Source: Hysterium pulicare CBS 123377
Lineage: Eukaryota > Ascomycota > Dothideomycetes > Hysteriales > Hysteriaceae
Assembly (NCBI GenBank): GCA_000467715.1
Contig: AJFK01000227.1
Span: forward strand, 120,183 to 184,182
Length of the DNA: 64,000 nt
Direction of reading: 5' to 3'
Each line of letters begins with the position of its first letter. Position 1 is the stretch's first letter. The notes below the pieces were generated by a model, which worked only from the letters and a program-made list of their open reading frames with translations, was not told the origin of the DNA and did no database searches. Position numbers and translations under genes: made by a program. Shown here piece by piece: positions 1 through 64,000 of the stretch.

Positions 1-1248
1 TTAAGTCCCTACAATACCGACGATCACATTGCTGTCCGCGTCCCCTGTCATCATGTCTATGGCAAGCCATGTCTTGTTACATGGCTACGGCACGAATCAT
101 CGCCTAATGAGTGCATGTTCTACAAGAAGCAGCCATTCAAAGTCCCGAAATAGGATGTTATAATGTTCTACTTCTGAGAACTTGTTATCTATTACCGCAA
201 CGCTTTGGATAGGAGCGACATCTTACCAATATACGGGTGGCAGATGGTGAAATGGTGTGCGCATGGCATCGATATTTCTCTCTTCTGCCTTGTTAGGGTC
301 TCCTTGTACCTTCTTACCACTATACTTTCCAAGTATTCGGATATCAAACGACGACATTCTAGACATTTCTATTTGGGGATACTGCATTTTCCACTCGTCG
401 TGGCGTGGACACTACAAAAGTATCTATATCACTTCGCTCTCGATGGAGCATTAGGACGATTGGTCATTCTCGTTTCCATCCTTCTCGACTGGAAGTTTTT
501 CATCCGAGGCCGATTTCACCCCACAGATCAAGCTTTGCTTATTGCATTCACAATGTTCAGCGTCTGGTGCCATGGGTCAGGCGTATTCCCCTGGATTTTC
601 TGTGGTGGTAAGCGGCACGGCATGTACAAGTAGATGAGAGCCAGATTATCAGTCTTAAGCGTCGACATAGTAGATTCGTCAGCGAACACATAAATTCAAG
701 ATGGTTTCCAATTGGACGTAGGAACGAATGCACTCGAATGGTTGATGAGACCTTGGCTGGAAAAGCCCGGCAAGTAGCAAAGAGTCTTACAATGAGCACT
801 TTACACTTTCATTGCTTCCAATACGATTCGTGATTTTGAACCCACTTCTAATCAGTTTAACAATGTGACAGCTCTATATCGATAGCATAGACTGGAAGAG
901 GCCTTATGAAGTCTACAAATTTCTCCTCTTCGTACGGACGAAGTTCAGGCTTTGTGTCAGGAGGTGGATCACTCCTTTTACCTAGTACAGAGCACGATAA
1001 ATATCTAGGCTAGGGATTGAAGCCACTTCACTATACTGACCCATCTCAACGTATAAAAGCAGTACAAAGCTCAGATAATATAGTCATTACACAAGCAATC
1101 AATAAAAAATAAGGTGTGGGCCTAGCATCTGAATTCATCTTAGACGCCAAGTGCTCATAGTAAAGAAGCATTTTTACCACGCTATATCCGCGCACCCCTC
1201 ACGTCCACCCAATACTTCCTCACTCTATACACAACTTCCCGACCTAGT
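1..1248. other. intergenic, no supported gene
   Basis: The stretch lies downstream of the minus-strand beta-galactosidase. It has several short open frames on both strands (the longest 142 codons at 205-633), but none has recognisable motifs, a signal peptide or plausible splice continuations. I see nothing functional here beyond the expected 3' region of the neighbouring gene. Confidence 0.5.
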
Positions 1249-4200
1249 TCAAGTATATCTCAACCTCCCCTCATCCCACCTAGGCCTCAACTCGCCCCCA
1301 TCAAAATTCACATCAAACCCACTCTCGAGCACATACTTCTCCACAATTTCAACCCCAATTTCCGCCTCCTCCTCACTCTGTGCCCAAACAGCGACTCCCA
1401 CCGTATTAACCCCATCGTAATCCAACACGCCCACCGGAACAGGGAACTCAACCTGATTCCCCACCCAAGGATTAAACCGCGCATACTGATACCCATTCAC
1501 GAAAAGTAACGCCCTCAGTTTCTTCGTCTTCAGCGCTGACAGCCGGAACGCGAGGGAAACGTCGATACCAGAGGGGATGCGGAGGGGGAAGGTGGTACGG
1601 TAGAATTTGACGCCCGGACCGGAGAAGCTGAGGGGAGGAGAGGAGGAAGTAGGCCAGGCGGAGTCGTTGAAGCCGGGGAGATGCCAGCCCAGGCGCTCGG
1701 CTGTGAGACCGCCTTCGTTGTAGACGCCGCGGATGGGATCGATGTTGGACTCGCCACCTGCGGTTCCGGCTACTTTCCAGGATGTGAAGGAGATGTTGGT
1801 GCCGAGGAGCGTGGCATTGATGATGCCGCGTGGGTTTAGGGCGGCGGTTGTTTCGTCGTGGCCGCTGTTGTCTTGGATTACGAGGAGGATGTTTTCAGAG
1901 GCGTTGAGAGTCGTGTTTGTGAAGGAGAGGGTGGCGTTTCTGGCGTCCATGGTTATGTTGCCGAGGAATGAGCCTAAGAAGTGGCCGTTTAGCCAGGCGC
2001 TCCAGCCGAAGACGCTTCCTCCTTGCACATTTAGGAAGACTCCGGTTGCGGAGGTGCCAGTGAAGCGGCCGCGCCAGAGGTGGATGCCGTTGTGGAATCC
2101 ATATTCGTCTATGTAGAGATAGGGAAGGGTGGCGTTTTTGTAGACGGATGGTGTGGTCATGTGGTCTGCTGCTACCCATGCTGGACCGGAGTCGTTATAT
2201 GATGGGAGGCGTTCTGGGAGACTGTCCTGCACTTTCCAGGGGCCGAGTGTGGGAATTGAGGTGCTGTGCGCATTGGGCTCGGGAATTTGGGCACGTAGAC
2301 TAGAGTACGAAGTTCTGGACGTCTTGAGGAGTTTGCCATTCCATCTGATAGTACGTGCGCTTGCTTTGGCGAAGACTTCAATGGTAGTCACGTTGCTGGA
2401 ATCGCCGGTGATTTCAACGGTATCCTCATTCTCGCTATATGAGGCACCGCGTACGAGGTATGGCCCTTGGACAAGCACTGGATCCTGTTAGTTTGCTCTA
2501 TGCTGCACAGTGCTGTGCTTACCTGTCTTGTCAGCAGGAACTGATGGATCGGTCGTCAAGGCAGGTGCCCAGAAAGGGTAAGCATATGTGCGATCTAAGA
2601 TCACTACTCGGATATTCTTGTCAAGCTGTAATACTGTCATACCGATGTCCTGGACAAAGCTGACTAGAAGACCACGCTTGTCTGAGTGGAAGTGCACGTT
2701 AGAGCAGCCATTACAAGATGAAATAATACCGTTCTTTCCATCCGCGAGGTAAAATTCTCCAGATTCACCTGTTGGAACCCAGAGCACAATGGTAGGGACT
2801 CCATCAAGCATTGCATATGTGAGCACTTCTGCCGTCGAGTAAACCAAAGTATAAGGACCAAATTGGAAGTCGGTAACAATGATTTTAGATTGGTGGCCTT
2901 TCAGAATGATCGACCCATCTTGCTGCGGTACAGTCAAAGCTCCAACCGACGTATTGACTCTGAGCTGGAATGACTCGACTGTGCTGGAGGAGGTATTTGC
3001 GTGAACCGTAACGTAAAATGCACCATTAGTTTCCGGATTTCTAAGCTCAGTGGCCAATATGTTCGCGTTCGTCGAATAAGACGTACTGTTTCCGAGGCGA
3101 TTCGTCATCGTAAGGTCTTCAGCAACTCGTGTAAACAGTGCTAAATTCTTGGTCTCGTAGTACTTGTCTCTCAGAGACCGATCTTCTGCAATAGGCGCCG
3201 AGTAGTCGTAACTTGTAGCTACTACCGTTGCGGCGAGCCAGCCCCAATTGGTTCCACCATAGATCATGTAAAGGTTCATCGCGGTGACTCTCTCAGCAAT
3301 ATTATGGCGGTAAAATAGATTCGCGAAGTCCCAGTCGGAATTCTGCACGCATCCTTCTGCTGGTCCATTCCATGGATTGTACGCGCCGCCCTGAAACTCT
3401 GGCATAAACTCTGGCTGAGTTGGAGACACCGAATGGAAATGTTCGTAATACTCCTGGACTTTGAAAGGAACATATGCGCCGTTGGTACCAGTACATTCGT
3501 CCAAATGACAAGACCAGCATGCGGGATAAGAATCCACACCATAGATATCGACATCCCCGCCAATTCCAGCTCCATAGTCTTTGGACCATGACTTGCTGTT
3601 CATGTTCGGATTGTTGTGGAAAAGAGGAACGTCAATACCATTTTCGCGAGCGTTCGATTCTAGAAGTTCCATATAGGCAATTCCGGTATCATTCGGAATC
3701 TTCCTATTCGCGTCGGTCCATTGATACCCGTACTCGTTTTCAATCTGGTAAGTGAGCGCATTCTGGCCGGAAGAGACCTGATACTTTGACGTTATCTTGG
3801 CAAATTCAGTCTGGTATGGCTCCCATGCTGCCGTGTACCGAGAATCGTTATTTCGGAGGCTTCCATAATCACCAGTTGTGACCCACAAAGGAAATCCGCC
3901 ACCGTTGGATTCAGCATTAACGTACGGACCAGGTCGTACAATTACATAGAGCCCTATTCGATGTGCGATTTCGAAAATGCGTGTAAAATCGTGAGCTCCA
4001 TTTTCGAAATCGAGGGTAGTTGGGCTGGGTGCGTGATATCCCCAATGACCGTAGATGCTCACAGCGTTGCACCCAGCGGCCTTGATTTTTTGAAGGACGT
4101 CTGTGGATCGTTAACTAAATCAAACCAAGTCGTTGGAGACCCTTAAATAGATGATCTGTTTCTACCTACCCTCCCAAAGCTGAGGTACTGGAAGGCGCCA

Positions 4201-4425
4201 GTAATGAAACTCTCCGGAGAAGATGAAGATACGTGTTCCATTGACCATGACGCTGAAATGATCCCATTGAACAACGTCGCTGAAGCCATCATTGTGAAGA
4301 GGCCATTGAGAAGCTGAGGTGTTTTGCCCGGCTGCCGGTCCTATCAAGAGAAGGTTGCATAGCAGCGACAATGTAAGTTGTATTAGGAGCCAGGGATTAC
4401 CCATTGTGTTGGCTCCAAGAAGCAT
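1249..4425 (-). CDS. secreted beta-galactosidase, glycoside hydrolase family 35 (3 exons)
   Basis: Exons 4170-4425, 2523-4100 and 1249-2477 join in frame to about 1020 residues, the usual size of fungal LacA-type enzymes. The N-terminus holds a hydrophobic signal segment ([18 protein letters not shown]). The GH35 barrel follows with [27 protein letters not shown] and [13 protein letters not shown]. The acid/base glutamate is seen in [11 protein letters not shown] (about residue 205) and the nucleophile in [15 protein letters not shown] (about residue 315). The C-terminal half carries the jelly-roll lid ([20 protein letters not shown]). In this family the enzyme removes terminal beta-galactosyl residues from pectin and xyloglucan side chains outside the cell. 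The intron 2 acceptor that keeps the frame follows GATCCAG, not the CTAACAG seven bases earlier. Start taken at 4425; an in-frame ATG 21 bases inside is an alternative. Confidence 0.93.
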
Positions 4426-5310
4426 TGAACGAACGAGGTATGAGAACCATAGCCGGGGCCTAGAGCACTTGTATTCATTTTTGGAGAAATTGTCTAGCCC
4501 AAGAACCGGGTTGCCCGTCTGCGGAGAAGTGTGGCTGGGATATGATGTACCTGCAGAAACTGGTCAGGAAGCCGATGATGATGATGTCGTTTGTGGTTCT
4601 TCAGATATTAGTTAAACGCGGAGACGGAGCTTAGATCGTCGCATCTCCCCATTCCAGCTTTAGAATAACCGAGACCACACCCGTGTCCAATAACGCGACT
4701 CCTGTGTCGACTTTGTGCAGTGCAGGAATTTTCCACCAATCTATCAGGCCGTCGAACGGTTCATTCTCCGATCTTCCAAAGATCGGGAGGCGGATGTGGT
4801 ACGCCTTCAGGCAAGTTTTCCGGAGCCACGACTGGCTCACTAATATGGAGTATGAAGTGTGGAGCGTGCTAGATGTTCGCAGAAGTCGGTCGAGTGTTGA
4901 ACGAGGTGCACAGCAAGGCTTCCACACTAAGCCTCATAGAGAGAGCTTGAGCACGGACCATCGCAATAGGGTTTCCCCAAGGCTGTCACACCTAGACACC
5001 ACCACCCTCACCTTTGGCTATCAAGGCAACGACAGGCATCATGATCCCTCACCATTCATCTAGTGAACTCAACCATAACCTTAGTCACCGACTCATGGCA
5101 CTGACCGGTTGCCTCCGAAGGATCAATAAAGACTTCATCGCTGTTCCTGAGTGGCTGCTGCCTGGTCAATGTGCAGCTACGCCGTAGATCATAACATAAA
5201 CATAGCTTCCTATAAGTACCGCATCTCAATTGATTTGTTTCTGTCAGTCTGAAATCTTGTTTCATACCACGGTGCTTCGCATTGAACCAGCAACTTATTA
5301 ATTGCCCAAA
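4426..5310. other. shared upstream region of the GH35 and rvt genes
   Basis: This is about 885 bases between divergently transcribed genes, so it must hold both promoters. Short open frames at 4631-4927 (-) and 4683-5063 (+) show no recognisable motifs. I do not recognise a specific regulator site. Confidence 0.5.
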
Positions 5311-7953
5311 ATGTCCGCAGCATCGAGTGTCCTGTCGCAGACTCTCCAGTCCATTACGACCACCAAGATGCGTGAGCAGGACAAGCGCAGAAAGTCATTC
5401 GAAAATCACAAATCCAGGATTATTCAGGATGCCGATAAGACAGATGATCTGGTCGAGCGACTCAAAACCCTCTTGCTCGGGATCAAAAAAAATTCATCCA
5501 TCAATACTGGCGTTGGGTACCTCGACGATGATCTCAAGAGTCTGATCGCAAACATCAGTCGCTATATCGAACAGTCTCAATATGATCCATCAGTCTCTCC
5601 CGCCATTCTTCAAACTTTCGAAGCCTCCCTCCGCAACAAACTCGAACAAGAAAGCCATCGCCTCAACTTCGCGGACCTGTACTACCGACTGCTTGTTGAA
5701 TGGGTCGAACCATCCAAAGAACCGATCTCATACTCGGAGCAGACATCACTGGATGGGCCATTTGAACACGTCGAGCGTGATCGCCTCCAGCAGCTAAAAG
5801 ACAAGTTCGCTCGAGTTGTCTTCGTGCCACGAGAGACAGACGAAGTGGAAATCGACAATTACATGAGATCTTTTTTCGAAGGAGACCAAGCGTCTGAAAC
5901 CCTCAAAAACTTGCGTGACGCTATGCGTTCTTTTGGCCAGACTTTCATGCAAAAGAAGAATCCCTTCGACCAATATATTCTGAAGGATTGCATCAGGGCT
6001 CTATTGAGGAACGAGCTCCTGAATGACGGCCAGAAGATGACTATGAATGACTTTGTTGGAAATGAAATTGTCCTCAATGAGATCGCAGACGTCTTGAACC
6101 TTCGCTTTGCTGATCTGAAAGGCTGGTCTTGGGAAGCAGATGAAGGAATGTACTACGAGCCACGTAGACAAGCGAACGGAAAATATCGCATCATGATGGA
6201 CCAAGAGATACTGCAGGCGATCTTTCTGCATTACATTGCGGTTTCGTGGTGCACTGAATTCAAGATTCGGTTCAAGGAGATTGCTGCCGATCGTAAATTT
6301 TGGAAAGGTCCCACTACCATGAGCTCTGAGGAGGAAGACCGATTCTTCTATTTCAATGGGCTTAAACCTGCCACCAATGGCATTGAAAACGTAAAACGGA
6401 CCGAACACCTCGACACCTTCTTTTGCTCAGCTCTTCCGGAGAGTCTATCTGATGGTGGTGACCCCTATGGCGGAGACTCTGATCACATCGATTCAGACAA
6501 AACTGGACTAGGAATGCGCCAAAAGCTACTTCGGCAGATTGCTACCGATGTTATTGTCCGACGCTCATTGTATGGGGATGTTGCAGTTATCCAATCTGAT
6601 CTTCAATGGTTCGCTACGGGGATCCCGCACTCCACCCTCTTTGCGATACTCAGATTCTGGGGCGTCCCCGAAGAGTGGATCATATTCTTCAAGAAATTTG
6701 CAGAAGCGCCCTTGAGAATGGACGAGACACCCGGAAAGGATGTGCGCATTCGAAAACGCGGTATTCCTATCACCGATGCCTTCGAAAAGCTTTTTGGAGA
6801 ATGCGTGTTATTTGCGATGGATGTTGCCGTAAATCAGCTATCGGGGATGACACTTTATCGGTTCCACGATGATCTCTGGCTATCTGGTGAACCTGGCCCA
6901 TGCGCCACTGCTTGGGAAGCTATCAAAGGGTTCGTCGAGGTTCTTGGACTTGAAATCAACACTACCAAGACCGGCTCCATCTATTTATCTGACAAGACTA
7001 AGGACTCCGAGATCGAAAAGAAATTGCCCGGAGGTGACATTTGCGTAGGAATGCTCAAGTTGACGGGTTCCGGTGAATGGGCTATTGACAGGCCTCAGGT
7101 AGATGCTCATGTCCGACAACTTCACAAACAGCTCGGGGCATGTACCAGCATCATTTCCTGGGTTCAAACCTGGAATTCGTGCATGGGGCGATTCTTCCAA
7201 AATACTTTTGGGAAGCCGGCGAACTGCTTCGGCCAAGCTCACGTCAACCAGATCTTGGAGACGCACACGCGAATGCAAAAGGAACTTTTCGAAGGCACCT
7301 CCTCTAGAGGCAGCGTGACCGAGTATCTTAGGAACGTTATTTCCCGACGCTTGGGGGTTTCTGATGTACCTGACTGCTTCTTCTTTTTACCTGAAGAGCT
7401 CGGGGGACTTGGCCTCCAGAATCCTTTCGTTTCATTCTTCGCTGTCAAGCACCAACTGTACAAGAACCCACAGGACCGCATTCGGGAATTTGAGACGGCG
7501 GAGGCGAAGGCATATAAGCAGGACAAGGAAGCATACGAAGCACTGGCTGATCAAGACAAGCGCCGGCGACTGCGAAGAGTCTTTGAGCCCGAGAACCAGA
7601 GGGCTCCCTCAACCACCGACGCTTACATGTCGTTCGAGGAATATACAAAGAACCGCGAGATGTACAGCACACACCTAAACGCAGTATATGCCGACCTCAT
7701 GCAACGACCAACGACGAAGGAAATTGAACTTACGCATGATAATCGAAATCTGTTCACGGGGTTGAAGTATTCCCATTCTAAAGGATGGTACGATTTGACC
7801 TCGGAGAAGAAGTGGGTCATGAACCTCTACGCTCAGGACTTGATGAAACAGTTTGGAGCGCTTAGCATTGTGGATAAGAATCTCCTTCCTTCGGGTGTCA
7901 TTACTATGCTTAAGGAGAAGAAAATTACTTGGCAACTGATTTTGTGGGACTAG
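5311..7953 (+). CDS. rvt: cellular reverse transcriptase of the rvt class (domesticated RT)
   Basis: A single intron-free frame of 880 residues from ATG 5311; the frame is open slightly further upstream but only from a TTG. The N-terminus (about residues 1-110) is charged and helical, with SQTLQSITTTKMREQDKRRK, which I recognise from fungal rvt proteins. RT motifs are in order: motif A with D430 (VIQSDLQWFATGIPH), motif B (RKRGIPITDAFEKLFGECV), motif C F-H-D-D with D520/D521 (YRFHDDLWLSG) and motif D (LGLEINTTKTG). A long insertion before motif A (RRQANGKYRIMMDQEILQAIF) matches the loop reported for rvt. Known for the family: single-copy, non-mobile genes in fungi, other eukaryotes and some bacteria, polymerase-active in Neurospora and induced when translation is inhibited. 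All catalytic aspartates are present. No endonuclease, integrase, RNase H, LTR or poly-A tail is visible. It ends 29 bases from a convergent gene. Confidence 0.9.
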   Translation: MSAASSVLSQTLQSITTTKMREQDKRRKSFENHKSRIIQDADKTDDLVERLKTLLLGIKKNSSINTGVGYLDDDLKSLIANISRYIEQSQYDPSVSPAILQTFEASLRNKLEQESHRLNFADLYYRLLVEWVEPSKEPISYSEQTSLDGPFEHVERDRLQQLKDKFARVVFVPRETDEVEIDNYMRSFFEGDQASETLKNLRDAMRSFGQTFMQKKNPFDQYILKDCIRALLRNELLNDGQKMTMNDFVGNEIVLNEIADVLNLRFADLKGWSWEADEGMYYEPRRQANGKYRIMMDQEILQAIFLHYIAVSWCTEFKIRFKEIAADRKFWKGPTTMSSEEEDRFFYFNGLKPATNGIENVKRTEHLDTFFCSALPESLSDGGDPYGGDSDHIDSDKTGLGMRQKLLRQIATDVIVRRSLYGDVAVIQSDLQWFATGIPHSTLFAILRFWGVPEEWIIFFKKFAEAPLRMDETPGKDVRIRKRGIPITDAFEKLFGECVLFAMDVAVNQLSGMTLYRFHDDLWLSGEPGPCATAWEAIKGFVEVLGLEINTTKTGSIYLSDKTKDSEIEKKLPGGDICVGMLKLTGSGEWAIDRPQVDAHVRQLHKQLGACTSIISWVQTWNSCMGRFFQNTFGKPANCFGQAHVNQILETHTRMQKELFEGTSSRGSVTEYLRNVISRRLGVSDVPDCFFFLPEELGGLGLQNPFVSFFAVKHQLYKNPQDRIREFETAEAKAYKQDKEAYEALADQDKRRRLRRVFEPENQRAPSTTDAYMSFEEYTKNREMYSTHLNAVYADLMQRPTTKEIELTHDNRNLFTGLKYSHSKGWYDLTSEKKWVMNLYAQDLMKQFGALSIVDKNLLPSGVITMLKEKKITWQLILWD

Positions 7954-7982
7954 ATCGGAAGATAGTAGTAGGCGTAGATATC

Positions 7983-8767
7983 CTACCCTGAGTGTATCTC
8001 CCACTCCGACCATGTTTTCAGCGTTTTTTGTCTTAGCACCATTTGCTCTGCCGTATTTAGACAATACAGTATCAATCTTCTCCTCAGCCTTGAGTCTGAA
8101 GCCTCAACGAGGGAAGCGTTATCCAAGTCGTCGGAGAACTCATAGGATCGATATTCGTTGTTTGCCCAGCCGGTAGCTATTCCGTCCTTGTTAAGATGAA
8201 ATGGAAGAATAAATCTGACGCCATACCTTGAGCATTAATTGAATCAACCCAGTCATCGGTGAGGAAGTGAAGAAAGCAGCCATGAGAAACTACCGCAATT
8301 TCCTTCTCTGGTCTCGATTTGAGCCGCCGCCGGGCTACATCAGCTCTGTCGTATATTGCTGCAGCCGCGGTCGATGCTTTTCCTTGCTAAGCAAGCAGCA
8401 GCGTTAGCCTTTGCACCGCACCCTTTTGAGGATGTTATCACGCCAACAAAGTAGAAGCACTGACCTTCTCGTGCCAGCCGTCTTCCACGTGACTAAAATC
8501 AATCGGGGAATCTTTGAACTCCTCTTTGATCACACTTAGTTCGCTGCCGATATCGTAGGGCAGATCGCTTGCCTCCTGCAGCTGTGGCAGAGCCAACACT
8601 TTCACGCCTCGCTCCATCTCTGGTGCGAAGCTCAATAATGCGGTATAGTTGGCCCGACGGAATGGGGAGGTGACCACAAGCTCAACTTGGTCATGGTTTG
8701 GAAATGTAGCTGCAAATTCACGGCACTGATGCTCACCGAACGGCGTGAGGGAAGGGCCCTGATCAGT
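7983..8767 (-). pseudogene. histidine phosphatase (phosphoglycerate mutase-like) gene lacking its first exon
   Basis: Three exons join in frame: 8465-8767, 8227-8386 and 7983-8176, about 219 residues. The reading starts in DQGPSLTPFGEHQC, the normal second segment of this family, and includes VTSPFRRANYT and the second catalytic histidine in VVSHGCFLHFLTDDW, then TGWANNEYRSYEF. Family members begin with an R-H-G/A phospho-acceptor strand. I searched the minus strand from 8768 to 9225, where the next gene ends, and found no codon pair for Arg-His in any suitable setting. An in-frame ATG at 8803 would need intron read-through and still gives no RHG. I therefore call it 5'-truncated and probably inactive. 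An unrecognised remote exon is the alternative. Confidence 0.62.
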
Positions 8768-9225
8768 CTGAAATTGTATAGATGAGGTTACAGATCGTGT
8801 CAAGATGTATATTAGCTCTCAGGAGTGAGATCAGATGAGCATGACTTGGGTGGAACCTGTGTTGAATTTAGCTATCTTTAGCTTCTTTCCCTCTGGCCCA
8901 TTTAGAAACCGTGTTGCTGTAGGGGCGAAAAGTGAGGGGTTACGCTTTGGAAATTTATGTACGAAGACATCTAGGAGTTTTGCCCGTGCACTCTCCAACC
9001 ATTAATGCAACATTCAGCATCATGCTTCCCAGCCATTCATCCACTGAGTTTACCTATAACACTAGTCACCGATTCATTTATTTTCTAGTAATCGCGATGT
9101 GGGTCACGTGCTGTGAAAGGCCTCTTGCTTAACTAATCCGGACACTAAGTAGATCCTATCCCAACCTCTCGCCGCTCAACATCCTTCATCATCAAGCTTT
9201 CTCGTTCTCTTACTTGGTATAGAGC
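8768..9225. other. intergenic, no supported gene
   Basis: Lies between the broken 5' end of the phosphatase relic and the stop codon of the minus-strand AAA ATPase. A 66-codon open frame at 8932-9132 (+) has no recognisable features. The absence of the RHG-coding exon here is the main point of interest. Confidence 0.5.
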
Positions 9226-11413
9226 TCACGGCAGCCACTTCGACGGACCTTCAGATTCATCAACAGACATGAGCAACGAATTTTGTCGTCCGATTCCCCG
9301 AAAGCCCTCGTCGTGTGATTCTGCAATTTTCACTTTCTTCAACCTGATCAACGATGCGTCGAAGTCTCGCCTTACTTGCAAAACGGTATTGATATGCTGG
9401 AGTTGCAGTTTCTCTCCGTTGTGACGGGCTAGCGTACGTGCAGTGTTGACTGCGTTCGAGATTTCCCGACCGTTCATATCATCCCGGACGAGGCTATCAA
9501 CGGCGCTATCCATGTCAAGCGAGATCTCTTCTGCCAAGATGGAGTTGAGAGACTGCCTCCATAAGATGCGGCGCATTTCAATTGCCGGAGGAGAGTATTC
9601 AAGGGCGAGATGGATTCGAGATTTCACAGCGGGGTCGAAAACCGCGACTCGATTCGACGTAAGAAATACGATGCCCGAGAAGTACTCGAGGTGCTTGAGA
9701 AAGACTGATGATGGTCTCAGAGTTTATTAAATCGGTATGAAAAGTATACACTGACCAGCAACCAATGCATTCCTTTCCGTGCCATCTCCTTCGCTCTCCT
9801 GCCGAGCTTCGAGAAAGACGTCGGCTTCATCTAGCAGTACAATAGCTTTCCAGGTGGTAGCATATTGCAGCACATTCTTAAGTCTGTATTCAAAGTAATA
9901 TGGATGATTGTACTTGTTTAGTTCACCCATGGTGGTGCTCAGTAAAGCCTTCTTCGTCATCTCGGCAGCGGACTCTATCCAAGGTAAGAATAAATTGCAT
10001 CGATTCGCAATGACAAGATTGACACTCACCTGCAGTGAGCGTTTTCCCAGATCCTGGCGAGCCATGAAGGAGAACCACAAGACCTTTACCCTTTTGTGAT
10101 GACTGATCCCGTGCATTGTCTGGGAAGGTATGGGACGCCGTCAATGCTGAAAGCACTTGCTTTTGATTCTCTTTCAGAACCAGAGAGTCGAACGCGTTTT
10201 CCTTCCACGGCGGATCACAGAGATTGTCGACGTAGAACCTACACCAATCTTTGCGAGTCAATGAATAACCATATGCGAATGGTGGACAGAGCAAGGGATC
10301 GACTAGGTTCTTGCCGCCTGGTTTGGCTTTTCGGTGAGAGTGAATGACCACCTGTTCAAGATGGTTTTCCTCCTGGAAAGTCTTACGATCAAGGACAACT
10401 CGGCCTGTCTCCTAGCAATTGCACTCTTGTTAGTTAATTGTCAAGAGTTACATAGAGAGACTTACTGTGTACGGCATCCAGACTCCCGCCCATTCCAACA
10501 TGTCCGGGTCATAGAAGTCCACTGGTGGTTCTTTGAGAAACCTGGCAAGGCCATCATAACACTTCACAAAGATTCCATTCAAGTCGAGGAAACGGAGTCC
10601 CCGCTCGGAGAGTTTCTCTTTTAAGTTGCGTTGGCCTTCCACGAATTGTAATGGGTATAAAGGCAGATCAAGGATGCCCGCAGGGTGCTCCGCAGCAAAA
10701 CATCTCTTCTGGATAACACGCATAATGTGCGTAGCATCCCCAACATCGGCGCCATCGTAGTCGGTATACGTGCAATGTACCTCAAAGAAAGGTCCTATCC
10801 TTTTGTTCACTTCGTAAGCTGCCTTTTTGCAACGTAACAACCATGGATGTCCATCTACAACGGTATATAGCAGATCACCTGGTCGATAAATGGTCCACAG
10901 TTGAGAGAAAGTGATACACTTCTTCCGGGTCATGTTATCGAGGCGTGCCTTATCACGGCCCAGTTCCGCCTTCATGAATCCCAAAAGCAGATTGAGGTGC
11001 ATTCGTGTGATATCGTCATCGATGGATTGCCGGAGTTCTTCCAATTCATGCCAATAATGGAACAGCATTTGGAAAGGAGGTTCCATCTCGAATGGACTTT
11101 CGAAGTCGGAGGCGACGGTAGGGTGCGATCCAATGAGCTCGCGGAATACTTTTAGCAGATGGCTTGAGTTGATCTCCAGTTGGCATCCCTCCAACACATT
11201 CTTGTCGTTGAAGGTTTTGGTCACGACGAGCGCGTAACTTTGGTCTGCGTCGGCTCCGTCAATCTTCAGGTCATCTTGTGCCGCGACCTTCTTTCTGCCG
11301 TCCTTTCTATCTCTTTCGTGCCATATCCTGATCTCACATTTCCCTCCAATTTCTGGCGCATCATGCTGTCCAAATTGGTCCGATTCATCAAGCGCTGGTA
11401 TCCGTGGGGCCAT
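9226..11413 (-). CDS. AAA-type ATPase with N-terminal DUF7025 region (4 exons)
   Basis: Exons 10466-11413, 10030-10411, 9756-9974 and 9226-9704 join in frame to about 675 residues. Residues about 90-300 match the fungal DUF7025 module (LLKVFRELIGSHPTVASDFE, YRPGDLLYTVVDGHPWLLRC, VHCTYTDYDGADVG, CFAAEHPAGILDLPLYP). The AAA core has Walker A LLHGSPGSGKTLTA (about 430), Walker B IVLLDEADVFLEA (about 490), sensor-1 region FSGIVFLTSNRVAVFD and arginine-finger region FDPAVKSRIHLALEY. The C-terminal helical lid is charged. Such proteins are common and variable in Pezizomycotina; the substrate is unknown, and remodelling of a protein complex is inference from the AAA fold. It is transcribed away from the NACHT gene starting 467 bases beyond its own start, which suggests shared promoter DNA. 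Confidence 0.9.
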
Positions 11414-11880
11414 GGCACTTGATAGTGATAAAAGAAGCGTGGGGATGAATCATGTAAGGCGGAAGCTTGACTTGGGCATTTTCCGCCGCTACCTTGTCTC
11501 AGCTCGAAGAAGGCTGACAAATTTCAGGCAAGCGCAGGGATGCGGAGGTATTTAATGCACCTGCAGACGATACGCTGAGGCAAATTCTCCTGTGCACTGG
11601 CTCTAGCTGAGCTGCTATTTGGTGGAGTGTACGTTCCGCGAGGGGATGTAAGCCACACGGCTTAGCATGTATCCCAGGCAACACTCTCAGTGGGGGCCAT
11701 AAACTCAACACGGAACTTTCGACCCCGCCTCAAAGACAAGGTCCAAGCACAGCATGCCTATAGGGACATGTTCCAAACTGGCGTGATCCCTTTGATGCTA
11801 TCCACATTCATCCCAGCAGAAGATAGACTTTCAAGCTCAGCGACTTACAATACCCACTTTTTCCATGTGGTTTGCCCACT
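11414..11880. promoter_or_regulatory. shared intergenic region of the AAA and NACHT genes
   Basis: 467 bases separate the two divergent start codons, so both promoters must lie here or overlap it. I see no clear TATA box or repeated operator. The assignment rests on gene geometry only. Confidence 0.4.
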
Positions 11881-14800
11881 ATGGAACAGCCAAATCTATT
11901 CGCGAAAGCAATCGACGAATTTCTCTCCGACCTCAAAGACAAGGAGGATAAAAAGAGTTCGTTCTACAAGGAAGTTCTAACACAGTTGAGCTTGTCCTTG
12001 GTTCACGATGGCTCCAGCGGTGAAAGGAAACATTACGCTGAGGCGGAGTTGTCAGCATTTGTGCAGGAACTGGATGCCCGATATCGAAGCGAGCGCAAAA
12101 CATTGCGCATCATGGAAGCTTTAAGGCCTCTTATTGAGGGCTTATCACAGTTTACGAGTGCTTTCGATGTTCTCGTTCAAGCTGGACCCTCAGCATTGAT
12201 CCTTATCTATGGGAGTGCAAGGCTGGTTCTACTGGTAAACGCTTCAAGTTGATAATATGGTATAAATGAATTGCTGATTCAGGTCGATGTAGCTCGCACA
12301 GAATTTTCTTGATAGCTTCGATACCGTGCTTGATATCATGGGGAAAATTGGAGATCTGCTCAAATCCTATGGGCTCTTTTCGTCCGCATACCGATCATCC
12401 CCGAAAATGTCGGAACTGCTCGTCCGATCGTATAAGAACATCATATCTTTTTGGCAGAAGGCTTCAAAGATGTTTAGTCGAAAACGTAAGGTTGTTCTGT
12501 CTTCAGTCTCAACGTCATACTTATGAATGTAGCATACCGATTTCTCATCACTGGACTCCTAAAACCTTTGAATACGGAATGGCAGAATTGCCGCCGCAGC
12601 CTCCAAGGCGACTGTGACAGCGTCCGGTTACTTGCACAAGCAACAGAAAGTGAAAAGGGAAGGCTGAGGGATATTGAAACCACCGAAACGAAGCATAGTC
12701 CGTTTACACTGCTGAAGGAATTTGAGATGTCTGCTGACGAGATTCAGATAATATGCAGAGATGTGTAGTTGACTGGCTCCTTGGAGGCGAAGATAGTGCC
12801 AACCTGGATGTACGAACAGATCTGAGCAGGAACCTAAGTCTCCGCCATGATGGAACCTGCTTATGGCTATATTCAAACCCTACCTTCGAAAATTGGCTCA
12901 ACGCTAAGGTCAATTCCACGCTGTGGTACACCGCTAGTGCAGGCTTTGGCAAGACTGTACTATGTTCTGCACTAGTGAAGCATTTGCAGGATCTGAACCT
13001 CCGGACTATTTATTTCTTCTTCTCCTTCAATGATCTCGCGAAAAGAAAACCACTCACTGCCATTCGATCCCTAGCGCTGCAACTACTGACGCAGTTCAGA
13101 TTCATTCCCGACAAAGTACTCAGAATATACGAAACAGAAATGGCCAATCACGCTTTCAAGTTACAGGACGAGAATACTGCCGTTGCGGTACTACAAGCTT
13201 TTCTTAGGCAATCTGAGAGATTTCACATCATTCTCGATGGGGTAGATGAGTGCGAAGATCTTTCGGGTGTGAAACGCCTTTTTACCCAAGCGATGCGGAC
13301 AGATACACTTGGACTTGTGAAGTGGTTCTACTCCAGTCGCAATGAACCGAGCTTAAAACCATTGGGCCAACAATTAGCCCCTAGTGAAATCAGAGCTTCG
13401 CCTGAAGTCATTATGGACGACATCAGGAAATTTGTGGAGGAGAGTAGAAGTGAAGACGAGGTCCCTGACAACAACATTAACTACTGGACTGTGGAATCTG
13501 GAGGCAACTTTCTTTGGATGAGCCTGATCCTCAAGATCCTGAAGGGTCAAGATTATACTTGCGATGACGACATCCAGCAAGAATTGAACTCGTTCCCTAA
13601 AGGTCTTGTCGGGTGCTATATTCGTAGCCTTAAACAGCTCTTATCTCGGAAAGAGCAGCAGCAAGAGTTGGCAAGGTAGTGTACTTCCTTCATAACCAAC
13701 TTTCATGACCAGATGCTGATATGTTTCACAGGAGAATCTTCCTCATGCTAGTCTACTCTCTCCAACCACTTCACTTGAGCGAATTGTCCAATTCTCTTGG
13801 AGTGCGCAAGGACTCGAAAGATTTTTCCACCGGCCTCCTACCAAGAGCTGGCGTCATCGAGGAACTTTGTGGACCGCTTGTCATATTCGACCGTGTCTCC
13901 CAAGGCAGTGCCAAAGATCCCCTTCTCAAGCTCGCGCACAAATCAATTCAGGACTTTTTCACTCAAGACCCAGCATACCTCGGCGTCCCTGCAACTTTGC
14001 GTAAGTTTTTCGCAAATAAACAAGCGGCAAATCTCGAGATAGGCCAGACCTGTTTGACCTATCTCAGCTATGCACGATACCAGGAACTGCTTCCATCGCT
14101 TGATATACTCATAACGGATCCCAACAACGAGCATGCTTTTTTGAAATACGCAGCAACGTACTGGTTCCAACATCTCGACTATGTGGGTTCTTCTGATCAA
14201 GCATACGCACAAGTAGAGCTATTTTGCAAGAGTCCGGCTTTCTGGAGTTGCTTAGGCGTCCAGGCTAATATTGCACGCCACCTGTTCGCCCGATACACTC
14301 AAGTGCGATCGGGACGATTTGCATTGAGTGCTACAGGCTTTGGACGACCTGAAATGGACTCAAGAATCCACATTGGCTCTCCCATACCTCTCTGGCTCAA
14401 CAGTTCCATCGTTCGGGACTTGCAAAATTTCATCATAGAATGGCAACCGATACTTACTCTACTACCGCGAGCAGTCGGTCAGTGCTGCCCGAGAGTTGCT
14501 GGAGAAAGCGATTTAGCGTACAATAAGCTTTTGCGATCTCAGGGACTGCAAACGATTCAGCTCCGCTCTGCAGAACTAGGTACCGGTCGATCAGTAGGAG
14601 TGTCCGTTGTTCAAAAGGACCACTCGGAACTACAATTATCAATCCTTAGGTATGACAAGGGCGGCTCCGAACGGAAGATTTTGCAACACCGACAGATCCT
14701 CTTATCTGAATCAACCAAATTAAGACTTTGCGAGCAGAGCCAGGATCGCTCCTCTCCCTACGCTCAGATTCCCGTCCCATCGTCGGTGGAATCTATCAAT

Positions 14801-16228
14801 CCCTTGCACATACTGCTGCAAGAAGGGAGCGAGTCTCCGTCATTATGGATCTTGAACCGAAAACAACTTAACTTCACTTTGTATCAGAACTCTAAGGAGT
14901 ACCATTATGATCATCCTAGCAGCAAGGCTATCCCTCCGGTGTCCGATAACGACCAACCAAAAGGAACGTGGTCGTTGCAATCGAGAACCTTCGATCATAC
15001 TCCGCACGGCATAGCCGCCGCCTATCATCTCATTCGAGAAGAAGATAAAGCTGTTCACAGTGACTCTGGCCGTGCGTTATTGCGAGACTCAGACTCGGGT
15101 ATTGGATCCAGCTTGGACTCTGACTCGGACTCAGAGTCAGATTCTGAATTGGAATCCGACATGTCTTCGGGCGACGAAACAGAAGTGGATGAGGGACCAA
15201 GAGACCATTTCCTGGCCATGATCTCGCGAAACGGTCGACTGGCATGGTTGCCCTGGAGCACAAACTCTCAAACCCCGCTACAAATAACTTGTGGCTTTCA
15301 TCCTAGTGAGCCGTGGGCAGTCTGGACAAAAGCTACTCATGAATTATGTCTTGCTGATCTCAATACGGAGCATGCACCAACGACAAGCATTCTGCCTGAG
15401 CCGATCGAAATAGATCAAACTTCTACCAAAGCTGCATATCGAGGTATGTATTGCTTAGAGTCCTTCATGCACCATCGTCAAGCGACTGACCCGTCTTTTC
15501 TAGAGATTCACTTTTCTCCCTGCGGTAGATTTCTGCATTACCTTCTCTGCTCCTTCACAGATGATCTAGTAGAAATGACATGCTCGCTCGCGCTAACCTC
15601 ATTCCCCTTTCGCAAAACCACCGCCGGTCTGGAACCCCTACACCGACAAGGCCGAACGCAGAAGCTGACGTACAAATTGTCCGAGTTGCCGAAACAATCC
15701 TCTCTCCCTTTCGTCTTAACCCACTGGTCTGCGGAAACGCTCCTTGTCGCTCTACCCCCATTGTATTGTTGTCCCAAAATCATACGAATCCCTCTCCAAT
15801 CAGATCCCAACAACACCAAAGACCGAGACATCGACTGCTATGTTCCGATCGAAACGCTCTCTTCCCCCATCTACTTCCCCTCCTCAACGCCCTATCGCAG
15901 TCCCCAAATCTCACTACTCAGCTCCTCCTCCCCGAAACTCCCCTCTTCTACCCCCAAGCAGACTACCGAACACCTCGTCCTAGTTCTGAACCCACACTTG
16001 ACCCCCAACTCGACGCTGCCGCCTATCGCTATGGCATGGGATATCACGGGCCGCGGCGGCTGGAGGGAATGGGATGCTTCCAAAGATGCGCGATCCGAGG
16101 ACCTGGAGATGGATGAGCATGCTTGTGAGATGCTCAGAGGCACTTTCGTGGATGCGGAACAGCGGTTTAGTGTGCCTATTCGGAGTGGGTTGGATTGGAC
16201 GAAGAAGGCTTATGTGTCTTGTGCTTAA
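11881..16228 (+). CDS. NACHT STAND NTPase (NLR-like), with an apparent frameshift near 12765
   Basis: Exons 11881-12234, 12302-12485, 12533 to 13675 and 13732-16228 give about 1390 residues. The N-terminal helical region (RIMEALRPLIEGLSQFTSAF, IYGSARLVLL) is the DUF7708-type module that often precedes NACHT in fungi. NACHT motifs are Walker A LWYTASAGFGKTVLCSALV and Walker B FHIILDGVDECED, then LKLAHKSIQDFF in the winged-helix part. The C-terminal ~800 residues have an Asp/Ser run (15060-15190) and no recognisable ANK, TPR or WD repeats, though HFSPCGRFLHYLL hints at a beta-rich module. Exon 3 changes frame around GATGTGTAGTTGAC: one frame reads ICRDV-stop, the other continues VDWLLGGE, and joined they read naturally. 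Either two bases are inserted, or an intron with a poor donor (GTCCGT near 12700) is removed. Fungal STAND proteins commonly act in nonself recognition; a role here is inference. Confidence 0.8.
15060..15190 (+). repeat. Asp/Ser/Glu-rich low-complexity tract inside the NACHT gene
   Basis: The codons read as serial DS and ES dipeptides (for example GSSLDSDSDSESDSELESD) followed by SSGDETEVDEG. The tract is in frame and lies between the NACHT part and the C-terminal part, so it is probably a disordered acidic linker with casein-kinase-2-like sites. Confidence 0.8.
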
Positions 16229-17038
16229 TTTCTGCTTGGTAAAATATGTAGAAGATGATTGCAGGGAGGAATATGTATACTTCAAAGACTTCATTCAGAC
16301 ATGGAAAGCGGGTGGCATCCACGTGTCGGCCTGTAAGCGTTGGGCGTCAATGTCATATTAGGGACAATGCGAAGGCTATTATTTGGCCTCTTCGAGGTCG
16401 CTGTGCTGAGAACCATGACGCAAGGATGTGCGCCAAGTATCATAACCAATGCTAGATAGACGTGCGCTTGGCTTTCAGCTGAATCTTTCGGGAAGAGCAT
16501 GGTGCCTCTCGAGGGTAGGCTGGGTGACTTCTGTGGGAATGATCGACCTAATCGTATGCACAACGTAAGGCTCCGCATCTCTCCAGGGCAAGTTCGGCCA
16601 AGACTTTGTTCCATGCTTGACTGCCTGCAATCTATAATAGGGTTATTCGTGACAATCTATCGTGCACCGGGCTTGCGGAGAAATTAATATCGACGTAGAT
16701 TGCACGCTCCGTATCCCACTTCGGAGCAGGCCACTCTAAATTCCTCATATATCCATCAACCTTCTGTGCTCACCACATTCCGCTCCTTTGGTAAGATCCA
16801 TAGTCCTCCTGTCGACTGCAGTTCTTCTTTCTGTCGTTGCAAATGCCCGTTTCTCATCGTTTGATTGAGTATCTGTGTGTTATAACCTATTCTCTTGCAC
16901 GCGTCATAGCACGCGTCGACCTCGGCATCTCTCTGCGTCACCTGGAGTGCCCTTCCTCGAGCGAGACATGACAATGAATCTTCAACTTGAGTCTCATGCA
17001 ATCAATTCTATGCCTCGCGATTACTCTACCCGTCAACA
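16229..17038. other. intergenic, no supported gene
   Basis: Downstream of the NACHT gene. Open frames up to 107 codons occur on both strands but none shows motifs or splice-compatible continuation. It grades into the decayed region that follows. Confidence 0.4.
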
Positions 17039-20000
17039 ATGTCGGATACGCCAGAGAACATGATTGGTTTCAGCATGAAGGCCACCACTCCGGAATCTGA
17101 GGTTTCATGCCATTCGCAGAAACCCGTCACGCCAACTGCGTCCGAAACCTTCACCACACCCATTGAAGGCTGTGTGGGTGCCATGAGATGTGTTGGTGGT
17201 CGGGGACATTCCATTGAGCTCCGACTTCGACGCGAAATCTTCTCGGAGGGACCAACGTCAGCTGGACGATGTTTCATTCGCACCTGCCCGTCTCCGAAAC
17301 ACTTCGTGGCATTCTTCTTCAGCAATCATATGTCACGAGGACAGTGATTCCAGCTAGCTACGGTAGTCGCACCAGGCATATGCGGTCAGCGATGCCCTCA
17401 AGAACGGCTATTTCCAACGATAACAGAACTTCTGCTAAGGGAGGCTTCTTCTCGCCAGACCACCTTTCTCAAAGGCAACACCAATCAGTCCTTATCTCTC
17501 AACGCCTCCAACAACGCCAATTCGTCCGATCATGGAAAACGAGAAGCCGTGGACCACACCTTCGGCAAGCGAAATATCTCGGGTTACATCCTACATGACA
17601 CGATGCAGCGTCTAAGAACCAGCTGACTGCGTAATGCTTTCCATGGCATATATAATCACCTCATATTCCACGACCCAGTACGAACGGCGAGTGGTCTCAC
17701 AGGCAAAGATTTCCTTCCATCCACGATCAGAGCCCACTCCTCTTCGTCACGAGCGGAACAGATCGAAGCTCGATATCGGCAGTGGTGCTAGGTCCAATGA
17801 GTTCGAGACACTAAATTCGAAAACACTCACTGCTTCTCCTTGGTTAGCGACAGCATCTATTGTCGATTTCACCAATTCACGACGACGACAATGCCCTCAT
17901 CACTGGCTTCTTCGATAATCGCACGAGTTGTCTCTGACATCCTAGAGCGCCCCGGCGGAAAATGACTCCTACCCTCGAGCATGGACATTCCTACAACTTC
18001 TTCTCCATTACTGTGAGGCCTTCCGCTCAGTCCAACTTCTCACGCATCTTGCCTATCTAGGAACGGCTCGCGAATGTAATAGTCCATACATATTGTGGAT
18101 GAATAGCTTGAGTCTGAAGCGTAGCGCTATCCATTCCAAACACAATCCAACAAGAACCACTAGAAACCTGGGCGAAAACACATCTGTGGTGCCACAGGAA
18201 TGCTTCATCCGAATAATTCCCTGATTACCCGCTTCCAACTGCGCATATCGCTACGAATAAACTCTCTAGATGACCCGAGCCTCCGAGCTTCTAACTCCGG
18301 TACGATACCGAGTCGACTCCGTAGTGTTAGTAGGTACCTAGGTAGACACGCCCTCAGTATGACGCCTCACCTAAGCTGACAAAGATCCCTCACAGGACTT
18401 CCGGCCCATGAACAAACCTTGGCGGACATCAAGTGCAGTTATTCACCAACCATGTTGTCACATCTCTACCGCAAATACAACATTTCCCTCTGCTATGATG
18501 CCAGTCCGAAAACGGCCTGGCTGGTTGCTGGTTACGGCTTTCCCAGCCGCCTAGTTCATTCCTACTGCGCAATATCGATTTAGAATATAGGTGAGATCTT
18601 GTGAACGAGTCACTGGTTCTGAGGTTACACTTCGGCCAGGGTCGACCGGTCTAGAGCTACCAGGTATTTTCTTTAATTCCGCCTTACGCTCTCATCTCAC
18701 TGCTTGGTCTCGGCATGCATGCTCGAGATATTGGATGGTAACGGCAACGGTCCATATCCGGTAGGTTCTTTTTACGGGCTATCTCTTTACGGTTTTCGTA
18801 TCTCCCATTACGATGACGAATATATTAACAAACGGCCATGTTCAAAACCAAGCCAATATCCATCTTCCACAGTTCTCGAGACCCGGTATCTTACCCTTGC
18901 AGATGATTCCGGAGATGTGGCTCTGGTTAATCTATTTGCATGCACGGACCGCCTCGAACGAAGCATCCACGAGACTTTCCACACCACCTCAGCAAACATC
19001 CGTCATCACGCTTCTATTGTCGCAGGAATCCAATCCATATTACCGTTACGATCGGGCCACAACTACCTCTTGCGGACAGTATGCAGGCCAGTTGGATGGT
19101 GCCTCTTTACCTCATCCCACTGCGTTCAAGTACGTGGAAGGATCATAATCCTTTCGGACTCGTTGGACTTTTGACAATGGCTGTGCTATCGAACACAGAA
19201 CGCAAGTACATTCTACGAGGTTCACATATACCCAGGGTTTCCTCTACTAAGCACAAGCAAATAGCGGAGTTACCGAAAGATCGACAACGGAGGTGCACCA
19301 CAGAGGTCCAAATTTGCGTGTTGTTTGCACGATTAGTGCTCCCGCTATTAGTCCGTCCAACCCATGAGTTTCGCAATACTAGTGAGAATTCTGACCTCAC
19401 CTTCAATACCGACTAGCAACGCTCCCATCATTTCGGCCCGTGCTTCCTGACCTCTCTGACGTCGAAACTCCATTGGTATTCCAAATCTACAGATGCTTAC
19501 CACTTCACACCTTCCCAGCAACATCTCTACATCGCTTCATAGGCAGTCCATATTGCCACCTTTACGCCTCGTGCACCTCCCTTGTGATCTCCGAAAGGTT
19601 TGGGTATTGCTTACAGCGGATGTATTGCCAGAGGCTAGCTTCCAGTCGTAAGAAAATTTCCAAGACTTCAACTAGAGACTCTGACACGGACACCTCGATA
19701 TTAAATTTCTGCAGCCAAGCTTCCTCTACCACCACTCTCAAACTCTCTACGCTGCGCCGAATAAGCTTCATGTGCTCTCCGTCGACGGTGGGTGAAAAAT
19801 CCCAATCGAATCCAACAAAATCTCCAAGTCATAGGTGCTCTGAGAATGATCCCTTGCCTATCTGGGCTTAGATATGCTACGTTCTATCAAACGAAATCCA
19901 CACGATGGACCCCACGTGTAGGCAAACATCTCGTGTAGTGCGATTATTGGCATAGCCACCTACTTCACCGGACAGGCCCCGAGTGAGCATGCGGTCAACG

Positions 20001-20300
20001 AGATCTTGTTCAAATCCTTGATCACTACTATCTCACCGCTTGCTGATATCTTGGTATCGATTTTGGATGTCCGAGTCTGCAGTATGCGGATTCTTGAACA
20101 CCAACACGAGACCAGGATTTTTCTGCAAAAGGAAGGTATGGAGGATCATGATTGTACTTGGAGGATGCTCAAGTATGCCTAATTTCCGGACGGTAGTGTA
20201 TAAATATCTCCTTCTCTCAGTGATATTAGCTAGACAGCAGTCAATTCCTAGGTGTTTACACCAAAGACTGAATTATTCTACAAATCTTCTCAACAATAGA
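17039..20300 (+). pseudogene. decayed protein-coding DNA, family not recognised
   Basis: Several protein-like pieces lie on the plus strand in shifting frames, interrupted by stops. Examples are LKGNTNQSLSLNASNNANSS and KREAVDHTFGKRNISGYIL (about 17465-17622), FHGIYNHLIFHDPVRTASGL (17638-17700), LSHLYRKYNISLCYDASPK (about 18455-18515), GPYPVGSFYGLSLYGF (about 18745-18800) and SPKGLGIAYSGCIARG (about 19588-19640). The same order on one strand suggests one or two former genes with substitutions and indels. GC content does not collapse, so this is not the extreme AT-rich pattern of heavy RIP. I do not recognise the family. It is also possible that part is a live gene with many introns that I failed to join. 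Confidence 0.45.
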
Positions 20301-20326
20301 TTCAGTTTCAATTCTCAACTTTCACT

Positions 20327-21791
<1,465 letters not shown>

Positions 21792-22241
21792 ATTTTACAG
21801 TATATCTCTCTGTCATATTATGCTATCCCGTGGAGCCTCGCCACTTCGCTGGTATGGTCGAATGGAGGGATTGTGTCGAGTCGATATTTGAAGGACTTTT
21901 TCTCGTGCTTATAGTCAATTGGGATCGGAACCATGCATTTAGAACTTTGTTATTCAATCCTCTCGGATTAGCCACACTATGAATTCACGTTTCACTAAGA
22001 TGGCTCAGCCGTCGAGCCGAAAACCACCGTGACGACTCAAGCTTCTAAGGAAACCATGCAAGATGTCTGTAGAGCTTGGTGTCTTGGGCAGTTTCTGGAG
22101 ACTAACCTTGACAGGCTAGACGCCGAGAGAGACTTGTGACTTGTCCGGTGGCGCTAAAATCTCTTCGACCCCGCTTCCATCCGGACACTTCCTTCATTAT
22201 CCCATTCTTCCGCCCACCTTTTTGCATCGACCATACTCACA
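21792..22241. other. intergenic, no supported gene
   Basis: Contains the 3' region of the protease and the promoter of the Zn2Cys6 factor. I see no gene or repeat in it. Confidence 0.5.
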
Positions 22242-24757
22242 ATGCCCGCTGCAGAGGCAGAAACAACAAGCCCACTGGAGAATAGTGCCAACGGACGAAA
22301 GCGCCCCAATCCCGATGACTTCAAACGAGCTTACAAAGCCTGTATCAACTGCCGACAGAGAAAGGCAAAATGCATCCTTGGTGCTGGCGCAGATGGGAGT
22401 TTGGCTCCACCATGCCAACGATGCAAGCGGGAGATGAGAGAATGCGTTTTCAGATCTGAGAGATCTTGGGTTAAGAGGAGGAAGCAGGGAGATTCAGAAG
22501 ATCAAGCTCCTGCTGAGAACGCTGACGAGACCAATGTGCAACGAAAGCGGTCCAGTAGACAGGAGGTTACTCCGTCGCCTGGTCCTGGGGAGGTATCAAA
22601 TAGTCATGGTAGGGTGCAGATATCGTCTGTATCTGGACAAACCGTTGATTTAAACAATGCTGCTGGTACTGAAGTGGACATACTCAGTCCTGCAGCTCGA
22701 CTGCGGAAACCATCAACATCAGGATCACAACCAGTCGATCTCGCAAGTTCTGTGATGCGGACTGTTGTGTCAAGTGGGAACGATGCTTTGAATCTGCTGT
22801 TTGAAGCTGCTCATCATAGAGACACGATGGACGCCCAGGACCCTGGAACGGCCAACCCTCTCCCAGGGAGGCCGACTATGTACGAAACCCCCAGTTCAGG
22901 GCCAACACTACCAGATCCCTCATCTCCTTTTACCTTTCGAGCTCAGCCAGTACAAATGTCTCAACCCTCCACAGACACTTTGAGGATTTGGAACGCTTGC
23001 CGTTTTGTTCAGATGGGATGGTTCTCTGCACAAGAAGCTGTCACCTATGTTGACCTCTTCTTCAAGAATCTCTCCCCACTCTCTCCTATCCTCTCAGAAT
23101 ACTACTCCAATCACAAGAATCATTACTCGCTCATATCATTGGATCCATTTCTATGCGCAACCATCCTTATGATATCATCACGATACAACGTCTTACCAGG
23201 CCTTGGCGGAGCTTCTCGGGGTTACTTCATTCACGATCGCCTATGGGAGCAATGCCAACGGTTCATCATGAAGATAATGCTGGGTCAAGTCAAGCCACAC
23301 AAAGCGCAAAGTCGTACAGTTGGCTCGATCGAAGCTCTTCTCCTCTTATCTGAGTGGCACCCTCGTGGGCTTCATTTCCCAACCGCCAGCGATGGATGGG
23401 ACTGCGAGTTATTAGTAGGATCCGTCATCGAGAAGATAGACAACACTCAGACTCCGAAGGCTGAGGCCACTTCGAATCGTTGGCTGGAGGACGTTATCGA
23501 GCCCGCCAAACGATCTGATCGCATGTCCTGGATGCTGATGGGATGTGCTTTGTCTCTAGCACAGGAGCTGGGACTTTTCGAAGAAAACAGTAACATCGAA
23601 AAGGATCAACTTTCATACCCCAAAATACTCCCCGACTATCTTACACTACGACGTATTCGAGCACGCAAGTTGTTGTTTGTCTTCATCGAACAACTTTCTT
23701 GGAGACTTGGATGCACATCAATGATCCCTCAGAGCTTGAATATCTCACTGATGGAGAAAATACCAGTCGACTCGGTCACGGGAGCTGTGGAACAATGGCA
23801 GTCATTCATGAGTGCTTGGATTGAACTTACCAAGTTAGCTAGATCAGTCTCGGATACCTTATACCCCTCGGCAGCACATACGCGCCAGACTCTCCGTAGT
23901 GGACGCTACATTGGACTTCTTGAGCATTTTCAACCCCTTCTGACTCAATGGCGGAAAAAGCATCTCGACCCACATAGTAAGTGTTGCTTTGGAACATGAT
24001 TTCAATAACTAACAATTACGAAGAGCTTGATGTGGGATTGCATGATATGCTTTCTATCGAATACCAGTACGTGAGAATATATGCGAACTCGCTTGGCATG
24101 CAAGCGGTAGTGGAACGCACTCTAGCCGCGGATCCCGAGGTTCCACAAGATGATCAACTTCCCATGAGCGTTGAACCAATCGATTACAACTTCATCCAGG
24201 AAGTTGTGGACGGAAGTCGGCAGATTCTGCAGAAGGTGTGTCAACTTGCGGAGTCTGGCGCTCTCAAGTATTCGCCTGTCCGCATATTCCTCCGTATAAC
24301 TACCTCATCAATATACCTGATCAAAGGGCTCAGTCTGGGAGTCCGCAATACTAAGCTGCAATCTTCCTTGGATATACTCGATCGAGCAATTCATGCTATG
24401 AGATCAAGCACTCTAGACGACATGCATCTAGCATCTCGGTACGCAACCTTACTGGAGCTCCACGTTGCACGTCTCCGGGATAGCTTCATAGTTTCAAACC
24501 GGCCTCCGCGACTGCCTACCCGATCAGACTCTCTTGACCGGAATACCTCTACTGGAATCGACTTTCTGCATAATCACAATGCTGGTGGCTCAGGGATAGC
24601 TGCGCTCGCTGAAGACGTGTCCGGTATGATGCCGGAAGAAGACTGGCTCACGCTACCTTTTGATCCCTCCATGGCGCCTTTTGGACTCGATAATTCTCAG
24701 GGCTTTCAGGGTCTGGATGATGGGACTTTTGATTTTATATGGAATCTGCCCATGTGA
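22242..24757 (+). CDS. Zn(II)2Cys6 transcription factor, Aro80-like (2 exons)
   Basis: Exons 22242-23976 and 24024-24757 join to 822 residues; the 47-bp intron has GTAAGT and a CTAAC branch site. The binuclear cluster uses C34, C37, C44, C58, C61 and C68 (CINCRQRKAKC, then PPCQRCKREMREC), with the long 13-residue loop between the third and fourth Cys. The run CVFRSERSWVKRRK after it resembles the Aro80 group, which activates aromatic amino-acid catabolism in yeast. A fungal-specific TF middle homology region spans about residues 240-650 (GTVGSIEALLLLSEW-like helices, MSWMLMGCALSLAQELGLF). The C-terminus is acidic and aromatic (LDDGTFDFIWNLP), a plausible activation segment. The next gene, convergent, encodes HPPD, which fits control of tyrosine breakdown. 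The Zn2Cys6 call is firm; the Aro80 assignment is from memory of the motif. Confidence 0.9.
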
Positions 24758-24988
24758 AATGAGCTTTTGGTATCTGCTTGGAGGACGTCAACGAAGCTTT
24801 TAGGTGAACAGTCTTGTGAATCACGGCGACTGATATCCATTTTCGAACTCTGGATAGATTGATCGGTTTGGTGATCTTTATGCTGACTACAGGATCTTCA
24901 TGTCATACTGTACATGCTATGTCTTTTAATGAAACCCTACACTCAATACGCTCAAAGCAATAATCTAATCACACTCAAGTTTGATCCG

Positions 24989-26324
<1,336 letters not shown>

Positions 26325-26938
26325 TTTGATGGCGGGAGTTAGGTGTGTTGTATGGGATATGAAGACGAGTAGAAAATGTAGTATCAAGGACTTTTGCTAG
26401 GGTCTTTGTGGTTCAAGATGTGAATAGTAGCTTAGGTGTTTAAAAGAAGAATCACCGTCCACTGATTCTTATTCCTCCTCTTATACATTCACATCAGAGA
26501 TAAATAAATACACGACTGGTCATCCGCAGAAGAAATCTCACCCACCTTCCTCCTCTTCCGTCATCAGCATATTCGCTGTCCCTTTGCCAGCATAAGCCGA
26601 TCAAATCCATCCGCAGAGCCCGATTGCAGTCAGCAGCGTGGGCGCGGATTGGCTCGGAGGTGTGGCGGTGCAGTTGAAAGCGGATGGCGCAGGGAATCTC
26701 CGGGATTCCGACGCCAGCCGAGAAAGCGGGATACGGTTCGACAAACACAAGACTTGTCGGCTTACGCTCTGTTATCACACTCGACGCAGTCCTGCTAGAG
26801 TAGATAAATCGTGGTATGATATCGCGGTATTCTGATACGCAAACTTACTTTCAACTAATCTCCAGATTCCCATAATCTCGTCAAGCGCTGCTGCAACTCC
26901 CTTATCCTCCTACTCAACAACGCGCATCGATCCATTTA
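26325..26938. promoter_or_regulatory. bidirectional intergenic region, HPPD / TTC36-like
   Basis: 614 bases separate two divergent start codons. Both promoters must lie here. An antisense open frame of 94 codons (26494-26778) has no motifs and is treated as chance. A search for Zn2Cys6 CGG/CCG half-site pairs matched to the neighbouring factor would be worthwhile; I did not identify a convincing site by eye. Confidence 0.45.
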
Positions 26939-27757
26939 ATGGCCATCCAGTCTCCTCCCCCGACAACCACAACGCCCGCCCTCACTTCCAACGACTCCCG
27001 CATCCTCACCGCCCTCTTCGACCCCGACACCCTTCCCTCCTCCTTCTCATCAACCTCGATATCCTCAATCATCGACGCCTCCCTCCCACCTCTCGCAAAC
27101 TTCACAGCAGATGAATTCTCAGCTCTAGAATCCGCCGAACGCGCAGCTCTAAGACCGCTTGCAGAATCAGAGGGGAAGGGAGAGGAGGTTGAGAAGGAGG
27201 TCGTGGAGAGGGCGATTCTAGATCTGGATTGGATCATTGAGCGGAGTCCTGGGTATGCGAGTGCGTGGGTTAACCGGGGGATGGCTAGACGGTTGAGGTG
27301 TGAGGGGCCAGATACAAAGGCGAGTAGGGGAGGGTTATTTGCCGAGAAGAACAAGGGTGAATTGGGGCATGTACTAGAAGATCTAGCCACAGCGATAAAC
27401 CACGCAACACTCAAGCAATCTGGAGGGAAAGTCTCCCCCTTCCAAGCCCGAGCCCTACGAACGGCTTTCTCGCATCGTGCGTATCTTTACCTCAAGGCGG
27501 CGCAGGTTCTCGGCTCGGGCGAGGAGGATGCGGATGTGGTTACAAGGGGGATGGGGGGTGTTATGGAGATGGAGGGCAAGAGTAGAGAACAGCTTGAGGA
27601 AATGGCGTCGAGGGATTTCGAACAGGCGGCGAGGTATGGGGATAAAGTTGCGAAGGAGATGAGTGTGAGGACGAATCCTTATGCTAAGATGTGTGGGGCT
27701 ATTGTTAGGGGGGCGCTGAGGGAGGAGAGGAGGGAGTTTGAGGAAGGGAGGATATAA
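26939..27757 (+). CDS. TPR protein related to TTC36
   Basis: Single frame of 272 residues from ATG 26939. The N-terminus (LTSNDSRILTALFDPDTLPS) resembles the opening of TTC36, which begins with a short acidic segment after an AIF/LFNP motif. TPR-like helices are seen in AILDLDWIIERSPGYASAWV, NRGMARRLRC, VLEDLATAIN and FSHRAYLYLKAAQVL. The closing segment ASRDFEQAARYGDKVAKEM and TNPYAKMCGAIV matches the TTC36 signature of Asp-Phe-Glu-x-Ala-Ala-x-x-Gly followed by N-P-Y-A-x-x-C. In mouse, loss of TTC36 has been linked to tyrosinaemia through destabilised HPPD. Here the gene sits head to head with HPPD, which strengthens both the assignment and a functional link. The protein is longer than the animal one (about 190 residues), mostly through Gly/Glu-rich insertions. 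Confidence 0.82.
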   Translation: MAIQSPPPTTTTPALTSNDSRILTALFDPDTLPSSFSSTSISSIIDASLPPLANFTADEFSALESAERAALRPLAESEGKGEEVEKEVVERAILDLDWIIERSPGYASAWVNRGMARRLRCEGPDTKASRGGLFAEKNKGELGHVLEDLATAINHATLKQSGGKVSPFQARALRTAFSHRAYLYLKAAQVLGSGEEDADVVTRGMGGVMEMEGKSREQLEEMASRDFEQAARYGDKVAKEMSVRTNPYAKMCGAIVRGALREERREFEEGRI

Positions 27758-27815
27758 GGGATCTGTATTGAGATGTAAGATACTCTCCACTTCTTGTAGA
27801 TAGTTCTTGTTACTT

Positions 27816-28124
27816 TTAGCTCACTCTAGAAATATACCTAAGATCCGCCTGGGAGTCCAACAGCTCATCAATCCGACGTCGCTTCGCCGCTGGGTGCAGG
27901 TCAACGCCAGGGTTCTTCTTAAGGTGCTTTTCGACGTTGGTAGTCCTCGATCTAGCGATTGGATGCCGTGAATCCTTGATGAAGGATATTGGGTGGTTGA
28001 TACAGCCCATTATTACTTTTTGCTGCTGATATTTGCCACGGACTAAGAGTATTCCAACGCAGTCTTGTTCAACAGCTGTGGCGGAGGGATTCCCATTCTC
28101 GAATCCGTAGCCTGTATCATGCAT
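27816..28124 (-). CDS. small hypothetical ORF
   Basis: An open frame of 102 codons starting MHDTGYGFENGNPS and ending with a basic segment (HPAAKRRRIDELLDSQADL) that looks like a nuclear localisation signal. It converges on the TTC36-like gene. No domain is recognised and no upstream exon could be joined with confidence. It may be the last exon of a longer gene or a chance frame. Confidence 0.22.
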   Translation of the reverse strand: MHDTGYGFENGNPSATAVEQDCVGILLVRGKYQQQKVIMGCINHPISFIKDSRHPIARSRTTNVEKHLKKNPGVDLHPAAKRRRIDELLDSQADLRYISRVS

Positions 28125-28654
28125 AAACTCATAGAAGCTGTCCCTATGTTATGAGGACCCAAGGCTTCCGTATTCTACTAGGGCTCGTATAATCTATTTT
28201 ACGGTCAGAAAGTTGTCGGCTTCATATACTTCTTACCCTATAATCTACTGTTAAACCTCGAATACAACCATCTCACTGTCAATCTGCCAAGCTCACGGTG
28301 CAGCGTGCTCACCTCAACACCAGCAATGCCCAAGCAAAACCCAAGCATTAGGGAACAATAGGATAGCCTGACTACAATAGAAAGTATCAGCTGATAGAGA
28401 CTTGCTCGTGACGTAATCGAGTCGGAGGTGAAACTGACGCAAAGGGTTGACCACTTTGTATGAGGATCTACTAACAAACCTGTCTGACTGTTGCGCTGAT
28501 TTGAGGGTATTAGTACTAATGGTAAAATCCAACTTCACTTGCACCACTGCCTAGCGCCGAACGACCAGATACAAATATCTTCTACTCCCCTCTCTTCTTC
28601 CTTCCTTCGACAACCTCGAGCTCCTTGTGTTTCTTTGCCTTTTGAGGGCTTGAC
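28125..28654. other. intergenic, no supported gene
   Basis: AT-moderate DNA upstream of leader copy A. Small antisense frames (28238-28547) have no motifs. The promoter of the helicase gene is expected in its right part. Confidence 0.4.
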
Positions 28655-28800
28655 TATTTTACCTTGCCCCAGCGATTGTCCCCCCATCCACAAATCCGTT
28701 TCACACTCTCTAGAAGGCTACGAGCCTTCACGCACCGTACACTCATCAGGCCCTATTGCAGGTGTCCTGCGTCAGATTTTCTCTCTTGTCTTTTAACAGA
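28655..28800 (+). promoter_or_regulatory. shared 5' leader, copy A (helicase gene)
   Basis: The 24-base core is at 28747-28770: CAGGCCCTATT then GCAGG-TGT-CCTGC, followed by GTCAGATTTT and a CTCTCTTGTC stretch. It lies 113 bases before ATG 28860. The block upstream (CCCCAGCGATTGTCC, CTCTCTAGAAGGCTACGA) aligns with the upstream part of copies B, C and E. Confidence 0.8.
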
Positions 28801-28859
28801 ACTCACCTAGCTCCCGAGTCTGTTTTTTTTTGGTGTTTTTTGATGGAGTTTTTGTGAGG

Positions 28860-31800
28860 ATGCCGCCGAAGAAGCCTGCCGAGAGATGGCGGAGGTGGAC
28901 GACCGATGTTATATACGGTAGAGAGCCTGAGACACCATCAGGGCTAAGATCCTCCCCTCTCCCGTCCCCTCCGAGCAACCTCCCTCCGCGACCGCCACAG
29001 GGTGTGCCTTCTGTTCTGCCCTCAAAACCGCCGACTGGTCTGCCTGCCAAACCTCCAGCCAGTCGCCCTTCTGGTCTCCCTGCAAAACCTGCCCCAAAAC
29101 CTTCGGCAGCTCTCCCTCAAAAACCGCCACCAAAGTCCTCTCTTCCGGCAAGGCCGTCACAACCTTCGCCACAACTTCTCTCCACACCGGCAAGACCACA
29201 AGTTGAGTCTGCGCCAAAGCCATCTCCTCGTCCGCTTGCTGCTGCCACTGTGCCGAAAGCTGCTGCGTCGAGCCCGTCCAAACCTCCTGCGCCCGTGTCT
29301 CCTCCACGGCGTTCTCCTCCAAGCTCTCCTCCTCCAAGCTCTCCCCCTCCACGACCCTCCCAACGCTTCGTGCCGTCCGTCGGCCAAGCTCTCGCGTCGT
29401 CCGTTAATACCGGCGCTCCTCTCATTGCTCCTTGGAATGCGGTCGCCAATCAACGGCGATTTCTGACCTCGGAGGTTCCAGCCGGACCCTCGCGAACGTT
29501 CCCAGCCATAGTCAATTTCAATGGTGAAACGTTCGGTACGCTTGATAACAACACCAACCTCAAAGTCTGGTGTGAGTTGAGTGCTACAGCCCCAACGTTT
29601 GAACTCCGCGTTGGAACACCCTCTTCAAATGGATGGAAGTCGTTCGAAACCCTAGAATGGCACCCCGACACGCTCTCAAGCAACTTCCGTGTCGACATCC
29701 TCAACATCACTGATAGGTCTGAGTTGGCTAGAGATCTCAACAGTCTGGTCAGCTCTGTAAGTAATGCCGAGGTCCGTAACCGTCAGCCGTGGTATGGTCA
29801 TATCCACGTTGAATTGGACGAGACCGGACATGTTCAAGAGCCTGCGCACTGGATCGACACGCAGCTCAAATATGACGCTCCAACCTCCTCCTCCTCGTCA
29901 TCGTCCTCCTTAACCCCGCCTCCTCAACCTCCGATTCCCGAGATTCCCGCGCCAAGAGCAAAGGAGACGATCGCTTCGCTGAAAAAAGCGATGAAATTCG
30001 ATCTCTGGGTATCGCTGCACTCCAATGATGGTAGGAGTCTGGCAGATTTCAAAGAATTCGCCATTATCATCAACAAGGTCCGCCGGCTTTCTCGTAATGG
30101 TCATCCTACGAATGCATGGTGGCTCACTCGCAATCCCGCCTTTGGCCAGCACCATGGTCAGAACAAGACAGACTTTGGTGCGCTCATTGAAGACTACCAT
30201 GCGTGGCCGGTCCATCAACCATGGCTGCGACAGCAAGACACGTACTCGTCCATCTGGAACGAGGACGCACCGAAAGCTCGTCTTGCTGGCCCCGACGCGT
30301 ATCAACAAACATTCGTGACTGGCGTTTTGGGTGAACTGCAGGAGTCTGCGAATGTAATGGGCAAGCAGTATGACGAAGGAACGCGCTATAAAGCCAAATT
30401 CGTCAAAGGCAAAAGACAATGGCTGATCAAAGTGAGGCTCGGCAATGACACGGCTTCGCATGGTGGCCAGCAAGTCGTCCCCGCTCCCGGGTCAATCATC
30501 GATATCAGCATCCGTCGTTCCGGGTATCCTATCCGCGGCAAGTGTGACTGGACCGGCGCCGTGTCAGATGTGACTGAACGCGGCTATGACTTCATGATGG
30601 TTGCCGGCATTCCCAAGGACCTCAAGGGTGTAGGCATCGATATTGACAACGATCTTCCCATCGTCATGCGAGTGAACCCGAGGGATAAGCAGTCGGAGCG
30701 AATGTGCACTGCAGTCTTGACAGCCTGCACTCAATCACGCTCGTATAGAAAGCCGCAGCCTGATCGATATGGTCGTATCCCATGGGACAACAGCAACATT
30801 GTCTCTGGTAAACTCGTCGAAGAAGATTCTCCCGACTGGCTTCGGAATTGGATGGACAAGCATGACGATGACAAGGACTCTGCACAATATCAATCAACCT
30901 TGCATGAAGTCCTCAATACGCTTCCCGAGTCTCTCAACGACGAGCAACGGTATGCGTATAATCTAGCAATCCGAGGGTGCCGTTCTGCCCTCCTCAGCAT
31001 CCAAGGATTCCCCGGTACTGGCAAATCTTTCACGCTTGCGAGAATCATCATCGCTCTCGTTCTTCTCGAGCAGAATGTTTTGGTCTCCGCTCAATCCAAC
31101 ACTGGCTGCTGCGAAGTTTTCAAGAAGGCTGTCCGCTACGCCAAGCAGCATCACTGCGAATGGCTCGAGCAAGGTTGGTTCGTTCGGTTGGGCGCTAAGA
31201 CTGTTGAGCAAGAGGTCGCCAGACTCTTCGAGCAAGATGGGTTTGTTCTTGAGATGAGCGAGATCGAGCAAGCTCCTAGGACTAAGATCGACCCGGCCAA
31301 TCTTGAGTATACTGGTACCGCCTTGTCGCAAAAGTGGGCGCGTGAGAACCCGGATGATCCCATCAGCAGAGACTTCTTCACTTATGAGCGCTATCGCAAG
31401 GAGCGCAGAGAAGCAAAAGATCCCTTCCCCGCCGAGCCAATTGGCAACAAGCCCGAGTCGGAAATGCTGACCCTCATGCGATTCCGGGTCTGCGAGAATG
31501 CCAAAGTCATCGCAGCCACTGCATCCGCTGCCGCCGAACTCACCGATGATGCCGACTTCCATGCCACCGTCTTCCTCTTCGACGAAGCATCACAAGCCGT
31601 CGAGCCTGCTATGCTGGTGCCGCTCGTAGACCAAACCGGCGTTAAGCAAGTAATTCTCGGTGGTGACCATAAGCAACTTGGCCCGGTCATCCTCTCCCAA
31701 CGGCAATCCCCTTTTGCCGCTCAACTCGCCGTCTCTCCTCTTGAACGTTTCGCAAAGGCGTTCCCTTACCGTCCTCTGGTCCAGTTGACGAAGAATTATC

Positions 31801-32504
31801 GAGGTCATCCCGAAACAATTTCGATGTCCTCGCACCTTATCTATGGCGACCGAATGAAGCCGGCTCGAACCAATCTTGAGAGCGACTTGACAAGGAACCT
31901 GGACTCTCAACTCCGCAATGGTCTATGCAACAATAGGTTCCGCTCTCCGCAAGGCGATGGCCGAGCATGGTTCGTCGATGTTCCTGGCTACTCGGAAAGG
32001 CAACCCACTGGCAGCTCTTCAATAAACACTGCCGGTATCCGAGCCATTGTCAGCTTGATCAAAGATATGGTTCGGTATGGTGGAGTCCGTGAGGATCAAA
32101 TCGTCGTCATCTCAATGTACTCTTACGACAAGGAGATCCTCCGGGCCATGCTTAAGTCGGAGTCTTTGGGTGGGGTTGAGGTAGCTACTGTGGACTCTTT
32201 CCAGGGCCACGAGCGTGAAGTTGTGTTGGTGCACTGGGTTGCTGCTTTTCAGCAGAAGGATCGTCATAATCCAATTGGTTTTGTTGGGGATGCCAAACGA
32301 CTCAACGTGGCGGTTACGAGGGCCATCGATTATATGTTCCTCGTTGGCAATCTCTCGCATTGGCGGAATCGTCTGAGGCGTCACACTGATCCGGTTTTGT
32401 TTGATTCGGCTGGGAAGAAACGGTATGATGTGCAGCATCGGGATGAGGCGTTTGCGGGAATGATTGATTGGGTGGTGGAGCACGGTCAAGTGGTTCGTTG
32501 GTAG
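28860..32504 (+). CDS. superfamily 1 (UPF1-like) helicase with proline-rich N-terminus
   Basis: A single frame of 1214 residues from ATG 28860 (the frame is open earlier only from a non-ATG codon). Residues about 30-180 are extremely rich in Pro, Ser and Lys with many KPP and RPS runs, probably disordered. The middle (about 180-640) has no domain I can name. The helicase core is complete: motif I GFPGTGKSFTLARI, motif II FLFDEASQAVEPAML, motif III VILGGDHKQLGPVI, motif IV LTKNYRGHPETIS, motif V VATVDSFQGHEREVVLV and motif VI RLNVAVTRAIDYMFLVG. The DEAS box and order are those of UPF1/SEN1/DNA2-like SF1B enzymes, which move 5' to 3' on RNA or DNA. The gene is intron-free and preceded by leader copy A, which it shares with four unrelated genes in the window. 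Nucleic-acid substrate unknown. Confidence 0.9.
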   Translation: MPPKKPAERWRRWTTDVIYGREPETPSGLRSSPLPSPPSNLPPRPPQGVPSVLPSKPPTGLPAKPPASRPSGLPAKPAPKPSAALPQKPPPKSSLPARPSQPSPQLLSTPARPQVESAPKPSPRPLAAATVPKAAASSPSKPPAPVSPPRRSPPSSPPPSSPPPRPSQRFVPSVGQALASSVNTGAPLIAPWNAVANQRRFLTSEVPAGPSRTFPAIVNFNGETFGTLDNNTNLKVWCELSATAPTFELRVGTPSSNGWKSFETLEWHPDTLSSNFRVDILNITDRSELARDLNSLVSSVSNAEVRNRQPWYGHIHVELDETGHVQEPAHWIDTQLKYDAPTSSSSSSSSLTPPPQPPIPEIPAPRAKETIASLKKAMKFDLWVSLHSNDGRSLADFKEFAIIINKVRRLSRNGHPTNAWWLTRNPAFGQHHGQNKTDFGALIEDYHAWPVHQPWLRQQDTYSSIWNEDAPKARLAGPDAYQQTFVTGVLGELQESANVMGKQYDEGTRYKAKFVKGKRQWLIKVRLGNDTASHGGQQVVPAPGSIIDISIRRSGYPIRGKCDWTGAVSDVTERGYDFMMVAGIPKDLKGVGIDIDNDLPIVMRVNPRDKQSERMCTAVLTACTQSRSYRKPQPDRYGRIPWDNSNIVSGKLVEEDSPDWLRNWMDKHDDDKDSAQYQSTLHEVLNTLPESLNDEQRYAYNLAIRGCRSALLSIQGFPGTGKSFTLARIIIALVLLEQNVLVSAQSNTGCCEVFKKAVRYAKQHHCEWLEQGWFVRLGAKTVEQEVARLFEQDGFVLEMSEIEQAPRTKIDPANLEYTGTALSQKWARENPDDPISRDFFTYERYRKERREAKDPFPAEPIGNKPESEMLTLMRFRVCENAKVIAATASAAAELTDDADFHATVFLFDEASQAVEPAMLVPLVDQTGVKQVILGGDHKQLGPVILSQRQSPFAAQLAVSPLERFAKAFPYRPLVQLTKNYRGHPETISMSSHLIYGDRMKPARTNLESDLTRNLDSQLRNGLCNNRFRSPQGDGRAWFVDVPGYSERQPTGSSSINTAGIRAIVSLIKDMVRYGGVREDQIVVISMYSYDKEILRAMLKSESLGGVEVATVDSFQGHEREVVLVHWVAAFQQKDRHNPIGFVGDAKRLNVAVTRAIDYMFLVGNLSHWRNRLRRHTDPVLFDSAGKKRYDVQHRDEAFAGMIDWVVEHGQVVRW

Positions 32505-32817
32505 ATATTTGATTTTGTAGATAGAATGGAATTTGCTCCCTTACAGCTTACCGGCAACTTGCAACAGTGACAGGATCCATATTAATCCTACCTATCCCCT
32601 CTAATATGTTGAGATGAGTTGGTGAAGGATGAGAGAAATCATATCCGGCAATTGTCGCGAAGTGCTTCGGAGAACGGCGTTTTTCCTCCGAGCCTCGGCT
32701 GCCAAGACATGAATGTGAAATTCCCCGATAGCACAAATAACAACTGTCATTCTCCATTCGCTCTCAGCATTCTAGCGCAGGACTCTCCTTTTCAGTTTTT
32801 CTTCCGTTCTTTAGATC
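32505..32817. other. intergenic, no supported gene
   Basis: 313 bases between the helicase stop and the thioesterase-like start, both on the plus strand. I see no gene, repeat or leader core in it. Confidence 0.5.
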
Positions 32818-33969
32818 ATGTCTGCGACCCGTCAAATACCCCGAATTGCGGGCATAGCCGGCGTAGGCGCATCCCTCGCTGCCCTTGCGACTCAGCCGTC
32901 TCTCAGAGCCTGGTTTGCGAAATGGACCGGTATACAAGCACCGGGAGGGATTTGGAGGATAGTAGCGATCTTCTTAGCCATAATCAATTACAAGAGTCTT
33001 CCTTTTGCTTGGCATGTAAGTTCTCCAGCCCTTATGGCGTCCCAGCGGATTCGACAACAAGCCCACCGACACTGGGAGGGGGGATGGATGCTAAATAAGA
33101 GACAGATTCGCCTATTCCGGGCCCTTATATACCAACTCTACCTACAGCCCACACCTTTCCCACACGAAGCGCTATTCCAACCCATCATCACGTCCACCCG
33201 CACTCCGCTCCTTGAATGCGACTACAACCTGCACAAGTCGAACTCCACCTACTTCTCCGATATCGACATCTCTCGCACACACTACGTAACAGCCCTCCTC
33301 CGTACAGGAATTAAGAAAACCTCAAGACGGCATGCTAAGGAGACTGGGGTCGAGATACCGGGCGAGGCGATACATGAGGGAACCCATTTAGTGGCGCTTG
33401 GTGCTGTTAGCTGCCATTTTAGACGCGAGATTCTGCCGTACCAGAAATTCGAGATCTGGACGCGTCTGTTGTGCTGGGATCGCAAGTGGATGTATATTGT
33501 TAGTCATTTGGTCAAGCCGGGAGTTGCACGGCCAGCGAGGTATACGCTTCAGCCATGGAGGAAACCGAGGAAGAATTCGGGAAGGAACAATGGAGAGGAG
33601 TTGGATGAGCAGAAAGAAAAGGAGAGGTTGAAGGGTGCTGTCTTGGCTAGTAGCATCGCAAAGTACGTTGTGAAAAAGGGACGATTGACAATACATCCAG
33701 AGCAAGTCCTCTTAAGAGCTGAGATGTTACCTCCTAAGCCACAAGGCTGGGTATTTAAGGGAGACGTGAATAGTGTAGACGGTGATGGTGTTGAACCTTC
33801 TGTCCTCCCAGCAATTGATGGACAGGATTGGAACTGGGACAAGATCGAAGCAGAGCGATTGAGAGGGTTGAAGCTTGCTGAGATGTTTGCCGGTCTTGAT
33901 GGACTCTATGATGAGTTCGAAGGCGGAAAGCATGGCGCATTAGGAGAGTATGCCGATTTGTTGTTTTAG
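32818..33969 (+). CDS. THEM6-like thioesterase-superfamily protein (hotdog fold)
   Basis: A single frame of 383 residues. The N-terminus carries a hydrophobic segment (GIWRIVAIFLAIINYKSLPF, about residues 42-62) that looks like a membrane anchor. The central part has the hotdog signature LLECDYNLHKSNSTYFSDID, close to the CDFNLHMNNARY motif of THEM6, followed by ISRTHYVTALL, and EGTHLVALGAVSCHFRREIL and YQKFEIWTRLLCWDRKWMYI, the strands that form the dimer core. An insertion rich in Arg, Lys and Glu follows (RKPRKNSGRNNGEELDEQKE). Family members are membrane-bound proteins of the 4HBT group; several fungal ones carry misleading capsule-biosynthesis names. Acyl-CoA thioesterase activity is not shown. 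No intron needed. Confidence 0.8.
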   Translation: MSATRQIPRIAGIAGVGASLAALATQPSLRAWFAKWTGIQAPGGIWRIVAIFLAIINYKSLPFAWHVSSPALMASQRIRQQAHRHWEGGWMLNKRQIRLFRALIYQLYLQPTPFPHEALFQPIITSTRTPLLECDYNLHKSNSTYFSDIDISRTHYVTALLRTGIKKTSRRHAKETGVEIPGEAIHEGTHLVALGAVSCHFRREILPYQKFEIWTRLLCWDRKWMYIVSHLVKPGVARPARYTLQPWRKPRKNSGRNNGEELDEQKEKERLKGAVLASSIAKYVVKKGRLTIHPEQVLLRAEMLPPKPQGWVFKGDVNSVDGDGVEPSVLPAIDGQDWNWDKIEAERLRGLKLAEMFAGLDGLYDEFEGGKHGALGEYADLLF

Positions 33970-34542
33970 ACTAGATACCCGCTTTCATTAGACAGCCGAG
34001 ACCGAATACAAAACAAAGGAGATTAAATCAAACCATGACTCTCTTCTACTTGGACTTCGCCGCAGAATGGACTCATGATCTTGGACAATCGAGGCTTGTG
34101 ATCGTGATGGCTTTGCTGCGGCTGGGTGAATGGCGCGCTAAGCCATTTCTAGATATTAGTGCAGCTCAGCATTCAGCCTCGCCGGTCACCTCTCCCAGGC
34201 ACCTATCCGTCACCCTCGCGTGGGGCCGCCGGCGATTGAAGAGTCTGTCACAGCCTTGTCTTGATAATGAAGGCCAGCTTTCAAAGCCAGCCTTTACCGA
34301 CGACTGCTTCGAGATGAAGTCGTGATCCACAACGCTTTCACAGACCTTGGTCCAGCCAACAACGCGCTATCGCCTTGACCTCTTTAATCGTTGTAATCTC
34401 TTCTCAAGACCGACGCACTTCTATTCAGTTTACGGCAACATCTTCGATTCAACCGTGGTACCGAACGGTGGTCTCCTTGGCGTTGCCATCATCTTCCCGG
34501 AACTCCTCCTTCTGTGGACGCTCGTCAAACCTAAGAGCGACC
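33970..34542. other. intergenic, promoter of the U-box-like gene
   Basis: No independent gene supported. The downstream frame stays open from about 34375, but the ATG at 34543 has a strong context (GACCATGGCG), so the earlier part is treated as leader. Confidence 0.45.
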
Positions 34543-35979
34543 ATGGCGGCAGTTATGCCAGGCTCAAATGAGCCAGATATGGTTCTTATCAATGAACTTC
34601 TCGAAGAAATCTCCAGGCGCCCTCCTGCAGTAGAAGCCCGCAAACTCCTTGTGGAACAGTACATCACTTGCGGATGGCTTGAAGCTGCAAACGACAACGT
34701 TAAGGAATTGAAACAGCTTTCGCCTCATGATTCCGATGTCAAGGACTGGTCGATTATGCTAAACAAGAAACCGGTCACTCCGGCAACGGCAGCAACTCCT
34801 GCTGCTGCTGCTGCTCCTACCCCTACTCCAGCACCTCGTAAGATTAGACCTCCTCCACCTTCAGTCACCTTACCCACAAATTTGGACGATGCTAGGAATG
34901 ACCTGACGCAAGGCTATACGAAACTACGGATTCGAGCCAAGGCATTGCTTGGGGATCTACTGCGTCTCCAGAGCTTGCAAAAACAGAAAGATATGCCAGT
35001 ATCGAAGAGTATCAGCCCACTACAAGCTCTAACAAACGGTCAAAGTGCAAGTCTATCAGACAAGGCTCATCCGCCAGGCAGCGCTCGATCGATAGCCCGG
35101 GCCATGCACGCCAATCCAGAAAATGCGCTCAGTGTGGCCCTTGCGGATCTTGAAGACATGACCAAATGGTTACGAGCTCCACGTGGAATTCCTTCCGGAG
35201 TGGACAATGACACCGTTCGCGAAGCCCTGGTGAAGCGTGTGCACGCCCTGGAGTCTGCCTTACCCAGTGCGCTCAAGGTACATGCAGAAACGGCGCTAAT
35301 GCACATCGAGCATGAGGCCTTACAGAAAACCTATATCAATGACGAAACCATGCTTGGTGATCAAGTGTCAGACATCCCGAGGGAGAATTTCTATGTCACG
35401 GAGGACGGCTATGCCTGGGACATGGAGGAACTAGCTCAGGCTATCACAAGCAATAACGGAGTGATGCGAAATCCACTCAGTCGGCAGATGTTTACGCCAA
35501 AGGATATTCGAGGTATTGTCCAGCATCCTCAAGGTAAGAGACTAGCTGCTTTGGCGGTCGAGCAGCGGGAAATGTCGAAGGGCGTCCGACCAGAGACAAT
35601 TGAGCAGCTGGAAAAGCTTGGGAAGATTCTACTGGACGATCAAAGCAGTGACCAGTTACCAAGTCGGCATGCTATTGATGAGTTTACGGCATATTGTGCG
35701 ACCTGTAGGTTTATTCTTCATCTGATTTGATCTTGCAACTAATTATCTTTAGTACCTGAGGCAGAACAAAATGCGCTAAATGGCCTGAAATGCCCGGCTA
35801 AGGACAGCCACACCGGTCAAGCATATGACTTTACGATTGGGGACTCTGTGCGAGATGCGAAGGGTAATCGCGTGTGTTTCCACAAGACAGGCGATTTTAT
35901 TAAGCAAGCAGCAATGTATCTCCGCCAAAACCGTGGAGCGCCGGCCGATGCTCAGGATGCAAGTTGCTTGATCATGTGA
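34543..35979 (+). CDS. U-box-like protein with C-terminal CaaX box (2 exons)
   Basis: Exons 34543-35704 and 35753-35979 give 462 residues; the 48-bp intron joins CAT-LPEAEQN in frame. The N-terminal 65 residues (INELLEEISRRPPAVEARKL) look helical, TPR-like. An Ala/Pro linker follows. Residues about 280-345 (YVTEDGYAWDMEELAQAITS, GVMRNPLSRQMFTPKDI) have the spacing of a U-box-like fold: a tryptophan-containing strand, a helix, then NPLSRQMFT in the place of the usual NP(I/L)T loop. The C-terminal block (CPAKDSHTGQAYDFTIGDSV) is a second compact conserved segment. The last four residues, C-L-I-M, form a consensus farnesylation box, so a membrane-attached ubiquitin-ligase-like protein is plausible. 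The U-box call is inference; the CaaX box is directly visible once the intron is removed. Confidence 0.72.
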
Positions 35980-37177
35980 ATGCACAGCCTTTGAACGATT
36001 GCTAGCGACAAATCTCGAATGGTATAGGAACCAGCAAATGAGGATAGTGAGTGCACCTATCTACACATGGCCGATAATGAAATCCTTCTGCCCCCATATT
36101 CCCGATTTCCGAAACTGTGTGATTGGAGACACGTTCTCACATGGCTGCATGTTCGGTGCGCCTAAAACAGTAGTGAGTGGCATTTCGCAGGCAGTGGAAC
36201 ATTTGGCGAGAAGGAGAATGGCGGATATCCGTGGCCGCTTCTGCATTGTCGATGCCTAGAGATACGCCATGCATACTAACGTTTTCAAGTCGATTATTTC
36301 ATTGGTTTACCAGAGTCGGCGCAGTTGCGAAACTACTTCGCTCTCGTGTTCCGGATTCCTGAGCCACCTTGTCGGGGACAAGGCGTATTTGCATCTCCTA
36401 ACTTGGCCCCACACATCATTTGAGCGAAAGTCAAGCTTCACTCCCCGGTGACTTGTTAAAGAAAGAGCTCTAATATAGACTCTACAGTTACCTTTAGCTT
36501 TTCGCCTTCCCATGGCTAGTTGTGTCTTGTGAGTCTTGGGACCGTGTTCTATCTCAGCCTAGCACAGCCTCACGGATGCGGCGTTCTCAGCCTCGTCTCT
36601 CCAACCAACACCACCAACGTTTTGGGTCCCTTGCTTCAGTCATTTATTATCTCGTTGTTACACAGCCTTCACGCGAGAGGAAGTCTCGATATACTACTAC
36701 ACTCTTTAAACCATTTTTGTGTAGTATGCGCTAGTCTGGTCCGTCGTTACGACCTATCATTCATCGTCGTGTCATCCAATATGCAACATTTCCATCGCAG
36801 CTTTAGTCAACTTCCGACTTGAAATACTTTGTATTTACTTCTTTATTTATCTGGTTTCAAAGTTCGTTTTCAAGGCCTGCTAAAAGCATCGAGTTTCGGT
36901 CCACGATCTCGTTCGTTGCGCCTAGGGGACTACAATAGTGACCCTGTCGGCAAACTTCCTCGGCGACACATTCTACTCTGGGAGTCTATCGAGGTCATCT
37001 TGCGTTATTGGATCAGGATACCATTCGCTCGAAACTGGTCGGTTGTTGCAACTATTGACTATTCTGGATAGGTAAACTGCCAACGATTATTTCCGACGGG
37101 GCTTCTTACTTTAAATAACCAGTGCGAAGTACTACAGGCTATCTCAAGGCTAGCTAAAACGCCGGTAGAATCGAAGA
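35980..37177. other. intergenic, no supported gene
   Basis: Nearly 1.2 kb between two plus-strand genes. Frames of up to 100 codons (36520-36822) are not supported by motifs. It should contain the promoter of the large PARP-domain gene. No leader core of the type found at 28.7 kb is present. Confidence 0.45.
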
Positions 37178-40100
37178 ATGGTTCTATTTGGCAAGAGAAA
37201 GAGTGAAGGATGGCATCACCAAATCGACCTCGCGATTCCGGCAAATGTACGACCAACAAGCCCAAAATTTCCCTATTATGCTTTACGGCTCATCACCGAC
37301 GCATACATTAAGAAGAAGGGGAAAAAGAGCCAACAAGAAATCGAGATCTCTCTTGTGACATTGATTCAGAATCATGAAGCAAGAGACGTAGCGATAGCAG
37401 CATGTTCTCACGCGATGTCCCCGGCTTCCCTGCGGGCCTTGTTGAACGTAGAACTCAATGTCGCCCCCGTCACATACTTCGGCATAACCTCCTATCTTGA
37501 ATCCCTTGTGGCGGCAAACTACAGCAATCCGAAAGCTATCAGCGACCTCGAGGCTCGATGGGCGCGAGGGCTAATCCCGTATGCAACTCCAGGCACAGGT
37601 GCTGCGGGAAGATACCTCGAAGGGGTTTGTGAATTACTGAAGGGTGGAACCGTTTCAAGCTTGAACAGCCTTCCCGACTTTGCTGTGCTTACGCGGAAAG
37701 CGTTTGGAGATTTCGCATCTCACCTGGATGGGCTTAAGCTCAAAAGCCAATGGGTGGCAGCTCATTCATCCGTTGCATGGCTTTCGAAACTTTTGCAACA
37801 GCCGTCCTCGCATGTTGGACTCAGACCAGAGCAACTCCTCGACAGCCAGTTCCCGAATTGGAGGATATGGGCAGCGTGGCAACCCAACTTAAACCGCCTA
37901 CGTCTCCTCGAAGGCCTCGATAGTAACCGTCGTGCCGTGCTACCCGATCTGCTTGCGTTGGATGGACCAGACTTCCTCGCTGGAAACTATACTACTTTGA
38001 AGGATGGACTACTGGCAAAATACAAAGACACGTCACCGTCAATCAAGTTTCGGACTCTAAAAGTTGAGATTAAGTCAAGCACTACTGCCGAGCTCAAAGG
38101 CATGCTAGATCGACTATTAGCAGTGCTTGAAATAGTAAGCCAAAGGAGCAACGACGCCATGGCACTGTTCGCCCATCTATGCATTGGCCACATCGTCACC
38201 CAAGAAGCTTTACAGGTTCTTGTTGGCGTCTGCCAAATTCCGGAAAACCCACAACGTCCGATCAGTGGAGCCGTTCTGCATGTATACTCGTTTCGAAAAT
38301 CTTTGACCATCCAAGATGCAGCTGCGCTATCCGCTCTGTTACCAGCCCTCGAGGATAGTCGAGGTGAGCTTCTCCGAGGCGTTTTGACTCCCTATCTCAT
38401 AGAGGGAATCCACGTCTGCGTTCAGCAGATGCAGGATGCTTTCCAAGCACAGATAACGGCCGGCGGATCGTGGGGCAAGATGGCAAAAGAATTGCATGCA
38501 TTTGGCCAGACTCTAATTGGCGCCACTTGCTTTCATACTTTTCTCGAACCTCCGCTACGCTCTCTACTCGATCTCTGGCCGAGTTCAGGCATCCTTAAAC
38601 AAGTCATTGGTATATACACGGAAGCAAGATTCTCATTACCGGATACTACATCTAACTTCTTGGCGAATGCACTCGAATCTTATTGTATGGATGGACTCGT
38701 TAGGCGCGGAATGATCGAGATTCCCGAAAGAAGTGTAGTTGATGCTATTCTACATCTTTGGGAGGAGACTGCCAACCAAGACCGTCGTGCCCTAGCGTTG
38801 CGTGTCGCAAACAGCTCTGGAATGTCGACCGATCTTCGTTGTCGATCCTTGGCCCAACTTACACAGCTGCCCGATGATTTTGTCCAGAACTTCCGAGGCC
38901 TTCTAGACAACTACAACAATGAAGGAGAAATGTCTTGTATACGAATGACAGAACTCCTCGCAAAAGGAGACCCTGATACTATGGATTGTTGGAGAGGCCT
39001 TTTCTTTCGCATGCTAGAGCAACTGAATGATACCCTGCTTGACTACTCATTGGTTCACCTAAACCCCGAAGAATGGCTTCAATGGCTCTCCAACCTCGGG
39101 TCTATATTCGACGATCTCATATTCCCGACGCCAATATCTTCGCTAGCAGTCCTTCAACCAGGACTTCATCTATGGGGCCAGCAAGCCTCCGAATATCTGC
39201 CAACCATCACACGCTTAGAGGCTGCTTTAGGTGCTAATTCTCCCGCATTGCATTGTCTCTTAAGAGGCGGCGACGGACTATGGGTGGAATGTCTCGTTCG
39301 CATTTTGAACCTCCTCACCGAGAACCAGGATCAACCCTATGAGGATTTAATGCAGACAGTAACAGGCTTGATGTCTCGTGATGGAAGCGATGCTGCGGAG
39401 ACTTCAGGTTGCCTGGCATTACTCAACTCTGCCTCTACAGAAGGTGGCGAGGCTTGCCGCCGGATCTTGGAATCATATAGAATGGACCCGGCGGTAGTGG
39501 TCGAAGTTAATGTCGCTGGCTGGTTAAACGATCCCCAGGTAGCTGAACATGATAAGCTGGCAATACAAGCATTGGCGGTAGTGCTGGGACTCGAGATAGA
39601 TGGTGGTGGGGTTTCGAACGCAAAAATACGAGCAGCAGCGGATTACCTCGAAAAGCAAGCTAACATGATACTGGAAGAGGCTCGGCAACTGGAGGGTCTT
39701 CAGAAGGCACTGAAGGCGAAGGACCCGTCCGGTACGGCAGCATTGTTGGCTTCGCTGGGGATCGCGGACACTACACCACTTGAGGAAGAACTCGAAGTAC
39801 TACCAGCGGATTTGCTTAACTCTATCGAGAAATACGGTAACCAGGAGGTAGAAATCACCTTTCCGTTGACCCATCTCACCGATTTGCAAAAGGCAGCTTT
39901 GGGTGCCGGGGCTGCTCAAAGCATGCTCATACGTATAGCAATCGACTTCACTGGCGACATCATGGTCGGATTTTGTGTTCATCTCGACAACGAGCCTGAC
40001 CGGGAGGATATAATGGACCACAACCATTGGGCTGTATACGATGGCTCAGATGAACCGGAGAGATCTCACTGCCGAGGAAGGAGCAGCCTGATCACATGGC

Positions 40101-41104
40101 AGATGTCGCGTTCCTTACACCGTCATCTGAAGAAGGGTTATGTCTCGCTTGCCGACATCCATCAATTCATCGCGGAACGTATCAGCGATATGGCGCATTG
40201 TTGCCTTGTGTGCGGTAGCCACCACAACGCTAGACAAACACAGCTGAGACGTCCAATCCCATGTCAAGCAGTGGCATGTAGCAGGATGTGGAATCGTGTG
40301 TCTGTCGATGTTCGCTTCACTGAAATCCGTTCCGATCCTACAGCGGTCGATCTGCTCCTCACAGGCGTCTATGCCGCCGCTATGAGCGGTCGCACGGATC
40401 TTTTGCCAGGCTGTCCCGTCAAGACCACAGCGAACGTAATCGCGATATTGAACACGCTTCCTTCCATGTCCCTTCTCCAGACCGCCCTCGACCTCTCCGA
40501 CGAGCTTAAATCATGCCACAAATCCGCGATCGAACTTCTATCCTGGGCCTTCACCTGCTACCGCGGCTTCTTGGCTTCTTGTTCAGGCATCTTACGCATC
40601 CCAGGCTTGCCTCAAGGAACCCAACAATTCATGCTGGCAAACGCAAGCCCGGAACTCGAATCCGCATTTGCGAAGCAAGTCACTCGCTTCAACCCACGCA
40701 GCACCCCAACACGAGTTCTTTTCCACGGCACCTCCCTCGACCGCCTCACCTCAATCCTAATGCAAGGCTTGAAGATCTGCTCTGGGACCTCACTCCAACG
40801 AACAGGCGCCGCTCACGGCAATGGCATCTACATGGCCGAAGAGCCCGCCACCTCCATCAGCTATTCCCCGTCGTCCGTGTCTTGGAGAGGCAGCGCGTTT
40901 CAACATATGAGGGTGTTGCTGGGATGCGAGCTTGCGGGGAACGGAAATAGTGTTTCGCCGGGTATACATGTTATCAAGGACCCGAATACAGTTATGGTGC
41001 GGTATGTGTTTTTATTTACGGCTGCTGCGGTTGTGCCTATTGCGACGCATGTTACGCCGGCAATGGTGAGTGCGTTTTCGGCGTTGAGGAGTGGAGCTGT
41101 TTAG
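37178..41104 (+). CDS. large protein with C-terminal PARP (ADP-ribosyltransferase) domain
   Basis: One uninterrupted frame of 1308 residues. The first ~950 residues are helical and leucine-rich, without a domain I can name. Around residues 1008-1032 a Cys cluster (CCLVCGSHHNAR, then PIPCQAVACSRMW) resembles the zinc-like segment that precedes the catalytic domain in PARP6/8-type proteins. The catalytic part (about 1175-1300) has the donor-site histidine in TRVLFHGTSLDRLTSILMQG and the tyrosine in AAHGNGIYMAEEPATSISYS. The third position of the H-Y-E triad falls in NTVMVRYVFLF, where no glutamate is evident. In PARP families lack of this Glu goes with mono-ADP-ribosylation or inactivity. It differs from fungal PARP1 homologues, which carry BRCT and WGR modules. 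Target and role unknown. Confidence 0.82.
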   Translation: MVLFGKRKSEGWHHQIDLAIPANVRPTSPKFPYYALRLITDAYIKKKGKKSQQEIEISLVTLIQNHEARDVAIAACSHAMSPASLRALLNVELNVAPVTYFGITSYLESLVAANYSNPKAISDLEARWARGLIPYATPGTGAAGRYLEGVCELLKGGTVSSLNSLPDFAVLTRKAFGDFASHLDGLKLKSQWVAAHSSVAWLSKLLQQPSSHVGLRPEQLLDSQFPNWRIWAAWQPNLNRLRLLEGLDSNRRAVLPDLLALDGPDFLAGNYTTLKDGLLAKYKDTSPSIKFRTLKVEIKSSTTAELKGMLDRLLAVLEIVSQRSNDAMALFAHLCIGHIVTQEALQVLVGVCQIPENPQRPISGAVLHVYSFRKSLTIQDAAALSALLPALEDSRGELLRGVLTPYLIEGIHVCVQQMQDAFQAQITAGGSWGKMAKELHAFGQTLIGATCFHTFLEPPLRSLLDLWPSSGILKQVIGIYTEARFSLPDTTSNFLANALESYCMDGLVRRGMIEIPERSVVDAILHLWEETANQDRRALALRVANSSGMSTDLRCRSLAQLTQLPDDFVQNFRGLLDNYNNEGEMSCIRMTELLAKGDPDTMDCWRGLFFRMLEQLNDTLLDYSLVHLNPEEWLQWLSNLGSIFDDLIFPTPISSLAVLQPGLHLWGQQASEYLPTITRLEAALGANSPALHCLLRGGDGLWVECLVRILNLLTENQDQPYEDLMQTVTGLMSRDGSDAAETSGCLALLNSASTEGGEACRRILESYRMDPAVVVEVNVAGWLNDPQVAEHDKLAIQALAVVLGLEIDGGGVSNAKIRAAADYLEKQANMILEEARQLEGLQKALKAKDPSGTAALLASLGIADTTPLEEELEVLPADLLNSIEKYGNQEVEITFPLTHLTDLQKAALGAGAAQSMLIRIAIDFTGDIMVGFCVHLDNEPDREDIMDHNHWAVYDGSDEPERSHCRGRSSLITWQMSRSLHRHLKKGYVSLADIHQFIAERISDMAHCCLVCGSHHNARQTQLRRPIPCQAVACSRMWNRVSVDVRFTEIRSDPTAVDLLLTGVYAAAMSGRTDLLPGCPVKTTANVIAILNTLPSMSLLQTALDLSDELKSCHKSAIELLSWAFTCYRGFLASCSGILRIPGLPQGTQQFMLANASPELESAFAKQVTRFNPRSTPTRVLFHGTSLDRLTSILMQGLKICSGTSLQRTGAAHGNGIYMAEEPATSISYSPSSVSWRGSAFQHMRVLLGCELAGNGNSVSPGIHVIKDPNTVMVRYVFLFTAAAVVPIATHVTPAMVSAFSALRSGAV

Positions 41105-41753
41105 GATTGGATGGCGTCCATAGTCGGTGTGGTGGTAGATATAGATGGAGTTTCTTCCCAGATAACGACTTTATGAACAGTATCTCAGGATTTTATTGAG
41201 GTAACTGGAGTCAGGTTAGAGCTTGTTTCTTGGGCGTAACTTTTGTTGCTATATATCCTCATTTTTGTTCATTCAATCGTATTTTCAAACCTGAACCCTC
41301 ACCTCACTGCTGCAAGGTGTCCTATTCACCTCTGTAGACCTTGCCAACTACCGGATTGTTATCATGGTTGATATTTTGGCTTGCTTTCTTCTTGTGTTGG
41401 CGGATTTCGGAAGCTGTTTAGCTGCCTTCGAAAGGTATCATGCAGATATATACTCTCCACGGCGATAGGATTGACTACTCTAGAAACCTGCTCTCTGAGA
41501 TACTTTCATCAGAACGGGCAGAATCTTTTGGTGTTCTTCATCATCGTAAAGTGAGCGCCTTTCTCCCAACGCAATGGTACGCTAAACGAGCATTCACTCT
41601 TTCGCTAAACCGCAAATACTTTTCTCCAGTGTTTCTTCTATAAACAATAACAAACCTTCATCTCATCTCATCTCGGCTCGCTCCGCACAATCTTCGCGTT
41701 CGTTTACACCGCCATTTCATAACTTATAATCTCTTGGCTGTTGGCTGGGCGCA
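41105..41753. other. intergenic, no supported gene
   Basis: 3' region of the PARP-domain gene and promoter of the BTB-like gene. I see no gene or repeat. Confidence 0.45.
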
Positions 41754-42687
41754 ATGCCGTGGGTTGGGAGGCCGGCGTGGCGGCACGAGAAGGAGGTGCA
41801 TGATCCTGTCGACGTCCACGTTACGCTTCCAGGTGTACGCGCCCAGACATTTGAGGTTCAGCGCAAGCTGCTTGTTGAGTACTCTATGTGGTTCAGAGTA
41901 CGTAAGCTTCATCATTCGCCGCCTCCGTTCAATGGCTTCTACATGAACGTACATTCTCTTATCCTCGGCAAAGTCCTAATCACCCTCCCCCTCATCTCAC
42001 ACATACAACCAGGCCAATCTTTCCAACAACAAATCAATATTCATCACCTTCACGACCCCATACCTATTCTCCCTCTACACCCAATGGCTCCGCAAGCCCA
42101 ACCCCACCGACCCTTTCCTCCCACCTTATCCGCCTCCAACCACCTTCGGCATCCAGGAGCTCGCCGACAAATCCGATTTCTACGGCCAGCACAGCACAGC
42201 GCGCTCTCTTCTCTCCGCTTTCTGGCTCGGTGAGGATCTTTGCTGCGAATACCTCCAAGACGCAGTCATGAACGAAATCGTCAAGTATTTCCGCGTCGAC
42301 ATGCCTCTTCCTCCACAACTCGTCAACGAAATCTACACCCGGCAGTCCCCAAATGGCTTCATCGGCTCTCTAGCGCTCAAGAAGTTCCTCGTCGATTATT
42401 ATATCTGGACGACCAAGAATTCGGGCCCGAAGAATACCATTGCGCCACTGACTGCGTTCCATGAGCGATTCCAATTGAGTGTGAAGACGGAGTTGGATGT
42501 GCTTGCTTATACGATTGGATGGTTCGCACATGCTGATATGAAGTTTGAAGTCCCGGATTTCACGGATTTGGAGTCTTGGTTGAAGAGGAAGGTCAGTGGG
42601 TTTAGGGGTTTGGAGGCTCAGGAAAAGTGCCGATATCATCATCATGGTCTTAAGGAGTTGTGTTATAATGTTATCACAAGCTCGTGA
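41754..42687 (+). CDS. BTB-like protein 1 (2 exons)
   Basis: Exons 41754-41897 and 42013-42687 join in phase 0 to 272 residues; the 115-bp intron starts GTACGT and ends ACCAG. The opening (VDVHVTLPGVRAQTFEVQRK, LLVEYSMWFR) has the spacing of a fungal BTB/POZ fold, where a strand pair is followed by the helix L-L-x-x-S-x-x-F. The second exon gives KSIFITFTTPYLFSLYTQWL, the place of the usual D-x-x-x-F-x-x-x-L-x-W-L-Y segment, then an oligomer-like helical tail (STARSLLSAFWLGEDLCCEY). These small BTB-like proteins are numerous in Pezizomycotina and their partners are unknown. If unspliced, the first exon frame runs into a different, meaningless tail. Confidence 0.7.
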
Positions 42688-43463
42688 GCGGGGAGTTGTT
42701 GTGGTTGTGGGAGAGGTAATCAACGCAGTTGAGCTCCGTTTCAGAAGGATAGGAGAAGCCCTACAGAGCTGGCCTAATTCCTCTGTGTAGAGAAAAGAGA
42801 AGGTTGTTCTCTATTCTGTCTTAGTAGAGTAGAATGTAAGATTATGAAGTTAAGCTTGATTCTCTCACAATCTTTTCCTACTGTATCCTGAGCACGTTTG
42901 GGCTGTAGGAAAGTGGCTAATGGGATTTCTTCTCTGTGCGGGCCTCCTCGATATATAATCTATCTACTATTCTAGATTATTGTTTTAAAGAATAATAAAA
43001 GCTGAATTGTGTAAGTTACATAGTAGTGACTTACTACGCGTCCATGAACGACCGAGCACGCCAACCGATCACACAACTCCGCAATTACCACCAAAACCAC
43101 GAACCCTCGACCTCCCTCTGCAGTTCAGAGTCGGCAGGTGGCCTGGATTGCTTTTGTAGATAAGCCTTCGATGGTCATACACACTTGAAGCTCAGACTGA
43201 CATGAACTGCCAGACTCATTCACTTATTCATTGACCGCTTTCGCGCGTCTCCCAGTCAACACACTGCAGTTAAAAGTGCATTTCCCCCTATCATCACCGA
43301 TATCTCCATGGCTACTTCTGTTTATGTTCTTATGCTCATATGCTCATTTCCATCACTAACATGCCGGATCGCGAAACGTATTCTTAACAACCATATATTA
43401 GCGTCGTAAGTCGACATACCACACGGGAAGAAATAACACTAACAAAGAAACCGTAGGGTCACA
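42688..43463. other. intergenic, no supported gene
   Basis: AT-richer DNA (TATATAATCTATCTAC near 42950) between two BTB-like genes. I see no coding signal or repeat. Confidence 0.45.
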
Positions 43464-44363
43464 ATGTCTCCACCGCCGTTCATACACGCAAGTGGACCTC
43501 CCTTCCTCATTCGAATCGGACACTATGAAGAAACCCTCGTTCTCGAAGAAGAGGACGAGCCCGAGAGCGAATTCATACCGGTTCAAGAATTCGTCCTCAC
43601 CCGCCTAGAGGTTCAACAGCATTCTACATACTTCGCTCATATAATGCAAGACCCCGACGTTACCGAGAACGGCCTAGACATGGATAACGAGGACGATCTA
43701 AAGCCCTTCAACTTGTGGTACTCCTTCGTCAAGAATCACCGCCTACGAGATAACATCGGACGAAAAATTGGTTTCCATACAATCGAAGACCTCATCGAAG
43801 GGTACATCCTGGGAAGCCAGCTGGGCGCCATCTACTTCATGGACGCCGTCATGGACGAGATCCTCCGGAAATTCAAGTACGAGCCTCACAAAGCATACAT
43901 AAACGCGGTTTGGCAGTGCACCGAGCGCGGTTCGCTTCTAAGGCGCATGTTTGTCGAGCTGTGTGCAGGTGGGCCGGCAACCTGTTTGCGACTGGAGAAT
44001 GCGGACGAATTTCCGAACGATTACATCAAGAGGGTATCGAAGCTCTACTGGCTCGTAAGGGACAATGACGAAGAGAAGCGAATTGTTTTGCCGGATTTTC
44101 GAGACTTGCCGACGAGATCTTTTGGGTTGGGTGGTTGCCGGTATCATGAGCATAGGCGGCAGGGTACATGGTGCTATCGTGATATCTTCTCAACTACTGG
44201 GGTACGTGAGAATCCGATTACGAGGGGGGTGTCTCTTCGAGGGTATGTTTTACAGGGCAGAGGTTCCAATGAGCATAGGAAGAAACGAAAAGCTGCGGAG
44301 AAAAAGAATGAGGGTGAGGAAGTGGAGAGTCAGTCGACAGAATCAATGAAAGGGAGCCATTGA
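43464..44363 (+). CDS. BTB-like protein 2
   Basis: A single frame of 299 residues. The N-terminal strand-helix portion (PFLIRIGHYEETLVLEEEDE, EFVLTRLEVQQHSTYFAHIM) fits a fungal BTB-like fold in which the second segment is the helix that packs on the sheet. DDLKPFNLWYSFVKNHRLRD corresponds to the dimer-face segment. The tail IEDLIEGYILGSQLGAIYFM, AVMDEILRKF and CTERGSLLRRMFVELCAGG is typical of the helical extension in these proteins (the S-x-L-R-x-x-F-V-x-x-C signature). The C-terminus is basic (RKKRKAAEKK), a possible nuclear signal. It is a likely distant paralogue of the gene at 41754. Confidence 0.72.
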   Translation: MSPPPFIHASGPPFLIRIGHYEETLVLEEEDEPESEFIPVQEFVLTRLEVQQHSTYFAHIMQDPDVTENGLDMDNEDDLKPFNLWYSFVKNHRLRDNIGRKIGFHTIEDLIEGYILGSQLGAIYFMDAVMDEILRKFKYEPHKAYINAVWQCTERGSLLRRMFVELCAGGPATCLRLENADEFPNDYIKRVSKLYWLVRDNDEEKRIVLPDFRDLPTRSFGLGGCRYHEHRRQGTWCYRDIFSTTGVRENPITRGVSLRGYVLQGRGSNEHRKKRKAAEKKNEGEEVESQSTESMKGSH

Positions 44364-44734
44364 TGAGGGGAGGCGTGCTGGGAAGCGGATCCACGGGAGA
44401 GCTTCGCCTCACCCAATGGCTGTTTATCGAATGGCAACTATCATTCCTATCATTCCTGTACAACTCCTACACATTCCAGATACTTAGAAGTATCAACAGA
44501 AGAACATTTACCTTGACACAATCAGCTATTGGAGGCACAGTGGTGTCGCTGAATGCCAAGGCCATACTGTAGGCATGTCGATGCAATGAGCGACGCTAAC
44601 CAACCCTCTTTGGGTTGGTGGACCAAAGATTGAGTCTGGCGCAGCGTTGAAAAGGGCGCCATCGCCCACATTTCTCCAACCTCACGTCCAAAATTCCTCG
44701 CGTTGTTGTTCCCTTGGCCTACAAAGGCTCAGTC
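44364..44734. other. intergenic, no supported gene
   Basis: Contains the 3' region of the BTB-like gene and the distal promoter of the coiled-coil gene. No gene supported. Confidence 0.4.
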
Positions 44735-44895
44735 TCTACTTCTCGGATTTATCCACCCAGCGCATTGTTCCGTTCCCCCATTCTCAACCTTTTGAACTCT
44801 TCAGGAGATTACGAATCTTCAAACAAACTCACCCGTCTCCAGGCCCTATTGCAGGTGCCCTGCATCAGATCTTTATTTTTCTTGTCTTTTGAACT
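44735..44895 (+). promoter_or_regulatory. shared 5' leader, copy B (coiled-coil gene 45016)
   Basis: The 24-base core is at 44840-44863 with GCAGG-TGC-CCTGC, followed by ATCAGATCTTT and TTTCTTGTCTTT. It lies 176 bases before ATG 45016. The upstream part (CCACCCAGCGCATTGTTCC, CCATTCTCAACCTTTTGAA, GATTACGAATCTTCAA) aligns with copies A, C and E. Confidence 0.82.
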
Positions 44896-45015
44896 TGTTC
44901 TCGAGGTGACAGTTCGCTTTCTAGTGCTATTTGACCGCTCTTCCCTGACCTCTCGACCTCTCTCTCAAGCTCTCTCTTTTGCTCTTTCTCTTGACCTCTC
45001 TCAGCAATCTCCTCC

Positions 45016-46689
45016 ATGCCTCCTCGCAAGAAACCGTCAGCCAGGCCCGCCCAAGCTCGCAATGAGAGCACTCTGCATTACCACTATGGAAATTACGGTG
45101 AAGTAGACGTCCTGCTCTTTGACCATGCCGAAGCAAGGGGACGATGGAAGCAGCGGTTGGAGACTGCTCAGGAGAATATGCGGCGTCAGCTTGAAGGAGG
45201 AAATGTCGCCGCTGCTGAAGACGTTTACGACGAGAATGCGGAAGCTCTCGAACGTGATAGGGAAGAGTTGCTCGAGAGAAAAAAGTTTGGCGAGGCTCGT
45301 GTAAAGGCGGTGGCGGAGCTCCTCCGACATCCTCACAATGCTGCTACTCGCAATCTAGAGTTCAAAGCAGAATGGCATTCTCTGACGACTAAGCTCGTCA
45401 AAAACGTCCAACTATCAGGTGCCGGCCGAGACCCCCTGGAAAAGACGACGCTTGAGAACCTCGCGGCGGATTATGAGCGTCTGGTCACCGATCATCGCTC
45501 TTTGCAGAGCCAACAGAGGAACCAGGCCGAAAGCCACCGCAAAGAGTATACTAAAATGGCGGTAGAGCTGGATACTGCGAAAAAGCATCTTAGGCAGGCA
45601 ATACGTGATCATGAGCAGCGTGAAAAGGGACTCCAAAGCTCTGTCATGGCCAAGGATCAAGTCATCCGAGACCTGCAATCGCAGCTACGGCAGCTCCGAC
45701 AGAACCCAAGCCCCGCCACTCATCTTGAAAGCCTTAGTCGCAAAGATGAAGAACGCGAGGAGTTGAGGAGATCGTTGGTGAAGGATGCGAAGCAATGGGA
45801 GAGCAAATTTAACCTCAGTGAGGAGAATTTGGAGCAGGAGCAGCGCAGAGTAAAGCAGTTGCGTGAGCAAGCGTCCTCCCTTGAAGCCAAAATCAGGGAT
45901 CTGGAGGGTAGATTGGAGTTTGCCGAGCAGGTCAAGGGTTCTGCCGACCAAGCAATCAAGATGGCGTGGGAACACTTCGGAACGAAATCCGCAGAGCATT
46001 TGGCCGCCGTCGCCCGCGAGAGTCAGCTCAAGGGCAAACTGGAGACATGTGAAACTCAACTTCAGGGTGCAGTCAAGGAAGCGACGGACCTGCGCAAGGC
46101 CAACAAGTCCCTTCAAGCCATTTCTCGCCGCCGTCTCTTCCAAAAAGCTGGACTGGTTTGTCGGGTTCAAAGTCTGGAGTCACGTTGTCAGCGTCTGCAC
46201 AACATGTATGTTCAACAGGTCTGTGGCCATATGAGGACTGGCAACACTCTTCAATCAATGCGTGGCTCAAAGTCTAGGTACTGCCTGAAAATGGCTGCCT
46301 ACAAAGCTATGCATGTTAATGTCAAGCGAAGAGAGCTGCAAATGTTGGGCATGGTGATGAGGAAGGGCATCAATACTCTCAGGGACGAACGGATTAACTT
46401 TGCGGCTACCTTGAACTTGAAAGACGGTCAGCTAGCGCACCTTGATGAGGAAAAGCAGGGCTTGAGTGAGGGTTTGAGGAAGGCGAAGGAGGAATTGGAG
46501 GTGGTTCGAGGGGAGGTGGAGGTGGCTGAGGGTCGGAAACGGCAGTTGGAGATTGAGGTTGAGAAGGGAGGAGAGAAAGCGGCGGAGGATGCAGAGCTTC
46601 AAAGACTACTTTTTATGGCGAGTATGAACCTTACTGAGGAGGATGTTGAGAGGGCACAATGGGAGTTGCAGCGACCTAGATTGGAGTGA
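45016..46689 (+). CDS. coiled-coil protein 1, family with relics at 60.9 and 61.2 kb
   Basis: An intron-free frame of 557 residues beginning MPPRKKPSARPAQ. Residues about 40-100 and 155-350 are strongly heptad-rich (Glu, Gln, Arg, Leu), so a long coiled coil is expected; a second one spans about 460-530. Between them is a basic, Cys-containing segment (RRRLFQKAGLVCRVQSLESR and YCLKMAAYKAMHVNVKRREL). The segment LLRHPHNAATRNLEFKAEWH is repeated in a relic at 61.2 kb (LIRNPPNAAAHNLEFEAEWH), showing that the gene belongs to a small family. No enzymatic motif is seen. The gene carries leader copy B. Function unknown; a scaffold or structural role is only suggested by the coiled coil. Confidence 0.78.
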   Translation: MPPRKKPSARPAQARNESTLHYHYGNYGEVDVLLFDHAEARGRWKQRLETAQENMRRQLEGGNVAAAEDVYDENAEALERDREELLERKKFGEARVKAVAELLRHPHNAATRNLEFKAEWHSLTTKLVKNVQLSGAGRDPLEKTTLENLAADYERLVTDHRSLQSQQRNQAESHRKEYTKMAVELDTAKKHLRQAIRDHEQREKGLQSSVMAKDQVIRDLQSQLRQLRQNPSPATHLESLSRKDEEREELRRSLVKDAKQWESKFNLSEENLEQEQRRVKQLREQASSLEAKIRDLEGRLEFAEQVKGSADQAIKMAWEHFGTKSAEHLAAVARESQLKGKLETCETQLQGAVKEATDLRKANKSLQAISRRRLFQKAGLVCRVQSLESRCQRLHNMYVQQVCGHMRTGNTLQSMRGSKSRYCLKMAAYKAMHVNVKRRELQMLGMVMRKGINTLRDERINFAATLNLKDGQLAHLDEEKQGLSEGLRKAKEELEVVRGEVEVAEGRKRQLEIEVEKGGEKAAEDAELQRLLFMASMNLTEEDVERAQWELQRPRLE

Positions 46690-47343
46690 ATGGGGTTTCG
46701 GCGTAATGGTTTTGTTAGTTGTAGAATCTGATCATTCATCGAAGACTTCATCTTCATGCCCAGGCCGTGACAGTTGTCCCGCTACACCCCTCGTTGCTAG
46801 GGATCCCTATCCGAATGATTGCTCCTCTCACACCCGCCCGCACGTACTTCTCTCAGTGCTGCGGAGCTTTCCCAACCATGGGTGGTCCGTTGGTTGAAGG
46901 TCGTTGAGAGCTTTATATTTCGGGCTCGTTCAAGTTATAATAGCGTGAACCTGGCAGTCCTGGACTTTAGACATGACGCCGAACTCTATCTAATGAATTA
47001 GAATTAAGCTACACTACCGTTAGCCCTCATCTGCACATGGATGAGGGCAGGCAAGATTCAAACTGGCCCCACTCTAGCACATTAGAGTAGCCCTATCAAC
47101 TAATAATTGTGATCGTGTAACAGAGGACAGGCTGAATCGTAGTTGAGCTGTTCTAGCGGCAGTTTTCTATTACCCGTACTTTTGCCGGCGGGATTTCTTT
47201 GTCACACCTACCTCGTTCAAAGCCTTATCACCAACTTCATTTCATCACTCGATTGATTCTATCCTTTCCATTAATACGCAAACCTACGGGCCATTGCTTG
47301 ATCCTTGAAGCAGTCAAGTGTTCCCCAACGCCATGGAAAAAAA
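46690..47343. other. intergenic between convergent genes
   Basis: 3' ends of the coiled-coil gene (+) and the acidic protein gene (-). I see no gene, no leader core and no obvious repeat. Confidence 0.45.
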
Positions 47344-48963
47344 TCAACCCGTTGCTTCTAATTTTGCCAGGAATCCGTGCAAATCCCTCAACAACCGTTT
47401 CCACTCTTCCCCTCCCTCAATCAAGTCAAGCTGGTCCGAGCATTCACACATGAAACTAGCACCTTCCATCAAATCACGGATTCCCTGGTTAACCTGCTCC
47501 CCTCTCCTTCGTTCGAGTTGGAGCACTCTAGCTTCCACCTTCTCCACCTCAGCCTTCAACTCCGCCTTCTCTTTCAGGTAGTTTTTCATTTTTGAAGGAG
47601 CTTCTCCAGTCGATGCGCCTGCAGATGTTGCCGCATTCATTGATGCTGCTTTCTCGGTAGCAATACTGAGCACCTCAAGTGTTTTACACTCATACGCGAG
47701 GTTGGCCTTCAACGGTGAATGTTGAAGGGCATACGCTTGAGCAATTTGCCATACATCGTCATGCGCACTCCTGGCCGAGTCGTTGCTCCTTCCAGCTGGA
47801 TAGTGACTGAATCCTCCGCCCCTTTCGGTATATCCCTCACCAAGTCGGGTCCAGAGGATTTCGGAAATTTCGGCCTGTTGCTTCTGCCAAATGAGGTATA
47901 TTACGTACTGTTGAATCTTGTACGTCTTTTTGAAATGCTTATTCCTGGTGAAGACTGTGCAGACAGCATCAAACATTCCCATGATATAGTTAGAGGACTG
48001 ATGCTTGGCGTGCTGCTTAAGACGGCTAATAGAGTCTATTGCATAACCAATCTCGACCAATGGATGTTTCAGGGGCATATCGGGAAGCTTTTCGGGGTAT
48101 GTAAGTCGTCTACGAAGAGCATCGCAGAATTTCTTGGTCTCCGTTACTCGTCCCTCTGATAGTGCATCATAAGGTTCGGCATTCTTCGGCGCTCTCCGAG
48201 TCCACAGATACTTGCGATAATCATTCTTACTCTGCTCCTTGGTCACTGCCGGTTTCGTGACATTGTCGATTAGGTAGGCCATTTCAGGATCAGAATTGTT
48301 CATGTATTTCTCAATCTCCTGAATGACATCCAGCAACTCGTTTGGAGTAGGCGATAAGCCTTCATCGTCGGTAAGAAGCTGCATGTAGATGGAGGGCTGA
48401 TGCGGCGCTTGCTTTTTGAGATTGTCCAAAGCCACCTTGGTTGCTACATCATTTCTTGCCTGCCACGCCAGATTGCCGCTGATAACTCCTCGAAGTATGC
48501 GTCGATCTGTAGAAGCTAGAATCAGATTGGCATAGTATACGATCCAGTCCTTATCGCTCCCTTTCATTGTCTTGCCGGTGGCGTAGCGAGCAAAGATCTC
48601 CTCTTTCATCAACTCCCTAGCTAGTACCTCGGTTCCCGAACGCAGAAGCCTCATCCATTGCTTCTTGTGGGCTGGAAGAGACGTAGGGATTTCATCTGTG
48701 TCTAGCTCCAGGCCTCCATCCCTAAGTTCAACGAACTCAATGTTGTCGAGCTCGTCATCGTCAATTTCCATCTTGTCGTCTTCCTCGTCATAGTCTTCCT
48801 CGTCATCTTCCCCACGCCTGAATCGCTCGTACCTGGCTGCCAAGGACTCTACCGATGTGTTTTCCAGCCTTGCCGCGATCCGGAGAAACTCGATCTTGTG
48901 CGTGCCAAGCTCAAAATTGAATGTGGAGGCGGAGGACGAGGGGGCGTTGGCCGAAGAGGACAT
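47344..48963 (-). CDS. hypothetical protein with acidic tract and C-terminal coiled coil
   Basis: An intron-free frame of 539 residues starting MSSSANAPSSSAST. An acidic stretch lies near residues 50-80 (EDDEEDYDEEDDKMEIDDDE). The middle part (WMRLLRSGTEVLARELMKEE, YRKYLWTRRAPKNAEPYDAL, YVIYLIWQKQQAEISEILWT) looks globular and helical, with no family I recognise. Residues about 455-500 form a short coiled coil (LKEKAELKAEVEKVEARVLQ). The gene carries leader copy C and stands head to head with the small gene at 49742, which carries copy D. Function unknown. Confidence 0.75.
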   Translation of the reverse strand: MSSSANAPSSSASTFNFELGTHKIEFLRIAARLENTSVESLAARYERFRRGEDDEEDYDEEDDKMEIDDDELDNIEFVELRDGGLELDTDEIPTSLPAHKKQWMRLLRSGTEVLARELMKEEIFARYATGKTMKGSDKDWIVYYANLILASTDRRILRGVISGNLAWQARNDVATKVALDNLKKQAPHQPSIYMQLLTDDEGLSPTPNELLDVIQEIEKYMNNSDPEMAYLIDNVTKPAVTKEQSKNDYRKYLWTRRAPKNAEPYDALSEGRVTETKKFCDALRRRLTYPEKLPDMPLKHPLVEIGYAIDSISRLKQHAKHQSSNYIMGMFDAVCTVFTRNKHFKKTYKIQQYVIYLIWQKQQAEISEILWTRLGEGYTERGGGFSHYPAGRSNDSARSAHDDVWQIAQAYALQHSPLKANLAYECKTLEVLSIATEKAASMNAATSAGASTGEAPSKMKNYLKEKAELKAEVEKVEARVLQLERRRGEQVNQGIRDLMEGASFMCECSDQLDLIEGGEEWKRLLRDLHGFLAKLEATG

Positions 48964-49059
48964 TTTGAGGCGAGAGGTAGAGGAGGAGTCGGGAGGTTTA
49001 GAAAGGCTCAGGGGGTCCCAAAGAAGAAAATAGTAAAGTAAACTCGGTAGCTAATCGAG

Positions 49060-49205
49060 AGTACAAAGACAAGAAGATAGATCTGAGGCAGGTCACCTGC
49101 AATAGGGCCTGGAGAGGGTCAAAGGGCTTGAAGATTCGTAAACTTCTAGAGAGATTGGAAGGGTGAGAATAGGAGAACTGTACTACGCAGGGGGAAAGGT
49201 ATAAT
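49060..49205 (-). promoter_or_regulatory. shared 5' leader, copy C (gene 48963, minus strand)
   Basis: On the minus strand the 24-base core runs from 49111 to 49088 with GCAGG-TGA-CCTGC, then CTCAGATCTAT and TTCTTGTCTTTG. It lies 148 bases before the ATG at 48963. The upstream part (GCGTAGTACAGTTCTCC, ATTCTCACCCTTCCAATC, TCTAGAAGTTTACGA) is the best match to copy E, and similarity continues after the core into GTACTCTCGATTAGC and CGAGTTTACTT. Confidence 0.85.
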
Positions 49206-49399
49206 ATAGAGCAAAGCCACAGAAGGCAAAGAATTAGAAGATAGCTGGTGTTGGGTTGTTGTTTGAGAAGACGCGAAGTGAAATCAGATAGAAAACGCGC
49301 GTGGACGCCAAGACTCGCATTCACATGCGGATCAGGTGAAGAGATCCACTACCCTCTTTCAGGTATTCTTCCTCTTCCTCTTCAGTCAGCCCACTTTGA

Positions 49400-49570
49400 T
49401 CGCACTTCTTCTATTGACTACATAGTCTACACTCTCCTGAACCTAACGGTGACCTATTCAAACACATTACATAACTCTGATCAAGCTCAGCTTGTATATA
49501 CCCGGAACTACCTTTGCTTTCAGGCCCTATTGCAGGTGTCCTGCTCCGAACCTCATTCTCTCTTGTCCTC
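49400..49570 (+). promoter_or_regulatory. shared 5' leader, copy D (gene 49742)
   Basis: The 24-base core is at 49519-49542 with GCAGG-TGT-CCTGC, followed by a more diverged tail (TCCGAACCTCATTC) and then TCTCTTGTCC. It lies 223 bases before ATG 49742. The flank upstream is the most diverged of the five copies, which makes the perfect core stand out. Confidence 0.78.
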
Positions 49571-49741
49571 TTGTCCCTCTTCTTTTTTGAATCGGATTGG
49601 CTCTCCGACTCATCTCTATCTTTCCCCGACCTAGCTCATTATCTTCGTCAGGTGTCCTCCCAGACTTCTGTCGATTTCGAATCCTTCCCACCTACAGCAT
49701 TCTACGTTTGGATTAGACTTTCGACATCACACCTCCTCAAA

Positions 49742-50302
49742 ATGCCTCCAAAGATCGCTCCACCAGCAATGCAACCGTACGTAGCACCAACCTGGCACCT
49801 GATGTCATTACTATACTAATTCGAACTGTATAGGACTACCTGGATTGAAGCATACGCCGGGATTAAGAAAGCCGGCTATCCCTCAGAGCTTCCCATTACA
49901 ACTTTCATGTGGCACTGCGCGATCATTCACGTCGAAATTTGGATCGGCAACCCGATCGCAGACGAAGTCATTGGCAATCATATCGTCCAGCGCGGGAAAT
50001 GGCAGCATGGAGGGCGCAGAGGAGAGCTAATCATCAATCTTGCCGAGCAGTACGATGGCCCCGCCTTCACCTATCCGCTCCTCCGACACTTAATCAACGC
50101 CTCTCCGGCTGGATCACCGCCGTATCTCATTGCACAAGCCCTTGATGCTGCTCTTCAAGCACAAGAGGATTTCGAAGCCAAGAGGGTTCATGGCAAGGCG
50201 TACGTCGAGGACTATTACGAGTTGAAGAGAGTTTCGAAGATCTGGCAGCAGCCGCCTGAATTTGATATGCTGTCGACGAGAATGTTTAGTCTGAAACTTT
50301 GA
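49742..50302 (+). CDS. small protein resembling BTB-like C-terminal regions (2 exons)
   Basis: Exon 1 is only 35 bases (49742-49776, MPPKIAPPAMQ). A 57-bp intron with GTACGT and a CTAAT branch follows, and exon 2 is 49834-50302; together 167 residues. The second exon (FMWHCAIIHVEIWIGNPIAD, FTYPLLRHLINASPAGSPPY) has the helical pattern of the tail that follows the BTB fold in fungal BTB-like proteins, including the S/A-G-S-P segment. The BTB sheet itself is missing, so this may be a partial copy placed behind a leader. The start codon context and the MPPK opening match two other leader genes. The BTB relationship is a weak inference. Confidence 0.65.
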
Positions 50303-51758
50303 TATAGAATGGTCATGCGTCATGGAGTTCAATCGGTCAATTCACGGGTGCTAATGAAAATGGCTAGCCCATCTGCCTATTGTTTTGAGTCTCGAAATGT
50401 GAATCAAGGGAAACCAACCCTCCAGTAGAGACTCCATTTAAATCTACATACCAAATGATCTCAAGCATGGCAACTTAGTTTCCTGCCTTTCACAGAGCCT
50501 AAACCATCTGCGTGTTAGAGTAGTGGTAGGCGTAGACCTATTGCCGGATATAATGAATGTTGTTACCTAATGATCGAATGGCCTCAAGGATGGCAACTTG
50601 ATTTGATGTCTTACCCATAATCTACTCCATCTATGCAGGCTGAAAGAAAGCAATGGGTAAAAGTACACCCATCCTCTGTAAGCAACAAATGTTGATCGCC
50701 CTAGAACAGTCTTCAATGCTTATAACATAATTGAAGGGTCGTTATAGATCTAGTCTGAAAAACGCCATCACACTCTTTGAAGAAGAGCGAAATCTTCACA
50801 TGCATATCGTTAACGCTCTTTGCCTGCTGCGAACTTTGTGATTATAGGAGTGTCCTACAGCCACTGCGCTAGACGTTCATCATAACACCCGGTCCACTCT
50901 ACATTATCACCGCTACCATCACTGCCGCCCTAGGCGACAAAGCATACCCGACGCCTAGTAGTCTACCAAGCTCTCCTCCTACCAAGGTAGCTTCATCTAC
51001 CAGAACCTATCTGACGCCTGATATCTTCTTGGACGATCTTTAACTGAAATGGATAGGCTACCATTGCCTAAGCTTAGGCTCATTTGTACTTCCTCAAACT
51101 CCACCCTCGTAGCTACTTTCAACCAGCAACAGCGCGACCGGTAGGACTTGATATTTAACGGATGAGCTGTACCGAGCACTGTCTCCATTTACAGGCTCAC
51201 AGCAAAAGAAATGGTCGGAGTGTCGCAGCTAAGGTTTCAAGAGAGAGATCTTCGAATGTGCTGTATTGACGAGACAGTGTCCCTGGGTGTGTTTGGTGAC
51301 CCTGAGACCGCTAATCGGCGACTCGACACATTCAAATAGGATTGAATACTATGTAGCTATTTCGAGGTATTCGTTATGAGGTTGCCCTTTGACATTGTCT
51401 CCTGAATCCGCTTCTGTGATGCTGAAGTACCCCGAGCCGCGGTCTCTGGGGTTGGGCTTTCGCGAGTTGTGGAAATGGAAGGTGTATTTTCCTTCGCCAA
51501 GTCTGCCATCACAATTATTACACATTCTCGACCTTCGCACACTTTTGACTCTTCCACATTCTCGACTCTTTGACGTTCTCAACCATTACAAGATCTGGAC
51601 AATTCATTCACGTTAAGCCTTTGCCGCCGTCTTCATGTTATACTTTATCCCCGTCATTCGAAAGCGACTTTGTGAACATGCCACAGCTGGATCGAGAGCC
51701 CCAGAAGACCATGGAGACTCTTCATACTAACGCATGTATTTAACCTAATGCCCAGCAA
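50303..51758. other. intergenic, with an imperfect direct repeat
   Basis: About 1.45 kb without a supported gene. An imperfect direct repeat occurs: 50448-50515 (ACCAAATGATCTCAAGCATGG) and 50567-50640 (ACCTAATGATCGAA then TGGCCTCAAGGATGGCAACT). Otherwise only short open frames without motifs. Confidence 0.4.
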
Positions 51759-52595
51759 ATGATCGAAGTGGTCATAATCTTCGCATTATCTAGGGCAACC
51801 TCACCACCATCGACGCATATCATGCTTCAAGATAGCCAGGAGATGTTGGAGACCCATCGACGGCTCTCACAAGCAAAGGGATGCCATTTTCTTCCCCAAT
51901 CGTCGAGGGGGTGGCCGATTCCGTTTGAGTGGACTGAACATACCAGAAGATCAAACGCAGAAAGAACATACGTCGGCAGGGTCAAAACACCCACAGGTCA
52001 TAGAGCAGGTGCGAAGACCATGGGAAATCAAACCAACCTCCTCTCAGCATCAGAAGCATATCCTACCCCGCCTAGATGGTTCTTAATCCTCGGTAAGTGC
52101 ATCATTTCCCCCTTGCCCTTTCCTTTGTTCTTCCTGACACCAGACCAGCCCAGGCTACACTTCCTTCCCAAGCATGCGTCCATGATGGGCGGCGACTTCC
52201 AATCGCTCAACTCGCGAGCATATCTCGCGTCAGACTCACATCGACCCTTCGTAGACACAACTCTTTTGGAGATATCATGGTTTTCTTTCGATACAAACGT
52301 CCTGTTTACGGTGCAAGTGGCTCACCCAAGGGCGAGAACAAGGAAAAATACTGGGTCTATAAGGTCATGCCGAGTGCAGGGCTCACGGGAGCCGACCGAG
52401 AAAAAGAAAGAGGATGAGGAGTACTGGACGCACTCGGGGTCAACCAGTTGTCGTGCTGAACGGACGAGGCCAGGAGTCGCCTTAGGTATCGAAGACAACG
52501 ATTACGAGGAGTACTGGGCGCACTTGAGGTCAACTCAGGCGGCTGTGGAGTCAGGCCAGGGGTTGACCGAGGAGAAGAACGAAGACGAGGAGTAG
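51759..52595 (+). CDS. doubtful ORF with a repeated E-E-Y-W-x-H peptide
   Basis: An open frame of 278 codons. Its last 75 codons contain two copies of a segment with EDEEYWTHSGST and NDYEEYWAHLRST, about 91 bases apart, plus a third truncated copy at the stop (NEDEE). The first 200 codons are not recognisable, with poor, uneven composition. The repeat suggests an origin from coding DNA; the rest may be noise. I rate a real, expressed gene as unlikely but not excluded. Confidence 0.25.
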   Translation: MIEVVIIFALSRATSPPSTHIMLQDSQEMLETHRRLSQAKGCHFLPQSSRGWPIPFEWTEHTRRSNAERTYVGRVKTPTGHRAGAKTMGNQTNLLSASEAYPTPPRWFLILGKCIISPLPFPLFFLTPDQPRLHFLPKHASMMGGDFQSLNSRAYLASDSHRPFVDTTLLEISWFSFDTNVLFTVQVAHPRARTRKNTGSIRSCRVQGSREPTEKKKEDEEYWTHSGSTSCRAERTRPGVALGIEDNDYEEYWAHLRSTQAAVESGQGLTEEKNEDEE

Positions 52596-54849
52596 TATCT
52601 GAGGTCACTTGGTTGCCGGCACTCTTGAAGACACGCATGCGAGGTAGGAATCAACTCACCAATCGCCAACCTAAGATGGAGGATCGTACCCAGAGCCCAG
52701 TCACTGGCTACCAGGTTAACCAAGACATCACATCCTCCGTCTGTCAGTTCAACAATTGCCACTCGCCCCTGGATCTATATGGTCCGCTCCACCTGTCAGT
52801 TTACTGAACATCAATCCGCCGTCTAGTTCACAGATCACCACTCCTACCAAGGTCATCGTACTCAAAGTCTGATGGCTCAACGTATGGAGGAGGTCATCCT
52901 ACGAGGGCCGTACGGAGGCCTTACACCAACCTGTGAACAATACGATCCCACCAAAGGGCAAGATCGTAGTTGGCTACCAGATGTCTATGACGATACAGTT
53001 GCCAAGTACTATTCCTGTATCTTTTTCCTCTTTGTTGTCAAACTTATGGACTCTTCCATGACCCTTCATCAGCTCCATCTGTTTGCAGAATACTCACCAA
53101 CAATCTCAACCTACCGCATGGAAGGAGCTCTTCGGCACTATCCGGCACACTGATTCACTACAAGGCGAAGTTTAGTAGATAATTCTGTTCAAGCAGCTCC
53201 TGTGCTCACAGGGGTTCCCCTTCGAGAGCAGTAGCGCCGCGGACGTAGGCTACTACTCGACCCCAGCGCGATGCGGCGGTTCAGGGTCCATGGCTTTGCT
53301 ACAAGCTCCCCGTTTTCGAAGTATAACAGTTCTTTTCCTGCGAGTATGGCCTCATCGCCTTGGACTTCGTCACTCTCTGTTGCCTGGACCTCGTCGACGC
53401 TGGATGATGGGTCATCGGAGCTGATACTGAGGACCATGTCTGGAAGATCTCCAGATGAGATCTTCTGCCTGTGTCGTCCTCGACCGCATCGTCTTTACTT
53501 CATTCTTTTCATCCACAATAGTGCTCTCCCCCAACTGCATAAGATCGTCCTTGCCATCTGAGGGTCGGGCCTCTTGCGCCTAGCCTTCAGAGCCTGGAAA
53601 TGCTTGTCATCTGTCGTCCACCTGTCGTCGTATTCGACATTCGCTCCGTCGAGTGGCGCGGTCTTGTTGTTTTCGTAGACAAAGACTTCAAAGGTGTTGA
53701 CCAGTCGGTGGCAGTATACCTTCATCGTCATTGACATTGCCGTGGATGACCTCATCGTCGACCGGAAAGACACCTTCGCACATCCCACTCGCACTGCACC
53801 ACTAAACTATAATGGTCGCTATCGGGTCCATCAGTTACGAACTTCTTCGCTTAACTACAGTGGATTGTTCACTGGAGCTCCTCAGACCACCGCACTTTAG
53901 CTTATTTGAGAGATCGCATGGTGTTACAGTTGTTCCGCAGGACCTTAGCGTCCATCTGGACTACAGAGATCAGGCTTTCAACAACCAGAGTCGCGCGTCC
54001 CTCATCATCAAGGAAAAGCATAGCTGCAGTACCGTTCTAGGTAATATTGGAAGGGCAATTTCCTCCCGTCTTTCATATTTCATAGTTTCAATCTATCCCT
54101 CTCAAGATTCACTGTTGAAACTACGCTTTTGAAACCTTGGGATGGTAGACTATGGAATGAAAACTTCGATCGGAGACGGTGATAGCATGCATGATGACGT
54201 TCATACAGCAATCAAGGGATGGGCTTCGGTGGTGTGAGTCAATATTTGATGGCGATTCAGCGACGTCCTTCAAGCGTACGATGATTGAGGTCGATCGGAC
54301 ATTGGCAAGTCTTGACGATGGATGAGATGAACATCTCTTCTTCACAACTTGGCGTATGGCAGATTGCACAATGTGATGACATCAACTCCTTTGATACATC
54401 TCTGTAATCCCTAGCCACTTAGCCATTTATCCATCGATCTATCCTCTTCCAAAACCAGTTGATTGTCAACATGATTGGTCAGATGAGGGCGATCTGCCAC
54501 TGGTCGTTGGTTCGAATATACTATGCCTCACCACTCACCCTTGCCGGCACCACTTTTCATATACATAAAGATGTAGAAGCATCCCTCAGCACCCATGAGG
54601 GATTCTATCAGCACCTATCTTGCTCAGTGTTGCATTCATTTCGGTTTTCCTGCCCACTACCAGTGTTCAAGAGATTGACCGATGCCTCACGTCACCGTCT
54701 GGCGTGACTTCCACGAAAGGGAGTCACCCCTAGACGAATGCCAAGACCCACAAATCTCGTATATCTCCTGCAAAATACTCATCTTTCTCCTTTTTCTCAC
54801 CATCAGCCTAAGTTATCATCAGTCTTTTGCCTCTCAAGGTCTTGTCGCT
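52596..54849. other. intergenic with possible decayed minus-strand coding fragments
   Basis: No intact gene. On the minus strand, 53189-53437 (VDEVQATESDEVQGDEAILA) and 53495-53794 (CHRLVNTFEVFVYENNKTAP) look protein-like and lie in different frames in the same order, so they may be remains of one gene. Other frames are short and featureless. Confidence 0.35.
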
Positions 54850-55045
54850 ACTTCACGGATATATCCACCCAGCGTAGTACAATTCTCCCATTCTCACCCT
54901 TTCAATCCAATCTCTTTAGAAGTCTACGAGACTCTCATACCTGGTCGCCCCTCATCAGGCCCTATTGCAGGTGTCCTGCTTCAGATTTTTTTTCTTGTTT
55001 CTTGTACTCTCGACTGGCACTCGAGTTTACTTCACTCTTCTTAAC
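54850..55045 (+). promoter_or_regulatory. shared 5' leader, copy E (gene 55253)
   Basis: The 24-base core is at 54956-54979 with GCAGG-TGT-CCTGC, then TTCAGATTTTTTTTC and TTGTTTCTTG. It lies 297 bases before ATG 55253. Upstream CCACCCAGCGTAGTACAA, TCTCCCATTCTCACCC and TTTAGAAGTCTACGA match copy C closely, and downstream GTACTCTCGACTGGC and CGAGTTTACTTCAC continue the match. Confidence 0.85.
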
Positions 55046-55250
55046 CTCCGAACCTCCTGAATCTTCTCCAAATCTCCTCCTGATTCTCCTCCGAACCTCC
55101 TCTCAATCCTCTTCCGAACCTCCTCTCGACCCTCTTCCGAACCTCCTCTCAATCCTCCTCCAAAACTCCTTCGAACCTCCTCCTGACCCTCCTTTAATCC
55201 TCCTGAACCTCTTCCGACCCTCTTGAATCTCCTCCGAACCTCGCTCCTCA
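55045..55250 (+). repeat. TCC-rich imperfect tandem repeat in the 55253 leader
   Basis: About 200 bases of repeating units built on CCTCC(G/T)AA(C/T)CTCCT and TCCTCTTCCGAACC. It is strongly pyrimidine-biased on the plus strand and sits between leader core E and the start codon, making this the longest leader of the five. Probably microsatellite-like expansion within a 5' UTR or promoter. Confidence 0.8.
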
Positions 55251-55252
55251 TA

Positions 55253-57016
55253 ATGTCCTCTTCCTCCCAATCTACTGGAATCTCCCCGGCTCTCTACACC
55301 GCTGCTATCACAAAGCACGGTCAGTTGCAGGCCGAGATAGACAACCTCAAGGGGCAACTGGAACAATTGCAGGCATCGCACGCTAAAGATAATGATGCCG
55401 CTGCTGAGAGGGTGGCTGAGCTGCGAAGCAAGCTGGAGAAGGCTGTGCTGGATCGAAATGCGGCTACCAGTGCAGAAAAGGTGACCCGAAGGGAATTTGC
55501 TGAGCTCAAAGAAAAGTATGCTCAGCTTCAATCGGCGTCGGAAGAGGAGAGGACCGATACAATTCGGTACAGTAGAGAGGTGGATCGTGTCAACGCCACG
55601 GTGTCAAGCAGTGAGAAGGAGATAAAACAACTCCGAGCCGAACTCCAGCAATCGAAAAGTGCTCTGGATAGTACTCGTGCCGAGTTGAATGAGTGTAAGA
55701 AGGAGCTAGTCAAGTCTCGGGAGGACAATTCAAACTTGATCGAGCTGCAAAAGAACAGCACTACCCGGGATATCGACTTCATGAGAGTGGTCCAACGCAA
55801 CCACGTCACTACTGTCGATGACTATAAGGCTGCGGCTGAAAAGGCCGAGGCTAAAGCCAAGGAGGCCAAGGAACGGTATGAACGTGCCGAGAAGCAGCGT
55901 GACGAGGACGTTCGAGATGCGAGACGAAGCCGAGACCAAGTCGTTGCCCACACTAAGCAATGGACGAGTACTATGGTCAATGAGAACATCGCTTTTTCTG
56001 ACCGCGTCGTTGAACAAGTCATAACGAACGCCTTCTCGTCGACAACTAGACTGGTCGGTCAAGCCAATGAGCAGCGTCAACTAGCTGTTCAGGCGTCAAT
56101 GCAAGACCAACGTTCGTGCCAAGATGCCGAAAATAGGCTCCAACAGGTGGAGGGGATGTATAACGAGCTCGCCAATGATTACCAGCAACTCGATGATCAG
56201 AATCGGCAACTGGCTTTGGAAAACGATGCCGAGAAGGGACAGAAAAGAAAGGTCCTCGCCAAGGCAGCGGCAATCGAAGAGCTGCACAATGATATGGTGA
56301 ACGGCTTCGTTAGGGCAGTCGAAGCCGCACAGCCCCCCAAACGTCGTCGAATTGAAGCTGCAGCCAACTCGCAGCAGACCGAGAGTGACTCCTCCGACAA
56401 CAATCAGGAGTCCGACCACATCAATGCCGACCTCCCTCCCGACTCTCCCAACCGAACCCCTGAACCTCGTCCTACCACTCCGCCCGTCTCCCCTCCCGCC
56501 AATAGACCCCAAGATCAATTGATCGGTCACAACCTTCTCGATGCCGCCCAAAATGACGAGAACCTCCAAGCCCTCGTCCAAAAAGCCCTAGATCATCCTA
56601 CGCGGGTCACAGCGTATAAAATCCTTGATGTTGACGGGCAGGTACATGACTCCTCGGCGCTCTCCGTTGAAATGCAAGCCAAAGTGCTTGAGACAATGCT
56701 AAACTGGAAAGATGGCTGGCGGAAGAATTTTGCTCACTCTCTTCATTGCGGTGATGGTTATTGGCGCAGTACCAGTTCACCAGTGCACTCTACCGGCGGA
56801 ATCAACGTCGTATGCGGTCATTGCTCTCAGAACCGGAAATGTTGTCTACGCCTGCGGAGTGGTGAAGTTGTATTACTGCCGCTCTGTGCAAGTGATCGAC
56901 AGGCATCGAATGGAGTGGGTGTTGATCAGCGTGGGTACTGGATTGTTGCTGATGGTCTCAAGCCTGTTCCTTCTAAAAAGGCGAAGGAGTATGGACATGC
57001 TCTTAGAGCTTCGTGA
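55253..57016 (+). CDS. coiled-coil protein 2 with C-terminal Cys-rich module
   Basis: An intron-free frame of 587 residues from ATG 55253 (MSSSSQSTGISPALYTAAIT); an in-frame ATG 30 bases upstream is less likely because the MSSS opening matches the leader gene at 48963. Residues about 20-370 are a nearly continuous coiled coil (Gln, Glu, Lys, Ala heptads). A basic cluster PKRRRIE (about 365) may be a nuclear signal, then a Pro-rich linker (SPNRTPEPRPTTPPVSPP). The last 120 residues contain C-x2-C-x5-CC (VCGHCSQNRKCCLRLRSGEV) followed by LLPLC. I have seen this arrangement, one or two Cys pairs then a small-residue turn and LLPL, at the ends of other fungal hypothetical proteins; metal binding is plausible. 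No enzymatic motif. Carries leader copy E. Confidence 0.78.
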   Translation: MSSSSQSTGISPALYTAAITKHGQLQAEIDNLKGQLEQLQASHAKDNDAAAERVAELRSKLEKAVLDRNAATSAEKVTRREFAELKEKYAQLQSASEEERTDTIRYSREVDRVNATVSSSEKEIKQLRAELQQSKSALDSTRAELNECKKELVKSREDNSNLIELQKNSTTRDIDFMRVVQRNHVTTVDDYKAAAEKAEAKAKEAKERYERAEKQRDEDVRDARRSRDQVVAHTKQWTSTMVNENIAFSDRVVEQVITNAFSSTTRLVGQANEQRQLAVQASMQDQRSCQDAENRLQQVEGMYNELANDYQQLDDQNRQLALENDAEKGQKRKVLAKAAAIEELHNDMVNGFVRAVEAAQPPKRRRIEAAANSQQTESDSSDNNQESDHINADLPPDSPNRTPEPRPTTPPVSPPANRPQDQLIGHNLLDAAQNDENLQALVQKALDHPTRVTAYKILDVDGQVHDSSALSVEMQAKVLETMLNWKDGWRKNFAHSLHCGDGYWRSTSSPVHSTGGINVVCGHCSQNRKCCLRLRSGEVVLLPLCASDRQASNGVGVDQRGYWIVADGLKPVPSKKAKEYGHALRAS

Positions 57017-57057
57017 TTTGCGTTTAGAATGTTGTTTTGCGGTTTTTTATTTTTTTT

Positions 57058-57232
57058 TGTTTCAAAAGTTTGTCATGCAAGGGTGGGATTTAAAAGCTTG
57101 TTGTTTCTTGTTGCTTCTTGTTGCTTCCTTTCTTTTTCGTTTTTGTTGTTGTTCCAGTATATTATTATCCAGGGGGGGGACTTAAAAGTATGTTGTTTCT
57201 GGGTGGGTTTCAAAAGTTTGTCATTTCGGGTA
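57058..57232 (+). repeat. interspersed direct repeats just 3' of gene 55253
   Basis: Four related stretches: TTTCAAAAGTTTGTCATG (57060-57077), GGGTGGGATTTAAAAGC then TTGTTGTTTCT (about 57080-57110), GGGGGACTTAAAAGTATG then TTGTTTCT (about 57174-57201) and GGGTGGGTTTCAAAAGTTTG (about 57201-57220). They lie within 220 bases of the stop codon, so probably in the 3' UTR. The purpose is unknown. Confidence 0.6.
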
Positions 57233-60200
57233 TCGTCAGTTTTAGTAGGTTCGGTTTATGTATAGGCAAGAGAATGCCTTTTCTATAGATGATGAAGATT
57301 GATTTCCACACTGACCGAAACCATACAATGACTGTGATATTGTCACAGCTCACTGCTTCCACCTTAATTGCATGAAGGTCCCTCGAAAACGCTGGCCCTC
57401 CGCGCCAAATCTGGAGACCCTTCCGGGGCTTGACTTTAAGACGAACACCAAAAGTTTCCCTAAACCCCCAGCCATCTAGCAGCGATAATTATATCCCTCT
57501 ATTTGTTGATATACATATGCCAAATTCTTCAGAATACTTACTTCCTAAAGCACAACTCTAGCAAGAATCCCGCGATCTCAAATTCCGCGCTCACCATTTT
57601 CGCTTCAACCAGCACAACTCCATCACCCAGAAGAAAAGCTCATCATCTTCACTTCAACTGCAGGAATACATCGCCTAGAAGGCATATTCATCATCTTCAA
57701 TTTAGCCGGCACAATTCTGGCGACTTGAAGGCAAACTCAACACCTTCACCTCAGCCGGCACCAGCCCAATGTCCATTGCGTGCAAGGCGACTCCAACTAA
57801 TTCTCCTACAAATACTGCGCCAAAACCACCATAAATAAGTACCTGGCTCGACCTTCCACGTCTACAACAACAGACACCAGCTCCGCAGGCCGGAAAGGCC
57901 TGCACAGCAGCTGTGGGCGCGTACTGGAATAACGAGAAGGGCATCGTCTTCTAGCCCACTCCAATCAACGCCAATCCTGTCCAGAAGCGACAAGCTTCAG
58001 CATCACTATGTTTGCTTGCTCGGAGTGGTCCAATTAGAAATCACCACAATGACACAAAATGTGGAATCAGACACTAAGCATTTGCTATAACGAAGCTACC
58101 GTAGGTTATCTCACCAACCCCACATTAAGTCTTCCATTCACTAATTCACACCATAAATGTCAGCATCCAGCATCAGAATCAATCTCTACAAAACCCTAGG
58201 CAGCTCCATGACCTCTGGCTTCAAAAAAAGAAAAGAAAAACGTTGTGTTCAAGATACTGCGACCGCACAACGCCCGTCGCCAAGCTACATCTCGAGGTCA
58301 AGCCAGACATCCGAACTCATCCAGCTGAACTCCACAAGGTTTCTTTTCAGCTCAACTCCCCCTGTAAGCTTGGACTCTACGTGATAGATATGAGCATGCG
58401 ACAAATTCGCCACGGGAACCCAGGCAATTCTCCCACTTGAGCTGTCCTTATCAACTGGAGTCTGCGGCAAGTAGCAATCAAAAGTACTCGAGCCCTGAAA
58501 TCGGCCACGTACGAAATGCAAACATCCGAGCCCACCCATTGCTGTCGCAGCTGAAGATCCACTCAACGATTCAATCGACCTTGCAAAGTAGCGATCATGA
58601 TGCTAGGCCTATGAGACGATCCTTTGCGGACGAACCTTCGTATGCTTCAAGAACTAAAATAATGCTCCATGTTCCTCGACGGCCTGCGCCACCCGCCGAT
58701 TCTCTATAGGAATTGAGCGCTGCATGCCTGAAGTGAAAGGGAGCATACTCGAACCTTAGCCTTGACCTATGCGTTATATTGGGTGGCCATTGGTGCCAGG
58801 CAAAGCTCAACCTACATGCTCAATTCAATCTCCAGGATGTCGGTAACTACATGAAATCTAGCGGTAGCAAGGCGTCACAGTCAACATCGCAGGGAGTTTA
58901 CTATCCATCACAAGCTGCAAACTCTTCAGGATAGCCAGCTAGAAACCCGGTCGCTACTGATAAAAGAGAGCTTTTGAAGAGATGTAGTAGGTGCGATCAA
59001 CGGCTCGTTCTTCTAGTACCTATGGAGAAGTCACGCTCGTGATGCTCCAAACGACAAACGGTTGTTCCGCGCTGCAAACCCCACTAATAAACACATTCAC
59101 CAATCTGTGCATGACATCCCCCACCAACGAATGGAGATGCCTGAAGTCGCAGAAGAACGAATCAAGAACTCATGTGGTCTACCTCGGCAGTTTTATCCAC
59201 GCAATTTCCTTCAAATAGCAACGCAGGCCCCAACCAACTAACCCGGCGGTAAACTAATGACGAACGCCCTCCTCACCCTTCGGACAACAACCGATGCATC
59301 GAGGAATGAGAGAAAGACGTAGAGATCAAACTCGTGCTCGAGGTATACCTCTCAATCAGCATTTGTGCTTCAGAAATAGTATCAATGCAGTGTCCCGAGG
59401 TAGAGTTAACTCCGACCAAGGTACTTCTCACACCAACCGTCCGCTCCAGCAACTTTATCATCATAATGTCCGTCGCATAATATTTCTTACGCTAATGAGA
59501 TTGGACACCATGTTTTCAGAAGGTTAGACAACAGTCCATGCATCGGTTCACTCTGACAACGTCATCGACGCGATATTCTTCGGGCAGCATCTTTTGCACC
59601 CCACTGTCTCATCACCACTCTAACCACCCCACCCTCATATTCGTGAAAAACAGGATGAGAGCATGCTTCCGAAAGGCTAACGGCAGAAGAAAAGAAGGAA
59701 ATCAAGCATCGACCGATGAGTTGTATCCAGCGCCAAACGGGTGGCAACAAGGCAACAATTGGGATATCAGAGCAAGAACTCCAAGACAAGTTTGTTGAAC
59801 CCCCCTAAGATTAATGCGCAGGCTGGCGGTCTAATTAGTCATTCTTTGAAGATCGAGGTTGTGCAAATACGTCGGACGGAGACTCCATTCAGATGCTTCC
59901 TCCATCGTAACGTCTTTGCTGCACTGTCTTCGACTGATCCCGTCCCATCTGAGGTCAACGCATAGGAAATGGGGAACCAGTTGTCGTGTTGCGGATGGCG
60001 AGACTTCGTGGTACCTTTCGTGGTTGAGACGCGATGAGATCAGGCAGAAGCTGGTGAAGGAAGATAGGGAGCCCAAGCCCTTTCGATATTCGAACAGAAG
60101 ACGCTTCTGAACAACTAAGCGAGTTGTCTTGTTTATCACGAACATCGGTGTCATGGCACTGGTTGTGAATGAGTATTTCGGGATTTTACGGTGGCTGTGC

Positions 60201-60890
60201 ATGAGTGCACGGAAATGCAGCATAACCCATATGTAAGGGTTTCGATTAACGCCATGAAGCGCGAAACGTTCGTCGTCCAGAGCTAAAGAGGCCCTCGGCC
60301 GGATAGTGGGTATGTTTATCAGTCCTGAGCACCTGTCTCCATTGAGAGATTATCGAGTTCAATCCAGGAGGTTGCAGAAATCGAGTCGTAAAATCCCTCA
60401 TCAAGCACGTTCTCGTTCGAGTCTACGGAGTGTCTTCGAGTGATATGGGTAGATACGAAAGAAACTTGCAGCCAGGGCGGCGCGATAGGGTCTGATGGAC
60501 GACGAAAACCTCAAATTCCAGGGAGTCAGTTCTTTCCCGGCATGTCCCAGCGCTCGCAGCGAGAGGCCCGTATCATTAACGACGCTTGACACGAACCCCA
60601 GAAGCATTTGGACCTTCCGCTTACCAGCTTCACATTTTTTCCCTTGTACAAGTCCCGCATTGACACTTTTTCCAGTGCCTCGTCCAAGCAGGCGAAGCAA
60701 TTATTGCCGACATCAACGCGGGGTCTCAGAAAGCCCGTCGTAAATTGTTGGAGAAGCCTGGGTAATAATGAGGTAGGTTTCATCATCAGCTCCTTGGACA
60801 CGGAGGAGCACTAAAAGGCTGTCGTATCAGTTCCACTCAAGCCACTCTTCAGTAGCCTGATCTTGGGTCCAGTCTCGATGTTCAATAACT
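57233..60890. other. long gene-poor region
   Basis: About 3.6 kb with only short frames. The least noise-like are minus-strand 58285-58566 (RIAWVPVANLSHAHIYHVES) and minus-strand 60401-60801, where CFACLDEALEKVSMRD and neighbouring frames look protein-like. I could not join any into a gene. The 48-bp tandem repeat at 57.6 kb lies inside it. Confidence 0.4.
57603..57765 (+). repeat. 48/49-bp minisatellite, about 3.4 units
   Basis: Units start at 57603, 57652, 57700 and 57749 (the last partial). Each begins with a CTTCAAC/TTTAGCC/CTCAGCC variant, carries AG(A/C)A(A/G)-like and AGAAGGCA-like middles, and the first three end in TCATCATCTTCA or AACACCTTCA. Unit lengths are 49, 48 and 49 bases. 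The copies differ at many positions, so the array is old. Confidence 0.7.
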
Positions 60891-60990
60891 CAGCTCAAGC
60901 TTCAGGGAGCTTCGTCGGTCTACGCACGCGGACGAAAGAGAACCTAAATGACGCCTCATCAGCTCTCCCCAAGCCAATTCCCAGAGGTCT
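60891..60990 (+). pseudogene. short relic of coiled-coil family 1
   Basis: The stretch GAGCTTCGTCGGTCTACGCA, then GCGGACGAAAGAGAACC and AGCTCTCCCCAAGCCAATTC, aligns with 61590-61670 of the next relic (GAGCTTCGTCGGCCTATGCA, GCAGACGAAAGAGATCA, AGCTCTCCCCAAGTCAATAT). The reading frame is broken by substitutions and small indels. It is the second of two copies about 0.7 kb apart. Confidence 0.65.
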
Positions 60991-61171
60991 GGTATGGAGT
61001 CGGGCTACAATTCTCACTACTTCCTCCTTAAGAAGTGTCATGTTTGACTATACAAGTGGGTAGGTCCTGTGGCACATGCTATTTTCCGAACGCTCTTCAT
61101 GATGGCAACTGGCTTTTAAGCCATGTACGGAATCCAAGCTGGCTTCGTATACCGGGACAAAAGACGGTGGT

Positions 61172-61771
61172 GTGCGCAGACCAATCCCTTCGCCCTCTCT
61201 GAACCATATCCTCGAACGTGAGAGGCGAGAGTTGCTCGACCAGATGATCACAGATCTCATCCGAAACCCTCCCAATGCCGCTGCTCACAATCTCGAATTC
61301 GAAGCGGAATGGCATAGTCTCACTGCCAGGTTCGTCGAGCAGCTCAAATGCACGGCTGCTAGTCAAGGCGCAATTGAGGATGTAGCATTGCGAACTGTCA
61401 CAACAAGTTTCGTAACGCTAGTGAAGGACTACCGGATGCTGCAAGGTTCAGTAAAGGTGTTGCAGAAGTTGAGCCATGACACCTCTTATCAACTAAAGCT
61501 CGAGCTCGAGGCAAGAGAGAAACAGCACAAAGAGGCACTCGCGGCTAAAGACCAGGAAATCCACGATTTACAGTGCCAGCTCCAAGAGCTTCGTCGGCCT
61601 ATGCATGCAGACGAAAGAGATCATAAGCGCCGCCGCACGAGCTCTCCCCAAGTCAATATCCACAAGGCTGATCTTGAGTTGCGCTCCAACTTCCAAGAAG
61701 CTCTCACTGTCACCTCTCAACCGCTCTTACCAACCCTGACTGCTCTCAGTCTGTCTCTTCCACACCAATGA
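61172..61771 (+). pseudogene. truncated paralogue of coiled-coil protein 1
   Basis: An open frame of 199 codons. From about codon 15 it parallels residues 74-230 of the protein at 45016: ERERRELLDQMITDLIRNPP, NAAAHNLEFEAEWHSLTARF, then LVKDYRMLQGSVKVLQKLSH and KDQEIHDLQCQLQELRRP. The first 90 residues and the C-terminal 320 residues of the full protein are missing, and no leader core is present upstream. It ends in a short unrelated tail (LPTLTALSLSLPHQ). It may still be transcribed, but I read it as a fragment left by partial duplication. Confidence 0.7.
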
Positions 61772-61960
61772 ACTACAAGAGCAATTGCTGATCGGTCAAA
61801 TCTCCTCAATGCCTCTAGCCCTCATTTTGATTCGCTAATGCTGGCGTCGGCTGGCTCTACATACCGACTAAAGAGAATCAACTATCGCGGAACCCATCCT
61901 GCTCAAGCACATTTCCACAACTTTGGTATCCAGTCAGCCTCACCCTCCATGCCCAATGGC

Positions 61961-62400
61961 TTATGAAAAAAAGTAACAGTCCCCCAGATTCTCCTTGATG
62001 TTCCCGTTAATGACGATGCGTACAGATGAAAAATACCCAAAACGCCCCTGTTTGGTCTTCCCCAATTCCGAGTCCTCCACGCCGACTGGCAGATTTGGAA
62101 AGATCGCTGTCGGCTTGCCTGCTTTGCCCTTGACCTTTGCGTCGGCGGCTGTTTCATCGGTCTTCTGCTTCTTCTCAGCAGCTTCTTCGGTCACGGCTTC
62201 TCCGGTGCCATTTTCTGCGGCGGCTGGTTCATCCGCCTTCCGCTTGTCGCCTGTCTCAGCCTCGGCGGCCTCCGCTTCTTCGGGTTTCTTCTCCTCGGAG
62301 CTTGCAGCAACGCCGTTCTTCTCTGGCTCCTCCTTTTTCTCTTCCTCTTTCTTTTCGGGCTCAGCTTCCTTTTCATCTGCGCCATTGGTTTTCTCTTCAC
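61961..62400 (-). pseudogene. Lys/Glu/Ala-rich coding relic
   Basis: Minus-strand frame with EEKTNGADEKEAEPEKKEEE, GDKRKADEPAAAENGTGEAV and EKKQKTDETAADAKVKGKAG. Codon choice is typical coding DNA (GAG, AAG, GCC). Such acidic-basic tails occur at the ends of several fungal nuclear proteins; I cannot name the parent. The frame has no proper start: its 5' end runs into the 67-bp repeat array on the opposite strand, and its 3' end reads into unrelated DNA. Probably a moved or broken gene end. Confidence 0.45.
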
Positions 62401-62605
62401 TTCGACATCGTATCCGCCTTGTAACAACACCTCCGAGAAGATCACAGGCTGATTCCTGTGACATCAATTCGACACCGTGTCTACCTTGAAACAACACCCC
62501 CGAGAAGATCACACGCTGATTCCCAATAACATCAATTCAACACCGTGTCAGCCTGGAAACAACACCTCCGAGAAGATCACACGTTGGTCCCTTGTGACGT
62601 GGAGT
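62401..62605 (+). repeat. 67/68-bp tandem repeat, three units, derived from C2H2 finger coding DNA
   Basis: Units start at 62401, 62468 and 62536 with TTCGACATCGTATCCGC, TTCGACACCGTGTCTAC and TTCAACACCGTGTCAGC. Each encodes a version of VSALKQHLREDHTLIP in its own frame: the first has an in-frame stop, the second has Pro for Leu, the third is intact (SAWKQHLREDHTLVPCD). Unit lengths of 67 and 68 are not multiples of three, so the copies are out of frame with each other. Confidence 0.75.
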
Positions 62606-62990
62606 CTTGCGTATTCGCATCTAGGACAGAAGCGGGTTTGAAAGTGCACAAAATCGATGATCATGGCGTTGGAGGAAAGCCTATTGACCTCAATCAGCGA
62701 GGCATGCGTCGCCAGAATCCAGCCCAGTGCCTCAACAGAGTATGTTACATACTACGGCTTCAACGCCAACTCAGGGTCGAAAGCGGAGGGCAAGAGCTGA
62801 ATCTACATCCAGAGTACCGTCCGGTACACAGGCTCCTCCTCCGCCCATGGCATACCCAATAATGCCGCCGCAAGGATTTCTTCCACCCCCGGGCCTCGAC
62901 GACGAGCAAGCGAACGTGGTAAGCAAAGCCATGACGCGTTTGAAGCTTGCCGACCGTTCATCGACCCCTCAGGCTACGTGTCCTACCTAG
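62536..62990 (+). pseudogene. decayed C2H2 zinc-finger gene
   Basis: The third repeat unit continues as PCDVESCVFASRTEAGLKVH and KIDDHG, i.e. C-x4-C-x11-12-H-x4-H spacing of a fungal C2H2-like finger. About 40 codons later the protein-like signal moves to another frame (GRKRRARAESTSRVPSGTQA, PPPPMAYPIMPPQGFLPPPG, LDDEQANVVSKAMTRLKLAD) and ends at 62990. A basic region followed by a Pro-rich and a helical segment is a sensible protein end. A frameshift or unrecognised intron lies around 62700-62770. Confidence 0.5.
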
Positions 62991-63324
62991 GCAACCAAGG
63001 GAGTCGGGTACCTGTCTTCAAACAGTACGCCAGACCCGAGGCAAACGGGCGGATACAGGGTCGGGGCTGGGTTACCCATATTCAAGTTTCATTGACATGT
63101 GCATGTTCCAATCACGAATGTTATAGATATCATTAGAAATAGACACATGTAAAACAGCAGACTGATTCATCGTAACTCTCTCTCGTCTAATGGGAATGTG
63201 CAAATAAAGTGTACAACGCCAATCAACCCGAAATTAAATCCACAGCGCTTGATCCAATCCTTTCCCTTGTAGTTTCGTCTCGCTTAGACTTCACATTCCA
63301 TCGGACTTCTGCTGCTTACCAACG
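62991..63324. other. intergenic, no supported gene
   Basis: AT-rich stretch between relics. No coding signal or repeat noticed. Confidence 0.45.
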
Positions 63325-63912
63325 GTGAACGACTCAGAAGTGGAGCGCGAGGAGAAAGACGCTTCATCAGTGATTGAACCATCTGTCCACGCGAAGAAGA
63401 AGTTGAAGGCCTTTCAATTCATTGAGGGGGCGCCGACGGTAAACGACTCGAAAAGAGAGGGCGAGGACAAGGAAAACCAACCATTCAAGGCTACGATGAA
63501 TGAGACGCCGAAGACACAAATGCCTCAAAGCGATGGCGGAGGCGTAGAGGAAAACCTGGCCGCAACACACGAGTTCGTTCACTCCAAGACATTCACCATC
63601 AACTCTAGCAACATGACTTTCTTTGCCAACTTGGTGGGAAACTTGGATGACGCCTATCATGTCTCTACAAGAACAGCTATACTGGCGCAGTGCACAGTCT
63701 CCGAACAGCTCCAATCCTACCACGACTCCAGCTCCGCGCAGAAAGAAGCGCACGAGAAGTTCCTCCCCAATTGGCCCGTCACAGATGCTCCCTCTCCGCC
63801 TCATCGCCCTCTGCATCCTCCTCTTCCACCTCCTCTTCCACCTCTTCCCCGGACATGCTCTGGCATCTTGAGCGGGTCTATGAAATGTCCGGCGTTGGGT
63901 CCAGGCCCATGA
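63325..63912 (+). CDS. uncertain ORF at the window edge
   Basis: Open frame of 195 codons whose first in-frame codon near 63325 is not ATG. It contains two related peptides, TVNDSEVEREEKDAS at the start and TVNDSKREGEDKENQ about 40 codons later, pointing to an internal duplication. A middle part (TFTINSSNMTFFANLVGNLD) is followed by a Pro-rich end (HPPLPPPLPPLPRTCSG). It may be an exon of a gene running out of the window or another relic. Family not recognised. Confidence 0.3.
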   Translation: MNDSEVEREEKDASSVIEPSVHAKKKLKAFQFIEGAPTVNDSKREGEDKENQPFKATMNETPKTQMPQSDGGGVEENLAATHEFVHSKTFTINSSNMTFFANLVGNLDDAYHVSTRTAILAQCTVSEQLQSYHDSSSAQKEAHEKFLPNWPVTDAPSPPHRPLHPPLPPPLPPLPRTCSGILSGSMKCPALGPGP

Positions 63913-63997
63913 ACTGGCAGGCGTTAGGTACGGTCTGGCATCTTGGAGTGATGGCGCTCTTCCTCCTCCACACAGGGACATGCTCTGGCATCTTGAG
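63851..63997 (+). repeat. direct repeat at the right edge
   Basis: A 22-base sequence (GGACATGCTCTGG then CATCTTGAG) occurs at 63851-63872 and exactly again at 63976-63997, 125 bases apart. A related form (GTCTGGCATCTTGGAG) lies between them at about 63931. Probably the start of a tandem array that continues beyond the window. Confidence 0.75.
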
Positions 63998-64000
63998 AAG

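What the first reader, a model, noticed from the sequence alone, without database searches (positions are those of the whole stretch)
28747..54979. One invariant 24-base palindromic core upstream of five unrelated genes
Seen directly: the sequence CAGGCCCTATT followed by GCAGG-TGN-CCTGC occurs at 28747-28770, 44840-44863, 49088-49111 (minus), 49519-49542 and 54956-54979. Each copy points towards, and lies 113-297 bases before, the ATG of a gene: SF1 helicase, coiled-coil protein, acidic unknown, small BTB-tail-like protein, and coiled-coil/Cys-rich protein. All 23 fixed positions are identical; only the loop base N varies (T, C, A, T, T). I found no copy without a gene. An inverted repeat kept with a changing spacer base suggests a dimeric protein site or an RNA hairpin, hence a coordinately controlled gene set. 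I know of no described fungal element like it.
Basis: partly seen in the sequence, partly recalled or inferred. Interest (0 to 1): 0.93.

Follow-up and report, generated by a model that had tools for sequence, protein, structure and literature searches.

The report
Shared leader element before fungal genes
Five different genes in a stretch of fungal DNA carry the same 24-base sequence just before their start, unchanged while the DNA around it has drifted, which suggests a shared control signal for a set of mostly unknown genes.

Summary
The 24-mer CAGGCCCTATTGCAGGTGNCCTGC occurs exactly five times in the window, with no further match at up to 3 mismatches and none in 100 shuffles; each copy lies 113-297 bases before an ATG and points at it.

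Copies 1, 2, 3 and 5 sit in one homologous leader of about 200 bp, with a TATA-like stretch at -92 to -97; their coding sequences show no significant similarity. Copy 4 shares almost only the core. Within the four-copy leader, 23 of 24 core columns are invariant against 55 of 167 ungapped flank columns. So the core is under strong constraint or was very recently homogenised.

Most likely it is a cis-regulatory element of a duplicated promoter/5' leader, marking a co-regulated gene set. Its place downstream of the TATA-like stretch and the scarcity of ATGs upstream hint that it is transcribed. DNA site and RNA site cannot be separated: no covariation, no unusual fold stability.

The parts
28747..28770 (+). 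core copy 1 (N=T), 113 bases before the ATG of the SF1 helicase gene
44840..44863 (+). core copy 2 (N=C), 176 bases before the ATG of a coiled-coil protein gene
49088..49111 (-). core copy 3 (N=A), 148 bases before the ATG of an orphan gene with an acidic stretch
49521..49544 (+). core copy 4 (N=T), 221 bases before the ATG of a small orphan gene; divergent to copy 3; shares almost only the core
54956..54979 (+). core copy 5 (N=T), 297 bases before the ATG of a coiled-coil/Cys-containing gene
28632..28841 (+). homologous leader of copy 1 (about -115 to +95)
44725..44934 (+). homologous leader of copy 2
49017..49226 (-). homologous leader of copy 3
54841..55050 (+). homologous leader of copy 5
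28655..28662 (+). TATA-like stretch at -92 of copy 1
   Evidence: patterns chosen after seeing the sequences
44748..44755 (+). TATA-like stretch (TTTATC) at -92 of copy 2
   Evidence: same caveat
49201..49208 (-). TATA-like stretch at -97 of copy 3 (a second at -92)
   Evidence: same caveat
49495..49502 (+). TATATA at -26 of copy 4
   Evidence: same caveat
54860..54867 (+). TATAT stretch at -96 of copy 5 (another at -196)
   Evidence: same caveat
49307..49319 (+). GCCAAGACNCNCA, -214 of copy 4 (the same site lies inverted at about -195 of copy 3); one of only 2 sites in the window
   Evidence: noticed after the fact
54740..54752 (+). GCCAAGACNCNCA, -216 of copy 5
   Evidence: noticed after the fact
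28860..32504 (+). gene 1: UPF1/SMUBP-2-like SF1 helicase with Pro-rich N-terminus
45016..46689 (+). gene 2: coiled-coil protein, no family above cut-off
47344..48963 (-). gene 3: orphan, no family above cut-off
49742..50302 (+). gene 4: small orphan; intron 49777-49833 is my reading of the sequence, untested
55253..57016 (+). gene 5: coiled-coil protein with Cys-containing C-terminus, no family above cut-off

Best explanation
The 24-mer is the functional core of a cis-regulatory promoter/5' leader shared by a set of fast-evolving genes. A leader of about 200 bp was duplicated or captured in front of at least four genes; its flanks drifted to about 69-76% identity while a trans-acting factor that reads the whole 24-mer kept the core unchanged. 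I think recognition as DNA near the start of transcription is somewhat more likely than recognition as RNA. Shown: identity, position, direction, flank divergence. Inferred: selection rather than homogenisation, co-regulation, the factor, and the level at which it acts.
For: Five exact copies, none in 100 shuffles. 5 of 5 point at an ATG 113-297 bases away; the first ATG after the core opens the modelled gene in 4 of 5 (copy 1 has a 4-codon ORF first; gene 4 depends on my intron model). Four-way alignment: 23 of 24 core columns invariant against 55 of 167 ungapped flank columns, P about 1e-9 to 1e-10 if columns are independent; longest invariant run outside the core is 6. Upstream similarity among copies 1, 2, 3, 5 is z 4.8-19.0 (6 pairs), with copy 4 z -0.8 to -0.1 (4 pairs), so in copy 4 the core outlives its surroundings; coding starts give z -0.8 to 2.7 (10 pairs), and the five proteins have no blastp match to each other better than E 0.13. 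All bases bar one are fixed, not only those that could pair. TATA-like stretch upstream in 5 of 5.
Against: No expression data, no genome-wide count, no relative from another species. Short-tract gene conversion could also keep the core identical. A fragment related to gene 2 at 61103-61771 has no core or leader before it, though it looks decayed. Core-bearing genes are not clearly more orphan than others: 4 of 5 against 10 of 17 other stretches scanned without a Pfam match above cut-off. TATA-like patterns were picked after viewing the sequences. 5 of 5 direction alone is weak.
Confidence: 0.5

Rival explanations
1. The core acts as RNA in the 5' untranslated leader: the 24-mer folds into a bulged 8-bp hairpin (CAGG-C-CCU / AGG-U-G-N-CCUG, loop AUUGC) or a 5-bp triloop hairpin, and is bound by an RNA-binding protein or small RNA to set translation or stability.
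For: The core lies downstream of a TATA-like stretch in 5 of 5; ATG is scarce in the 200 bases upstream (1 seen, 5.9 expected; 7 of 1000 shuffles as low), as if these bases were transcribed; direction is fixed 5 of 5. In the bulged fold the one variable base is a bulge and the pairs reach from base 1 to base 23. RNAalifold gives that fold as the consensus of the five. One of the two hairpins is in the best 114-nt fold of 4 of 5 copies. Only 2.1% of 9140 window 24-mers fold as well.
Against: No pair covaries: 8 of 8 pairs unchanged in 5 of 5. Given its base composition the stability is ordinary: z -0.59 to -0.87, 34-54 of 200 shuffles as stable, 10.4% of 5000 mononucleotide shuffles. The two hairpins exclude each other and context splits 3 palindrome, 1 bulged, 1 neither. 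No Rfam match. ATG is also low from -400 to -200 (15 against 21.1, 0.039) and not significantly low between core and start (1 against 3.4, 0.115).
Confidence: 0.27
2. The leaders are remnants of a dispersed repeat or transposable element; the core is an old terminal or binding sequence of it and has no role for the genes.
For: Repeated, dispersed, mostly homologous leaders; a known fungal case, mimp, is a MITE in promoters of effector genes that is not needed for SIX1 or SIX3/SIX5 expression (passages of PMC3599309).
Against: No flanking inverted repeat round copies 1, 2, 3 and 5 (arms of 10 or more); copy 4 has one imperfect 10-base pair 123 bases apart. Edges of similarity differ between pairs. 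No transposase among 22 protein stretches scanned with Pfam. 5 of 5 copies have the same position class and direction; the core is conserved where the rest is not.
Confidence: 0.13
3. The identity of the core is due to recent short-tract gene conversion or recent duplication, not to function.
For: Four of five copies lie within 10.1 kb, and copies 3 and 4 are a divergent pair 409 bases apart.
Against: In copy 4 similarity ends within a base or so of the same 24-mer whose columns stand out in the other four; tracts stopping at just these edges would themselves need an explanation.
Confidence: 0.07

Closest known systems
conserved_up sequence of the wtf spore-killer family, Schizosaccharomyces pombe (PMC5478263, passages seen)
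   Same: A nearly identical non-coding stretch (288 bp there) upstream of many members of a fast-evolving fungal gene family; removing it affected the protecting activity there.
   Different: wtf genes are one named family with LTR neighbours; here the coding parts show no significant similarity and the fixed unit is 24 bases. No sequence comparison with wtf was made.
mimp MITEs in effector promoters of Fusarium oxysporum (PMC3599309, passages seen)
   Same: One repeated sequence in the promoters of several different genes.
   Different: mimps are 200-220 bp with about 27-bp terminal inverted repeats; none found here. mimp deletion did not change expression of SIX1 or SIX3/SIX5. Sequences were not compared.
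Ordinary fungal transcription-factor sites (recalled, not tested)
   Same: Partly palindromic half sites with a short spacer.
   Different: By recall such sites are shorter and tolerate variation; here 23 of 24 bases are fixed, with an 11-base extension on one side only.

Membership tests
MITE / transposon-borne repeat | terminal inverted repeats round each copy | tested here: not met
   arms of 10 or more: none flanks copies 1, 2, 3 or 5; copy 4 has one 10-base, 90% pair; when copies 3 and 4 are taken together the pairs shown (5 of 10) lie one arm on each side of the divergent pair
MITE / transposon-borne repeat | target-site duplications at the edges | not tested
   the alignments show no common edges
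MITE / transposon-borne repeat | copies away from genes in the genome | not testable with these tools
   no whole genome held; none in the window
shared promoter/leader element of a gene set | fixed direction and position before start codons | tested here: met
   5 of 5
shared promoter/leader element of a gene set | core more conserved than flanks | tested here: met
   23 of 24 against 55 of 167 columns
shared promoter/leader element of a gene set | co-expression of the genes | not testable with these tools
   no expression data
structured RNA leader | compensatory base changes | tested here: inconclusive
   0 of 8 pairs vary; five near-identical cores give this test no power
structured RNA leader | fold more stable than shuffles | tested here: not met
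   z -0.59 to -0.87 for the 24-mer, -1.23 to 0.70 in 114-nt context
known Rfam family | gathering-score match | tested here: not met
   0 matches in the window; 0 up to E 1 in 54700-55260

The most novel reading that the evidence does not exclude
A 24-base non-coding code word that outlives both the promoter around it and the proteins behind it: a dedicated regulator (protein or small RNA) reads it to control a large, otherwise unconnected set of lineage-specific fungal genes, one of them an UPF1/SMUBP-2-like helicase.
Probability: 0.25. Interest if true: 0.8.

Novelty: new variant of a known kind. Interest (0 to 1): 0.5.

Why it matters
Orphan genes are a large, poorly understood part of fungal genomes, usually grouped by protein similarity, which fails when proteins diverge fast. 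A leader tag that survives when coding similarity is gone would let one list such a gene set from DNA alone, ask when it is expressed, and find its regulator.

Tried and rejected
Splice-site reading (core as 3' splice site of a leader intron, because pyrimidines precede CAG|G): no match to GT[AG]NG[TAC] from -250 to the ATG in any of five copies; rejected.

RIP-mutated repeat: over 32 bins of 2 kb TpA/ApT is 0.41-0.85 and (CpA+TpG)/(ApC+GpT) 1.07-1.43. The bin with copy 1 has the highest TpA/ApT (0.85; second index 1.09), yet by thresholds that I recall (above 0.89, below 1.03) no bin is RIP-like.

Relatives elsewhere: pattern scans of viral contigs and genome contigs for the 24-mer, 0 each; protein searches with genes 1 and 3 in viral contigs and gene 5 in genome contigs, none confirmed. 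Genes 2 and 4 were not searched. Neither collection is meant to hold fungal genomes, so these misses say little.

Structures of gene 4 (exon 2) and gene 3 folded without an alignment: mean pLDDT 36.8 and 40.4, unusable; no fold search was run. No tRNA by a bacterial-code scan.

Literature: the 16-base left part of the core, 0 papers; four pieces of 13-15 bases, 1 paper, a calmodulin paper seen only in the listing, for the 13-base piece. Topic searches: 15 of 74 listed; 7; 2; 1; 4; none of the listed titles and abstract beginnings describes such an element; from them I opened two papers at passages only (PMC3599309, PMC5478263). sought background on core promoters and was not used. Absence from print is claimed only for these searches of open-licence PMC papers.

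Full report
Observation. The pattern CAGGCCCTATTGCAGGTGNCCTGC has exactly five matches in the 64 kb window, none with 1-3 mismatches, and none in 100 shuffles. The palindrome GCAGG-N3-CCTGC and the left 11-mer (up to 1 mismatch) occur only at these same five places, so the 24-mer behaves as one unit. Distances to the ATG are 113, 176, 148, 221 and 297 bases for copies 1 to 5, always in the direction of the gene.

What lies round it. Copies 1, 2, 3 and 5 are embedded in a longer homologous leader. The five pairwise local alignments made among them (of six possible) reach from between -122 and -79 to between +71 and +205. Upstream similarity (200 bases) has z 4.8 to 19.0 for the six pairs of these four, the weakest (copies 1 and 5) not exceeding the largest of its 200 shuffles; for the four pairs with copy 4 z is -0.8 to -0.1. 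The first 300 coding bases give z -0.8 to 2.7 over all ten pairs. These were mononucleotide shuffles of pyrimidine-rich DNA, so moderate z values should not be leaned on. As proteins, the five show no match to each other better than E 0.13 (genes 2 and 3, 10 of 16 residues). A profile built from all five leaders finds those five, as it must, and nothing else better than E 2.3.

Core against flank. In a four-way alignment of copies 1, 2, 3 and 5 the core has 23 of 24 invariant columns and the ungapped flank 55 of 167; gapped flank columns were left out of this count. Copy 4 extends the point: its core is identical although its flanks are unrelated, apart from TCTTGT, which starts 14, 17, 14, 17 and 14 bases after the core's last base in copies 1 to 5 (TCTTGTC has 15 sites in the window, so it is not rare), and a GCCAAGACNCNCA match at -214, found also at -216 of copy 5 and nowhere else in the window; the copy-4 site serves, inverted, as upstream sequence of copy 3 too. 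Both were noticed after the fact.

Transcribed or not. A TATA-like stretch lies at -92, -92, -97, -26 and -96 (copies 1 to 5); the patterns were chosen after looking, so this is suggestive only. ATG is scarce in the 200 bases before the core, 1 against 5.9 expected; it is also low from -400 to -200 (15 against 21.1, 0.039) and not significantly low between core and start (1 against 3.4, 0.115). Together this leans towards the core being inside or at the beginning of the transcript, at least in the four homologous leaders; no 5' end has been mapped.

Structure. In 114-nt context the best fold holds the palindrome hairpin in copies 2, 4 and 5, the bulged hairpin in copy 3, and neither in copy 1. 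Stability is ordinary for the composition (z -0.59 to -0.87; 34-54 of 200 shuffles as stable), although only 2.1% of 9140 window 24-mers fold as well. No pair varies. The fixity of loop as well as stem bases fits sequence-specific reading better than structure alone. Five-bp inverted repeats with a 3-base spacer are common (51 in the window), so the palindrome by itself is no evidence of a dimeric site; its conservation is what counts.

The genes. Gene 1 is an SF1 helicase of the UPF1/SMUBP-2 kind (AAA_11, AAA_12 and PIF1 above cut-off; PDB sequence matches to UPF1 at 3e-28; IGHMBP2 family 1.8e-52 but below its cut-off). Genes 2 to 5 match no Pfam family above cut-off; for gene 4 only exon 2 was scanned. 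Of 17 other stretches of the window scanned, several from the same genes, 7 pass a Pfam cut-off, so core-bearing genes lean to orphans, 4 of 5 against 10 of 17, without that being evidence. A fragment related to gene 2 (35-38% identity) at 61103-61771 has no core in front; to my reading it lacks a start and is decayed. Fungal origin is inferred from Zn2Cys6, NACHT/NPHP3_N and DUF7025 matches; the species is unknown.

Reading. The best account is a duplicated or captured promoter/leader whose 24-base core is kept by a trans-acting factor, giving a co-regulated gene set. Conserved non-coding sequence before fast-evolving fungal genes is known in kind (wtf conserved_up in fission yeast, passages of PMC5478263), and repeated promoter sequences that turn out not to matter for expression are known too (mimp, passages of PMC3599309). 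What is unusual here is the sharp edge and length of the invariant unit and its presence in copy 4 without the rest.

Noticed in passing
5302-7953: 883-codon open frame without Pfam match at E<=0.01; weak match to group II intron reverse transcriptase (E 4e-4, below cut-off), no PDB sequence match up to E 0.1. By recall it resembles the single-copy cellular reverse transcriptases (rvt) of fungi.
   Followed up: partly
62394-62591: Three tandem 67-68-bp repeats that to my eye read like decayed C2H2 zinc fingers; Pfam gives only zf-C2H2_4 at E 0.39, below cut-off.
   Followed up: partly
61103-61771: Fragment related to core-bearing gene 2 without core or leader; part of it is repeated at 60877-60999 (44% over 41 residues).
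   Followed up: partly
43135-43145: CAGGTGGCCTG, the inner palindrome alone, 329 bases before the ATG of a BTB-like gene; only 11 of 24 core bases match and other ATGs lie between, so probably chance.
   Followed up: yes
55044-55235: Pyrimidine-rich imperfect 23-bp tandem repeats fill much of the leader of gene 5 between core and ATG.
   Followed up: no
37169-41104: 1311-codon frame with a C-terminal PARP catalytic domain match (E 7e-12) after a long region without a match above cut-off.
   Followed up: no
41980-44363: Two weakly related proteins (blastp E 3e-4), BTB-like by recall, without Pfam match at E<=1 and without the core.
   Followed up: no
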